Both the position numbers and the translations under genes were made by a program. From positions 26,266,647 to 26,330,646 of the forward strand of contig OY987298.1 in NCBI GenBank assembly GCA_963920635.1: a DNA stretch of 64,000 nucleotides, written 5' to 3'. Positions within the stretch are counted from its first letter, which is position 1. Every line of letters begins with the position of its first letter. Below the pieces are notes generated by a model. It did no database searches. It saw only the letters and a list, made by a program, of their open reading frames with translations, and was not told where the DNA came from. This stretch comes from Pseudeuparius sepicola. Its lineage: Eukaryota > Arthropoda > Insecta > Coleoptera > Anthribidae. Shown here in pieces: positions 1 through 64,000 of this stretch.

Positions 1-112
1 AAAGATTATGGACATCAAATACATGATTGCAATAAAGCAAGTTGGTCGAGAATCTTTTCTTTTTATGGTATATGACTTTTAAAATGTAGTTTTGAATAAC
101 ATTCAGTGGAGT
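1..112 (-). pseudogene. LINE reverse-transcriptase relic, 3' segment
   Basis: Read on the - strand, these bases encode a LINE C-terminal stretch of the type LNVIQNYILKVIYHKKKRFST...LYCNHVFDVHNL. They continue, in the same frame, the RT fragment found at 12787-13048. The two parts are separated by the 12,667-bp insertion at 113-12779. The relic runs off the window at base 1. Confidence 0.75.
106..112. repeat. Target-site duplication, left
   Basis: GTGGAGT immediately before the left terminus of the 12.7-kb element; identical to 12780-12786. Confidence 0.85.
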
Positions 113-133
113 CATTGAGTAAAGGAATAAATA

Positions 134-589
134 GGGGAAGAGGAACCGCTGCCGTGTTGTGATTTGCTAACAGGTAATTTTGTAGAAAACAGGGATCGCC
201 ATCTAGTGGTCTACAAAATTATTAAAACATCATAGTCTCGTCCCTCGGCCCCTCGCGCCATCTAGTAGGCGGCAAAATTATTAAAATGTCGGTCGTTTCA
301 TTCATATTTTATTTACAGATCGCTTTTCCCCGTAATGCTGACCGTCGTCGGGTAGAACGCGGTCTTGCCGGATTGTGCGAATTCTCCCTTCAGAACGCTT
401 CCAATTTACACTCAACGATAGGGGGATAAGTTAAATGCCTTTAAACAAGCTTTAGCTTTTAGGCCAGTTATTTTTTAATGATTTCGGTTCACAACACTTC
501 AGTAAAAGCTGTTCTTTTTGTTTTAGTTAATGGTTAAGCATATTCAACTTCAATAATAACTGGCAAAGCAATATTTTTTACATTTTAGA
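134..589. other. Left subterminal region of the 12.7-kb element
   Basis: Contains two diverged direct copies of a motif GCCATCTAGT...CAAAATTATTAAAA (near 198 and 258), then AT-rich DNA. No gene seen. Confidence 0.4.
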
Positions 590-2520
590 ATTGGACCGAT
601 TTGGACAATCCTTTTTTTATTTGAAAGGGTATACCTACAGAATGGTCCCATTTAAATTTGAAGAAAAAATTCCACCCCCAAGGTTGGACAAATAGGGGAT
701 GAAATTTAATATTGAACCGATTTCGATGATTCTTTTTTTATTAGAAAGGGAGTACCTTAGAGGTGGCCCCATTTAAATTTGAAGAAAAAATTCCACCCCT
801 AAGGTTGGACAAATAGGGGATGAAATTTCATATTGAACCGATTTAGATGATTCTCTTTTTATTAGAAAAGGAGTACCTTAGAGGTGGCCCCATTTAAATT
901 TGAAGAAAAAATTCCACCCCTAAGGTTGGACAAATAGGGGATGGAATTTCATATTGAACCGATTTAGATGATTCTCTTTTTATTAGAAAGGGAGTACCTT
1001 AGAGGTGGCCTCATTTAAATTTGAAGAAAAAATTCCACCCCTAAGGTTGGACAAATAAGGGATGAAATTTCATATTGAACCGATTTAGATGATTCTCTTT
1101 TTATTAGAAAGGGAGTACCTTAGAGGTGGCCTCATTTAAATTTGAAGAACAAATTCCACCCCCAAGGTTGGACAAATAGGGGATGAAATTTAATATTGAA
1201 CCGATTTCGATGATTCTTTTTTTATTAGAAAGGGAGTACCTTAGAGGTGGCCCCATTTAAATTTGAAGAAAAAATTCCACCCCTAAGGTTGGACAAATAG
1301 GGGATGAAATTTCATATTGAACCGATTTAGATGATTCTCTTTTTATTAGAAAGGGAGTACCTTAGAGGTGGCCTCATTTAAATTTGAAGAACAAATTCCA
1401 CCCCTAAGGTTGGACAAATAGGGGATGAAATTTCATATTGAACCGATTTAGATGATTCTCTTTTTATTAGAAAGGGAGTACCTTAGAGGTGGACCCATTT
1501 AAATTTGAAGAAAAAATTCCACCCCTAAGGTTGGACAAATAGGGGATGAAATTTCATATTGAACCGATTTCGATGATTCTTTCTTTATTGGAAAGGGGTT
1601 ACCTTAGATGTGGTCCCATTTAAATTTAAAGAAAAAAATCCACACTTAAGTAATACGGATAGATAAATAGGGGATGATTTGGATGATTCTTATTTTATTA
1701 GAAAGGGTTTACCTTAGGGGTGGTCACATTTGAATTTGAAGAGAAAAATTTCAATCCTAAGGTTGGACAAATAGGGGATGAAATTTCATATTGAACCGAT
1801 TTAGATGATTCTTTTTTTATTAGAAAGGGAGTACCTTAGAGGTGGCCTCATTTAAATTTGAAGAACAAATTCCACCCCTAAGGTTGGACAAATAGGGGAT
1901 GAAATTTCATATTGAACCGATTTAGATGATTCTCTTTTTATTATAAAGGGAGTACCTTAGAGGTGGACCCATTTAAATTTGAAGCAAAAATTCCACCCCC
2001 AAGATTGGACAAATAGGGGATGAAATTTCATATTGAACCGATTTCGATGATTCTCTTTTTATTAGAAAGGGAGTACCTTAGAGGTGGCCCCCATTTAAAT
2101 TTGAAGAAAAAATTCCACCCCTAAGGTTGGACAAATAGGGGATGAAATTTCATATTGAACCGATTTAGATGATTCTCTTTTTATTAGAAAGGGAGTACCT
2201 TAGAGGTGGACCCATTTAAATTTGAAGAAAAAATTCCACCCCTAAGGTTGGACAAATAGGGGATGAAATTTCATATTGAACCGATTTCGATGATTCTTTC
2301 TTTATTGGAAAGGGGTTACCTTAGATGTGGTCCCATTTAAATTTAAAGAAAAAAATCCACACTTAAGTAATACGGATAGATAAATAGGGGATGATTTGGA
2401 TGATTCTTATTTTATTAGAAAGGGTTTACCTTAGGGGTGGTCACATTTGAATTTGAAGAGAAAAATTTCAATCCTAAGGGTGGACAAATAGGGGATGGAA
2501 TTTAATGATTGATGACCGAT
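590..2520 (+). repeat. 121-bp satellite array, about 16 units
   Basis: Head-to-tail units of about 121 bp, each carrying the core GGTTGGACAAATAGGGGATG, a CCGATTT[A/C]GATGATTCT block and CATTTAAATTTGAAGAA. A block near 1440-1760 recurs near 2160-2480 (offset about 717 bp, six units), showing higher-order duplication. It belongs to the same element family as the array at 10255-12330, which lies in reverse orientation. The left side is truncated: the outer terminus present at 12385-12410 is missing here. Confidence 0.9.
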
Positions 2521-2539
2521 TTCGATAATTCTTAGTAAT

Positions 2540-3636
2540 TCACTAAAAAATAATTACCAAAAAAATTAAAATCGACTTCGAAAATTTTCCCGTATGCACA
2601 TTCCACTAAAAATTTTAATAAAATTAACAAATATCACCGACTTCAGAAATTTGTCAGTATGCACATTTCAACTAAAATTTTAGATTTAGTAGATAAAATA
2701 ACGAGTTTTGCAGCCAGAAAGGTATATATTAACTTCTTTTTATAATACCAAGCTTTCGGTCTACTTCGTGACCTTCATCAGGGAATTATGTTGAAGTTTT
2801 TTACCAATATTAAAACCAGATAGATTTTTAGTAGAAGTAGATTTTTAGTAGAAGTAGACCGAAAGCTTGGTATTATAAAAAGAAGTTAATATATACCTTT
2901 CTGGCTGCAAAACTCGTTATTTTATCTACTAAGTAAAACTACACAGCCGTAAACTAGCTATTTATTAAAATTTTAGAAATATTTTTATCTTTCTAAATCG
3001 AGTTATCTTTGGAGTCGGTGACAGTAAGTTATGATGTATTCATATCTATTTAGATGGGAAGGAGGAAGGGAGGAGCCGAGGGAAAGTGGAAGGAGAGGGG
3101 AGAGGGGGAATTGTAGAATAAAAGTTGTTTTTTCTGAAGATAGGTCACAAAAAACTCTATTTTGGTGCGAAATTTCAGGCTTTAATCTCAATTTTCAAGG
3201 GCTACCACATTTTTTTTTCTAGTAAAAAGAAATAAAGTCATTTAGCGATTTTTTTATTTAAAATCTGACACCACAGCGTTAATCAGGACACCAAAAAAAA
3301 CCCCACATACCAAACTTGAACAAAAAATATATATCTACAGGGCTCCAAAGATGAGCAAATGGGAATTTTAAAGGCATCTGACGAGTCAAGTGTGTCCTGG
3401 AATCCCATCAAAATAGTTGAATCATCAACAAGACTACTTAAAGTGAAAGACTTAGATTCTTTGCCTTGACTGTCACCAAATCCAAAAATAACTCAATTTA
3501 GAAAGAGAAAAATATTTCTAAAATTTTAGTTGAAATGTGCATACGGGCAAATTTCTGAAGTCGGTGTTATTTGTTAATTTTTTAAATTTTTTTAGTGGAA
3601 TGTGCATACGGGCAAATTTTTGAAGTCGGTTTTAAT
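2540..3636. mobile_element. Terminal foldback module of the satellite element
   Basis: Left and right edges are inverted copies of a block with TGCATACGGGCAAATTT and GAAGTCGGT (left 2560-2685, right 3525-3636). The same module occurs at 10011-10250. It encloses an 81-bp inverted repeat (2687-2767/2851-2931) and a G/A-rich stretch near 3056-3110. No gene is seen; short reading frames here are not conserved in the other copy. Confidence 0.7.
2687..2931. repeat. Perfect 81-bp inverted repeat with 83-bp loop
   Basis: Bases 2687-2767 are the exact reverse complement of 2851-2931 on inspection (starts TAGTAGATAAAATAACGAG). The loop has a partial direct repeat of TTTTTAGTAGAAGTAGA. Confidence 0.9.
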
Positions 3637-4084
3637 TTTTTTGTTAAATTTTTTTTAAATATAGGAATGTATAGACATTTTCTAAGAAGGTTTTTCCGAT
3701 TCATACCAACATTGTGTTAGGTACCTATAGGTATTTTGTATAATACTTATGACTTATGATAAGCAAACTCGGCCGGTCGAGTTGGAAGTCGACCGGCCGA
3801 GCTCAAAGTCGGCTGGCCGAGTTCGAACTCGGTCGGCGACAAAAAATCACCATGTGGCGTCTCAGCGCTTCCGTAGAATTGGGCTGGTGTGAGCTTTGCT
3901 TCATGATCAAAGTTTACAGAATGATATGATGTATTATTTTTATAAGCTTGTATTTAACTTGCAATGTATTACTATGTAGTAGGTATGTTTGTTTAACTCA
4001 AATTTTGCAAGCTGAATTAGAATCACTTCCTGACATCCGATTGAGCTGAAATTTTGCATGCACCTTTAGTTATGCTGACAATAC
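3637..4084. other. AT-rich stretch with a GC-rich 20-bp repeat cluster
   Basis: Mostly unrecognised. Positions 3767-3840 hold four imperfect copies of an approximately 20-bp unit around CGGCCGAGTT, self-complementary in part. From about 3937 it resembles the leader of the minisatellite family at 50680-50830. Confidence 0.4.
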
Positions 4085-4690
4085 GCAATATTGTAATACT
4101 TTCAAAACGGCCGCCGCTCCAAGATGGCGGATGATGTATTTTTTGTCAACCCCCTTAATATGGGTATCAAATAAAAGGGCTTGAAGAGTAGAACACGATA
4201 AAGTTAGTGACGTCGCACTAAATTCAATATGGCCACCGGTCCAAGATGGCAGCACATTTTCTTTTCAACTCACTTAATATGGGTGTCAAATGAAAGGGCG
4301 TGAAGAGCAGAAAACGATAAAGTTAGTGACATCACACTTAAGTTCAATATGGCGGCCGCTCCAATATAGCGAATTACATTTTCTTTTCAACCCTCTTAAT
4401 GTGGGTATCAAATACGCCATTAAATATAAGAAATACGCCCCCTATAGGCTCAATGCTAAACTAAAACAACAAAGAACAACGCAGTGTAGACCCGGTGGCT
4501 AGCACCGTTCACATGGTAACGATGGCCCATATGTTAGTGCGCATAGTCCCGTCGGGGCGTTGGCATCTTAAATTCAGTCGCGTATAAAAGGGCGTGAAAA
4601 TAATAAGGTAAGTGACTTCATACTAAATCCAATATGGCGGATGCTCCAAGATGGTGGATTAAATTTATTTACCACCTTCCTCACTTGGGA
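4085..4690 (+). repeat. Minisatellite family X, about 115-bp units
   Basis: Tandem units with TCCAAGATGGC, ATATGGGTATCAAAT and GATAAAGTTAGTGAC. A second array of the family lies at 50850-51300. One unit is interrupted by the short element at 4411-4582. Confidence 0.8.
4411..4582 (+). mobile_element. Short interspersed element inserted in family X
   Basis: Breaks the unit motif GGGTATCAAAT/AAAAGGGC. Contains ATACGCCCCCTATAGGCTCA and CCGTCGGGGCGTTGGCATCT. The reverse-oriented copy is at 35838-35982. Ends resemble TACGC/GCGTA. No coding; MITE or SINE not decided. Confidence 0.6.
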
Positions 4691-4735
4691 ATCAAATAGG
4701 TACTAAAAAACACGAAATAAAATAAAAGATAAAAA

Positions 4736-5087
4736 AAACCTATTTAAAAACAAGCTTAAGCCACGAATAAAACGAATAATATAAGTGTAGTGTAGGTTTT
4801 TGTTAAGATAATTCAATGACAAATTGCGAAGTTTTTGTAAATCAAAAAGCTTGTCGCACGAATTGTAAAGAAAATACATACTTTGGCAAGTATAGGTAGG
4901 TACTTGCTTATCAACCAATCACTGTCCAATAAAATTAATTGAACATGAACATTTTACCCAACAAGCTTTTTCATTTACAATAACTTGAAGCAATTTGGAA
5001 TTGAATTATCTTAACGAAAACCTAAACCTATTTTATTCTTTTAGTATATGGCTTAAATAAAAGCTTGTTTTTAAAAAGTTTTTTTTA
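4736..5087. mobile_element. MITE family A, copy 1
   Basis: About 350 bp, ends inverted around AAACAAGCTT and AAGCTTGTTTTT, with internal inverted halves (TTAAGATAATTCAAT / ATTGAATTATCTTAA). Other copies are at 9375-9735 and, split, at 52441-55716. Confidence 0.75.
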
Positions 5088-5176
5088 CAAGTAATAAATT
5101 AAATTAGTTTGTTGCCTCTAATCTTTCTTATTAGTATTAAAGCCATAATAGGATCGCGAACAGTTGGTGGTGATAC

Positions 5177-5203
5177 CATTGGGTAATATTCCTTTACCCA
5201 ATG
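5177..5203. mobile_element. 27-bp palindromic footprint, flanks GTGATAC
   Basis: CATTGGGTAA joined to a 17-bp right end (TATTCCTTTACCCAATG), flanked by GTGATAC at 5170-5176 and 5204-5210. It has the same termini as the 12.7-kb element with two A-to-G type changes. Interpreted as an excision footprint. Confidence 0.75.
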
Positions 5204-5210
5204 GTGATAC

Positions 5211-5885
5211 TTATTATAACCTTTACTCAGGTGATACCTTCAGAAGACCAGCTTGCCATTGCCACCATTCTTGATTGTAAATTCCCTAATTAATTCCTTT
5301 AAATCTATTTTATTTCAAATCTATTTTTCTGCTTATTATTGCTAAATTCGAAAGTCTCGACTGGTTCATAGTAAGTAGATCTTAGAATGTTTTTGTTTAG
5401 CTTCAGTTTTGAAAATGATCTCTCCCGGCATGGTTAAAAATATTCGTAAAGCTAAAAATAAATAAGGAAAGGGACTCTTTAAATTGTATGAAGTTAAGTT
5501 ATAAAGCAAAGTAACAACTAACCCCCACCCCGCACCCCACCCCACTATAATTTTCCTATTGGATTTAGGTATATTTTTAAAAACACCAAACAAAACTGGG
5601 GATTAATCAAAAGGGCGAAATGCGGCACAATATTCATATTTTTGTCGGCTGTGCTATTTGCTATAAACAAAAAATAGGAGTATAGGACACTTATTTAAAT
5701 AGGTATTTTTTGTCGGCGGCGCGGCAGCTGACAAAGACAAAGGGATTACTCTTGTCGGCATCGGCGGCCGGCTATTTTAGTAAATTTTCAGGGATATAAA
5801 AAAAGAATCTGCCTGCCGGGTGCCTGCCGCATAATTTTTTTTATGTTGTTTCAACTGACTGAGAAAAGGAATAATACATAATAAT
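5211..5885. other. Unrecognised AT-rich stretch
   Basis: No gene. GC-richer islands near 5705-5780 (CGGCGGCGCGGC-like). A diverged half of the terminus motif (CTGAGAAAAGGAATAATAC) lies at about 5859-5878, next to the footprint at 5886. Confidence 0.35.
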
Positions 5886-5914
5886 CATTGAGTAAAGGAA
5901 TAATTTACTCAATG
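5886..5914. mobile_element. 29-bp palindromic footprint
   Basis: A 17-bp left end, two filler bases, then TTACTCAATG. The flanks (TAATAAT / ATATAAT) match only in the last five bases, so the duplication is degraded or absent. Lies 0.3 kb upstream of the THAP remnant. Confidence 0.65.
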
Positions 5915-6212
5915 ATATAATGTAGATCAAACAATCCGGAATTTTATTATCGACTACGACCTTATTGGCACTGCGTCGAGAGTTTCGTCGTTGACTGAAA
6001 CCGTGTTTTCTTACGTTCTTCGCTCTTGTGACTTGAAAGTGAAATAGTTATTCTGGAAAATCGTCTTGCACAAAAATATAATCTACCGCCGAAATCAAAG
6101 GAACCGATACGAATATATACATACTCCCTAATTTGTGATCGCATCAACCTAGTAATTCATAATATTACGTGCAAGAATAGGGATTTTTCTGTAAGACAAT
6201 TATTCTCCAGAA

Positions 6213-6427
6213 AAATGCCTATCTCAAAATACAAGTGCGTTTATAATAACAATTGTGACAATTCACGCGCGTCGGGACAATCCCTATTTACGTGTTTTTA
6301 AGCGATGTGGAACAGATCGGTCGGTACATGGTGTACGAAAAACATTTCAATAACAACCATTTTCACTGTGCGGATTCCTCAAAAAAGCGACTTCTATCTA
6401 ATGCAGTGCCGATGCCATTTTTAAAAG
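6213..6427 (+). pseudogene. THAP-domain remnant (P-type transposase exon)
   Basis: Starts MPISKYKCVYNNNCDNSRAS, then an in-frame stop; another frame continues with VYEKHFNNNHF and RLLSNAVPMPF. THAP zinc fingers have C-x(2-4)-C, a distal C-x2-H and an AVPxxF motif. Here the distal Cys is Tyr (YEKH) and the Trp-containing middle is missing. It ends at a good donor, AAAAG|GTAAGT, as for a first transposase exon. No downstream transposase exons are recognisable. THAP domains also occur in host genes, but stops and location favour a transposon relic. Confidence 0.65.
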
Positions 6428-7487
6428 GTAAGTGGCTGCATCAAATAATGGAGTAAATTATTATTTCTTTTAGTAAATTACAGAAAATATTATCGTAAAA
6501 GAAATATTATGTACTTAATGCATTACATGCTTAATGTTAGTAGGTACATTTTTTCATTAAAACCGTTGTGTGAAATATTTGGATAGAGGACCAACGAATA
6601 TAGGCCAGGGTAGATAATTTTTGAGAACAAAAAAATCTAGAACAGCATCACACCCATTGGAAAAGAAAGAAAATATAGCAAAAATAACTGAAAAAATAAT
6701 TTAAGGGCGATTTGAGGTACGGGGGTTGTAGGGGGTGATCTTTTAGGGGAAACTGTTTATCACGATTTCCAGCAAAACTGCAACTCCTATCGAAAAAAGT
6801 TGAATGGCAAAGTTATAGGCAATAAAAAGATCTACAACTTTTGTATTTACACTTTTTTCACATAACCTCAAAATATCCGCGAAAAATCGAAATAACCGAT
6901 TTGTTGGTTTCTAATTTTTACCTCCCACAAAAAAAAATTCCACAAAATTTGGTGGAAACTTACCCTCTTATGTCCCGATCACGCTGTAATTTTTTCAAAT
7001 GAAAATATTTATTTTTACCCCTTTCTTTGATTTTAAACCGAAAAAGTAACGATCCAAAAACCGCGCAAGTGGCGCCCTCTGTGAGATACAGCAAAATTGA
7101 TATTTTTAGCTTATTCTCCATCCCCAAAAACACAGCAGTGCCAAATTTCAGTTCAGCAGCTTCATTATTTTAAGAGATGTAGCCATAATTCAATTTCAAA
7201 AAATGAACTTCAACGCCCTGTATCTCTTAAACAAACAGCATTTCTATAATTCATATTAGCCTCAATCGTCATATTTTGGCCCCAAATATGTGCAGTTGCT
7301 CTATGGACCATTATTAACGGGACACCCTGTATAATTGAATAGTTATAAATATCCACTATTTTCAAGGTAACTACAAGGTAAACTCTATTTTTTTTTCTTC
7401 AAATCGGAACCTATACTTTTTCTTACGGAATCTTAATATGCAGGAAAAAACGAGTGTGTTTGATCTGAAATATTCGTTCATTTGTTC
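6428..7487. other. Intergenic/repeat-derived DNA
   Basis: No gene. Contains a segment (7110-7165: TCCCCAAAAACACAGCAGTG) also found at 43750-43780, and a mariner-type end ACACCCTGTATA near 7322-7333. Confidence 0.35.
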
Positions 7488-7690
7488 TTAAATAATGCAT
7501 AAATAAATCAATAAATGGGGTAATTTTTTTATACAAATGACAACATTAAGAAAATGTTCAAAATGATTATCAACTCCAATGCACTTGTTAATTCGCTTCA
7601 TAAAAAATTCATTTGTGCAAAAGGAATTTATTTCCCTAAATACAAGTAGCAGGTAATGGAATCTGAAAAATGACATCTGTGTTTGCATCC
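7488..7690 (-). pseudogene. Degraded mariner-like transposase C-terminus
   Basis: The - strand reads FFMKRINKCIGVDNHFEHFL, like the end of insect mariner-like transposases (RxNxCIxxxGxHFEHLL). Only this tail is recognisable; the catalytic region was not found next to it. Confidence 0.5.
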
Positions 7691-8046
7691 AACGTGTTTC
7701 TAATTACCTAATCGGTAGGAACTGGAGAAAACTGCGAAATTTTTTGTAATTTATTGCGCTGTAACTTAAGCAGTCAAGATAATAAAAAAAAATGTAAAAC
7801 AAAATTGTAGATCATTTACCCCTCTCCAACTTATATTCAGGTAATTTTTTTGTTAAAAAAAATTTACAAGACCTATCCTGTGGTAAACGAATTTTTTGTC
7901 ATATAACGCCCTGTAAATCAATAAACATTAGAGACACGAAACAATTTTATAATAAAAAGGTGACCAGAAGTTCATCTTGTAAAACTTTTTTAAGGTCATT
8001 CTTTGTTATTTTTTTTACATGACCTCCCCTGCTGCGTGCGAAGTTA
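7691..8046. other. Unrecognised stretch
   Basis: No open frame with a recognisable product; AT-rich. Confidence 0.3.
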
Positions 8047-8990
8047 TACAGTGTGGATAGAAATTGTGGAATATTGCTTATATTTCTTAAAATATTCTTC
8101 ATATCAAAAACATGTTTTAATAAAAGTGTTAGGGGAAATTATTTCCCGTTTAGTGATATCAAGCAATCTTTCGTAGCACCAAAAATGTTGTTGCCATGGT
8201 AACCGATTTATTTTTTTAAATGGCACCATATACTTTTTTTGGTGAAAATTGATTCATTGGAACTTTCTGAATACGATACAATACAATTTTAATGGGGTCG
8301 CATAAGAAAAAAAACAAGGTTTCTATTATGCTATTGACAATGTTTATCAAAATAATTATTAACATCAAGTTAGCCATGCCAAAATCAGAACAATGCGAAA
8401 CTGACACTATCTGTGTAACTGTGTACATTGTTACACTAAACGTACTTTTTTACTAATTTTTCTGTGTACTTAAGTACTCAGTATGTTAACCTGTATTCTT
8501 TCCGTTTCACTTAATTGAAGCGCCATTATAACTTACTAAGTACTTAAGTGCACAGAAAATTGAGTAAAAAAAGTACGTTTACTGTAACAATGCACACAAT
8601 TACAAGCAACTGACAGCTAGTGACAGTTTCCCATTGTTCTGATTTTGGCATGGCTAACCTGATGTAATAATTATTTTGATAAACATTGTCAATAGCATAA
8701 TAGAAAACTTAATCTTTTTGTATTTTTTTCTTATGTGACCCCATTAAAATTGTATTGTATCGTATTCAGAAAGTTCCAATATATCAATTTTCACCAAAAA
8801 AAGTATATGGTGCCATTTAAAAAAATTAAATCGGTTAACATGGCAACCACATTTTTTGTGCTACGAAAGATTGCTTGAAATCACTAAACGGGAAATAATT
8901 TCCCCTAACACTTTTATCAAAACAAGTTTTTCATATGAGGAATATTTTAAGAAATATAAGCAATATTCCACAATTTCTATCCACACTGTA
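8047..8990. mobile_element. Large foldback element, about 440-bp arms
   Basis: Arm 8047-8482 pairs with 8534-8990 (outer ends TACAGTGTGGATAGAAATTG and its inverse), with scattered mismatches and small indels and a 51-bp loop. No transposase. The outer TACAGTGTG is mariner-like. Short frames on either strand simply mirror each other. Confidence 0.85.
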
Positions 8991-9374
8991 TTGTCATGCA
9001 GGTAATGCGCTGTAACTCATGTATTAATACTTTTATTGGAGTCGTTTTGCTCTAAAAACATGTTTAGGAAACTACCCCCATTGTTTAGGAAACCACCTTA
9101 TAGCACAATTCGTACCAGGAGTTCGAGTGTAACCTTTTGGTTGGACACTCAGGAGGCAGTCCCCTGACATCTTTATTAGACTAGTTCCCATTATTATTTT
9201 ATTTTGCAATTGAAACACCCGCGTTTCTTTTATTTTTTAACGAAATAATGTGCCTAGAGGATACAAAACGATTAGTGCGGACCCTGCCCCTGTCCTTGTA
9301 AATATCTATCTATCCCTCCTCCGATTTTTGTCTATGGAAAAATAAAATATAATACCGGAATTTTTATTAAAAAA
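8991..9374. other. Unrecognised stretch
   Basis: No gene or repeat recognised between the foldback and MITE A. Confidence 0.3.
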
Positions 9375-9735
9375 TAAAAAACCTTTTTTAAAACAAGCCT
9401 TTATTTAAGCCATTTACCTACTAAAACAGATAAAATAAGTTTAGGTTTTCGTTAAGATAATTCAATGTCAAACTGCGACAAGCTTTTTTAAATCAAAAAG
9501 CAGCTTGTCGTGCGAACTGTTAAGAAACTACATACTTTAGCACCTACTTTCCTTATCAATTGATAAAATTAATTGGTACCTACCTACTTTTATGAACATT
9601 TCGCGCGACAAGCTTTTTGATTTAAAAAAGCTTGTCGCAATTTGGAATAGAATTATCTTATCGAAAACCTAAACTTCTTTTATTCGTTTTAGTACATGGC
9701 TTAATAAAAAAGCTTGGTTTTAAAAAGTTTTCTTT
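9375..9735. mobile_element. MITE family A, copy 2 (inverted context)
   Basis: Shares terminal and internal inverted halves with 4736-5087. Next to it (9736-9782) is the tail of minisatellite X (GATTCCCATG, reverse), the same junction as at 4670-4735 but inverted. Confidence 0.75.
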
Positions 9736-9790
9736 ATTTTTATTTTATTTTATGCTTTTTAGCACCTATTTGATTCCCATGCCAGGAAGG

Positions 9791-9900
9791 ACATACATAC
9801 ATACATACATACATACATACATACATACATACATACATACATACATACATACATACATACATACATACATACATACATACATACGTACGTACATACATAC
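9791..9900. repeat. (ACAT)n microsatellite
   Basis: About 110 bp of ACAT repeats with two ACGT interruptions near 9883-9892. Translates to artefactual Thr-Tyr-Ile-His repeats on one strand and Tyr-Val-Cys-Met on the other. Confidence 0.98.
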
Positions 9901-10010
9901 AGTTTGTGTACATCAAAAAATTGTATTTATTAAACGCAGTAAGAAACCATCGAGCCACGCCAGACGATTCCCCAATAATAATTATTAATAAAAAAAAATT
10001 ATCAAAAAAA

Positions 10011-12410
10011 TTAAAACCGACTTCAAAAATTTGCCCGTATGCACACTCCACTAAAAATTTTAAAATTACAAAAATTAACACCGACTTCACAAATTTGCGC
10101 GTATGCACATTTAAACTAAAATTTTAGAAATAGGTTGCTCTTTCTAAATTGAGGTATCTTTGGATTTGGTGATTTAGTGGAAAGTGCATACGGGCAAAAT
10201 TTTGAACTCGGTTTTATTTTTTTTGTTAATTTTTTTATTTATTATTTTTAGTGAATTATTAAGAATTATCGAAATCGGTCCAATATTAAATGTCATCCCC
10301 TATTTTCCACCCTTACGGGTGGAATTTTTTCTTCAAATTTAAATGAAGCCACTCCTAAAGTAATCCCTTTCTAATAAAAAAAGAATCATCGAAATCGGTT
10401 CAATATGAAATTTCATCCCCTATTTTTCCACCTTTAGGGGTAGAATTTTTTCTTCAAATTTAAATGGGGCCACCTCTAAGGTACTCCCTTTCTAATAAAA
10501 AAAGAATCAACGAAATCGGTTCAATATTAATTTTAATCCCCTATTTGTCCACCCTTAGGGCTGGAATTTTTTCTTCAAATTTATATGGGGCCACCTTTAA
10601 GGTACTTCCTTTTTAATAATAAAAGAATCATCGAAATCGGTTCAATATGAAATTTCATCCCCTTTTTTTCCACCCTTAGGGGTATAATTTTTTCTTCAAA
10701 TTTAAATGAAACCACTCCTAAAGTAATCCCTTTCTAATAAAAAAGAATCACCGAAACCGGTCCAATATGAAATTTCACCCCCTATTTTTCCACCCTTAGA
10801 GGTGGAATTTTTTCTTCAAATTTAGATGGGGCCACCTCTAAGGTACTCCCTTTCTAATAAAAAAAGAATAATCGAAATCGGTTCAATATGATAGTTCATC
10901 CCCTATTTGTCCACCCTTGGGGTGGAATTTTTTCTTCAAATTTAAATTAAACCACTCCTAAAGTAATCCCTTTCTAATAAAAAAGAATCACCGAAATCGG
11001 TCTAATATGAAATTTTATCCGCTATTTTTCCACCCTTAGGGTGGAATTTTTTCTTCAAATTTAAATGGAGCCACCTCTAAGGTACTTCCTTTCTAAAAAA
11101 AACATCGAAATCGGTTCAATATGAAATTTCATCCCCTATTTTTCCACCCTTAGGGGTGGAATTTTTTCTTCAAATTTAAATGGGGCCACCTCTAATGTAC
11201 TCCCTTTCTAATAAAAAAAGAATCAACGAAATCGGTTCAATATTAAATTTAATCCCCTATTTGTCCACCCTTAGGGGTGGAATTTTTTCTTCAAATTTAT
11301 ATGGGGCCACCTTTAAGGTACCTCCTTTTTAATAAGAAAATAATCATCGAAATCGGTTCAATATGAAACTTCATCCCCTATTTGTCCACCTTTAGGGGTG
11401 GGATTTTTTCTTCAAATTTAAATGAAGCCACTCCTAAAGTAATCCCTTTCTAATAAAAAAAGAATCATCGAAATCGGTTCAATATGAAATTTCATCCCCT
11501 ATTTTTCCACCTTTAGGGGTGGAATTTTTTCTTCAAATTTAAATGGGGCCACCTCTAAGGTACTCCCTTTCTAATAAAAAAAGAATCAACGAAATCGGTT
11601 CAATATTAATTTTAATCCCCTATTTGTCCACCCTTAGGGGTGGAATTTTTTCTTCAAATTTATATGGGGCCACCTTTAAGGTACTTTCTTTTTAATAATA
11701 AAAGAATCATCGAAATCGGGTCAATATGAAATTTCATCCCCTATTTGTCCACCTTTAGGGGTGGGATTTTTTCTTCAAATTTAAATGAAGCCACTCCTAA
11801 AGTAATCCCTTTCTAATAAAAAAAAGAATCATCGAAATCGGTTCAATATGAAATTTCATCCCCTATTTGTCCACCCTTAGGGGTGGAATTTTTTTTTCAA
11901 ATTTAAATGAACCCACTCCTAAAGTAATCCCTTTGTAATAAAAAAGAATCATCGAAATCGGTCCAATATGAAATTTCACCCCCTATTTTTCCACCCTTAG
12001 AGGTGGAATTTTTTCTTCAAATTTAAATGGGGCCACCTCTAAGGTACTCCCTTTCTAATAAAAAAAGAATCATCGAAATCGGTTCAATATGAAATTTAAT
12101 CCCCTATTTGTCCACCCTTAGGGGTGGAATTTTTTCTTCAAATTTAAATGAAGCCACTCCTACAGTAATCTCTTTGTAATAAAAAAAGAATCATCGAAAT
12201 CGGTCCAATATGAAATTTCATCCCCTATTTTTCCACCCTTAGGGGTGGAATTTTTTCTTCAGATTTAAATGAGGCCATTCTGTAGGTATACCCTTTCAAA
12301 TAAAAAAAGAATGGTCCAAATCGGTTTTTAAATGACGGAGTTATGAGGTAACAAACATAAAAAATACAACCGAATTGATAAACCTCCTCCTTTTTTGAAG
12401 TCGGTTAAAA
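10011..12410 (-). mobile_element. Complete satellite-bearing element with TIRs
   Basis: Begins TTAAAACCGACTTCAAAAA and ends in the inverse (TTTTTTGAAGTCGGTTAAAA). From left to right: a foldback module (10011-10250), about 17 units of the 121-bp satellite (10255-12330, reverse orientation) and a single-copy tail with AACTCCGTCATTT on the reverse strand. Locus 590-3636 is the same element, inverted and lacking the outer tail. No protein gene; non-autonomous. Confidence 0.75.
10255..12330 (-). repeat. 121-bp satellite array, about 17 units
   Basis: Same unit as 590-2520 in reverse orientation (CATCCCCTATTTGTCCACCC core). A block near 10370-10620 recurs near 11450-11700, a higher-order duplication of about nine units. 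Confidence 0.9.
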
Positions 12411-12779
12411 ATCTATTGCCCCACAGAAAAAGAATTCATCGTAGCTTCGCGCACGGCATTTGTTTTTTTTTGGGTCAAGGTCAATAAATTAGCATCGCAC
12501 CCGTTGTCACCGATGATATGGCAACGTCTGAAATGTTCCCGTTTAGAGTTTTAAACTTATATCCTTTCAATACCACAATTTTTTCTACCGTGGCCCAGAT
12601 GGCGCCCAACGCGATAGCGATTTCTTCTGTAAACTTTGCCTGTAGTAAGCTCAAGAACTTTCAGAGAATGTTTAAATTTATGGTGAATGCACTGGGTCAA
12701 ATTCCCTGTCGCATCGGGAAATAGGGTGTTACAGATCCGGCCATTTGCTCGATTCCTCTTATTATTCCTTTACTCAATG
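12411..12779. other. Right subterminal region of the 12.7-kb element
   Basis: No convincing gene. Reading inward from the right end, a short frame begins ATGGCCGGATCTG but stops after 15 codons. Confidence 0.35.
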
Positions 12780-12786
12780 GTGGAGT
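12780..12786. repeat. Target-site duplication, right
   Basis: GTGGAGT immediately after the right terminus; only one copy belongs to the LINE reading frame. Confidence 0.85.
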
Positions 12787-13048
12787 CAAAGAATTGCGAT
12801 AAAGGCTCCCCCACGCCACCAGGCCATAACGTATCAACGATTCGACCAGAGCCCTGTATACTGTCATCAATAATTCTTTTGTTAATATCTGTCTTAAAAT
12901 ATAGAATTTATAAATCAGTTTCCAAATGTTCTTCGTTAATCTTAAATCATGTTCATTCCATTTAAGGTGTTTATCTATTGTAATACCAAGATATTGAATC
13001 GTATTAGTAGCATGTATATTATCGCTTCAATTGTCAATAAAAATAGAA
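12787..13048 (-). pseudogene. LINE reverse-transcriptase relic, thumb segment
   Basis: The - strand reads TIQYLGITIDKHLKWNEH and later YRALVESLIRYGLVAWGSLY, both hallmarks of the post-palm (thumb) part of non-LTR reverse transcriptases. It is open up to the boundary with the 12.7-kb insertion and continues at 112-1. Upstream it is interrupted by a roughly 0.6-kb element (13049-13657). Confidence 0.8.
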
Positions 13049-13657
13049 TGGGGTTGTTGCACTAAGTTAAAATAAAGGTGTAAACTTATATTTTCTAAGC
13101 GAGAAAACTATTTTTTCTTCCTGTATTCAAGTTTTATTCAAATACAATTTGTAACAAAGCCGCTATTGCATTTTAAAATATAAGTTTCCAACAGTGACGT
13201 CATTAAGCGGCTTTCTAGGTATTTTAGTATTGTTTCGTCGACAAATTGGTAGTTGCAGTCAGTAAAACGTCATTCAGGACAGTTGTCAGCTTGTATGTAT
13301 GTTTTTTGGTTCGTATTTTTCAAGAATTCCCAAAAATCTCGTGAAATGTTTCACAATGACGGAACTAATCGACAGGTGAAACAAAAAAAGAAAGGTTATA
13401 ATTTGATTTTTTTCCACAAAAATCATAAGTTTTTTGTCAACGGAACCAGATAACCATTGTTGCTAAAAGAAGCACCAACATTTTGAACTAAAAATAACTA
13501 ATTTTTCAAAAAGCCGCTTGATGACGTCGCATAAACAGAAAATAATTATTTCTGGGCTTAAATAAACTCAAAACGAAAAAACCAAAAATACGGGTCCGAT
13601 ATTTTTGTTCATAGATTTCATTTTTATAATAACAAAAATAGGTGCAACTTCCCCATT
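13049..13657. mobile_element. 0.6-kb element interrupting the LINE relic
   Basis: The LINE reading is broken between about 13048 and 13658. The intervening DNA begins GGGGTTGTTGCAC and ends with GTGCAACTTCCCC, a short imperfect terminal inverted repeat. No transposase is visible inside. I infer a non-autonomous DNA element; the superfamily is unknown and the exact ends are approximate. Confidence 0.5.
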
Positions 13658-13659
13658 AA

Positions 13660-13905
13660 AATTTGGACAGATAGCAGTTGTAAGCGAGAAGGCCATATAT
13701 TTAGTTTTTGAGACATTTAAGGTAAGTTTAAAATAATCTAACCAAGTTTTATTCTATTCATACCATTAGCACCGGATTCCCTCACAGACTGCCAAGTGTC
13801 TCCAGAAAACACCACACCGTATCATCGGCATATGATATCACAGGCCCCTTCTGTACATCAATATCAGTCAATGAAAATAAATTTTTCCTGGGCATCAAAC
13901 AGTCT
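13660..13905 (-). pseudogene. LINE reverse-transcriptase relic, palm segment (YADD)
   Basis: The - strand encodes a FSLTDIDVQKGPVISYADD-like block, with the catalytic YADD codons at 13821-13832. Further fragments resemble RIKTWLDYFKLTLNVSKT, split by at least one frameshift and stops. It is the catalytic part of the same LINE whose thumb lies at 12787-13048. The copy is dead. Upstream sequence (13905-14100) keeps only weak similarity. Confidence 0.7.
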
Positions 13906-14099
13906 ATGGCACTGGCTGAAGAGTGGGACTTCTCACACAACTCGCGTCCCCAAGGTCCAGACTTGCCCCCGTCTTTCGCGCCGTATTTAACAGCGGAGGA
14001 TTTTCGGGGCCCCGAAAATACGCCTATCAGATTTGTAAAGGACCAAGGGACCTTTTTTTATTGTTGCTCCATGGGCCTTCTTTCCTATTTTGTTCTATA

Positions 14100-14575
14100 A
14101 TCATATGAGAGTAGATTTGCCTAAAAATTAATCATAACTTCTTTAAATGACAATGATCGGGCCCATATTAATTGAGGCAACCTACCTCCTTTAAGTAAAG
14201 AAATATACTATGTACATTTTACATAACATCTTATTTTATAATCTTATGAGAGTTGAAATCATGCGACCCGCTCTCATACTATAAATAACAGAATTTTAAA
14301 GCATTGCAATCTTTTGAAAAAAAAAAACTCATCAATATTTAGTAACAAACAGTTTATAGAATAATAAAGTTAGCGATATAAAATACTTTTTTACAGATGT
14401 TATTAAAAATAAAATATAATTTTTTTATTCGGCATTAAAAAGCCTCAAACCAATCATTTAAAGCTCAAAATGTGGCACTAAGGTAAGCCAATATAGTACT
14501 CTTTTTTTCTACATAAATAACTATTTAACAACAAAAATGTCATTTCAAAACAGACAGTAGTACTATTAAAAGTAA
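14100..14575. other. Unrecognised AT-rich stretch
   Basis: No gene seen; lies between LINE remains and the hAT fragment. Confidence 0.3.
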
Positions 14576-14599
14576 TTCACGGTTAACACTAATGTTATA

Positions 14600-14735
14600 A
14601 GTAAAGAGCGGAATATATGCATTTAATTTCAATCGAAATATGCGCATATATATGCATCATTTTTATTTAAAATATGCAATAATATGCATTTATTTTGCCA
14701 AATATGCAATAATATGCATTTATTTAACATGTACA
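14600..14735. repeat. ATATGCAT-rich subterminal repeats
   Basis: Repeated AATATGCAATAATATGCATT (two exact copies near 14669 and 14699) plus ATATATGCAT variants. Repeats of this kind flank hAT transposase genes; the hAT tail lies next to it. Confidence 0.65.
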
Positions 14736-14864
14736 AATACCTTAAAGAAAACCCAAACTGATTTTAGAGAAAAGGTTTATTTTAGGAAAAATGAAAGGAA
14801 AACAAATACATAAAATACCTTGTAAAATACCTATATTAAAGCAGAATTATAAAAACATTTTAAT

Positions 14865-15095
14865 TTAAAATTTTATAAAGTAGGAATTTATGATTAAATA
14901 CTTTTCAAAGTTTTCCAATAAGAATATTTGCCTTCTGTCCGTAAAAATATGTTTATATATCGAAAAGCTTCTCTCAACATCTGCCGATGTAATAGGTTAA
15001 TATTTTAATTTCGGTAGTAAGATATAAGGCCAAGGTGCAACTTCGTTGGATGATTTACCATCAAAAATACTCTTTACTGCCATTAAAGATTTGAA
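14865..15095 (-). pseudogene. hAT transposase C-terminal dimerisation domain
   Basis: The - strand reads SADVERSFSIYKHIFTDRRQ then FLLENFEKYLIINS and a stop, the hAT C-terminal hallmark (SVERSFS...LTDRR...ENLEKYL). Upstream and in frame is WPYILLPKLKY, one stop, then PITSADV. Further upstream the reading is lost. The DDE/RNase H core is not found. A dead fragment with ATATGCAT subterminal repeats on its 3' side. Confidence 0.85.
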
Positions 15096-15099
15096 TCCT

Positions 15100-16766
15100 T
15101 AAAGTTGGGGGGGGGGGGGCTAATTATTTCAAAAAAATTCTTCGGTAATATTTATGGCAAAACTAGTGTTTTAAAATAAATTTTATTTAGAAATAAATAC
15201 CACGCAAGTTAATAATGATTGGGTGGTAAGTGTACCTATATAAAATTTGAACTAATTGACAGAACGTTAAAATTCAACTTTGAATTTTTTTTTAAAAGGT
15301 ATTTGTTGAAATAACTGTCTATATTAAGTCCCAAGTTATATTCGAATTCCTCGGAATATTCTAAACAAGTTTAGTTTTTAAACCATCAATTTATCTTTAA
15401 AATTACCGAGAAATTGGGTTTATCACATTAACTGGTATACCCTGTACCTAAACATAGAGTATTATGCATTATATCCAAATGTTTATTTGGATTTTTAAAC
15501 AACATAAATCGACTAAAACAGATATTACCATTCATTTTCACAAAAATATTTTTGTGGTAAACTGAAGTAACATATTTATGACAGAGGAAGGAGTTGTGCT
15601 CTCTTTACTAAATCAATTGAACAATGGAGCATAGAAATATTATGTTTAATTTATGTATATTGTCATGTTCTAAAGAATCACTCTCTGAATATAGCACCCG
15701 AGAATCGCCAAATCTGCAGACTCAAGCATTGTAGATATGTAGGACCTGTAGTGGCAAAGTCGCCTTTTACTACTAATTATTATTAAATAGGTGCATAACA
15801 GAGTCATTTTGTTGATATTTTCAATTGAACATAATTACTTATTCCAAGACACATTACGAATTTAATTGTATGCTGCAATGGGTAACAATCAATTTTTTGC
15901 TAATAATAAAGGTGTAAAAATAATAATTCATATTGATTCAACCCTCCTTCTCATGCGATATTTGCAATATGAACAACATATTATCCACTCTACTATTGTT
16001 ATAACAATGGCCTGTATATCGGTCTCGGTATTTCAATAATAAAATGTATAATTAAAAAAACTATTATTAGATTAGAAAAACAACTACAACTAGCTATATT
16101 TAAATTAGTATTTAACTAATGACAATAGATTATCAAGAAAACTGATGACGTTATAGTACAGCTTATTACGTATGAGTGGATAAGTTGCGCACGAGCCGCG
16201 CAGCGGTGAGTGCTGTAATTCCACGAGTATGTAATAAGCTTACAACTCGAGTTTTGTATTATAATTTTTCTTCGACGAAAGAAAAACTATTATAGTAGAT
16301 AAACTATACTTCTGATTATCTGACAGGCAACAATTAGTATGTTGGTTAGTTGCTATGGTGACGTGGATGCCGCGATGACAAGCCACCCGTGATAATTGCG
16401 TTTTAATTAAGAACAGATACGTAATTTTTTTTATTACGTGTCGGTCATTACGTGTCAGTCGTTATGTGTCAGTATTCGTAACAATGGACTTACTTATAAC
16501 CTAAACTGTCACTTAATAGGTGTGTTACTAGCATAGGAGTAGAAAAAATAATATAACAAAATAAATTTGTGACTTGCATACTTTCTACCAAATATGTGAT
16601 TACCTAAAGATATGTAGTATTACCCCCCCCCCTTTTAAATTGGTTTATGTGTAATAAACCTGAAGATATTATTTTCTAAAAAATAAACGACCAAAAACAA
16701 TACGCAATAACCTGAGATTGGCTTTACTTCCTTAAAGTCGTTTTTTAACATCTGCCTTGGTCGTAG
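15100..16766. other. Region upstream of vas exon A
   Basis: No gene recognised. Contains G and C homopolymers (15107-15119; 16623-16632), a repeat copy at 15340-15460 that ends ACCCTGTACC and is the empty-site counterpart of the insertion at 20801-21736, and a hairpin around 16157-16240 (CAGCTTATTACG / GTAATAAGCTT). The vas start exon may be outside the window. Confidence 0.4.
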
Positions 16767-16904
16767 GAGGAAGAGGTGGTTTTCGCGACCGTGAGAACAA
16801 GGGCTTCGATGACAATCAGGAGTCCGGAGGAGATACTTGGGGCTCCGGAGGCGGTGGGGGTTGGGGCGGCGATGGCGGTGATAGCGGCGGCCGTGGCGGC
16901 AGAG
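16767..16904 (+). CDS. vas: vasa exon A (RGG-rich region)
   Basis: First recognisable exon of the ATP-dependent RNA helicase Vasa, which acts in germ plasm and nuage and in the piRNA pathway. The 138-bp exon encodes a glycine-rich stretch with RGG/RGGF, two WG pairs and acidic residues, typical of the disordered RNA-binding N-terminal part of insect Vasa proteins. I place the acceptor at the TAG ending at 16766, after a pyrimidine-rich run, so the exon opens with two bases of a codon. The donor is AGAG|GTAAGC, phase 1, matching the next exon. Upstream exons with the start codon are not recognised here. Low-complexity composition alone would be weak evidence; the call rests on frame continuity with the following exon. 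The exact 5' border is less certain than the 3' border. Confidence 0.8.
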
Positions 16905-17141
16905 GTAAGCTTTATTTTAAGAGTCTGAAGTTCCAAATAGGGCACATTCATATTTTTAAAGTAATGTTGAATTATTAAGTTTTCCAGATATTTTAAGAAA
17001 GGTAATTTTTTGTAGGCAATTATGCAAGGTATATTATTTGAAAAATGAATCTTGATGGGCCTTTTTCACAATTTTTTGTACAGAGTTCCAGGACATTGAA
17101 AATAATATGAAAGTTTATATAAAGGTGGGGTCAGAAATGCA

Positions 17142-17822
17142 TAGGTATAGTATTTCTAGTCACTTGGAACAGCATAAAAACCTGTGAATTTTATACGGGT
17201 GATTTCTGCTGATAAGTCTGGTATTTTTACCAGTAGCAGAGCATGGTAAATGCTATGAAATAGATCGCGCCTTGTATATCACTATGTTCCAAGTGAGTTC
17301 ATTTATATTTTACCAGGGTAGCTCGAGAACAGGCGCTTCCGGCAATAAAATACGAGACAAAACACTTTTTAACCATATTAAACCCCACCTGGTATTATAA
17401 GTAAAAGGAGATGAAGGAGACAGAGACGATAGATATTGTAGTAAAAACAACTGACTGCATGCTCGCCTAATATAATATATCACCAATACTTGCATGGGCT
17501 ACACTGTTTGACGGCTGGCCACTTTTACAGCGAAATGCGGTGGATAGACGTGCGATAATTTCACAGATTTTTGGATATACTTGCGTAAATAGTTGTGATC
17601 GATATAGCTTTTTAGAGACCTTTTGACATAATTGTATGGTGCATTAACCTTTACGTTATGTGTGACGACAACCTTAAAAAACCTTAAAGGTGAAATATTA
17701 TGTTGCTTGTAGAATATGTATATCTTTAAAAAACTGCGTGACGCTTATGTCCGATATTAGAGTTTTTTATGCAATTAGAGTTTTTTATACTGTTTCAAGT
17801 GACTTTAGAAATACTATACCTA
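17142..17822. mobile_element. 681-bp element with approximately 25-bp TIRs
   Basis: Left TAGGTATAGTATTTCTAGTC and right end inverted (GACTTTAGAAATACTATACC...). An inner pair CACTTGGAAC / GTTCCAAGTG also faces inward. No coding. Within vas intron A-B. Confidence 0.55.
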
Positions 17823-18785
17823 AAAAGACACAGGGTGTTCAAATATAAGCATAGTTTCATGCGATTTGTAGAGGGCACCACCTACGCCACTTAACGTGTA
17901 TTCTTTTTTCTGACGTAAATATGATTTGTCCTGAGGTTTTTGTGCGAAAAATTTGTACTTTGTAGAGTTCTCTAGCAGTAACCGTTTTCGGGATATTCAT
18001 TCATTTAAAATATTTTCTAGATTATTCAGATTTGTTACGTTCATAGGGAAAGTTAGCTGATATTTGTCCCTGCACAAAACTTACGTAATATCAATATCAT
18101 TATGTGTAACTGATAAATTTAAATCTTCTGACAGAAAAACACAACAATTTATTCTCGGCTTAGGTTCTTCTATCACATAAAAAAAAAGCAAATATGAGAA
18201 TTTGTTTTCGCCTTCAACCAGCAACTATCCGACTCGGTAATATCAACCATTTTTGAATACGCTTCCTCAATGTTTGAATAAGATTTTGAAGCCTTGTAAG
18301 CTTCACAACTCTCAATGCGTCCGGCTATGGCTTTTTCAACCTGTTCAAGTTCAATTTTTTGTTTTTTTTTTATTCGGGACCTTCCCTATGACTTGTGCTG
18401 GTAACTTACAAGGTATTGCACCTTGTAAAGAAACACCTAAAGTCTCAACGCTTAGGTAATAGTTTTTTTGTGGGCATGGGCCAGAGGACTATCATATTCG
18501 AATCCCCCCTATTTCCAGTTTCTGGATTTCCCATTGTCAATGAATCACCCGTTTATATTATATTAATGTGTACAGGCGGGCCCTTGAAATCATTCCAATA
18601 CGAGCAGTCGCAAATCGCAAAGGAGTTCAACTGACAACGTTGAAATTACCCCTCCTCTCTCTCGCGGTTTGAAAGCCAGCCATAACCTCAAAGGCCTGTC
18701 GCAAATCCAAATAGTGTTTATTCTTCTGCAATTGACATAATGGTCTGTGCGTACGATTTTCATCATGAGCATGGAAATTTTATGT
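17823..18785. other. Intron DNA with a dispersed repeat
   Basis: No gene. 18575-18690 (GGGCCCTTGAAATCATTCCA... CTCTCGCGGTTTGAAAGCCAG) is about 115 bp shared with 43795-43910. Confidence 0.4.
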
Positions 18786-18794
18786 TATCACAAA

Positions 18795-19403
18795 CAGCCA
18801 GGTCTTTTTTTAAACAGTTTTTATCTACAACTATAAGTTTATTTTACGTTTGTGAGGTACCTTGGGAGAGAAATAAAATTACAAAAATGAACACCGAGAA
18901 AAACTACATGATTAACTAAGTACAAGACCTAATCTTATTAGTCCATCCCGAAATCTGTGAAAGTTCTTTGGGTAGATACATTTAACAAAGGAAGAAAGTT
19001 CAAGTACGTACCTATTATACCTACATAATATTACAAATGGTTTGAGGAGAACCTGGTAACAAGGTGCAATAGCGACAAATTCTCAAATAAGCAAAATCGG
19101 CACTGACTTGCCATACTTATATTACTTAAATTCCTGGAAATAATTCCAGGAAACCAAATTCAAATATAAAATAAATTTGATTCATTTGGCACTTGCCATA
19201 TTCTGTGTTTGTTGACAGAACATTGTCAAGTCTAATTTTTAGAAATCATATTAATTTTTACTAACAATCAAAGTACCTGTTATATCCATACATTCTCCAA
19301 TAAAATTGCATACTTGGCATCATTGAGACCATTAGAATGGGGAAAGAAACGGCCTCACTTTGGAAAGTATAATGCTGGGTCCCCTTACTTTAAAGGGTCC
19401 CTG
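18795..19403 (+). mobile_element. 5'-truncated copy of the 944-bp hAT-like element
   Basis: Similar to 61390-61996 and ends with the same TIR (CCCTTACTTTAAAGGGTCCC TG). The left end is missing. Confidence 0.75.
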
Positions 19404-20788
19404 GAATACCCTTTTATAACCTATAATAAGTCGCCATCTTTTTCATCGAGTAGCACCACCCCAGTCCGCAAACAACAATGAAATATGACGTCATGCTCGG
19501 GTCTTTAACAAGTTGACTGCCACACATAAGCAAGGAAATTTTTGTCCCAGACGCGAAAACGTTTAATAGTATATTTCATTACGAGTCTGGAAATAAATAT
19601 TTTTCAGTGCGCGGGAAGTCATGCAAGCACGGAAAAATCTATTTCTGACGTGTAATGAACGATATTTTTTATTATACATACTTCTTTGAAAACGGAAACT
19701 TAAAACATTTTATCGGCATATTATAATAAATTTAATTGACAAAAAATAAACAATGCAGACAATATAGTGTTTGGTATGTATGATGCGTTTCCATGGTTAC
19801 TCTCAAATTATTTCAAAGGTGCTTTGTTGTAAATTAGTTATTGTCAGAAAAGGTGAATAAAATGTCAAAAATATTACAGAAATGTATCTAAATAGTGAAA
19901 CACTTACGAATTAAAATACAAAATAGGTATATGTTCAATATCAGAGAGCATATAGAGTTTCTTAAATTTAGTTTACTTTGCTGTATATTTCTATTTTAAA
20001 GCCATATATTCGGTATTTTTATTCAGCGCACAGAAAGTTCTTCCATGCGCTGTTTCTGTGCGCTAGCCCGAAAAACCCCATCTTTAATTATTGCTAAAAC
20101 AGATGAAAATAAGGTGTTTTCAAAGAAGTATAATAAAAATCACTTTTTCTTGTAGATTTCTACTCAAAGAAAACATTTCATATATATTTTTTTATTTTCC
20201 ACCCTATTTTTGTCTTTTTTTACCCTTCCGAATTATCTCGTAGTTGGCTCCAACAAAACCTTGCCGCATGGGCACCTGCCAGAAAAAAACGCCGGGAAAC
20301 AAGCTACTGTTGTCCTGTGTGTGAAGAAAAGCCTGCATTATGCAATTCCAACCATATATATTTTTTATAGTTATCTCTTAAAAATAACCAAGCAGTAAAT
20401 TTTTATTTTTTGATAAATTTCTTCGAATATGACGAATTCACATCTTTACATGGAATGCTAAAAATATATCGTTAGAGATAACTGTATAAAAATATATATG
20501 GTTGGAATTGGGAGAACAAAAGAAACTTAAAAAACCCAAAAAATACAGGTGTCTCAAAAATCGACAAAGTGATGTTCACTTCCGGTAAAACCGGAAGTCA
20601 GAAATGAAAACCGATACTTTTTCGTTACTCCCCGTATACTCATTACTAATATTTCATTAAAATCCAACTTCACAATTTTTTGGAAAACGGTATTTTTTAA
20701 AATACCTTTTTAACAACACCCGGTATATTAAGTTTGACGTCACATTCGAATTCCTCGGAAAATTCTACACAAGTCTGGTTTTTCGAAC
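19404..20788. other. Intron DNA with small hairpins
   Basis: No gene. An inverted repeat of about 35 bp pairs 20343-20378 with 20474-20508 (AATTCCAACCATATATATTT). Another hairpin is around 19576-19680 (TTCATTAC/GTAATGAA). The repeat shared with 15340-15460 starts near 20745. Confidence 0.4.
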
Positions 20789-20800
20789 CATGAATTTATC

Positions 20801-21736
20801 AATAAGGATGTAAGATTAGCGAGTGTAAATGTAATAATTACAAGAAAAGGTGATAATGGGCAAACACTCAAAGTTAACAAAAAGAAAAAACTAGTAACCG
20901 CATACACGTGTTTCATGCTATTTGGCAATTATCAGTACGGTGTAACATTAACCAAATCAAAAGATAGGCATGATTTGGGAAGCAACAAATGAAGTCCAGG
21001 CAGGAGCCAACAGCACATTTGCAGCTTCAGTCAGCACATCCCCCATTTTGGGGCTTGTACTAACATCGCCACGGAGGCTGCTAAAGCGACCTGTGTGGAA
21101 ATCTTCATAACCCAAGATACAATGACAATAAGGATGTAAGATTAGCGAGTGTAAATGTAATAATTACTAGAAAAGGTGATAATGGGCAAACACTCAAAAG
21201 TTAGAAAACAAAAAAACTAGTAACCGCATACACGTGTTTCATGCTATTTGGCAATCATCAGTACGGTGTAACATCAACCAAATCCAAAAGATAGGCATGA
21301 TTTGGGAAGCAACAAATGAAGTCCAGGCAGGAGCCAACAGCACATTTGCAGCTTCAGTCAGCACATCCCCTATTTTGGGGCTTGTACTAACATCGCCACG
21401 GAGGCTGCTAAAGCGACCTGTGTGGAAATCTTCATAACCCAAGATACAATGACAATAAGGATGTAAGATTAGCGAGTGTAAATGTAATAATTACAAGAAA
21501 AGGTGATAATGGGCAAACACTCAAAAGTTAGAAAACAAAAAACTAGTAACCGCATACACGTGTTTCATGCTATTTGGCAATCATCAGTACGGTGTAACAT
21601 TAACCAAATCAAAAGATAGGCATGATTTGGGAAGCAACAAATGAAGTCCAGGCAGGAGCCAACACGTGTATGCGGTTTCTAGTTTTTTCTTTTTGTTAAC
21701 TTTGAGTGTTTGCCAATTTTCACCTTTTCTTGTAAT
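20801..21736 (+). mobile_element. Element with three tandem ~330-bp units, 12-bp flanking repeats
   Basis: Begins AATAAGGATGTAAGATTAGC; about 2.6 tandem units of roughly 330 bp; ends with an inverted piece of the unit (CACGTGTATGCGG... CCTTTTCTTGTAAT). The flanks are exact 12-bp repeats CATGAATTTATC (20789-20800, 21737-21748). A related uninterrupted site is at 15385-15410. A reverse-orientation copy lies at 48319-48842. Units contain short open stretches on both strands (for example IWEATNEVQAGANSTF) without a recognised family. Superfamily unknown; long target duplication is reminiscent of Mutator-like elements. Confidence 0.75.
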
Positions 21737-21869
21737 CATGAATTTATCTTTAAAATTACCCAGAAAATCGGGTTTATCGCGTTAACTGGGACACCCTGTA
21801 CCTCTGCTCTGAACTTTTAGTAAGAAGCCCGCACAAATTTCTCGGGTCCAAAGTCGAATGTTTGTTTAG

Positions 21870-22120
21870 GCCGTGGCGGCAGAGGTGGCCGTGGGGGCCG
21901 TGGCGGTCGCAACCGTGACGGCGGCGACCGAGATGGAGGCGGTCGCGACGAAGGTGGCTGGAGTGGTGGTGGCGGCGGGGGCGGCGAAGCGGGCGGAGAA
22001 GACGGCGAGCCCCCGAAACCCAAAGAAATCTACATCCCGGTTGAGAGGACCAAGGATGAAGATCTGTTTACTCAGACCATACAGTCTGGGATTAATTTTA
22101 TCAAGCTCGATGAGATCGAG
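21870..22120 (+). CDS. vas: vasa exon B (RGG repeats to start of helicase region)
   Basis: 251-bp exon in phase with exon A (TTTAG acceptor; donor GAG|GTGAGT, phase 0). It begins with about seven Arg-Gly-Gly repeats, then a GGGGGGG run and an acidic PPKPKEIYIPVERTKDEDLF segment. It ends with the motif SGINFIKLDEIE that precedes the Q motif in Vasa proteins. The KEIYIP and GINF signatures separate Vasa from PL10/DDX3 and other DEAD-box helicases as known from the family. RGG repeats are substrates for arginine methylation and Tudor binding in known Vasas (family knowledge, not shown here). The first codons repeat the end of exon A at the DNA level, see findings. Confidence 0.95.
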
Positions 22121-23193
22121 GTGAGTTTTACACTTTCATTTTTGTGCCACTATCGTTTTGGGTTTGGATAAAACGCGAGTCAATTTTTTTTACCTATTTA
22201 CATCGCACGCACAATTCAATTAATTTAAGTGAAAATTCCCGGTGTTTTTTTATAAAAAAATTATGCTTGCCGAACAAATGGGTCTTCTGTAAGAAATCGT
22301 TGATCACATAAATATGCACGGACGTAGTATGATGTTAATGAATTAAGAAAACATGAGTTGCAAGAGAGAAGTAGGTACCCTTATTTATTATTTTAGACAA
22401 AATGTTTATAAAACAAAGTCGTTTATGATCTAAAGTGAAGCCTACATTTTGAAATAAAAACTCCGATTTTTAAATTTAAAATAATAATGGGCCTTTCCCA
22501 CACTTTTATAAGCCTATCATGAAATTTGTTGGAAATAAAGCTGAAAAATATGTTTTCTTCCTATTTTTTCTGATTGAGTAAGGCCTTAAAATTAAATATT
22601 AGGTTCAAATTTTCAAAAAAGCTGTGCTTAAATTTTATCATTGTGGTCAACATTTTGCTATTATATTTGCTTCTCACCTTTTTGAGTCGTCATTTCAAAT
22701 TTTGAACGAGGGAAACAATATTTGGAAATGTTAATTATATGATGACAACAGGGCAAATCAGTATGTACTTTCAATGATCTTAATGAAGGTAATTCTACCT
22801 AAAAGTCGTTAGAACCCCTAGCCCGCAGGATTCATTCATAAAGTTTGTTTTATTTTGCAAACGATATAACTCTTGTCTTACAATGAAACACTGAGCACTA
22901 GGTCATTGACTCCGGGCAGCACAGGCACAAACACTGTAATCCCTCATCATTTTCGAATAGATACCTATTTCAGACTCGCACAAATGTCTAGAATTTTTCC
23001 AATAATCACTAGATGTAGTAAATTCAGTAAACACAACCACCGCTTTGTCAATCTGCCATTACATTGTGCAGCGGTGCTGGATGTTGGGACAAACCCGATT
23101 TCCCAAGTGGAATAATGTAAAGCCGTAATTGGTTTTAAGTTTTAATTAATATTTCACTTTCGATTTACCTGAAGTTATCAACAATAAGTATGT
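22121..23193. other. Intron DNA, nothing recognised
   Basis: AT-rich, no conserved reading frame. Confidence 0.3.
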
Positions 23194-23201
23194 GTAATGT
23201 T

Positions 23202-24349
23202 CAAGGGCGCCCATAGAAAATATTTTAGGGGGGGGGGGGGGCAAAATTATCTCATCTAACCTTGTTCTTTTTAGAACTACCTAGCTCTGAATCGATAATT
23301 GGTTTATGTGATTGTGGCCCAGTTAAATTTTGTATAAAATATTTCAGGGGTTTGTTTTATACAGGGTGTCCCGAAATTAGCCTGCCATAATTTACCAGCG
23401 TGTTCTACGACCTAAAAAAATTAAAAAAGTTCCTATAAACATGGTCTCAAGGTAGCGATAGTTAGACATTCCTAATCATAGGCGTCCCAAATGGGGGGGT
23501 TCAGGAGTTAAAATTATCCCAAATTTTTTTTGTATACTTTTTTCCAGATTTCTTGCAAAATTATGAAAGTTGAAGGTATTCTACGAAGAAAAGGTGCTCT
23601 TGTTGAACTTCGATAGCATGCATCGTTTTCGAGTAAACTCATTTTGAAAATTTTTTGCAGAGTGCCATGAAAATGCCTATTAGAAATTAGCCTGCCACAA
23701 TCTACCACCACGATTTTTGATACAAAAAAATGAAAAAAGTTCCTATAAACATGGCCTCAAAAAAGTCCCCTAAGAGGGCTATAACCCCCGAAATGGACAC
23801 TTTGGCAAACGGTTTTTTCTAAATATTTCCAGAACGAACAAAGATAAAATTATGAAATTTGGTGTGTGATATATCTGTGAGCTTTGACGTTTACCGAGGT
23901 AGAGAGAGTTTGACATTCTTCATCATAGGGGTCCCAAATAAGGGGGTCAAGGGGTTAAAAATATCCCAAAATTTTTTCTGCGCTTTTTTCATGGTTTATT
24001 CTCCCAGGTGTGTCACATACCAAATTTCAGAATTTTATCTTTGCTCGTTCTGGAAATATTTAGATAAACCGTTTGCCAAAGTGTCCATTTCGGGAGCTAT
24101 AGCACTATAGCCCTCTTAGGGGGCACTTTTGAGGCCATGTTTATAGGAACTTTTTCATTTTTTTAGGTCGTAGAACATGCTGGTAAATTATGGCAGGCTA
24201 ATATTGGGACACCCTGTATACCTACCTGGAAGGATATGAAAATAATCTTTTCCTCAACTATAATAATATAAAATATAACGCGAAGGGATTTTGAGAATCT
24301 CCAGGGGGGGCACGTGCCCCCCCTTGCCCCCCACCTATGGGCGCCCATG
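23202..24349. mobile_element. hAT-like element, 8-bp duplication, carrying a nested insertion
   Basis: Ends CAAGGGCGCCCATAG and CTATGGGCGCCCATG, flanked by GTAATGTT at 23194-23201 and 24350-24357. Poly-G near each end. Without the nested element (23362-24216) it is about 290 bp, so non-autonomous. Confidence 0.8.
23362..24216. mobile_element. 855-bp mariner-type foldback, TA duplication
   Basis: Ends CAGGGTGTCCCGAAATTAGC and the inverse with a few mismatches; TIRs reach about 85 bp and a second inverted pair lies inside (AAATTTGGTGTG / CATACCAAATTTC). TA at both borders. No transposase. Confidence 0.8.
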
Positions 24350-24357
24350 GTAATGTT

Positions 24358-26680
24358 GTAATTTATCTCTTGTTGCCACAAAGTCCATTTTAAGATAAAA
24401 TGGCCCCGCTACGTTCTGTACTATCGGCTATTAGGCTGTGACCTGTTTATGGCAACAGAACAAAAATGTAAATAATAGGATCTGTATCAAAATCAAATAA
24501 CTCTGCCGCCTGATGTAAACAAGAGCATGTGGTGTTGAAATATTCGCCAGAGCCACACTCAGGCACAAAATATTACTTTTACAATGGTTTACGTCAAAAT
24601 GTTTCGGGAAAAAATTATTGGCTTCATTAAAACAGTTCAAAACATCGATAAAATTATTTGTAGCAGTATTTAAATATCTTAGACGCATGTGAAAACAACA
24701 AGATAAAACCGCATAAATACACTTGCGATCGAGTACACCTGCTGTCAGGCATGCGTGTTATTTGGCCTATAGTCAAACACATGCTTTTATTTACGCCAGG
24801 CATCAGATTCGAGTATAGGGATTCTGATAACTTGGTTCTACCTTTTTTTAACATAAGACCGCACTCCTTTTACAGTTTTAAGTAATCTCAAATCGATTCC
24901 GAATCACTTTGAGATCACTTCAGCTGACATCAAGTGTTCCTTTTACACATCTTCAGTTGATTATGAAGTGATCAGTTTACGCAGCAAATCGATTTTTATG
25001 GAATTTTTGTTGGTTTTGAGTGTTTATGGGGTTAAGGTGGTGAAAAATATTGAAAAATTCATTCAAGGGTTAGATTATAGATAACGTGATCGTACACTGT
25101 TCCATTTACCAATAAAAATCATTTCACTTTCACTATCAGATCATTTCATGTTCATTTCACTTCAAATTCACTTGTGCAAAAAGTCAAAAGGAGGACAACT
25201 TATGCAATACAAAGCATGGATGGGTACGGCTCTGCCTGAGATGATCTGACACAGCATAGCAATCGGCTACAAAAAAGGGCTGAAAATAAGCTGAATCAAA
25301 GTATTATTATAATTGTATAAGTGCAGGAATCTAAAAATAGTTGAGACACTACTGTATGTATACAGGGTGTAAATGAATAAGTGTAAAAAAATTCAAGTGG
25401 TGAATCTTTGAGTGATTCTAAGACGAAAAGTTTATATAAACATAGGTTCGGTAATGCTTCCTTTTCAAGATACAGGGTGTCAAACTCTTCTTAAAAAAAC
25501 GCTTTTTCGTAAATATCTCAATAATAATCCTTTAGCCGATTTTGTTGAAATTTGGCAGTGTCATTTATGGTAGAAAGAGGCTAATTTAGCCCCTACTAGA
25601 TTAAAATTATTAAGTACAGTGGCGTCCCGAGGGCACCTTAACCAATAATTTTGTAAAAAAAATGTGCGCCACTGACTTTTTTAAAACTTTTTTTTCCGCA
25701 TTCAGCAACTAAAAATACAACTTTTTTGTCTCTTGAATTATTCTCCTATCTCGCTTCGTTTTCGAGAAAAAAAAAATAAAAATAGCTTTATTGCATGTCT
25801 CCGGGACAACATAATAAAAAATTAAAACTACCAATTAACAAAAACTAGGGTATACCCGATATTTTTTCCATATATAAGAATATTCCCAAATTGCTCAAAA
25901 TGATGAAAAGTGTGACGACCCACTTCAAACGGAAACACCCCTATAAAATTTGTATTTATCACCCGATTTTAATAGAGTTTTTATAAAAGATCATCAAAAA
26001 CTGTACTTTAGGCAAAAAACCAAGGCCTACTGACATATTTTTGGTGTCAAAATTAGAGAAATCGTATTAGGCATATTTTTTAAAAAATTCTTTATATGCA
26101 CTTATTACACAAGAGAAACAAGAAAATATACCAAAACTACAATTTGTACAATGAAATTTTCTAAAGTAAATCAAAAGTCGGCCAAATTAACAAACTGCTT
26201 TACCAACCAAGCTTTATTTGACCTCCAGACCCCATTTTGGACTCAATCAGCTGTTTTGTTGGACTGCCCTGTAAAGTATAAAAATTAGGTTTACAAATTG
26301 AAAATGTCACTGCTGAACTTATTGATGGAGAAGGAAGACCATGGGTTAGGTTTACCTACAGACAAAGATTTGCAGTGTTGTCAGATTTAATATTTAATAC
26401 CCAATAGAAACATTGATTTCTAAATTCATTTGGTTCAAATTGCTAGATTTTTAGTATACATTGTGGGACAAACCAAATTTGAATATTGGAATGTTTCAAC
26501 GGTTTCTCTATTAAAAATTTCGTGGTTTTATGAGAACTACACTAGAGGAAAATCGAATTATTGTCCCTGGTAATACCAATTTAAACAGGAGGCTGCTCGA
26601 TCTAGGGAAATCATCACAAAAATTAAAAGTACCTGAAAACCTGCTTCACACACTGCAATAATTTGAAATGCGCTTTTTTG
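24358..26680. other. Intron DNA, mostly unrecognised
   Basis: No gene supported. Mariner-type ends (TACAGGGTGT) near 25360 and 25460 without a recognised partner. 24890-25200 has several TTCACTT/AAGTGA motifs. Confidence 0.3.
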
Positions 26681-26689
26681 ACGTCATTT

Positions 26690-26736
26690 ATTATTATATT
26701 ATTATAATATAATTATAATATATATATTATATTAAT
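26690..26736. repeat. AT-rich simple repeat
   Basis: ATT/ATA-type low-complexity tract. Confidence 0.8.
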
Positions 26737-26848
26737 GACGAGAAAATTCGGAATCGATTCAAAATTAATTTTCGACTGAAATAAACATAAGATTTACAAA
26801 ATATGCATGTTCATGCAACTTTCCTATTTAGTAAACATTAATGTTACG

Positions 26849-27147
26849 TCAGCAACCATCTTGTTTTCTGAACATTTTGTTTAGATTATCTCTCCTTTTT
26901 TGAGTAAACCACTGTAAAAGTCCCTTACCTATCTCTTCATGAGCTGTTTTTTTTTTGCAATTAACATTAACGTTACCATGCAATGATAAAATATCTTTTC
27001 TTTTCTTCCAAGTTACGGACATGGTAGCTTTAGGCAAACTCATTTCATGACAAATGTCACTCTGCTTAGCGCCATTTTGTAGTTTTTGAATAATGTCATA
27101 CTTGTCTTTTAGTATTAACGCTTTATTTACGTTTTTGTTTTTCCATT
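26849..27147 (-). pseudogene. pogo/Tigger-like transposase N-terminus
   Basis: The - strand encodes KALILKDKYDIIQKLQNGAK, then SLPKATMSVTWKKRKDI and AHEEIGKGLLQWF, a CENP-B/psq-type HTH followed by a Tc5-type HTH. A frameshift lies just after the start (MEKQKRK|KALIL). It stops at 26849, before any DDE core, so the copy is truncated. The matching terminal repeat lies at 27345-27509. Confidence 0.8.
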
Positions 27148-27344
27148 GTGAATGACCAATACGAGACTATAAACTAAACTAATAAGATTCACTCTGTTCA
27201 CAGTAGAATCTTCAACGCTACTGATAAAATTAATGTAGGTACTTCACATCCGAAGTTAAAATTGGGGAACTACCGGGGAACCACCGGAATTGCCCGGGGA
27301 ACCCCCAGAAAGTTTACTATAAACCGAAATTTTATACTGTACGT

Positions 27345-27509
27345 GAATAAAATTTGGTTCACTTTATCCGGAAGTTCATTATAAGCGGTTTCATTATACC
27401 CGGATAAAAAATGTATTAGTCTTATGGGAAAAATTTACGGTACCTAAAGTAGACTTCACTATAGCCGGAAGTTCACTAAAAGCGGGTTCATTATATCCGG
27501 ACACCACTG
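27345..27509. mobile_element. pogo/Tigger terminal region
   Basis: Two tandem copies of TCCGGAAGTTCATTATAAGC-like sequence. Outer end ATATCCGGACACCACTG followed by TA, the Tigger-type terminus (inverse CAGTGGTGTCCGG). The opposite terminus was not found. Confidence 0.7.
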
Positions 27510-28244
27510 TAAACAATTTTGGTAGTTTATAAATACTAAAGGTCTGCAAAAATGTTACAAATTAAAAATTACTCATCTACATATTTTCATAAAGCAAAAC
27601 AAAAATATAAATTAGAGAATGCTTGAAATTTTGATGGTTTTAACGTACTCTTTTCATACGCCGCTGGGTCGGTTGGTACCATAGACTTATGAACAAGGGA
27701 GACTCAACCATTCATTGTTGAATAGGCTTTTGTTGTGAATCAAACATTGCTATGAGTGCGAGAGAGAAAAAAGAGAGAGAGAACTTCATAATTCCGACTC
27801 CGAGCATCGCGGCCCAGGTTGACCAGTATAACATAATATAACATATTATACAGATCATTGGTTCCACAAAGGCACAGAAAAACAGCAAGCGCTTGCTGTT
27901 TTTCTGTGACGAAGGTAAGCAATATATTACGAAGGATTTTTTAACTGGCATCATAATAACAATGTTTTATAATGTTATTGTGCAAAATACTGGAAATTAG
28001 TTAGCAATTATTTTACGATATGGAAATAAAACAAATTCCTGTATCAATCTAATATCCAATAATATCTAAAAAATTTGTTTAGATGCAAGTCTCTTTTGCC
28101 ATTTTGTTCTCAGGAAATATCTGTTGTGAAAATATATCATGTAATTAATTATAATTATCAATATTATTTACTTAACTAAAAACTAATTTATTATTTCAAC
28201 ATAAAATTTAATATGTTTCTGATTTTATATCTTTTTTGTGATTT

Positions 28245-28880
28245 TTAATTATTATATTCATATTTGTCAGATTTACTTATTGGCCTACAGTGCCCTAGAA
28301 CTGCTATGGTTTTTGCAAAAGGCAATGAAGACGAAATAATAGCAATTATTCCTCCCCTCCTCTGCACTAGCATTAATGTGCTTTTGAGGTACTTGAGGGT
28401 GAGAATTATTATTATTATTAAATTGATAATAAAGCCATTTAAAGCTACGATCATAAACACTAATGCTTCCCTGGCCTCAGGAAGAGTATTTTCATCGATA
28501 TTGGTACCAATATATATGTATCCGATAAATTTCTGTCCTGTGCAGTCAACCTGCTTCCTTACTGACATCTCATCTGGCAAGATTACATAGCAAAGACTTG
28601 AATGACTCTTTTTGTTTTAAAGTTAAAGCTGTAAGAGCTTCGTTGGTGAATCCTGGACTGCCATCGATTGATCTGTACCATTTAGACAAGGTTTCTATAT
28701 GCCAATGTCAGTGCAAATGACCTTAAACTTGAATCTTGAATTATTATACTTTGCGTGGAAGGTCCTTTTAATAATCTTTCAAAGACATCTACGGCAGGTC
28801 CCGAAACTGATACCTGTAATGAAATGAAAATATTTATATTTTCGGCAAATAGGAGAAAAAAAAAACCAAAAGTTTCCAAT
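28245..28880 (-). pseudogene. P-type transposase, RNase H-like region
   Basis: The - strand contains SLRSFALTLAY, then in another frame KWYRSIDGSPGFTNEALTAL, then EMSVRKQVDCTGQKFIGY and LPEAREALVFMIVALNG. These are the SxELRxFAxxL, IDGSPGF, DEMxIRKQ and EALVFMxVALNG blocks of P/THAP9 transposases. At least two frame changes and a lost segment after VALNG show it is dead. The DEM acid is a proposed catalytic residue in the family. Confidence 0.85.
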
Positions 28881-28973
28881 TCCGGCTACCCTGTACAGTG
28901 TAATTGGTTGAGAGATACCTACATTTGAATTATTAAGTTACATGACAACACGCTAGGGCAAAAACACTTTTAC

Positions 28974-29185
28974 CTTTATTGTGGATTCTGATGACTCCGA
29001 TATGAGAAATTTTTTCTTTAAGTAACGCAGAAGGGATTGCAGGGATGTAATTCGGAGCTTCAATCTTCTAACAGTCATTTGTAGGGTGTGACCATTGAGT
29101 GAAGGAATAAATACTCAATGGTGTGACTTCGTTTTCTTTGCTTTCCAACAGTTTCTTGTACTACTGCTAAATTTCTCCTTCTTCT
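28974..29185 (-). pseudogene. P-type transposase, coiled-coil exon, split by a footprint
   Basis: The - strand reads TLQMTVRRLKLRITSLQSLL then YLKKKFLISES, the leucine-rich segment that follows THAP in THAP9/P transposases. It ends ATAAAG|GTAAAA. Removing 29093-29127 (palindrome plus one GTGTGAC) joins it in frame to an upstream open stretch (VVQETVGKQRKRSH). With the insertion, the frame is lost. Confidence 0.8.
29093..29120. mobile_element. 28-bp palindromic footprint, flanks GTGTGAC
   Basis: 17-bp left end CATTGAGTGAAGGAATA plus a 10-bp right end ...TACTCAATG, flanked by GTGTGAC (29086-29092; 29121-29127). Lies inside the coiled-coil exon of the P-type relic. Confidence 0.85.
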
Positions 29186-30196
29186 CGCCGGAGTGGAAAA
29201 ATCGCTACTTGCCAGTGTGCAATAAAAAGTTTAAATTTAAACCTAATATAGTCAAATATATATCTTTACTTGATTGCCAATTTCTAGTACAAAAATATAG
29301 TTGTGGTTTCCATCCTTGTTGCATAAATAACTAATTTGCAATAGCTTCTGCATCTCTTTCTCTGTTTAAGAAGCAGCAATAGTAGCTGACGAAGAGGATT
29401 GTATTCCGTCTTCAGCTAGTGCTTCCATTTTTTTGAATAGCTCTCTATAATTAAATAAAATTTGTATATACTTAGTACCTACATATCACAGAGAAAATAT
29501 ATATAAAAAACACTATTTCATATGCAGTGTGTTTCTTTTCGAGTCAATTCCGTTTTTTTACTTTATTAACTGATTTTCAAAATTCTTTTTTCCGCTTGCA
29601 CTCAAAGAGCTATATTATTTGTTGATGTGCATTTTTTAGCAACGTAGTTGCTTGACTTGCTGCGTTTAAAGAAAGTTCCCAAAAGTGACTAAGTTATATA
29701 CTTAGGTATTGTGACTGAAAAAACTATTTTTGATGTAGTCAAAAATAATGAAATGCATTATATTTTATTTAACATTTTTATACTTATATTAATCTATTTT
29801 TGAGCATTAAATAAAAAAATATTATCAGACATCACAGCTTTTTTCTTGTAAACTGTGTTTACAAGACCCTGGTTCAATACATTACTTACTGATTTTCTCT
29901 GTACAAATAAATATTAATTAATTTTCATTTCTTAATTAGTTTTCAATAATTAGTAGATTTTTTAAGAGCAACGTTTTTGTTTGCTTGAAGATAATAGTTT
30001 TTCCGTTCATGAAACTACATTAATTTATGGATATAGTGTTTAAGTGGCTTACTTACCTATCTTTAGAAGCAGATGTGCTCCCAGACGAAGTAAGCAACTC
30101 CTCAAATGAAATGTTTTGCAACCTGCAGAATTGCTCTGTTATTATTCTATTATAGTTACTATTATTATTACTTTAAAAATGCATACTATATCTCAC

Positions 30197-30465
30197 CTGA
30201 ATTCCGTAGGTCGCTCAGTTAATTTTTGATCAGCTCCAGGTTTAACATACCGGGGACCATTTCCCTTTATAACTATTTCGCATGGATGAAAATGATCCCA
30301 ACAATTTTCCGGGTGTTTTGGTAAACGCTGGTTCTCATTTAAGCCTACAAGGGAAAACGGAAAACCACACCTTTCTCCTTTCAGAATCCATGGGAAACCT
30401 ACAAAATATTCCCAATGTTAACAAATTGTTATTTCAAATAACTGCCGAACTAAAAGCACCAAAAC
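30197..30465 (-). pseudogene. P-type transposase, THAP exon
   Basis: The - strand reads CRFPMDSERRKVWFSVF and, after a frameshift, RLPKHPENCWDHFHPCEIVI then RYVKPGA. CWDH is the distal C-x2-H zinc pair and FPxDxERRKxW is typical of THAP. The N-terminal Cys pair is blurred by a stop. The exon ends at TTCAG|GTGAG. DNA-binding domain of the transposase; non-functional here. Confidence 0.8.
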
Positions 30466-31158
30466 AACATAAAGAAAAGGCAGTACTTTGGATATTTATC
30501 AGTACTTAGTACCTACTACCACTACCTACTTATCTACGCTACTGAAGAGGGCCAAACATTATGGTGAAAATAGCGAAAATAGCGAAAATAATACATACCA
30601 GTGAAAAGGCGGTTCCGAGTTAAAAGAGTTCAACTTTCCGCACACCTGACACCGGCGCACCATTTTTTAAAGTTTTCATATCACGTTTTTGCAAAAAATA
30701 CACGTAAAAACCTGAAAATGCTTGAAAATCGAAATATTCCGACTACTAAAAACGTCGCAAACAAATCTTATGACAGCGTCAGGTTTGGTGCCCGTCACAA
30801 TGAAATATGTCTAGTGGGAATTAAGGGGCGTTGTCGCTTAATCTCCATAAAATATTATACATAAATTAATAAACAGCATTTAACAAGTTTACCACAAAAT
30901 ATATGCCTACGGCGTTTGCGTTTGCAACAATTATTCTTCGGTTAACAATGCTTATATTCTCTTCTGTTATTATTAGTAGATAAGCTGTACCCATTTATAT
31001 CTGCGAAAAGGGGGTTGGGGGACATAACCGAAAATCTGGAAACCACACGCTCTGAGAATTTACAGGGGAACCAAATGAATAGAGACCAAAAGGATCTCTG
31101 ATTGCTTTAAAATGTAAATAGTTATATCTCCCCTTGCTTATAAGTCTATGGTTGGTAC

Positions 31159-32303
31159 GTAAAATTCTGAGGCAGTTCTTACTCGGTTGGCGCATGCCAC
31201 GATGACACAGAGGTGTTCTAAGAACGGCTGAACTCTACTATTTAATATTGGATTGGACACTAACAAAGCGGGATTTAGGTAGCTTTTACCATGGTTTCTT
31301 AAAACGTTTTGGAAAAATTTTAGCTGCTATCTTGTCTTTAACACCATTGGAAATGCTTGCTCAAAATCCTTGTTTTGTGGGGTCAAACTTAGTTTTAAGT
31401 CTGCATAACTGGACCTTGCGCTTCCTTACTATTTTCGCTGTGGTGTTGGTAGAAAACCCAAAAAATCTCATAACTCTCCCCGATGTTATGATTGCTCCCT
31501 TTTGCTTTTGCAAGTAACAATGCTACACCTAGTTTCAGCCATTGCCAGATAGGTTTTTTTTACCAGGTTGAAGTTAGGTAAGTTGTATCATTAAATAGAT
31601 ATAACGTATTCAGTACTTTCATGTAGTAGAGACCAATTTTTAATTAAGGTACCACATAAGTTGTTATTTGGCAAACATTTTGTAACCAAATTTAAACATT
31701 CCGCCACATTTTAGATCAATGACAGTATGCTCCGATTTGTCATATTGTCATAATTTTGATCTATATTTCCAATAACTAAAGTCAGCTACTTGTCTTCCAT
31801 TCAGAATTTGAAATATGAAATTTTCTTAACAACTCGAAAACGGGAGAACTAGATACAGTAGCAGGACGTTGACAACCATTATTAGTAAGTAGCAGTGAGA
31901 TGTAGGAGACTCAACTACTAAAAGGGGTTATTTTAGCCTTTTTTCGCAGTCTCAAAAAATCGAAAAAAGTTTTTAGACTCTGAACGCACTTATAAAAAAA
32001 TAGTGTGAAAAAGCCCATTGATTTACTTCTTAACAAAACTGCTATACTGATATTAAAAAGAGAACTAAACCCGGCAAATAAAAACTATATTACAACAATT
32101 TAACAACAGATGTGGAAGTTTGAAGTAACAAGAATACCAAATAACACGCAGAAACAAGAAAGTTCTGATGTCGGCATGACATACCTCTATCGTTCTTTCT
32201 TTCTCTACGATAAGTTGATAACTTCTTACGGATCTTGATGTAATGTAATATGCAACACAGACTAAGATTATATTAACTAATTTTCTTTCTTTATTCTTTC
32301 CAG
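31159..32303. other. Intron DNA before vas exon C
   Basis: Nothing recognised except the pyrimidine-rich acceptor at 32281-32303. Confidence 0.3.
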
Positions 32304-32495
32304 GTCAAAGTGACGGGAGAAGATATACCTCCGCCCATGACTTCTTTTGAAACCTCAGGTCTAAGACCCTTATTGTTAGACAACGTAAAGAAATCCGGCT
32401 ATCAAAAGCCGACACCCATCCAAAAGTACGCCATACCGATCATAATGGCTGGCCGAGACCTCATGGGCTGTGCTCAGACAGGCTCGGGAAAAACG
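32304..32495 (+). CDS. vas: vasa exon C (Q motif and motif I)
   Basis: 192-bp exon of 64 codons, phase 0 at both ends (TTTCCAG acceptor, ACG|GTAAGT donor). It encodes [16 protein letters not shown], an upstream Phe region, the Q motif [14 protein letters not shown] and the Walker A motif AQTGSGKT (motif I), which binds ATP. The donor lies directly after the threonine of GSGKT, so the next exon starts with AAFLLP, as expected for this family. No stop or frameshift is visible. It is separated from exon B by a 10.2-kb intron full of transposons. Confidence 0.97.
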
Positions 32496-32879
32496 GTAAG
32501 TTTAAAACAATTTTGAAATAAATAATGCCTTTGGTGAATTTCTGTTTGAAGTGTTGTTCTATTGACAGTGATAGGATTGACGATTTCCAGATTGTAGTAA
32601 CATTTTGATGCAGTCTTTGACCATTGCAAAGTATTAGAAACAAAAATAAATAGTAATTTACATTACAATACTGGAAAGTTGCAGGATATAGATTGACTTG
32701 GAGCAACCTTCAAAACACTTTCCGGCAGTGCAATATACGAGTACAGTATTTATTTAACTCTATTTTTTATTTTTATTACTTTTTTTAGTAAACATTCTAA
32801 CTGATACTAGATAATACTAATACATTATGGCATCAATATTTATTATTTGAAACAATAACATAATAGTTATTTATGTACC

Positions 32880-33410
32880 AAGGCACTGAAGTTCAACTTT
32901 TTATGACTCATGTGGAGTTTAGTTGCTGAGGCCTCTGGCCGAGGCAAATAAACCACATGAGTCATAAAAAGAACTTCAGTGCCGAGGTACATATTATATT
33001 TTTCTTGAAATCGGAAAAAAAAAGTTTTATTAGGCAAGAAAATAATAATAAGGGATCACCCGTCCACGAACCGACTACGCGCGGCGTTGCTTGACTTTAC
33101 CGATCGCTCTACCTAGGACAAGTATAATGATGTACGGCACCTTCTGACAGAAAAACCAAACTGCTGCTTCTTGTGCAGCCTACACAACAAATCTATTGAT
33201 TTTCAAATTTACTAAAATATGTATACTGAAGGATTGCGCTTCTATAGGAAACAATTTCGCAATGTGTACGAAAAGTTAAATGAGCCTTTATAGGCCGGGT
33301 TTTGAATATTTGGTCACTTTTGACGGGCGATTTCTCCGCGTCTGACGTTTGATGTTTACATCTCGCCAAGGCCCACTTATTGAAAAAATCGTACAATAAT
33401 GGGCTACATT
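32880..33410 (-). repeat. Dispersed repeat R with 5S-like core (uninterrupted copy)
   Basis: Reverse-orientation counterpart of 60955-62380. Starts with a hairpin (ACTGAAGTTC...ATGACTCATGTGG / CCACATGAGTCAT...GAACTTCAGT, 32885-32990), has the 5S-like segment at about 33040-33125, and runs through TTGAATATTTGGTCACTTTT to the TTGTACGATTTTTTCAATAA motif. It shows the empty site of the hAT-like insertion at 61053. Confidence 0.8.
33040..33125 (-). ncRNA. 5S rRNA-derived segment (pseudogene or SINE3-like)
   Basis: The - strand carries CGATC..CAAAGTCAAGCAACG, CGCGCGTAGT and GGACGGGTGATCCCTT, aligned in order with the 3' half of 5S rRNA (GATCACCGAAGTCAAGCAAC... GGATGGGTGACC), including the pol III internal control C box. 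About 60-70 nt only; not a functional 5S gene. Confidence 0.65.
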
Positions 33411-33668
33411 ATTGTACGATTTCTGTGCTTTTAATGACGATTTTGGGACATTTTAATGCCGATTTCAAAAAAAAACTTCTTTTCATAGAAAAAAAGTAAG
33501 GCACATGTTTCGGCAAGCTTTAGTTTTTTCACACAGGGATTAGAAAGAAAAACAGGGATAGGAAAAATCACTTTTTCAATCCTTGATGCACATCTTTCGA
33601 TCTAGTCTAGTAAAATGTTATTTTCTCCAGAAAGAAAGTGAATATTTTTGGCAGTCGTGAAAAATATA

Positions 33669-34586
33669 CAGGGTGAGTTACATAGGCCACGGGGGTCCAT
33701 ATCTTCTGCACCGTTAATGCTAGAAAAAAAAAGTAGAGACAAAGACAAAACTTATAGAGAAACGTGAAATGAACATAAATGAATAATTATATTTTTGAAA
33801 AGCCCTCAAGAGTAGATGCTTTTTTAATATATGGTATTAAGGGTCTAACTTTAAAGGGAGTTATTTTAATTTTAAACGAAAAAAAGAGGTTGCATTTGGA
33901 ATTTTATTGCTTAAGAAGTAAATAAAATTTTGGGTTATTACTAGGATCGGAGATTGGATGTTTTTGAAAATCACTATTTTTAAAAGCAGAGCCGAAAACA
34001 CAAGGTAGAATTCGCTAAAATAGGCACATATGCTTAATAAATATTAGCTTTCAATTTCTTTCGAGCCCGTTTAGGAATTCCGAACAAATTTGGTACATAT
34101 TATGGGTTGCGCAATAATTTGGCCCTGTTCAGATGACCAGCGGCGTAGATACAAACAATTTTATTTTAAATGCCAGCATAATCGCCTTATGGCACTAGTT
34201 TAAAAAATTCGAAATTAAGAAGAAACTGTACGAAATTGAATGGGCTATCCGAAAAAAAGCAATATTTTTGGTTTTGCACAGGACCGTACTATTTTTTTTA
34301 CAATTATTTACAGTAACTTTTTTATCTACGCCGCTGGTCATCTGAACGGGGTCAAATTATTGCACAAAATGGCAACCCTCCAATGCATTATGTGTACCAA
34401 ATTTGGTTGGCATTCCTAAATGTGCTTGAAAGAAATTTAAAAAAATATATTATTTTTGGAAAAATTTCAACACGCTGTATATGGAGAACCAAACATTTTT
34501 GAGCTAAGGTGTATTAAGTATATATGCTTATTTCAGCGAGTTCTACCTTGTGTTCTCGGCTCTGCCGTTAGATGTGACTCACCCTG
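33669..34586. mobile_element. 918-bp element with short mariner-type TIRs
   Basis: Ends CAGGGTGAGTTACAT and GTGACTCACCCTG with TA on both sides. No transposase seen. Non-autonomous. Confidence 0.6.
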
Positions 34587-34590
34587 TATA

Positions 34591-34700
34591 CAGGGTGAGT
34601 TTTTTTCAATGACCACTATGGGGATTTCGGAAACTAGCAGAGCTAGAACAAAGGTCAAATGGGGAAAGAATTGCGGTTTTGAATGCTCAATCTAATGCCC
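34591..34700 (+). mobile_element. End of a second mariner-type element
   Basis: TA then CAGGGTGAGTTTTTTTCAAT starts two bases after the previous element. It may run to the transposase relic at 35195-35560; no partner end was found. Confidence 0.45.
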
Positions 34701-35194
34701 CTTTTGGATATTTAAAGAAGTTCATGGCTCACTAGATATTTTGAAAAGAGTGATTTTTTGCTATTTCATCAGATCTCTGTAGCTCCGTTATGTCTGATTA
34801 TACAGAAAAACTATAGAGACAAAAATTGTAGATAATTTTGGGCTTAATAAGATAATCTAATCCGATTTTTTATGTTTGTGATTTTTGAGATATGACATAG
34901 TGTTTTTTAAACGTAAATCATAGTTGACTGTGGCCTTATCAAATCGGCCATTTTTTGATCTTTCCAAAGATATAATACTCGGCGTAGTTATTATAAAAAA
35001 TAAAAGAGCTATGGCTAATTTTCTGTTTTTTTTTTTTTAATTTTCACATAGTCTGCCATGGAATATTTTCATAATTACGTTCTATTTTATAATTGGACAT
35101 GCTTCAAACTTTCTAATATTTTGTTTTTAGCTGGTAACAAAATGTAACAAAATAAAACAAAAATTAAGAAACTCAAATTCAAATTATTGTTATT

Positions 35195-35560
35195 TTAAAA
35201 GGTGTTCAAGCAATCCACATTACATATTATTTATGCAAGTATTGCATTTTTTTTTAACTGAATTTGTCGCCTTTCTTAGAGAGCGCCTGTCAATACTGGC
35301 AATTGCTTCTAAAACAGCTGCTCTTAATTTATCAATTGTCTCGTACTTTATTTTGTTCTGTTCCCCATGAAAAGAAATCCAAAACAGACAAATCGGGGGA
35401 TCGGGGCGGCCAGGAAATAGGTCTATTTCTCCCTTTCCAACTATTTGGATAGAGCTGATCTAGGTAATTTCTTACGGGCAAATAATTATGTGGTGGAGCT
35501 CCATCATGATAAATTTTTGTTTTATTTTGTTATATAGGAATAGATACATTACCAAAGGCA
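35195..35560 (-). pseudogene. Degraded mariner-like transposase, C-terminal half
   Basis: The - strand reads KIYHDGAPPHNYLPVRNYLD, then RPISWPPRSPDLSVLDFFSW (third catalytic Asp region), stops, and a tail resembling CINN...LLEHL. It is related to the intact transposase at 45247-46353. The N-terminal half is missing. Confidence 0.75.
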
Positions 35561-35837
35561 ACTTGTTTTGTTTCATTATTTTAAAAATATGTTATTGTTG
35601 GCACATTCCATATTATTTCCAGTTTTTTTATACGATTTAGGTTATTTTGTAAATATAAGTATCTCAAAGCATATATACGACATACAAATCTATCAAAAAA
35701 CTATTTATTATGCATTACAAAATAGGAAAGACTGAATTTAAGAAATGCCAATGTAAACAAGTTACCTCGTCTCCTTCCCCCCCGACCCGCTAATTTAGAA
35801 GCAAAACAAAACCCATCTATTCATATCGTTGGTTGTA

Positions 35838-35982
35838 TACGCGACTGAATTTAAGATGCCAACGCCCCGACGGGTCTATGCGAACTAATATATGGGCCAT
35901 CGTCACCATGTTGTTGGCATGGCCCATAGACTAGTTTAGCATTGAGCCTATAGGGGGCGTATTTCTTATATTCAATGGCGTA
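35838..35982 (-). mobile_element. Short interspersed element, copy 2
   Basis: Reverse copy of 4411-4582 (GCCAACGCCCCGACGGG; TATAGGGGGCGTATTTCTTA). Followed by a (GA)n tract at 36003-36020. Confidence 0.6.
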
Positions 35983-36659
35983 TCAATGTATGCATAAATC
36001 AGAAGAGAGAGAGAGAGAGACAGTGAGCAAGGGGCAATGAAAAAAAAACCAATAATACTCATAACAAGGCCACAGATTAACCAGGCAGATGCGTAAGTTA
36101 GCGGCAAACAGCAATTCAAGGTTGATTTAGCAGACGTATGTTGCCCGCACCAATGCATTTATAATTTCTGGCTGTTAATCTGACAAGTGGCTTAATATAT
36201 TTATTTTTCGATTAGTTATTTTCAGTTTTTATTGAACTCTTTATATTACGATTTGTATATTTTAAGGTATAAAATATCCGTAATCTAACAAATAAGTTAA
36301 TTACATATATCGTACTTTAGGAAAGTGTGCACATGGCGAATGAAAGTATTTTGCTCATTTCATTAAAAAAAAATCAAAATTCCTTCGCTACCTAAAACAT
36401 CGTCAAAAAACGACAAAAAAATATTTTTATATAATACTTTTCGAGTATTTAAATACCGACTTATATCATAATAATACTACACTTAACTACCTATAATATT
36501 TTCTCAACTTTTTACCTAGGTACTTAAAACTCTTGAAAGGTGCAATAAAAAATGTGGTCTATCTATACGTATCATTCTGAATTGCCGACGTTTTCATAAT
36601 TATTATTTCGTCATCTTCAGGGTACAAGGCACAATAAATAACAGCTAGCATCCCAGAAT

Positions 36660-36862
36660 AACAATTCAACGAAATAAAATATGTCATATATGACAAAGAC
36701 ACTAAAAACTAGGCGATTTCGATTTGACTGCACTTTTTCACTAATATGACATGACAGTGACAAAAGTGCACTCAGTGAAAAAGTGTAGGCAAATCACAAT
36801 CGCCATAAATGTAAGTCCTCATATAACATAAGTATTATTTTATTTCGTTGAATTGTGAATAT
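36660..36862. mobile_element. About 200-bp MITE
   Basis: Ends ACAATTCAACGAAATAAAAT and the inverse; interior has CACTTTTTCACT / AGTGAAAAAGTG inverted. No coding. Vas intron C-D. Confidence 0.6.
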
Positions 36863-37369
36863 TTAATATTATTAAATATTAAATTTGTTGCAGCAGACAC
36901 ATTTGCCATGTTTCTATTTTATAAAAGATTCTGCAAGAACATTAAACCACCCTGTCGATTTTTTTTGTCGTGTAGGGCCATTGGCGATCGCTTGAAACAG
37001 CGCTATGCACAGGTCTTTTTTATATAGTGTTGGTCCAGTTCAAAGGGTTACATTCTTCGATTTTTCTGATCAGTGTCATATAGTTAAATTTAAACTTTTC
37101 CCGAAAGTCCATCACAGTACACCTTAGCTACTTTTTGTCTTTCTTTGGGAAATAGGAGAAACATGTCAAAACCATCCAACCGGGGACACCCAGTACAATT
37201 GCGGGCAGAAAAGTTCAATCAAATTCAGAAAATTCAGTGACCATTTGTTAGCATTTTGAAAGGTGTCATAAAGCAAAATTTACAATGGGAAAAAGTGCTC
37301 CCAAAATTGTTTGGCTGCAACTGTACAAAAAGCTACTTGGTATGTATTTATTCGTGGTTTTTTTTTCAG

Positions 37370-37591
37370 GCGGCGTTTTTGCTTCCGATAATTCACAAAA
37401 TAATATCTGACCAAACGCCACTCTTATCAGAAGGCAACTGTTGCCAGCCCAGAGCAATAATCGTGTCGCCTACAAGAGAATTGGCGATTCAAATCCACGA
37501 ACAATCTAAGAAGTTTGCATACAACTCAATTTGCAAGACTGTGGTGGCATATGGCGGTACCAGTGTTAACCACCAACGCAACAATGTCCTG
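37370..37591 (+). CDS. vas: vasa exon D (motif Ia, GG)
   Basis: 222-bp exon of 74 codons, phase 0 on both sides (a long T run then CAG acceptor; CTG|GTAAGA donor). It begins AAFLLPIIHKII, runs through a variable linker with a Cys-Cys pair, and carries SPTRELAIQI (motif Ia, RNA contact) and AYGGTSV (GG motif). It continues RecA-like domain 1 from exon C without a gap. The coding strand is open throughout and codon use looks ordinary for an AT-rich insect gene. Confidence 0.97.
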
Positions 37592-38885
37592 GTAAGATGA
37601 GAAATCAAATTATTTCAGCTCTTAAAATTGTTTAATGAATAATCATAGTTTTGTGACACCATTGGAAATATACAGAATTTTTTAATATGTTTATAAATAC
37701 GATATAAATAATTATTGCAATTATTGTAAAAAGTTACTTTCAAAAGTTGTTTGGAATCAAAGGTGGATGTCAGATTTAAAGTCACGGCCACATAGTCAAA
37801 AAAAAAAGAAAATTAACTTTTTTTTTTGTATTTTTTTGGCCACTCTGTGTATTACAGTTGCAAGCACAACTTATCATCGTATAACATACGAATTTGCTAC
37901 TAAACTTTAATTTTGTTCGATTAGCAGCTAGAAATTTAAATTAATCGAAATCTAGAGTTTAAAAATATTCAATTTTTGTGTCGAACTTCTCTGTATACCT
38001 AACACTTTTTATTCTTCAATATCTGTTGGAAATCGGAAAAGCTATGGGCAGACTTAACTGAAGTGTTCGTGGGGCCTTTGGCCGGAAAATGCGTCGTACC
38101 ACTCACATTGCAACTGAAACATGGAACTACAATCGGTTATCAGTATTTAAAAGTTAGGCTACTGGTTATACTTGGCATTACTGTGTTGAGAGGAAGCTGA
38201 AACTGATTGTGTTTAAAAACTCACTGACTGACACAATATGGAGAGATATTATTTCAAAAATTTTAGCCGAATTGCAAATTTCAGATTACACTATTGCAAA
38301 CTTGTAAAAGCAAGAAATAATATAATAATATTAAAATGAACTTTATTGGCAAAGATAAAATTTTATGGGCAGGTTTCACAATACATAAACTAAAAACGCT
38401 CCTTAAATTGTACACTAGAAATGACATTTCTTAATTTGGTAGCATTTTTATGGGCGCCTCCAGGGGCATATTTAGCATGTCTGGCAGAAATGTCAGAACT
38501 TGTGACAGATGCCTAACCTTAACCTTCGTATTCTCTGGCTCTAACCTAACTTCAAACACAGAAACTATAAATATAGCCTTTTTCTGTGCTTCAAAGAACA
38601 GAGTTTAATGTTAATTTATATCTAATCAAATTTAGGATTTGTGTGCATAAAACGTAAATTCCGTTGATTACGGCCCAGTCCTCCGTCACCTAATGAAATA
38701 TTTACCTGTCACAATCTAGTGTACAATTAAAGAGCGTTTTTTAGATTACAATTCAGTACAGTACAAATCAACAGAAACAAGTCATAATGCTGAACAGAAA
38801 ATATAATACAGTGTCTAGTCAGAACTTAGATTAAATTATCCTGAAAGTATTCATTTAGTATATAATATTCTTTTTCCAAGAGAAG
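37592..38885. other. Intron DNA downstream of vas exon D
   Basis: No gene seen. 38330-38885 may hold the 3' UTR of the LINE at 38890-42110, but no clear 3' end or tail is visible. Confidence 0.3.
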
Positions 38886-38889
38886 AAGC

Positions 38890-41448
38890 TCAATATTTCT
38901 TATATGCAAAGGCAGGTGGTTGAACATCTATCTGGTGGTATAGATAGAGCAATGATTTTTTTACACATGTAATATAAGGTATAGGAATATCTATCCTTAG
39001 AACCTGCCTCATGCTGCAGCCAGAGTTCCTAGACGAATTAAGGATATTATTACGATGTTTTGTAAACATTAAACAGAGAGTCTCCATAATAAATATTGAT
39101 GTAAGGGTCAATACCTTGTGAGTTCTAAAGGGAGGACGACATGAGTCACGCAAACCAAATCCAGTGATGAATCACAGTGCTCGCTTCTGAAGGACAAAGA
39201 CAGATTTGGGCAGTGTCTGTCCATAGTTTCCCCAGAAACAAATCCCATACCTCAAGTGAGATTCAATGAGGGCAAAGTAAGCGTTCCTTGCTATAGCTCT
39301 ACTGAGCTCACTCGAGATAACTCTCAATGCAAGACAACCCTTGTCCAGCTTATGCCGCAAATGTTCAACATGGTTATTTAAAGATTTACTATCAGTGTGC
39401 GTGCAGCCAAGAAATTTACAAGAGTTTTACTCTTTCAAAGTTCGACCTCCTAGAGAGATTCCATTAATTGAGCACTTAAACAGTAAAACATTCGTTTTTT
39501 GGACATTGAATGAGAGCCGGTTAGTGTCATCTGCAAACATGGTAAATCTCCCTTCAATATCTATAAAAGCCAGATAGTTAACATACAGCAGGAACAAAAC
39601 TGGTCCAAGGACAGAACCCTGCGGAACCCCATCCAATATCATCTCCCCAGATGAGTTCTCGCCACAAAGGCAAACCGCTTGACTGCTTCCGGAGAGATAA
39701 GAGCGAAACCAATGAAGAGCCACACCACGAAAACCATAGCATTCCAGTTTGCTCAGTAAAATTCCATGATCTACACAGTCAAATGCCTTAGATAGGTCAC
39801 AAAAGACCACAGCAGCAGCCTCACCACTATTTAAACTTGTGTATAAATGCTCCAAGAAGGAGGATATCACATCACTAGTAGTCCTCAAGGCCTGAAAACC
39901 AAATTGAGAAGGAGACAGGAGACCATTTCTCTCCACAAATGGTAAAACTACTTTTAACTAGCCGTTCGATAACCTTTGATAAAGTAGGCAGCAAGGAAAT
40001 TGGTCTAAAGTTAGCAGGGTCAGCAACATCATCCCCCTTGTGAATTGGAATGACAATCACAGTTTGGGAATTGTCCATTAGTGAAAGAAAAGTTTATGGC
40101 ATCAGCAAGTGCCTTCAATGCATTTGTGGGAAGGCGCTGAAGAATTCTTACTGATATTTTATCCCAATCAGAGGAATGTTTGTTTTTAATTTCCACAATT
40201 ACTCTTTTCAATTCAAGATGATCTGTAGACAAGAAAAAAGGTGTCGTTATCATAAAGGTCTCTCATATACTGCATTGGGTCATTCCATGCAGATAGGCCA
40301 GTCGCCAATGTAGAGGCAAGTGAGCAGTAAAAACTGTTCAACACAGAGCATGATGGAGGGGTGCCAATCACAGATCTCCCTCCATTTACACTGTCAGGTC
40401 ATTAACGACTGACCAGCTCTTCCTCTGTAAGTTAACGGACTGTCATAGTATCTCTGCTTAGCTACCTTTATTATCCGCCTGTATATACTTCTATATTTAC
40501 CAACATAACAGAAGAAAAAACTGCTGAGATCAATAAATTTACGAATATAGTAAAGTGATCTCAGGTTTCTAGAAGATGTTCTAAGGCCCTTTGTTATCCA
40601 TGGTTTCTTCTGCTTTTTCTTTATTAACTTTAGAGGAAAAGCCATATTAAAGTTACAAATCAGTGAGACCTGAAACTGAGCCAGAGGATCCACATGCGCA
40701 AATATACATGCGCAAATATACAAATATATCTCAATCAAAACCACTAGTAAGCTCAACAAATATGTCAAAACTTTTCTTATTGTAAATACGTCCATAGTAC
40801 TCAGTAACTGAGTTTTTTGACTTTTGAAATTGGAATCTAGCAACAACAGCCTCGTGATCAGACAGTCCAGCATTAATGACATCGCACGAGGCGGGCTCCA
40901 AATTTGAGCACACGTAATCCAAAACAGCTAAAGAGTATCGTGTGAGTCTGGTTGGCTCTTTTACATGCATTTCCAGATTCAGACACTGTAACAAGTCCTT
41001 CAAAGTTCTGCAATGTACGTCATTGCAATTGTCAAAACCAATGTTCAAATCTCCGGTCACTATAATTGAAGAATTGGGAAGGAATTTGCATAACAATATT
41101 TCACGCTTTTCCTGAAAGATGTTTACATTACTTAGAGGAGAGCCATACAAACATAATACAGTTAAATTCAATTTCCCGCAAAACTGCTGAAAACTCAAAC
41201 TCTATCCGTTAACATAATGTTATGCGTCAAGGGGTACAAATTCTAAACAATTTTTTAAGTCATTGTTTATAAAAATCAGGGTTTCTTCTACAAAACTTAG
41301 CCACGACTGTATAATTTGACAGATGTACAGGTTCAGTATCTTTTAACCAATGTTCAGTTAGAAGTAACAAGCTGGGAAAATTTTGACTTTCCAAAAACAG
41401 AGTCAATTCATTGGTCTTATTTCGCAGAGACTGAACATTTAATAACAT
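38890..41448 (-). pseudogene. LINE ORF2 (endonuclease and reverse transcriptase), broken
   Basis: Order on the - strand: NVQSLRNK and LLLTEHWL (APE endonuclease start, from ATG at 41448), VTGDLN and LSDHEAVVARF (endonuclease, 41198-40731), KPWITKGLRTSSRNLRSLY linker, PIHKGDDVADPANFRPISLL, GFQ...SSFLEHLY, DLSKAFDCVDH, DGVPQGSVLGPVLFLLY, MFADD (RT palm, 39936-39427), YFALIESHLRYGICFWG and RTHKVLTL (thumb, to 38890). At least five frame changes or stops separate these pieces. A CR1/L2/Jockey-type insect LINE by motif; exact clade unresolved. Dead copy in vas intron D-E. Confidence 0.9.
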
Positions 41449-42110
41449 TATGTTAAGTTTATCCGGTTTTGATTCACTTCTAAAAAAGAACTATGAACTC
41501 TGATGGGCTTTTTTGCATGTAATGGATCCTGGTCATCGGTCCATGAGACACCTTCAGAAGCCTCGTTGCTATCAAAAATTATTCGGTTTTCAGTGTCTAA
41601 CCTGTCTATAGTTTTCACAAATATAAGGTTTTGATAAATATTCCTGTTACGTTCTACTTCCTTTTTTACTAATTGGATCAGATTACTCTCTTTGATTTTA
41701 TAGCCACTTTTGTTAAGTATTATTCGTATATTCACAAATGATATTTTCAATTCTGAATAAGCATCTACCCTTCTCAAAAACTCTCGAAGTTGACAATCAA
41801 ATCTATGCACCACATTACATAATATGCTTCTGTTCAATGCAGGACATGACAAAAAAATTAAATTAGTATTTAAACATAATTTGAGAATGTTCCAAATGTT
41901 TTTAATTTTGGGGATCTTTCTATTGTTGAAATCATTACTGCCAGCAAGCACAATCACATAATAAGAGATAGAAAAAAAAATAGCGTTGAATGCCGCAAAC
42001 CGCATCCTGATATATCTATTGGTTTGGGACGGGGTTTCTCGTTTTGTCGCTTTTCTAAAATGTGCCGAAACTTTTTGGTTCGCGAATATTTTCGATTTCA
42101 GTAAATACAT
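41448..42110 (-). CDS. LINE ORF1 product, SGNH-like C-terminal domain (partial)
   Basis: An open frame of up to 220 codons ending at 41448. Midway is YYVIVLAGSNDFNN, followed by LKLCLNTNLIFLSCPALNRS and a helix-rich segment. This matches the GxND block and spacing of SGNH/GDSL esterase-like domains carried in ORF1 of CR1/L2-type LINEs (family knowledge). The stop overlaps the ORF2 start in the tetrabase-plus-one TAATG, suggesting termination-reinitiation. The N-terminal RNA-binding/PHD part expected upstream is not recognised, so the first 30 or so residues may not be real. Confidence 0.65.
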   Translation of the reverse strand: MYLLKSKIFANQKVSAHFRKATKRETPSQTNRYIRMRFAAFNAIFFSISYYVIVLAGSNDFNNRKIPKIKNIWNILKLCLNTNLIFLSCPALNRSILCNVVHRFDCQLREFLRRVDAYSELKISFVNIRIILNKSGYKIKESNLIQLVKKEVERNRNIYQNLIFVKTIDRLDTENRIIFDSNEASEGVSWTDDQDPLHAKKPIRVHSSFLEVNQNRINLT

Positions 42111-43140
42111 TTTTTGTTTATTTGTTTACATAGAATTTTTTGTTACAGAGAGATATTATATAAGCGTGTCATTGTTAATGTCCTTTTTAAAAAAAATCCT
42201 CTAAAGTAAACTACTCAAAGATACGAAACAAATGTTATAAGGACAAGTTGTTTGAAATTAATAACTATGTTCAAATATGAAATTCGAAACGGATAGCACA
42301 AATTTATTTTTTTTATTTTGATGGTTTTTTTTTTCAAAACAAGACGTGGAATAAATTGTTTTAAGTGTATAGTCATACCGTTTTTAACTCAGAATCATTT
42401 TTAAATCCAGGCTGCTTTCAATAGTTTTCAAATATTCCTACATAATCATTTAAAAATTAATAATAATTTGTTGAAGGGTGCCCAAGCACTTCACCAAATA
42501 TTATTCGTTTTCAAAATGGAAAGGATTGGATTTGACAAAATTTTGACACCCTATTTCAAGAAAACCAATAGGGTTTTGACCAATGTCCATTTGCATTTTT
42601 CCATCATTTTCAATGTTTTCGACACTTTGGCAGGCTATCTTCGTTATTTTTAGAGGTAGGGACTTGCGGTTTTCAAGACACAGTGCTACTTTTTTTATGA
42701 AATGAAGGATGCCTCAAACAAAATTTTCATAGCCATCTTCGTTTTTAAGGTACACGGTGAAATTAAAAATTGGCAGTTTTCTGTAGAATCCAGTGGCGTA
42801 GTCAGATTTTTGCTAGCTTTATCCATTTCGGAGATATAAAGCAAACTTATGTTTTTTTAAATGGAACACCCTGTATTTGTATAGATATTTAAATTCGGCT
42901 TGTTTTCAGCTTTTCAGAAATATATAATAGTATATACTTATTTTAAACAATACAGGAATTAATTACAATTTTCTCAAATTGTGTAACTTTATCAGGCTAT
43001 GAAATATAGGAACAATATCATTATAACCATAATAATATTAGTATATTATTATAATTCTATATAAATACCAGAAACTACAAAAATAGTTCAACTTTTTTTA
43101 TAAAACATACTCGCCAGTCTTTTTTAATAAGTAATTACAA
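42111..43140. other. Intron DNA, mostly unrecognised
   Basis: No gene. A mariner-type end (ACACCCTGTAT) at about 42865. Confidence 0.3.
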
Positions 43141-43257
43141 ATGTTGCTCAAAATGATTTCCGTTTTCTCTAATACAAAATTCGCAAATTTTTGCACTTAA
43201 AAATATTATTGATCGCCTCTGAAGACTTTGCAATGCGAGCGTGGTAGCCTCACGTAG
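43141..43257 (-). pseudogene. Mariner-like transposase C-terminus, fragment
   Basis: The - strand reads LQSLQRRSIIFLSAKICEFC then IRENGNHFEQHL and a stop, the conserved tail of insect mariner-like transposases. Nothing else of the gene remains. Confidence 0.65.
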
Positions 43258-44828
43258 GGTTTCCAATCCCGGTATTTAGTACCGGGATATTACCCAAAAA
43301 GTGTGGTCCCGGGATTTTGCTCATGGTCCCAAAACCTTAACAGTCCCGATTTTTTTTATTACGTCATGAACACGCCACTACTGAACGGCCAATTGTGTGG
43401 TGAGGTATGGAATTATTACAATTTTTAGGTTTTAAACTGAAATAATAATACTTATTTGTCATACATTTAAATTAGTTGGAGTTGGAGCTACTTTAGTTGT
43501 GTGTTGTGTTTTTTTAAGTCATCTCAGTTTTAGTTTATTTTGTGTTTATTATTTTTTAGGTACCTAGGTACTACCCAATATTTAAATAAAAATATTTCTC
43601 TTACTTTTTTACTTTCCCTCGCAAAATTTGTTGTAAAAAACATCATGTTGATTTCGGGACTAGTACCGGGACTTAAAAAAATTACGATTAAAAACACGAC
43701 CCAAAAATAGTGCCTCTGAGAGATATGTAGAAATTTACATTTTCAACTTATTCTCTGTCCCCAAAAACACAGCAGTGCTAAATTTTAATAATGTACACGC
43801 GCGGCCCTTGAAATCGTTCCAATACGTGCGGACGCAAAGGCGTTCAACCGACAACGTTGCAATTACCCCTCTCCTCTCTCGCGGTTTGAAAGCCAGCGAT
43901 TACCTTAAAAGCGTAAGTGACGGCAAATCTAACATCTTATTACGCTACATTACCTTACGTGACATTGCCAGTTACAGTGCGAAAAACAGTAAATTCGGCG
44001 CTGTTAGGTTGGCCTTAGATTGCCTGAATAATAGTGGAAAATCTTATAACCCTGCCCACGGACATTGGTGGCTTTTTTCACAAAAGTCTTTCGACAACCT
44101 CGAATAGAGCCGTTTAAAAATCGAAGAAGGTGGTAAATCTCTTAATTGGATGTGGTACTTTCCTCCGGTACCAAAAAGAACCTCAAAAATCCGATATCTA
44201 AGAGAAATTCCTGATTCACGATTAACTACTTTCGAGAAACGGGACGGCTGTAGAATCAACGAAACCGACGGAAAATCCTCTGAAACCATTATTGGAAATT
44301 GCTTGTTTTTTCTCATTTCTAGATTTTTCGGGGGCCCGGGAAGCATCAGAACCTCACCCGAGGACTCCAGGGAAGCTTTAAAAATTGAAATAAACCAAAG
44401 ATTTGGTTCACTGTTAAGATAAAGAAGTGTAATAAACCAATGTAAAAAACCACTACGAGATTCTTCTATAATAACACAATTATACTTAGATATTATACCT
44501 TATTTATACCACTTTGACAATCAAAGAAATCCGCGTAATTTCACGTTACGTGAATCTCAAAACACCAAGAAACTGTGTAAAACTTTAAACCCACTTGATA
44601 ATGCAGCGATTTATTAACCTATTTTCGTTGACTGACGTATCGCAATTTTTATTTTCTACGGGGAGGAGCGGGTCGGTACGAGGGAATGTAGGGGAAGTTA
44701 TTGATTTGAGAAGCCGTGGAATTGGCGCAACGTTGCCGCACTTATCCGAAATTCTTGATTTCTTGCTTATTTCTCATGCCTAGTGGAACGATTTATGAGG
44801 CCGCGCGTGTACCTAGTATAAAGTAGAA
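43258..44828. other. Repeat-derived DNA
   Basis: 43258-43700 is bounded by CCCGGTATTTAGTACCGGGA and an inward GTACCGGGACTT, possibly a small DNA element. 43795-43910 repeats 18575-18690. Reading frames at 43775-44422 on both strands are open but unrecognised and are not supported as genes. Confidence 0.35.
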
Positions 44829-44830
44829 TA

Positions 44831-46769
44831 CAGTGTGACCCATTTGTTTTGGGGTCAGTCTGTAAAAAGTGTATCAATCGTGCGATTTGGCTGATTTTTT
44901 TTTAAATTGTAGAGCTCGATGAACTGCACATTTTGAACAAAAATTGCCTGGTTCGCATAAAATCCAAAGCCTACTATGACCGTTTTTATGAGCAAAATTT
45001 TAAGAAACCATATTAGCGTTTTTTTTTGAAAAAATCTGTGTGCGCCAATGGATTGAGCACCCCTCGAAATGGGTATGTACAAAATTTCATCAAAATATTT
45101 CAAGTAATAACGATTTTGTAGAAAAATTAAAAATGCATCCAAGGTACGTCTTTATTTTCAAAAATTCAAAGTTGGCCATGGAAAATAATTAAATTGTAAT
45201 AATACAACCTTATGCTTATAAACACAAAACATAAAAACAATTAAAATTATAAAATTTTTGTAACTTCTACCAAGCCTCCATTTTCTACAATGCATTTGTC
45301 GTTCCTCTTGCGTACATTCAAAATTACATTTCGTATTTGCTGTGGAGTAATTTCCTCACAACTACGGTTTATCCTAGCTTGCAGTTCTTGTAAATTATGG
45401 GGTCTTGACTTATAAACATTTTGCTTAAGTGTACCCCAAAGAAAAAAATCTAAAGGAGTTAAGTCCGGAGATCTCGGTGGCCACTCACAGAAAGGACTAT
45501 TTCGCCCTATCCAACAGTTTTCAAAATTATTATCTAGCCAGTTTCTGATTAAACGAGCATTATGAATAGGACTGCCATCTAACTGTAACTTTAAATTTAA
45601 ACGGTATCTTAATGGTAACTCATCTAAAGCATTTCTAAATTCAATTTCTAGAAAATTCAAGAAGCCAGCCGCATTCAAATTCCCTTCAAAGAAAAATGGG
45701 CCAATTATTCTGTCGCGTAGTATTCCACACCAAACGTTAATTTTTTGTGAATATTGTCTCCTTGCATTTATTATAAACTCTGGATTTTCAGCTGACCAGT
45801 GACGGCAGTTTTGACTTGATACTACACCATTTGTAGTAAACGTGGCTTCGTCGGTGAATAAAATTTCATTTAAAAAGTTGCCATTATGGAGATATTCACC
45901 TTGCAGCCAATAGCAAAATTCTAATCTTCTCTCCTCATCTCCTGGTTCCAGGGTGTGCAAAAATTTTGGCTTAAACGGTTTTATTTTGTTTTGTCTCAAA
46001 CATCTCCTTATACTCTCTCTGGGTATATGAAGGTCTAAACTAGCCGTTCGAACACTATTTCGAGGATTGTCACTAAAGTATTGCAGCATTTGATTGTTAT
46101 TTTCAACAAGTCCACGGCGTCCATTTTGCCTAGTTTTTAATAAATTTTTAGAAATCGATCCAGTTTCATCAAAAATATTGTTTATACGTTGTACAGTACT
46201 TCGACTCACTGATCTACCTGGGTGTCTATTGTTAAATTCGGCCGCAGCTTCTGCTGCCGAGCGCTCGTTGTCGCCCACGAGTCGAACAATTTCTATTTTG
46301 TCTCTTATGCTTAAATATTCCATAATTATGATAATTAATTGTATTGAGCACAAACAATTTCTGAACTCAATTTAGACAGTTTGACACTTAATAAAAGTAA
46401 ACAATTCAATTATTTTCCATGGCCAACTTTGAATTTTTGAAAATAAAGACGTACCTTGGCTGCATTTTTAATTTTTCTACAAAATCGTTATTACTTGAAA
46501 TATTTTGATGAAATTTTGTACATACCCATTTCGAGGGGTGCTCAATCCATTGGCGCACACAGATTTTTTCAAAAAAAAACGCTAATATGGTTTCTTAAAA
46601 TTTTGCTCATAAAAACGGTCATAGTAGGCTTTGGATTTTATGCGAACCAGGCAATTTTTGTTCAAAATGTGCAGTTCATCGAGCTCTACAATTTAAAAAA
46701 AAAAATCAGCCAAATCGCACGATTGATACACTTTTTACAGACTGACCCCAAAACAAATGGGTCACACTG
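44831..46769 (-). mobile_element. Complete mariner-like element, ~367-bp TIRs, TA duplication
   Basis: 1,939 bp. Left TIR 44831-45197, right TIR 46401-46769, near-identical by eye (only a few single-base or homopolymer-length differences), starting CAGTGTGACCCATTTG. TA flanks at 44829-44830 and 46770-46771. Holds one intact transposase gene between the TIRs. Its integrity suggests a young, possibly still active copy. Located in vas intron D-E. Confidence 0.95.
45247..46353 (-). CDS. Tc1/mariner-superfamily transposase, intact
   Basis: 368 codons without stop or frameshift; the second Met (residue 11, MEYLSIRDKIEIVRL) is the likelier start because the first ten residues are Ile-rich and unlike the family. 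Residues 11-130 form the bipartite helix-turn-helix DNA-binding part (for example PRESIRRCLRQNKIKPF at 111-127). The DDE/D core has LFTDEATF (D168), LQLDGSPIHNA (D259) and PPRSPDLTPLDFFLWG (D302), with 42 residues between the last two. That spacing is longer than DD34D mariners and near the DD41D 'rosa' group (inference). It ends KIL 50 bp from the left TIR. It catalyses cut-and-paste transposition into TA. DGSP replaces the usual DGAP. Confidence 0.93.
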   Translation of the reverse strand: MCSIQLIIIIMEYLSIRDKIEIVRLVGDNERSAAEAAAEFNNRHPGRSVSRSTVQRINNIFDETGSISKNLLKTRQNGRRGLVENNNQMLQYFSDNPRNSVRTASLDLHIPRESIRRCLRQNKIKPFKPKFLHTLEPGDEERRLEFCYWLQGEYLHNGNFLNEILFTDEATFTTNGVVSSQNCRHWSAENPEFIINARRQYSQKINVWCGILRDRIIGPFFFEGNLNAAGFLNFLEIEFRNALDELPLRYRLNLKLQLDGSPIHNARLIRNWLDNNFENCWIGRNSPFCEWPPRSPDLTPLDFFLWGTLKQNVYKSRPHNLQELQARINRSCEEITPQQIRNVILNVRKRNDKCIVENGGLVEVTKIL

Positions 46770-46779
46770 TATATGGTCA

Positions 46780-47212
46780 ATATTCAATTTTAAAAAGTAA
46801 ACTTGGATGCCCTGTATCTAAGATAAAGATCTGTATGCTCCCGAAGTTAAGCCAGGTTTTTCTGAAACACCCTGTATATTTGAAGAAAAATCCTGTGGTT
46901 TGTTTGAGTTTGGAATTTTTTTCTTTAAAACCACTACCGAAATAAGTAATCAAAAAAACATTTTCACCGAAATCGAAAATATTCACAAACAGAAAAGTTA
47001 GGGCACGTTTGAGAAATTCGATTAAACGAGAAATGCCAAACGAATCAATTTATCAGGATGTGATTTGTAGCATTCAACTTCTCTTCAAAATCGAGCAATG
47101 GAAACCTTACCTAGTTTTTGCCTATATTTTTGGGAAATAGGAGAAACTTCCACAACAATCAAATCTGGGACATCCTGTAAACTAAGGTAAACTAATTTTT
47201 CTTTTATTCCAG
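46780..47212. other. Intron DNA before vas exon E
   Basis: Two mariner-type ends (GCCCTGTATC near 46809; ACACCCTGTATA near 46867) of unknown elements. No gene. Confidence 0.35.
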
Positions 47213-47389
47213 TCTGGCTGCCAGATACTAGTGGCGACACCTGGTCGCCTGAACGATTTCGTGACGAGAGGTCACGTCTCGTTTGCGTCTGTCCAGTTTT
47301 TCGTGCTGGACGAGGCCGACAGAATGCTCGACATGGGTTTTCTGCCCACCGTCGAAACCATGCTGGGAAATCCTACCATGGTCGCCACT
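47213..47389 (+). CDS. vas: vasa exon E (motif Ib and DEAD box)
   Basis: 177-bp exon of 59 codons, phase 0 at both ends (ATTCCAG acceptor, ACT|GTAAGT donor). It encodes [17 protein letters not shown] (motif Ib TPGR) and [15 protein letters not shown], the Walker B/DEAD box that catalyses ATP hydrolysis. The preceding intron (37592-47212) contains a LINE and a complete mariner-like element; the exon itself is undamaged. Confidence 0.97.
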
Positions 47390-47432
47390 GTAAGTCTTTA
47401 TCTACTTTTCGAATGTAAATATTCCGCATATA

Positions 47433-49173
47433 CAGTGTGACCAATAAAGTACGCACCACAAGGGATTTTTTTAAATTTTTGGATAAAATGAAAATTTTAC
47501 TTTGCCATCGATTTGTGCTTGTCGGAGGATGAAAAATGACGTCACAAGAATCGACCACGTGACTTGCGGTATCTGTCAAAATTGACATTTTTTCAAAAAT
47601 CATCCAAAATCGGCTTTATTTGACGCATTTTCGAAAAAAGTTATTAGAAAAAGTTGTTTCTTTTGCAATTGTTAGCCTACATACCAATTTTCAGAGACCC
47701 ACGAGAACTTTTGTTTTTTGCGACTTTCTAAAAAAAAAATCCAAAAATTTTAACTAAAATTTATTTATTGAAAATTGTATTTTTTTGACAGATCGACACC
47801 TCTAATATATTTTTAACATCAATTCTAATGCTAGCCAGTTGTTTTCATAGAAAATCTCTATTTGGTTTAAAAAATTTTGTTTTGGTGCAAAGTTGATTTA
47901 ATTTCAAAGTTTTGATGAATTCAAGCCTAGTCCACTTTTCACATCGTTAAATACATTCATCTAAAAGAAGTTATGTAACCCCCAGTTTGTGAAAAACTCT
48001 GTGGAAGATGTTTCAAGGAGAACCATTATTTCTATCGAGCGTGAAGGACGCCATACTGAAACGTAGTGTTTTGATAACCAAATGTGTTCATTTATTTGTG
48101 CTCTCTTTATATAACTTATTTTAGATGAATAATGTATTTAACGATGTGAAAAGTAGATTAGGCTTGAATTCATCAAACTCGACATATTTTTTTAAACCAA
48201 ATAGAGATTTTCTAAGAAAACAACTGGCTAGCACTAGACATTAATGTTAAAAATATATTAGAGGTGTCGGTCGATCTGTCAAAAAAGTTCAATTTTCAAT
48301 AAATAAATTGTAGTTAAAATTACAAGAAAAGGTGATAATGGGCAAACACTCAAAGTTAACAAAAAGAAAAAACTAGTAACCGCATACACGTGTTTCATGC
48401 TATTTGGCAATCATCAGTACGGTGTAACATTAACCAAATCAAAAGATAGGCATGATTTGGGAAGCAACAAATGAAGTCCCGGCAGGAGCCAACAGCACAT
48501 TTGCAGCTTCAGTCAGCACATCCCCTATTTTGGGGCTTGTACTAACATCACCACGGAGGCTGCTAAAGCGACCTGCATGGAAATCTTCATAACCCAAGAT
48601 ACAATGACAATAAGGATGTAAGATTAGCGAGTGTAAATGTAATAATTACAAGAAAAGGTGATAATGCTATCATGCCTATCTTTTGATTTGGTTAATGTTA
48701 CACCGTACTGATCATTGCCAAATAGCATGAAACACGTGTATGCGGTTACTAGTTTTTTCTTTTTGTTAACTTTGAGTGTTTGCCCATTATCACCTTTTCT
48801 TGTAATTATTACATTTACACTCGCTAATCTTACATCCTTATTGTAGTTAAAATGTTTGGAAATAATTTTTCTTTTTAGAAAAAGTCGCAGAAAACAAGTC
48901 ATTGTGGGTCTCTGAAAATTGGTATGTATGCTAACAATTGCAAAAGAAACAACTTTTTCTAATAACTTTTTTCGAAAATGCGGCAAATAAAGCCGATTTT
49001 GGATGATTTTTGAAAAAAATGTCAATTTTGACAGATACCGCAAGTCACGTGGTCGATTCTTGTGACGTCATTTTTCATTCTCCGACAAGCACAAATCGAT
49101 GGCAAAGTCAAATTTTCATTTTATCAAAAAATAAAAAAAAATCCTTATGGTGCGTACTTTATTGGTCACACCG
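47433..49173. mobile_element. Foldback element filling vas intron E-F
   Basis: TA-flanked; ends CAGTGTGACCAATAAAGTAC and the inverse (one mismatch at the tip). Long inverted arms (about 47433-47780 with 48850-49173) and a second inner inverted pair around 47790-48290. Interrupted by the element at 48319-48842. Makes up 1,741 of the 1,968 bp of the intron. Confidence 0.85.
48319..48842 (-). mobile_element. Nested copy of the ~330-bp-unit element (reverse)
   Basis: Reverse copy of the family at 20801-21736 with one main unit. The outer end (CATCCTTATT) is now on the right; the other end ATTACAAGAAAAGG is on the left. GTAGTTAAA flanks at 48310-48318 and 48843-48851. Confidence 0.75.
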
Positions 49174-49357
49174 TATTTATCTTTATAAACTACATTATTG
49201 TTTTTGTTGTGCTAACTTTGAACTTCAGGAACTAAGCAAAAGTCCTGTAAGTAATGTAAATTACAACTAATTTAGACTTCTCACAGAAAAACTCTTAGGC
49301 GGCACGTTAAATCCGATTCATTTAGTATTTCAAAATAATATTTTTCTACTTTCATAG

Positions 49358-49550
49358 GGCGAGAGACAAACACTGATGTTTTCTGCCACATTCCCCGAGG
49401 AAATTCAACATTTAGCTGGAAAATTCCTCGACAATTATGTGTTTGTGGCCGTTGGAATAATAGGAAGTGCTTCGACTGATGTGGAACAAATATTCCACCA
49501 GATAACCCGTTTTGAGAAAAGGAACAAATTAATTGAGATGCTCAAAGAAA
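49358..49550 (+). CDS. vas: vasa exon F (SAT motif, inter-domain linker)
   Basis: 193-bp exon, phase 0 in and phase 1 out (TTCATAG acceptor, GAAA|GTAAGT donor). It encodes GERQTLMFSATFPEEIQ (motif III, SAT, coupling ATP hydrolysis to unwinding) and YVFVAVGIIGSASTDVEQ, a stretch very characteristic of Vasa at the start of RecA-like domain 2. It ends in the linker NKLIEMLKE. The intron before it is only 1,968 bp and is mostly one foldback element. Confidence 0.97.
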
Positions 49551-50840
49551 GTAAGTAGATAATTCGAGTAATTTTTTCCAGAATATCCAAATATGAGTCT
49601 CTATATTAGGATATTTTACAACAGTTAACAGTCACAGTATTCTAACAATATGTGTTTGCTTCGTGCTTCTAAAAAAATTTGGTTTCATAAAATAATTACA
49701 TAATTTTAAAAATTTATAAATAAATTTATGACTAGGCGAAAACTTTAAGACTCTGACTACGTTTATCTCGAGACAACTTGATCGGATTGGAATGGATCCG
49801 ACTGAGTTATGTCGTTTACTGAAATATTCGGAAAGACTGCTAGGTAATCGGGCGCCACTGGGATTTACACCTTGCACGTCCCGCGAGCCCCTCGCCTGCC
49901 GCGCTTGATGCCGGTAGCTGGCGCCCTCCGCACAATCGGCGTTTTGTTCCACTAGGCTGCTATGACCTTGTCGGCCAGACGGGATAAATTTATATGAATT
50001 TAATTTGTACTTGCGGCGCTGCCGCTCAGCGGTCGGCCGAGGTGGAGTGTATGGGGGTGCCCTATTAATAATAGAATATTTCGAGCCGGGAGTTTAACCA
50101 ATAACGTTGTACCTTTTCAATGTTGTACATAGGTACTAGAGAGGCTTCAAAAATGCAAAATTTAAAATTTTAAGGTTGCATATTTTTCGAAATGTTGGAG
50201 CAAACACATGATGTTTACATGTATACATTGCTGGGGTTGGGAAGAAGCCTATAGATTCCAAAAATTCGGTAATATTACATATATAAAGTGATAGATTAAA
50301 AAAATAATCAGTTTTCTCTATACCTATGATACATATTTCTGAAACGCGACGTGCCATTGTTTTGCTGAAAAGTGAAAATAAAACAGCTAAATTATTCAAT
50401 GTACCTAGGTATACGATGAACGGTTGGAGCAAACCTCAGAGAAATAACCAAGGATTATTTCTCTGAGGAGCAAACACTATTCCAATTATACGGAGTATGC
50501 TATATTAAAAAAACACTATTTAGTTTTGTCTATTATTTCTGAAACGCGTCGCACAATACCTATTGTTTTTCTGAAAAGTTAACGAATAGTTTGTTAAAGT
50601 AGGTAAATAAGCACCACCTCAGGTGTAGGGTGTAGATGCGAATATAATAATCTTTCATGAAAGTGTTATTAGAGAAGCTAGTTACAAGCTTTTATTTAAC
50701 TCGCCCTTTCTGTTAGTGGGCAGTGGGCATGTGTTATTATACAATCTTGCCACTGGATTTTAAACCACTTCCAACCAACCGATTGAGTTCAATCAAATTG
50801 TTCACTTTTGGTGCTGGTGACAATAAAATTTAGTATACCT
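49551..50840. other. Intron DNA with GC-rich islands
   Basis: 49850-50060 is GC-rich. A segment near 49812-49835 (ACTGAAATATTCGGAAAGAC) recurs inverted near 57137-57165. No gene recognised. Confidence 0.35.
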
Positions 50841-50849
50841 ACTCAATAT

Positions 50850-51300
50850 TGTAATTTATTCAAAATGGCCGCCGCTCCAAGAAAGCAGATACCTTTTTCT
50901 TTACAACCCCATTGACATGGATATCAAATGAAAGGGTTTGACGAGTAGAAAACGATAAAGTCGATGACGTCATACTAAATCCAAGGTGGCGGCCATCCCA
51001 AGATGTCAAATTACTTATTTTTCACCACCTCCTTGAGATGGGTATCAAATGAAAGAGTTTAGCGAGTAGAAAATGATAAAGTGAGTGACGTCATACTAAA
51101 TCCAATATGGCGGCTGCCCCAAAATGGCAGATTACCTATTTCTTCAAACCTCCTTGTTATGGGTATCAAATGAAAGTGTTGTAAAAAGCGATAAGGTGAG
51201 TGACGTCATATTAAATTTAATATGGCGAATTCCCCAAGATGACCGATGCCCAAAGATGGCGGACTAAATTTCTTTACCACTCTCGTGGCATCTGAATTAA
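50850..51300 (+). repeat. Minisatellite family X, second array
   Basis: About four units of roughly 115 bp with CAATATGGCGGC, GGGTATCAAATGAAAG and GTGACGTCATACTAAAT. Related to 4085-4690, leader sequence at 50680-50840 included. Confidence 0.8.
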
Positions 51301-51529
51301 ATACTGTAACGAAAAATGCTTCTAAAGTTGTTATATCAGCTTTCAATGAATATATCTGCACGGTTTTCTAACCTACTCGAAGATTTAGCAGATAAATTTT
51401 AAGTTTGGGTATTCTACTTACAGTTTTATAATTTTTATAATTAATTTAGAGGCATTTTCCGTCACATCTTTGTTGGCCTGAGGCCCCCAGGGCCCCATTT
51501 TCCTTTAGTTTTCATGGTTTTCCCTGTAA

Positions 51530-51665
51530 AGCTTCCATAATATTCTAGAAAGTTTGCTACAACTTATGATTTGTGAACTATCATTGGCCACGAATATTCT
51601 AGAGTATTCTCCAGTCTTCCTTTTTAGTATATAAGCCCTGGGAATTGGGCCTGAGCACGACACAC
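51530..51665 (+). promoter_or_regulatory. Heat-shock-type promoter-like cluster
   Basis: ATTCTAGAAAG (TTC-n2-GAA, 51543-51550), CATTGGCC (CCAAT-like on the reverse strand, 51582-51589), GAATATTCTAGAGTATTC (four 5-bp HSE units, 51592-51609) and TATATAAG (51628-51635), with a plausible start site near 51660. Spacing fits a pol II heat-shock promoter. No recognised gene follows, so it may be a relic or chance. Confidence 0.4.
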
Positions 51666-52195
51666 AGAAAACGGTATGTCCGCGCGCAGGTGCTGTGACG
51701 TCAACGGTGATGCTTATTCGACAAAATCATGGCTTACTTTTATTTTTAAACGGAAATTTGACTCGTTTTATAGTGAGCCAGGCAACCACATATACACCAA
51801 AGTGTCTCAAGGTGCCTACATTCTATTTTTGGATTTACTTGACGCGAAATTGATAACTGACGTATGTCAGTGAGACTAATTTCAGGACTATTTTTTTATA
51901 AGTTGGCGCTTTTGTCGAAGTGACGTAGATGCGCAGAAGAGTTTAATTTTCGTTCTCCTACCTGGCATACGTTATCTGTGTATCGTGGGCCTGAGGAAGT
52001 GAAAAGGTTAGAAACCGATTTTGTGCGAATTTTGGAGCTGAAAGAACATTCTTGGACAGTGACAGTAATCTGACAAGTTTATTTAAGATTTTTGAAGGCT
52101 AAACAATAAAAGTGGTAACCAAGGCAACGAGTTTGGTCTGTGATTGTTGAAATTCAGTACAATACTGAAAAGCGCAAAATAAAATAAAAAAAACC

Positions 52196-52431
52196 TTTTT
52201 CTACAAGCGTGCGGAAAAGTGACACTTTCTAAACTAAAATGGGTGCGGAAAAGTAAATGCGTGCGAAAAAGTGTCTTACTTTTCCGCACGCTTGTAGAAA
52301 AAATAGTGTTCCTAACTCTTGCGGAAAGTGTCTTTTCCACACTCGATTTCTTGGCTAAACTCCGCTACGCGTCGTTCAGTCAACTGCAATCGCGTGCGGA
52401 AAAGTGGCACTTTCCGCACTTGTTAGGAAAT
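52196..52431. repeat. Cluster of GTGCGGAAAAGT motifs with two inverted repeats
   Basis: First stem 52196-52220 with 52278-52302 (TCTACAAGCGTGCGGAAAAG); second stem 52309-52341 with 52395-52430 (TTCCTAACTCTTGCGGAAAG). Each arm carries the same motif. Possibly two related small MITEs side by side. Confidence 0.6.
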
Positions 52432-53329
52432 ATACTATATTAAAAACAAAAGCTTTTATTTAAGCTATGTACTAAAACGAATATAAGTAAAGTTTTCGTT
52501 AAGGTAATTCAAAATTCAATGCCAAATTGCGAAAAGCTTTTTGAAACCAAAAATCTTGTAGGGCGAATTGTACAGGGTGATCCAAATAAGAGTTCCCCCT
52601 CTTACTTTTTATTTTTTAACAAAAAAAAACTATTTTATACAAAAATTTTAGCACATTTTCTGCTCATCTCAGGGCAAACTTCAAAGAAACAATTGAGCAT
52701 CGCCTTTTCAAAGTATAGACTGAACCTATTGTTTTTTGAATGGGAAATACTATAAATTATTGAATTTTTGGAATCTACGATTCATCCCCATCCCAACGAT
52801 ATAATAATATATATGTCATATGTTTATTTCAGCCATTTTTCAGACAGGGTGTTTAACCTTCATCTTTTTCATGTTTTCACATCTTGTATCTCGGAAACGA
52901 AACGTTTGTGGATAAATTATGAGTATAAGAAAAAATGTTGGTTATAAAACATGATAATTAAACGTGAAAACGCCCTGTATTGTAAAAACGGCTGAAGCAA
53001 ACGTATGACATGGTATACAGTATGTCCTCAGAAAAGGTGTTGAATATGAAAACCTTTTTTATTTTTTTTATTTTATCGAAAAAAGTTACCTACTCTTGAT
53101 AAAAAATTTTGCTGGTTCTTAAAGTAAGATTGGCATAGAAAAATTTAACATTTCTTGTACGGGATGTTAAAAATTTTTTAAAAAAGTGAAATGGTACAAG
53201 AGTAAAGTGCACTTATTTGTGAAGATGTGGAAATAAGTTACAAGGAAAAGTTGTTCAATAGTAAAAGGCAGTCGCTAATACCAATTTTCGAAAAAATGGG
53301 ACTATTTTTATTTATTTAATTTTTTATTT

Positions 53330-53960
53330 TAGTTATTGGTCTATTGTCTTAAGAATTATACTTGCCACACAATGTCCTGGGCATCCATCTTGTTGAAAAT
53401 AAAATGAACCACGGTATTCTAACGGTATAGGTTTTCTAACCGCCAAGGACATTTCTTAAATACATAATATCTATAAGTAACTATCCGCATTACAAAAAGT
53501 GTTAAAGGAGTATGGAATTACAGTTTGTTCAGCGAATGTTCGGCCCTACGTCACAACTCTCGTCCTTGTCTTACTCATGACTATACGACGGATATCGCTC
53601 GTATATTCACGAACCAGACAAGGACGGGAGTTGTGAGTTGTAGGGCCGAACATTCGCTGAACAAACTGTATTATTCCGTAATAAGGAATAGCACACCACA
53701 CATTTACTTTAGTAAAGTACTGACGCCCCCGTGGGATCCGAAAATGCGGATTATAATCACTCCAATGTCGTAATGTCGCGAATGTTGCGAAACCACAACA
53801 CCACTGGTTGAAAAAATTTCATCAGAAAACATTATGTTTTTATGAAATTCCATTTCCATGCGGCCATCCCACAAACAAAAATCCACACATTTTGCTTCAT
53901 CACCGACTTCCAAAAAATGATAAAAAACTCGCTTGTATGGATTTTTCATATTGTGTTTTA
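53330..53960 (-). pseudogene. Mariner-like transposase relic
   Basis: The - strand reads FLEVGDEAKCVDFCLW, KNIMFSDEIFSTSGVVVSQH (first catalytic Asp block) and, beyond the nested MITE, FQQDGCPGHCVASIILK (second Asp block). It resembles the intact protein at 45247-46353 (TLEPGDEERRLEFCYW; ILFTDEATFTTNGVVSSQN). The third block and N-terminus are lost or diverged. Confidence 0.75.
53521..53668. mobile_element. 148-bp palindromic MITE, TA duplication
   Basis: Arms of about 50 bp, CAGTTTGTTCAGCGAATGTT inward, TA on both sides, inserted in the transposase relic. Confidence 0.85.
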
Positions 53961-54265
53961 ATATCTTCTGAATTTGCGACTTTTTAACACTTTGTTATGT
54001 TAAATAAATAAATAAATGTTAAACAAATAAAAATGTTAAATAAATAAGAAATTATAACGGCGAATTGTCAAATCAACTTGCCACTATCAACGCCTACTAG
54101 TACAAGATTGAATTGTTAATTTCGAATAAATTAATACAAATAAATAAAAGTAGGCCGATTTTTTCGTAAATTTTTTCGTAAATGTTCAATTGTTTTTTTT
54201 TTAGAGTTTTTAAAGAAGTTAGAGGGGGAAATCTTATTTGGATCACTCTGCACAGAAAATACATA

Positions 54266-55510
54266 CAGTGTTCAGATTTGATCCGGAACACCCCTATAAA
54301 ATTGTCATGGGCTACACGGTTTTGATGATTATTTTTTTGTATGTATAGGTAGGAAGTGTTCTTGTGCACTCATGGGGCATAATATCGTCAAGGTGATAGC
54401 GCTATTCCACCTCCTGTCATGATTTTTTTCGATGCGATTTTTTGTAAAATGCTATTAGGATATTTTTATCGGAACTGTGACAACGTAGCTTTATTTAGCA
54501 CCTCCTGAGACCCTAATGTCCCATGTTTTATTAATTTACATCTCTGACTAAACATTTTTACAGGGCCTTATAATTGGGAAAATTTAATTTTTCTATTTTC
54601 AATTCAAAATCGAGAGTGCTTTGGAAATATCTGAAAATCGGGCAAACTTATTCAAAACAGTCCAAAAAATGTCCCATTAATAAAGAATACAGCAAATAAC
54701 ACGGTTTTATCGTTTCAAAATAATGTTTAAATATATGCCATATTTAAGCATTATTTTAAAACGGTAGGATGGTGTTCGTTTTCCGTTTTCTCTATTAGTG
54801 GAAAATTTTCGGGATGTTTCGATTAATTACCCGATTTTCAGATCTTTACAAAGTATTCCTAATTTTTAAATGAAAATTAAAAAAAAACAATTTTCTCAAC
54901 TCTCCCCCTAGAAATGTTAGTCGGCGATGTAAATTAATAAAACATTGGGGCTTCATGGGGTGCCGAATAAAGCTACGCAGCCAGATTTCCGATAAAAAAA
55001 ATAATATCATTTTCCAAAATATGGCGTCGAATAAATCAGACTTAAATATGGCATATTATTTAAGCATTATTTTAAATTGATAAAACGGTGTTCTTTGCCG
55101 TATTCTTTATTAATGGAACATTTTTTGGACTCTTATGAATAAGTTTTCCCGATTTTCAGATATATTTCCAAAGCACTCATGATTTTTAATCGGAAATAAA
55201 AAAATAATTTTCCCATCTTTAAGGACCTGTAGAAATTTTAGTCGGCGAAGTAAATTAATAAAACTTGGAACATTAGGGTTTCGGGAGGTGCTGATTAAAT
55301 CTACTATAATAGATTTCCTATAAAAAAATCCCTAATAGTACTTTTCAAAAAATCGCATCGAAAAAATCATAACAGGCCGTGGAATAGCGCTGTCACCTTG
55401 ACGATATGTCCCACGAGTGCACAAGGACACATACAAAAAAATAATCATCAAAATCGTGCAGCGCCTCGCAATCTTTACAGGGGTGTTCCGGATCAAATCT
55501 AAACACCCTG
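54266..55510. mobile_element. 1.25-kb foldback element inside MITE A
   Basis: Ends CAGTGTTCAGATTTGATCCG and CGGATCAAATCTAAACACCCTG; long imperfect inverted arms (CACGAGTGCACAAG..., TCGCATCGAAAAAA...) meet near 54880. TA on both sides. No transposase. Confidence 0.8.
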
Positions 55511-55936
55511 TACATAGATACTTCGGCAAATACTTGCTTTCAATCAATCACTATCCAATAGATCTAATTATCGGTACTTTTTTAGGAACATTTCGCCCGA
55601 CAAGCTTTTTGATTTCAAAAAGATTGTCGCAATTTGGCATCGAATTATGGAATTACCTCAACGTATTTTATTCCTTTTAGTACCTACACAGCTTAAATAA
55701 AAGCTTGTTTTTTTTTATCTCTGTTGTAGATTACATTTTTAATTTGTTTACCATTTTTACCATTTTTACAAGAACCCCTTTTTTATACAGTAAAAGTTTT
55801 GGATGAGGAAATATAAAAGAACATTTTGAAATATTTATATATTAGATTCTGTAAGTATCCTTACTTTTCTGCAGGGCTTATTATTTTAACCGGTGTTAGA
55901 TTTGATTGGTTGATTACCATGCTGGAACCCACCCCA

Positions 55937-56448
55937 CGATTTTCTTGAAATTTTGGCTCTCCCCTATTTTCGAGGTCCCTGGACACGAATCTTAGTTTTT
56001 GGCGGTCGGCCATAGTTTCCGAGAAAATGAACTTTCAAATTTCCTTTTGACACCTTACTGTTCCCGGCGATAATGCATGGTAATATGAGAATGAATTTTT
56101 ACTGTATGCGGTTCAAACTAATCACTCCGCACTCCGCTGTTTTGCACCTTCGCAACATCGAAACTTCGCGAAATAAAATTATTTATGCAGTGTTTACGTA
56201 GGTACGCTATTTTCGGTCGATATTCGGCGCCCGGGATGTTGCAAAAGGTGCAAAATAGTGTGGTGATCAGTTTCAATCTCGTACAGTAAAAATTCATATC
56301 AATTATAGATAATTGCAAAGGTGACCGTGAACAGAAAATTTGAAAATTCATTTTCTTGGAAATTACGTCCGACCGCCAAAAACCAAGCTCAAATTCGGGT
56401 TTAGGGACCTTGAAAATAGGGGGATAGCCAAAATTTCAAGAAAATCGG
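55937..56448. repeat. Approximately 510-bp foldback
   Basis: Left CGATTTTCTTGAAATTTTGG and right CCAAAATTTCAAGAAAATCG, with matching inner blocks (TTTTTGGCGGTCGG / CCGACCGCCAAAAA; TTTTGCACCTT / AAGGTGCAAAA). Confidence 0.75.
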
Positions 56449-59035
56449 TTGTGCAGACAGCGTGGTAATAATGATCTTATTATTATTTTAAAGTCCAAAA
56501 ATAACGAACATTTAATTGGAAATCCTCGCTTTTTGAGTAGTTATTGTTGCTTATTCAACAATGGTTCAACAATATAATTTTGGTTATTCTGTGACCAAGC
56601 ATAATAATTTTTTTTTTTAGAGAATATTACTCAAAAATTAAAAAACTAATCCAAAACCTAATCATTGTCGCCCACATCATAGAAGAACCTAGTACGACAC
56701 GTTCTTTTATACTTACCTACATTTAAAACAAACTTCAGTACTTAATTCCCTATAGGTACCTACCTAGTCATTATAAGAAAGCAAAAATGCCCAACTTGTA
56801 GTTAAGTTCTGTAATTTTTTTGATTAAATACACCCCCGACCAAAATGGCATCGTTTACAATAAGTATTTTCATATTAATTTCTAAATTATTGATTAACGC
56901 TCTAAAAATTTCTCTCGGTCTCGGAATTCCAAAGATTTTCTGCACGATCCGACAACGTTGCCTCGGGTAAAGGCCGCCGCTCGAGCGCCGGTAGCTGCTT
57001 AGATCCACAGACGACGGAAGATTTCTACGCACAGCCGGCCGCCAGCACACGCGGTGTTTCATTCTGCGAGAGATAGAGGGCTACGCGTATTCTACGGGAT
57101 TCTCAGAGAATTTGGAAGGCCTATTTTTCTCTTAGGACCTGCAAGTCTTTCCGAATATTTCAGTCAACGGTTATGTCAAATCTTTTATAATAGGGTACTT
57201 GACGAAATTTTACAAACTTGATAAAACAATTCCTGGACACTTGTCTAAGACCTTACGATTATTTAAAAAATATATATTTACGCAATTAGTAAATTGTTAG
57301 AGTTTCTTCGAAATTTGGCGGGAAAGCACTTATGACGTCACAAGTGTTTTAAATAGGCAATTTGGCAACATAGCGATACCACTGAAGTGTTCTGAGACAT
57401 AACCTTATTCGGCAGTGAAAGTTGCAAGGAAAGTTGAAATTTCAAAATTGTAACCTCAAACTCCCAGACTTATGATGCCCTGTGAAACCACATTTAGAAG
57501 GGTTTTTTCGTAAATACTTATTCAACCGTTTTTCTGTAAATTTTTTTGGCTAGGTTGGACCTAAAGTCCGGAATTCGGGCTCAGTACTTCTAAGCACTAT
57601 GGGCACTATGGCGCCTTCATAAACGCACCTTCAAGATGGTCCCGAGGCCGAGGTTATCTCTTTATTAATAACTTATAATACTGTACTATTACTACAACGT
57701 AGGTACAAACCTTTGCAGTTTTATTCCATGGATTTCGGCAGAAGCTAACATCGGATTATAAGAAAAAATTTTGCTACTAAAAAAACACATCAAAATTCGG
57801 CAAATTAGGGATTGTCCTTTCAGGGTCCAAGATACCTTACCTTACACATCTAACAACACGATAACTAGGTCCGCAAACAATATATAATAGTAAATATCAA
57901 TAACAAACTATAATAAATGACACAGATATTATCTACTAATATTTTGATGTAGCGAGATACGGCATGACAGTTGACATCACGGGTCACGGGATGTCATCTG
58001 CCGATCAGAAAACCATACGTGTTAGATGACATGTGGATATATGAATATTGTTAGATGCCTAAGTGGGTGGGTAACGTTGCCAAATACGCGAATGTTTCCC
58101 TCATTATTAGTACCTGAATATTTATAGTATGTTCCGTATACAGATATTTTAACTAAAGTGTTACGTGGCAGAGATGAAGTTTCCAGCGTGTGCAGCATAA
58201 ACAGACACCATTTTGATATAGAGGAGTCAATATACGGGACATATGCGTAATAAAATAGTCTTTATGTGACAAAATTTGTGTGTGCAATTGCGTTAGTTAA
58301 AGCTCAAAGGTTTCAATACATTAGGTAACAGATATTCATAGGCAAGCTGGAGATACTTGAATAGAAAACTGCAATTTGCCCTTGTTCCACGAATGATTGC
58401 AAACGGGCACCGGCAACGTTACAGCTCCATTTCTCCTAAAAGGCACAGAGTTGCCACATTTGGCGTTCTAGACAATAGAACGACGAAACTGTAGATTTCA
58501 GCCTGAACAAAATTGTGCAACTTCGTCTTTAATTATCATTAATAAATAAGGGTTAAAAGCCGTTGTTTCATTTATTACGTGCTATGTTGGTGCATCTACT
58601 GTAAACAGAGTACAATTTTAGAGCAATTAAAAATATTGTCAAGTACCCTATTCTACGTTTACATCATCAGCATTGAATCCTACGGTTTTCAAGCCTCCCT
58701 AGGGACATTATCATATTATACTTATTCCACAGTACGTTGGTGCACATTCTGGCCAACTTCTGTTTGGAAATAGCGGCTTGACTTGAAATTTTAAATCTGA
58801 TAGAATTTCAATCTGTAGGGTTTACGTCGTCTTATTTGAGTCTGCTCCAGTGAATTCAAACCTCTCTCAATCGGATCGAATGCGTCGAGATAAATGTAGT
58901 CAATCAAAAGTTCTCAATTTGCTGGTTAGGTCATTCTGGCACTGAACCCTTCAATTGCACCCGTGATTTGCTATCATCAGTGCTGTATTATTGTGGAACA
59001 TATTTACCCTGTCATTTCCCCGCCTCATTGCGCAG
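56449..59035. other. Intron DNA before vas exon G
   Basis: No gene supported. A GC-rich patch lies at 56935-57060; its open frame on the - strand has no recognisable product. Confidence 0.3.
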
Positions 59036-59326
59036 GCCGGGGCGAGCGCACCGTCGTATTTGTCGAGACCAAGCGCAATGCCGACTTCCTGGCGACCCTC
59101 CTCAGCGAGAACGACATCAAGACCACGAGCATCCACGGGGACAGGCTGCAGCGCGAGCGCGAGCAGGCCCTGTGGGACTTCAAGAAGGGCACCTGCAACA
59201 TCCTGGTGGCGACGGGCGTCGCCGCCAGAGGGCTCGACATCGAGGGCATCCAGCACGTGATCAACTACGATCTGCCCAAGAGCGTTGACGAGTACGTGCA
59301 CAGGATTGGCCGTACCGGGAGAGTGG
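59036..59326 (+). CDS. vas: vasa exon G (motifs IV, V, VI)
   Basis: 291-bp exon, phase 1 on both sides (GCGCAG acceptor, GTGG|GTAAGT donor). It encodes [15 protein letters not shown] (motif IV), [29 protein letters not shown] (motif V) and [12 protein letters not shown] (motif VI with the arginine finger), that is, most of RecA-like domain 2. It is clearly GC-rich, with many third-position G/C, unlike the other vas exons and the AT-rich introns. The C-terminal extension (in known Vasas ending in an acidic or tryptophan-containing tail) must lie beyond 64000. The opposite strand is also open because of the GC-rich codons, but that reading has no recognisable product. Confidence 0.97.
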
Positions 59327-60954
59327 GTAAGTGCATCGGTTTTAATTTGAATTTCGTATGGTTTCCCAGAAATTTTATTACAAGTATAAATTTCGCAAAT
59401 GTTTTATGCATATCAATAATGCTTCATTATCCTGATATAAAAATTAACAGTACATCCATGGGCATCTTAGAATGGGCCTTGTTCACTCAATCAAATTTCG
59501 ATATTTCTTACTACTAGAATGAAATTAATCACATAACTCTTTAATAAAATTCCCCTGAGCATCTTTCTCGTCAATACCTGGTTTTGTTATTAACTAAAAA
59601 AATATATAAGAATTTTAAACTGCCCGCCTTAATTTGGAGCAATGAAATTGCGTTTGCGATGTTGCCGGTTATACTAGTAATCGGAGCCCCAAAAATTCGA
59701 TCTCCGTTCTAATCTCAGTGCACATTGAATCGAAATCGATTCTCTAGAGAAAGACAGTTGTAAAAAGGGTTGTCCGAACTCGACCGTACAGACACAGGTA
59801 GTTGTTTCGTGGGTCGTGTGTCGTAATTATAACGATCTGTGGGCTGGTAATATCATTCTGTCAGTCTTTAATGTAAACCGAACTAATAAACTTTTTTTTT
59901 CTGAAAACCTGCGAAAGTTAAAAGTTAAACTGTCTACCGTATGCTGATTTGAAATCAAATTTAATTGGTCTTGTAATAAGGATGGTGTAGGCACTTATTT
60001 ATCATTATCAATATTGTTACCTCCCTGAACAACTGAAAAAAGTGATAGATCCCGTAATTGACAGAATGGAGAAAGGAATATTTTGGTCAACCGGAAAACC
60101 TTTTGATAGCCATTTTAGGGGATTATGAACACACATTCGAGAGTTAGCTTTAAGAATAAAAAACAACAATGTCAGAATATCTCGAGTTTTAAATTAAATT
60201 TTGATTGTCAAAATTATGTATAGTTGACTGAAAAAATGTTGTTATAAACCAAATTTATTTAGGTTTGGACAACTTACAAGTTGGTGATCATTCTGCAAGT
60301 AACTTTTAACTCAAAAAATGGAAAAACATTGCGATTTTGGTATATTATTAAATTAATTGATATTGAGGTTGTTTTTTATTTCTTTTTTTATGGCCTCTGC
60401 TTTTTTCGAGCAATCTAGCCACTATGGGGCAACGTACGGTGCCAAAGCGTGGGGTACCACGAAAGACCCACCCACTCGTGCACCGCCGCGCCGCTCCCCG
60501 ATATTGAGGTCATCTGTTATGTCTATTTGGTTTTTGCCACAAAATATAAGTTAGTTAAATTTTCTTCTTCTTCTTCAGTCTTCACAAATCTCAAATAGAA
60601 ACATATCGATATTACCGTAAATCGTGTCAACGTCGCAAAACAATAGCCAATCAGCTTTTTGGGCCCGTGACATCACAGGCCCAAGGAATTTGAATTTCAA
60701 AAACGGTTTTAGGGCATTTCCCGGCCGAAAAAAATCGGAAAAAATATTTTCGTGTTTTATTTACTATTAGGATTCATAATAAAAAAAAAGTGTGAAACAG
60801 ACCCATTGATCATATTTTTGCATGAAGATTTTGTTGCTATCCATTATAGTAGGTTCTTGGTAAATTTAATATTTTTTTCTTGATATGATGTAAAATAAAT
60901 GTTGGGTTCATGCTCTAAATCTTTGTTGAAAGACCCGTTATTTATTTTACATGT
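59327..60954. other. Intron after vas exon G
   Basis: No exon of the vas C-terminal region was recognised. GC-rich patch at 60420-60500. Confidence 0.35.
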
Positions 60955-61052
60955 AGCCCATTATTGTACGATTTTTTCAATAAGTAGGTCTTGGCGAGTT
61001 GTAAACATGAAACGTCAGACGCGGAGAAATCGCCCGTCAAAAGTGACCAAAT

Positions 61053-61996
61053 CAGGGACTCTTTAAAATAAGGGGACCCAGCATGTCACAGTCTATCACA
61101 TAGGAAAAGTGAACCAACTGCCATCAAGTTTTATGTGACATGCCAGTGCCATAGATTCCAAAGGAGGCAAAATATTTCCCATCATAATTCACAATTTTTA
61201 AGTTTTCAAACTTCCAGATAGTCAGTTAAAGGTAATGCGGCCGCCTGTAGTAGTCCCAATAATTGCAACCAGATTTTTCTTGTCTCACCTTTAGTAATCC
61301 TGCAATTCCCATTACGTGGGCATTACGTATAAGTAAGTAGTTCAAAACAAAAATGGTATTTCCTGAATATTAAATTATTAAGCAGGTAGCTTCAGTCAGG
61401 TCTTTCTTTAAACAGTTTTTATCTACAACTATAAGTTCATTTTACGTTTGTGAGGTACCTTGGGAGAGAAATAAAATTACAAAAATGAGCACCGAGAAAA
61501 ACTACAAGATTAGAACTAAGTACAAGACCTAATCTTATTAGTCCATCCCGAAATCTGTGAAAGTTCTTTGGGTAGATACATTCAACAAGAAAAGAAAGTT
61601 CAAGTACGTACCTATTATACCTACATATTGCAAATGGTTTGAGGAACCTGGTAACAAGGTGCAATAGCGACAAATTCTCAAATAAGCAAAATCAGCACTG
61701 ACTTACCTTACTTATATTACTTAAATTCCTGGAAATAATTGCAGGAAGCCAAATTCATATATAATATAAATTTGATTCATTTGGCACTTGCCATATTCTG
61801 TTTGTTGACAGAACATTGTCAAGTCTAATTTTTATAAATCATATTAATTTTTACTAACAATCAAAGTACCTGTTATGTCCATAGATTCTCCAATAAAATG
61901 GCATAGTTGGCATCATTGAGACCATTAGAATGGGGAAAGAAACGGCCTCTCTTTGGAAAGTATAATGCTGGGTCCCCTTACTTTAAAGGGTCCCTG
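61053..61996 (+). mobile_element. 944-bp hAT-like element, 8-bp duplication
   Basis: Ends CAGGGACTCTTTAAAATAAG and the inverse (CTTACTTTAAAGGGTCCCTG), flanked by GACCAAAT (61045-61052; 61997-62004). The empty site occurs at 33330-33345 (reverse). Short frames inside are not recognisable. A truncated relative is at 18795-19403. Confidence 0.9.
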
Positions 61997-62187
61997 GACC
62001 AAATATTCAAAACCCGGCCGATAAAGGCTCATTTAACTTTTCGTACACATTGCGAAATTGTTTCCTATAGAAGCGCAATCCTTCAGTATACATATTTTAG
62101 TAAATTTGAATATCAATAGATTTGTTGTGTAGGCTGCACAAGAAGCAGCAGTTTGGTTTTTCTGTCAGAAGGTGCCGTGTCTCATCA

Positions 62188-62272
62188 TACTTGTCCTAGG
62201 TAGAGCGATCGTCAAAGTCAAGCAACGCCGCGCGTAGTCGGTTCATGGACGGGTGATCCCTTAATATTATTT
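62188..62272 (+). ncRNA. 5S rRNA-derived segment, second copy
   Basis: GCGATCGTCAAAGTCAAGCA, CGCGCGTAGTCGGTTCATGG and ACGGGTGATCCCTTAAT align with 5S rRNA as at 33040-33125. Confidence 0.65.
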
Positions 62273-62380
62273 TCTTGCCTAATAAAACATTTTTTTTCCG
62301 ATTTCAAAAAAAATATAATATGTACCTCAGCACTGAAGTTCTTTTTATGACTCATGTGGTTTATTTGCCTTGGTACATAA

Positions 62381-63160
62381 ATAACTATTTATGCACACAT
62401 TTGGCATCAGTTTGACAACAAGAATTAAAATAATTTCTACTGTTGACTGAAGGTGGTAGACAAGGTGGCTTCTTGAGTAAAATTCTGTTGTTGGACTTCC
62501 ATTGTCTTTATTTGTTTGAAAATACATGACAGTGGTTATCTTTGACCTTTCTCAAGCAAATAAACAAATAAAACAAATAAAGACAATGGAAGTCCGACAA
62601 CAGAATTTTACTCAACAATTTCTCATAGTTTACGGCATTAATGATAAAAATGAAGCTTAGTCGGGGTTTTATATACTCCTTAATTTTTTTAATTTTTTTG
62701 ATTTTTTTTTTAATTCGGATTTGTATTAAGCCCTTTTTTTCATGTGTGCTTAAATTTCTTTACATCATGCCTGAATCCCCCTGTATACAATCTCTGTGGA
62801 TACCAACCTGGGAAGACTGCAATGTTGCGGAAAGAAGCTAGAAAGAACAGTGCCTTGGAACTTGCACACGGGGGCAATTCATTAAGTTCTATTGCGTTCT
62901 TTTAAAATGTAGATAATTTTAATTTGAATTTAAATAATTATTTTATTATTTGTGGTTCACAAAATAATCAATTTAATAGATATCAAGAAATATAATATGT
63001 AATTATAATATGTAATTATGGTTCATTTCAGGTAGCATTTTTCCCCAGTAATTTATAATATATCCTTCACGACGCTGTGAAGGAAAATAATTTGAATTGT
63101 AATTCGAGTTTTTGGTTAAACTGAAAAAAATTAATTAGTTGGGGTTTTGTGAACAAACCA
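62381..63160. other. Intron DNA, small inverted repeat
   Basis: AGACAATGGAAGTCC (near 62581) and GGACTTCCATTGTCT (near 62492) with neighbouring AATTTTACTCAA sequence form an inverted repeat of about 40 bp. No gene. Confidence 0.4.
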
Positions 63161-63162
63161 GC

Positions 63163-64000
63163 GCCGGTTTTAGGGGGGTGCTAGGGCGCTAATAGCACCC
63201 GGCGGTGAATTTTAGGAGGCGGTATAAGCTGGTCTAATAACTAAAAATAAATCACATTTTGTTGCTATGTCGCTCACGACGCGACACCTTCATTATGATC
63301 GGCGTCTGCAAACATAACATCTGAAACGTTCTCCTATTCATCATCTTATTCATCTGTATGTTGAAGATTTTACTCCCACTCCCAGAATATACAACACTGA
63401 TTCATTGATTAAATATAATTGGAAAATTGACATGTAATAATGTGTAACATTATACATTTATTGAAAAATATACTTCTTATTGTCAAGTAGCTATAACTAC
63501 TGATTCCACAACACCTGACTTTTGCCTTGCATAAGCACAGGGCTGTAAGTATATGGTTTGGGGGTTCAAGCCCCCTACATTGAGAAAAGATGAAAAATAC
63601 ATTATCTGTTATGATTTTGTAATTTTCTATACCTCTTTTAACCTATCTGTGCTTTAAATTTTTAAAAATTTTCGCCTACTGCGCACGTAGTTACCCGACC
63701 CTGAACACCTCTGCTTTCTTTTGTATAGCTGGTTTAAAAAGCAATAATTTTTATGGGCTCACACTAAAACAAATTTCGAAATTTCTATTGGTAACAGTTG
63801 TTCTATAAAAGAAGACTGAATAGGACTTCTTGGCTACAAATGTTATGAGTCATAGAGTGAAAAAAAAAATACCACCAGTTAACAAGAAAAAATACCACCA
63901 GTTAACAAGAATATGTTTTGCTTAGAATTCCTTTTCGTTAATTTAAACTGTTTGACCTTGAATATTTGAAAAATTTTCGCCTGTGGCTCAATTTTGTACC
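63163..64000. mobile_element. Possible start of a hAT-like element
   Basis: CAGCGCCGGTTTTAGGGGGG resembles hAT-type termini; a CACCCGGCGGTGAATTTTAG block follows. TTTTCGCC motifs recur at 63669 and 63975. The other end is beyond the window. Confidence 0.35.

What the first reader, a model, noticed from the sequence alone, without database searches (positions are those of the whole stretch)
5170..29127. Three 27-29 bp palindromes look like P-type excision footprints: 17 bp of one end plus 10 bp of the other
At 5177, 5886 and 29093 the palindrome is made of exactly 17 bp of one terminus and 10 bp of the opposite terminus, with 0-2 filler bases. The first and third are flanked by perfect 7-bp duplications (GTGATAC, GTGTGAC). 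P transposase is known to cut with a 17-nt stagger inside the terminal repeat, leaving 17-nt single-strand tails whose repair creates such scars. All three sites thus record former insertions of the family that still resides at 113-12779. Such micro-elements could be counted genome-wide as a transposition fossil record. If instead they move on their own, they would be among the shortest insertions known.
Basis: partly seen in the sequence, partly recalled or inferred. Interest (0 to 1): 0.87.

Follow-up and report, generated by a model that had tools for sequence, protein, structure and literature searches.

The report
Thousands of P-like transposon excision scars
The short palindromes are repair scars left where a P-element-like jumping gene was cut out, and this insect genome carries at least fifteen hundred of them, enough to read how the DNA was cut and mended.

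Summary
The palindromes are real. They are excision scars, not a self-moving micro-element. The genome (769 Mb, probably a beetle) holds at least 1517 palindromes with two perfect 10-nt arms (reversed-pattern control 0), against about 60 resident ends per side of the element in the window. Of 79 distinct scars that I kept for having matching flanks, 71 have perfect 7-bp duplications; at shifted registers none match. Junctions are diverse. Most are pieces of the left (L) and right (R) terminus joined without filler, often sharing AT or TA, as in end-joining of Drosophila P breaks (PMC2895639).

(1) 17 nt is not the general edge: 1334 of 1586 scar arms with nt 1-17 intact go on with the element's base 18. 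L survives to nt 25 and then stops (1 of 85 listed goes deeper). R beyond nt 21 was not found genome-wide. I infer longer, unequal tails. (2) The palindromes at 5177 and 5886 are old scars carried inside copies of the resident 12.7-kb element; only 29093 is an independent local event. P-type transposases abound, but none was tied to these ends.

The parts
113..12779 (+). resident 12.7-kb element of the family: 18-bp perfect terminal repeat (imperfect to about 27 bp), 7-bp duplication GTGGAGT, two opposed 121-bp satellite arrays inside
   Evidence: related copies with matching duplications at C1:7998700-8009767, 10228621-10242533, 12106857-12119432
106..112 (+). target-site duplication GTGGAGT, left copy
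12780..12786 (+). target-site duplication GTGGAGT, right copy
113..137 (+). left terminus nt 1-25; nt 25 is the deepest point kept in all but 1 of 85 listed deep-left scars
12759..12779 (-). right terminus nt 1-21; scars keeping 22 or more nt of it were not found
5170..5176 (+). duplication GTGATAC, left copy
5177..5203 (-). 27-bp scar, 17 + 10, inherited inside the element; both arms carry a G/C change at position 6 that the three other copies examined lack
5204..5210 (+). duplication GTGATAC, right copy
5886..5914 (+). 29-bp scar, R19 + L11 sharing 1 nt, inherited inside the element; flanks 5 of 7 matching
   Evidence: L054
29086..29092 (+). duplication GTGTGAC, left copy
29093..29120 (+). 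28-bp scar, L21 + R9 sharing TA with one later substitution; independent former insertion
29121..29127 (+). duplication GTGTGAC, right copy
6213..6425 (+). degenerate exon with a marginal THAP-like match, inside the element
   Evidence: PF05485 18.4 and 18.8 bits, under the 23.9 cut-off

Best explanation
The palindromes are end-joining scars of excised P-superfamily-like elements. A transposase cuts the transferred strand at the element border and the other strand inside the terminal repeat, so each flank keeps a 3' tail of element sequence next to its 7-bp duplication. The tails are trimmed and joined, blunt or through 1-2 nt of shared AT/TA; now and then sequence copied from the tails is inserted. 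The result is: duplication, part of one terminus, part of the other terminus, duplication. Shown: the composition of scars, duplications, numbers and retention limits. Inferred: the enzyme, the order of cuts, and that the limits (25 nt left, 20-21 nt right) equal the cut positions. Some scars lie inside element copies and have spread with them.
For: Genome-wide 1517 palindromes with perfect 10-nt arms, control 0; 3175+3189 17-mer matches against 163+156 in control. Census of the first 100 listed exact 17-mers: 101 occurrences examined, 79 in 61 scar rows, 53 rows with perfect duplications. 71 of 79 distinct scars kept at <=1 mismatch have 7/7 duplications, 0 of 79 at shifts 1-5; 20 of 20 further scars 7/7 (17) or 6/7 (3). 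No-filler L+R joints: 36 of 50, 65 of 76, 75 of 85. Two-nt overlaps 14 of 36 against 17% expected. Sharp limits: L24-25 27 of 85, deeper 1 of 85; R>=20 126 matches, R>=22 0. Resident ends 60 and 62. Drosophila P breaks give the same kinds of product. Abundant P-type RNase H domains, 150 of 1302 candidates scored, 0 of 14 control genomes.
Against: No transposase was tied to these ends; the THAP-like exon is under the Pfam cut-off. In one search, 22 of 101 occurrences are not in scars by my rule; of these, palindromes at L014, L047 and L057 lack matching flanks, L083 is a degraded one, and L056 and L042 end in a duplication without a right arm. 14 of 50 and 11 of 76 do not decompose without filler; some of those belong to a sister type with long AT-rich arms. 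Identical 37-mers at many loci (14 of 76) could also suggest a mobile unit. No empty site or element/scar pair at the same locus was compared.
Confidence: 0.9

Rival explanations
1. Canonical 17-nt P stagger. The extra bases (up to 25) are added by brief templated synthesis before joining, for instance on the sister copy.
For: 17-nt tails are known for Drosophila P (PMC7776569, passages; PMC2895639). 252 of 1586 arms stop at 17, and joins ending exactly at 17 are common among them.
Against: 84% of arms pass 17. The deep-left lengths do not decay smoothly but rise at 24-25 and then stop (21:38, 22:17, 23:2, 24:12, 25:15, deeper 1). The right limit is exact (126 at >=20, 0 at >=22). The 32-bp product expected from 17-nt tips is rare (0 of 61 rows; 5 places among the rows listed).
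Confidence: 0.3
2. Self-contained micro-MITE of 27-37 bp moved by the transposase.
For: The same 37-mer occurs at 14 of 76 and the same 36-mer at 8 of 76 distinct places; those fetched have different flanking duplications except one pair sharing ATATTAT.
Against: No single unit: scar lengths 20-82 bp. Junctions are combinations of two termini. The 37-mer equals L20+R19 sharing AT; the leading AT join has a similar share in Drosophila (14 of 66 isolates by my sum of the table). Deleted Drosophila P copies need at least 138 and 216 bp of the ends to move (stated in PMC1562414, passage).
Confidence: 0.04
3. Internally deleted resident copies from aborted gap repair rather than completed excision with end joining.
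For: A few scars keep more than 20 nt of the left end; aborted repair synthesis is common in Drosophila (PMC2895639).
Against: Breakpoints should then scatter inward over tens to hundreds of bases; instead the left stops at 25 and the right by 21. Deletions with inner breakpoints 30 nt or more from both ends were not searched for.
Confidence: 0.05

Closest known systems
Drosophila melanogaster P element excision products (P{wa}, PMC2895639 Table 1)
   Same: Two partial termini between intact duplications; joins through AT/TA near tail tips; blunt joins and templated inserts.
   Different: Tails of 17 nt and 8-bp duplications there; here retention to 25 (left) and 21 (right) and 7-bp duplications. 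There experimental single-site breaks, here a genome-wide fossil set.
Galileo and 1360, P superfamily (PMC4168063)
   Same: 7-bp (sometimes 8-bp) duplications, Galileo consensus GTANTAC, palindromic target motif. Here T at position 2 and A at position 6 in 88% each; one resident copy has an 8-bp duplication.
   Different: Terminal sequences and long Galileo repeats (40-bp conserved ends) differ from the 18-bp CATTGAG repeat; no transposase comparison was possible.
Anopheles P-MITEs (PMC1562414)
   Same: Non-autonomous P-related units flanked by perfect duplications.
   Different: Those have 5' and 3' P parts under 100 bp plus an unrelated core and 8-bp duplications; the scars here hold nothing but terminus pieces.

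Membership tests
P superfamily transposon (for the resident element) | 7-8 bp target duplications with palindromic preference | tested here: met
   GTGGAGT at 113-12779; three further copies with 7- or 8-bp duplications; preference T2/A6 (both orientations pooled, so symmetry is built in)
P superfamily transposon (for the resident element) | terminal inverted repeats with CA...TG ends | tested here: met
   18 bp perfect, CATTG...CAATG. That CA...TG is typical of P ends rests on the Drosophila and zebrafish ends quoted
P superfamily transposon (for the resident element) | THAP domain and P-type RNase H transposase encoded by the family | tested here: inconclusive
   THAP-like match under cut-off in the window copy; PF21787 domains abundant elsewhere in the genome but not linked to CATTGAG ends
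P superfamily transposon (for the resident element) | long staggered cut leaving terminal element sequence on the flanks | tested here: inconclusive
   scar composition fits long tails, but no cut was mapped
Drosophila-type P cleavage | 17-nt stagger at both ends | tested here: not met
   1334 of 1586 arms pass nt 17; limits 25 and 21. Indirect: scars, not cuts
micro-MITE | one conserved full-length unit at many loci | tested here: not met
   lengths 20-82 bp and many different junctions

The most novel reading that the evidence does not exclude
A P-superfamily-like transposase in this lineage cuts with longer and unequal staggers (about 25 nt at the left end, 20-21 nt at the right), and the genome keeps a base-resolved record of well over a thousand germline breaks that it made, so both the cut and the repair can be read from one assembly.
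Probability: 0.55. Interest if true: 0.75.

Novelty: new variant of a known kind. Interest (0 to 1): 0.62.

Why it matters
Excision scars are known from single-site experiments. Here one assembly holds at least 1517, roughly 25 times the number of resident ends of the window's element. This turns two hard questions into counting problems: where the transposase cuts, and which germline end-joining routes operate over evolutionary time. It also warns that thousands of 25-40 bp palindromes with perfect duplications could be mistaken for tiny MITEs, and that copy number badly underestimates past activity.

Tried and rejected
Chance matches in IMG/VR: the 17-mer hit 10 contigs once each, which I take as background. 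Micro-MITE: rejected on junction diversity. Exact 17-nt edge: rejected as a general rule. Transposase inside the window copy: no open frame of 110 aa or more within it resembles one by eye (one search list; only nine chosen frames were sent to Pfam), and the one THAP-like exon stays under the cut-off. Linking P transposases to CATTGAG ends: not achieved; R-end and transposase places were compared only by eye. A genome-wide scan for other scar families, empty sites and longer internal deletions was not done. Paper listings showed no title describing a genome-wide P scar census; papers seen as passages: PMC7776569, PMC10983969, PMC4168063, PMC1562414; PMC2895639 passages and section 7.

Full report
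What is in the window. The element at 113-12779 ends in an 18-bp perfect inverted repeat, CATTGAGTAAAGGAATAA, flanked by GTGGAGT twice. Allowing mismatches, the two ends stay alike to about nt 27: left (L) CATTGAGTAAAGGAATAAATAGGGGAA, right (R) CATTGAGTAAAGGAATAATAAGAGGAA. Against the real termini, however, only the first is 17 + 10; the second is R19 + L11 sharing one base, and the third is L21 + R9 sharing TA, with one substitution. Three palindromes with arms of 8 or more and a perfect 7-bp duplication lie in the window, against 0.075 expected from Markov sequences; the third of those three is an unrelated one at 38557.

Genome-wide. The window lies in a 769-Mb assembly of 16 contigs. The 17-mer with up to 2 mismatches occurs 3175 + 3189 times, against 163 + 156 for the reversed control. 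Two perfect 10-nt arms within 20-50 bp occur 1517 times, control 0. I fetched the surroundings of the first 100 listed exact 17-mers (C1, 0-15.3 Mb). Of 101 exact occurrences, 79 lie in 61 scar rows with flanks matching at 5 of 7 or better, 53 of them perfectly; one scar is listed twice because two fetched stretches overlap. The other 22 occurrences include six ends of three complete large elements; single ends with other interiors; palindromes without matching flanks (L014, L047, L057, and degraded L083); truncated ones (L059, L082); and two structures where the left terminus is followed at once by the duplication (L056, L042). With 20 more scars, 79 distinct scars kept at one mismatch or less have 71 perfect duplications and none at shifts of 1-5 bases. 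The duplicated target prefers T at position 2 and A at position 6 (88% each; both orientations pooled).

Composition of the scars. In the listings, 36 of 50, 65 of 76 and 75 of 85 are a left piece and a right piece with no base left over. Overlaps of 2 nt are more frequent than random breakpoints give (14 of 36 against 17%). The commonest string, 37 bp, is L20 + R19 sharing AT (14 of 76). Longer scars hold inserts that look copied from the tails: for example 43 bp (L084), 64 bp (L046) and 82 bp (L038). These are the product classes described for P{wa} breaks in Drosophila: short AT/TA joins, blunt joins and inserts (PMC2895639, section 7). There the leading AT join makes 14 of 66 isolates by my sum.

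The 17-nt claim. Among scar arms with the first 17 nt intact, 663 + 671 continue with A, the element's base 18, and 129 + 123 do not (symmetric scars count once per arm). Scars keeping 21 or more nt of the left terminus: 107, of which 85 were printed with letters. Their longest left match is 21 in 38, 22 in 17, 23 in 2, 24 in 12, 25 in 15, and 29 in one. Right-type arms of 20 or more: 126; of 22 or more: 0. A sister terminus (AATAATAG) gives 36, so some of the 126 belong to it. I conclude that something ends the left tail at nt 25 and the right tail by nt 20-21. The simplest reading is a longer and unequal stagger than the 17 nt of Drosophila P (PMC7776569, passages). Templated extension of 17-nt tails is the main rival. 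Eight of nine deep-left structures in the fetched loci have intact duplications.

Inheritance. The 27-mer at 5177 and the 29-mer at 5886 recur with homologous flanks inside other copies of the large element (L053, L068, L078; L054). In the window copy both arms of the 27-mer carry the same G/C change, absent in the three others. Eleven of 25 listed 27-mers lie within 15 kb of a resident R end, 0.1 expected, and by hand 17 of 25 lie within 12 kb of a resident L end. So the exact 17 + 10 string is in good part one old scar multiplied by its carrier.

Residents and enzyme. R ends: 60; L ends: 62 (30-mers with up to 2 mismatches); ends of the sister type: 15. Diverged or differently built relatives are not counted, so the 25:1 ratio of scars to resident ends is for this element only. 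The P-type RNase H domain (PF21787) gives 1302 candidates; 150 were scored and all listed rows are over the cut-off, many in long open frames; 0 of 14 control genomes. I did not find a transposase between CATTGAG ends. In the window copy only a degenerate THAP-like exon remains (18.4-18.8 bits, cut-off 23.9).

Organism. The window holds two exons of a vasa/DDX4-like helicase. Among named hits to one exon, the beetles Tenebrio molitor and Oryctes borbonicus stand out (81% and 78% identity over 52% of the query). Beetle is an inference.

Verdict. Excision scars of a P-like element: about 0.9. Longer, unequal tails rather than 17 nt: about 0.55-0.65. Self-moving micro-element: about 0.04.

Noticed in passing
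window 38557-38588: 32-bp palindrome CACAGAAA...TTTCTGTG with perfect 7-bp duplication CTTCAAA: looks like a scar of another family; its length would fit 17 + 17 sharing TA. A 55-bp relative-looking palindrome with an 8-bp duplication is at L024:586-640.
   Followed up: partly
window 50435-50467; L041:4742-4769; L040:9578-9602 (= L041:1978-2002); L033:7823-7856; L047:706-726: More short palindromes with perfect 7- or 8-bp duplications and other terminal sequences, as if several families leave scars.
   Followed up: partly
window 5177-5203: Both arms of the inherited 27-mer carry the same change (CATTGGG...CCCAATG) while three other copies have CATTGAG...CTCAATG: a concerted change within a palindrome.
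   Followed up: partly
L020:927-984; C1:8009738-8009805 (L055): Two scars in a row sharing the duplication ATAATAG, and a full element beside a 30-bp scar at the same target: repeated insertion at a used site.
   Followed up: partly
L038:8823-8904 and L046:1556-1619: 82- and 64-bp scars with internal repeats of tail sequence, like polymerase-theta-type templated insertions.
   Followed up: no
C1:2645951, 5140127, 10653324, 13332645: 44-50 bp palindromes with the same outer 10 nt but long AT-rich inner arms: perhaps a sister family with different subterminal sequence.
   Followed up: no
C1:26461271, 26476850, 26492429: The same 32-bp scar three times at 15,579-bp steps, suggesting a tandem triplication after the excision.
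   Followed up: no
window 590-2367 and 10261-12326: Two opposed arrays of a 121-bp satellite inside the resident element.
   Followed up: no
window 37256-37600 and 58963-59517: Exons that look like a vasa/DDX4-type helicase gene spanning the window; a Tc1/mariner-like transposase frame is at 45247-46353.
   Followed up: partly
C1:26238679-26239074 and genome-wide: Many near-identical P-type transposase domains, several in open frames of 700-866 aa: P-superfamily elements may be recently active here.
   Followed up: no
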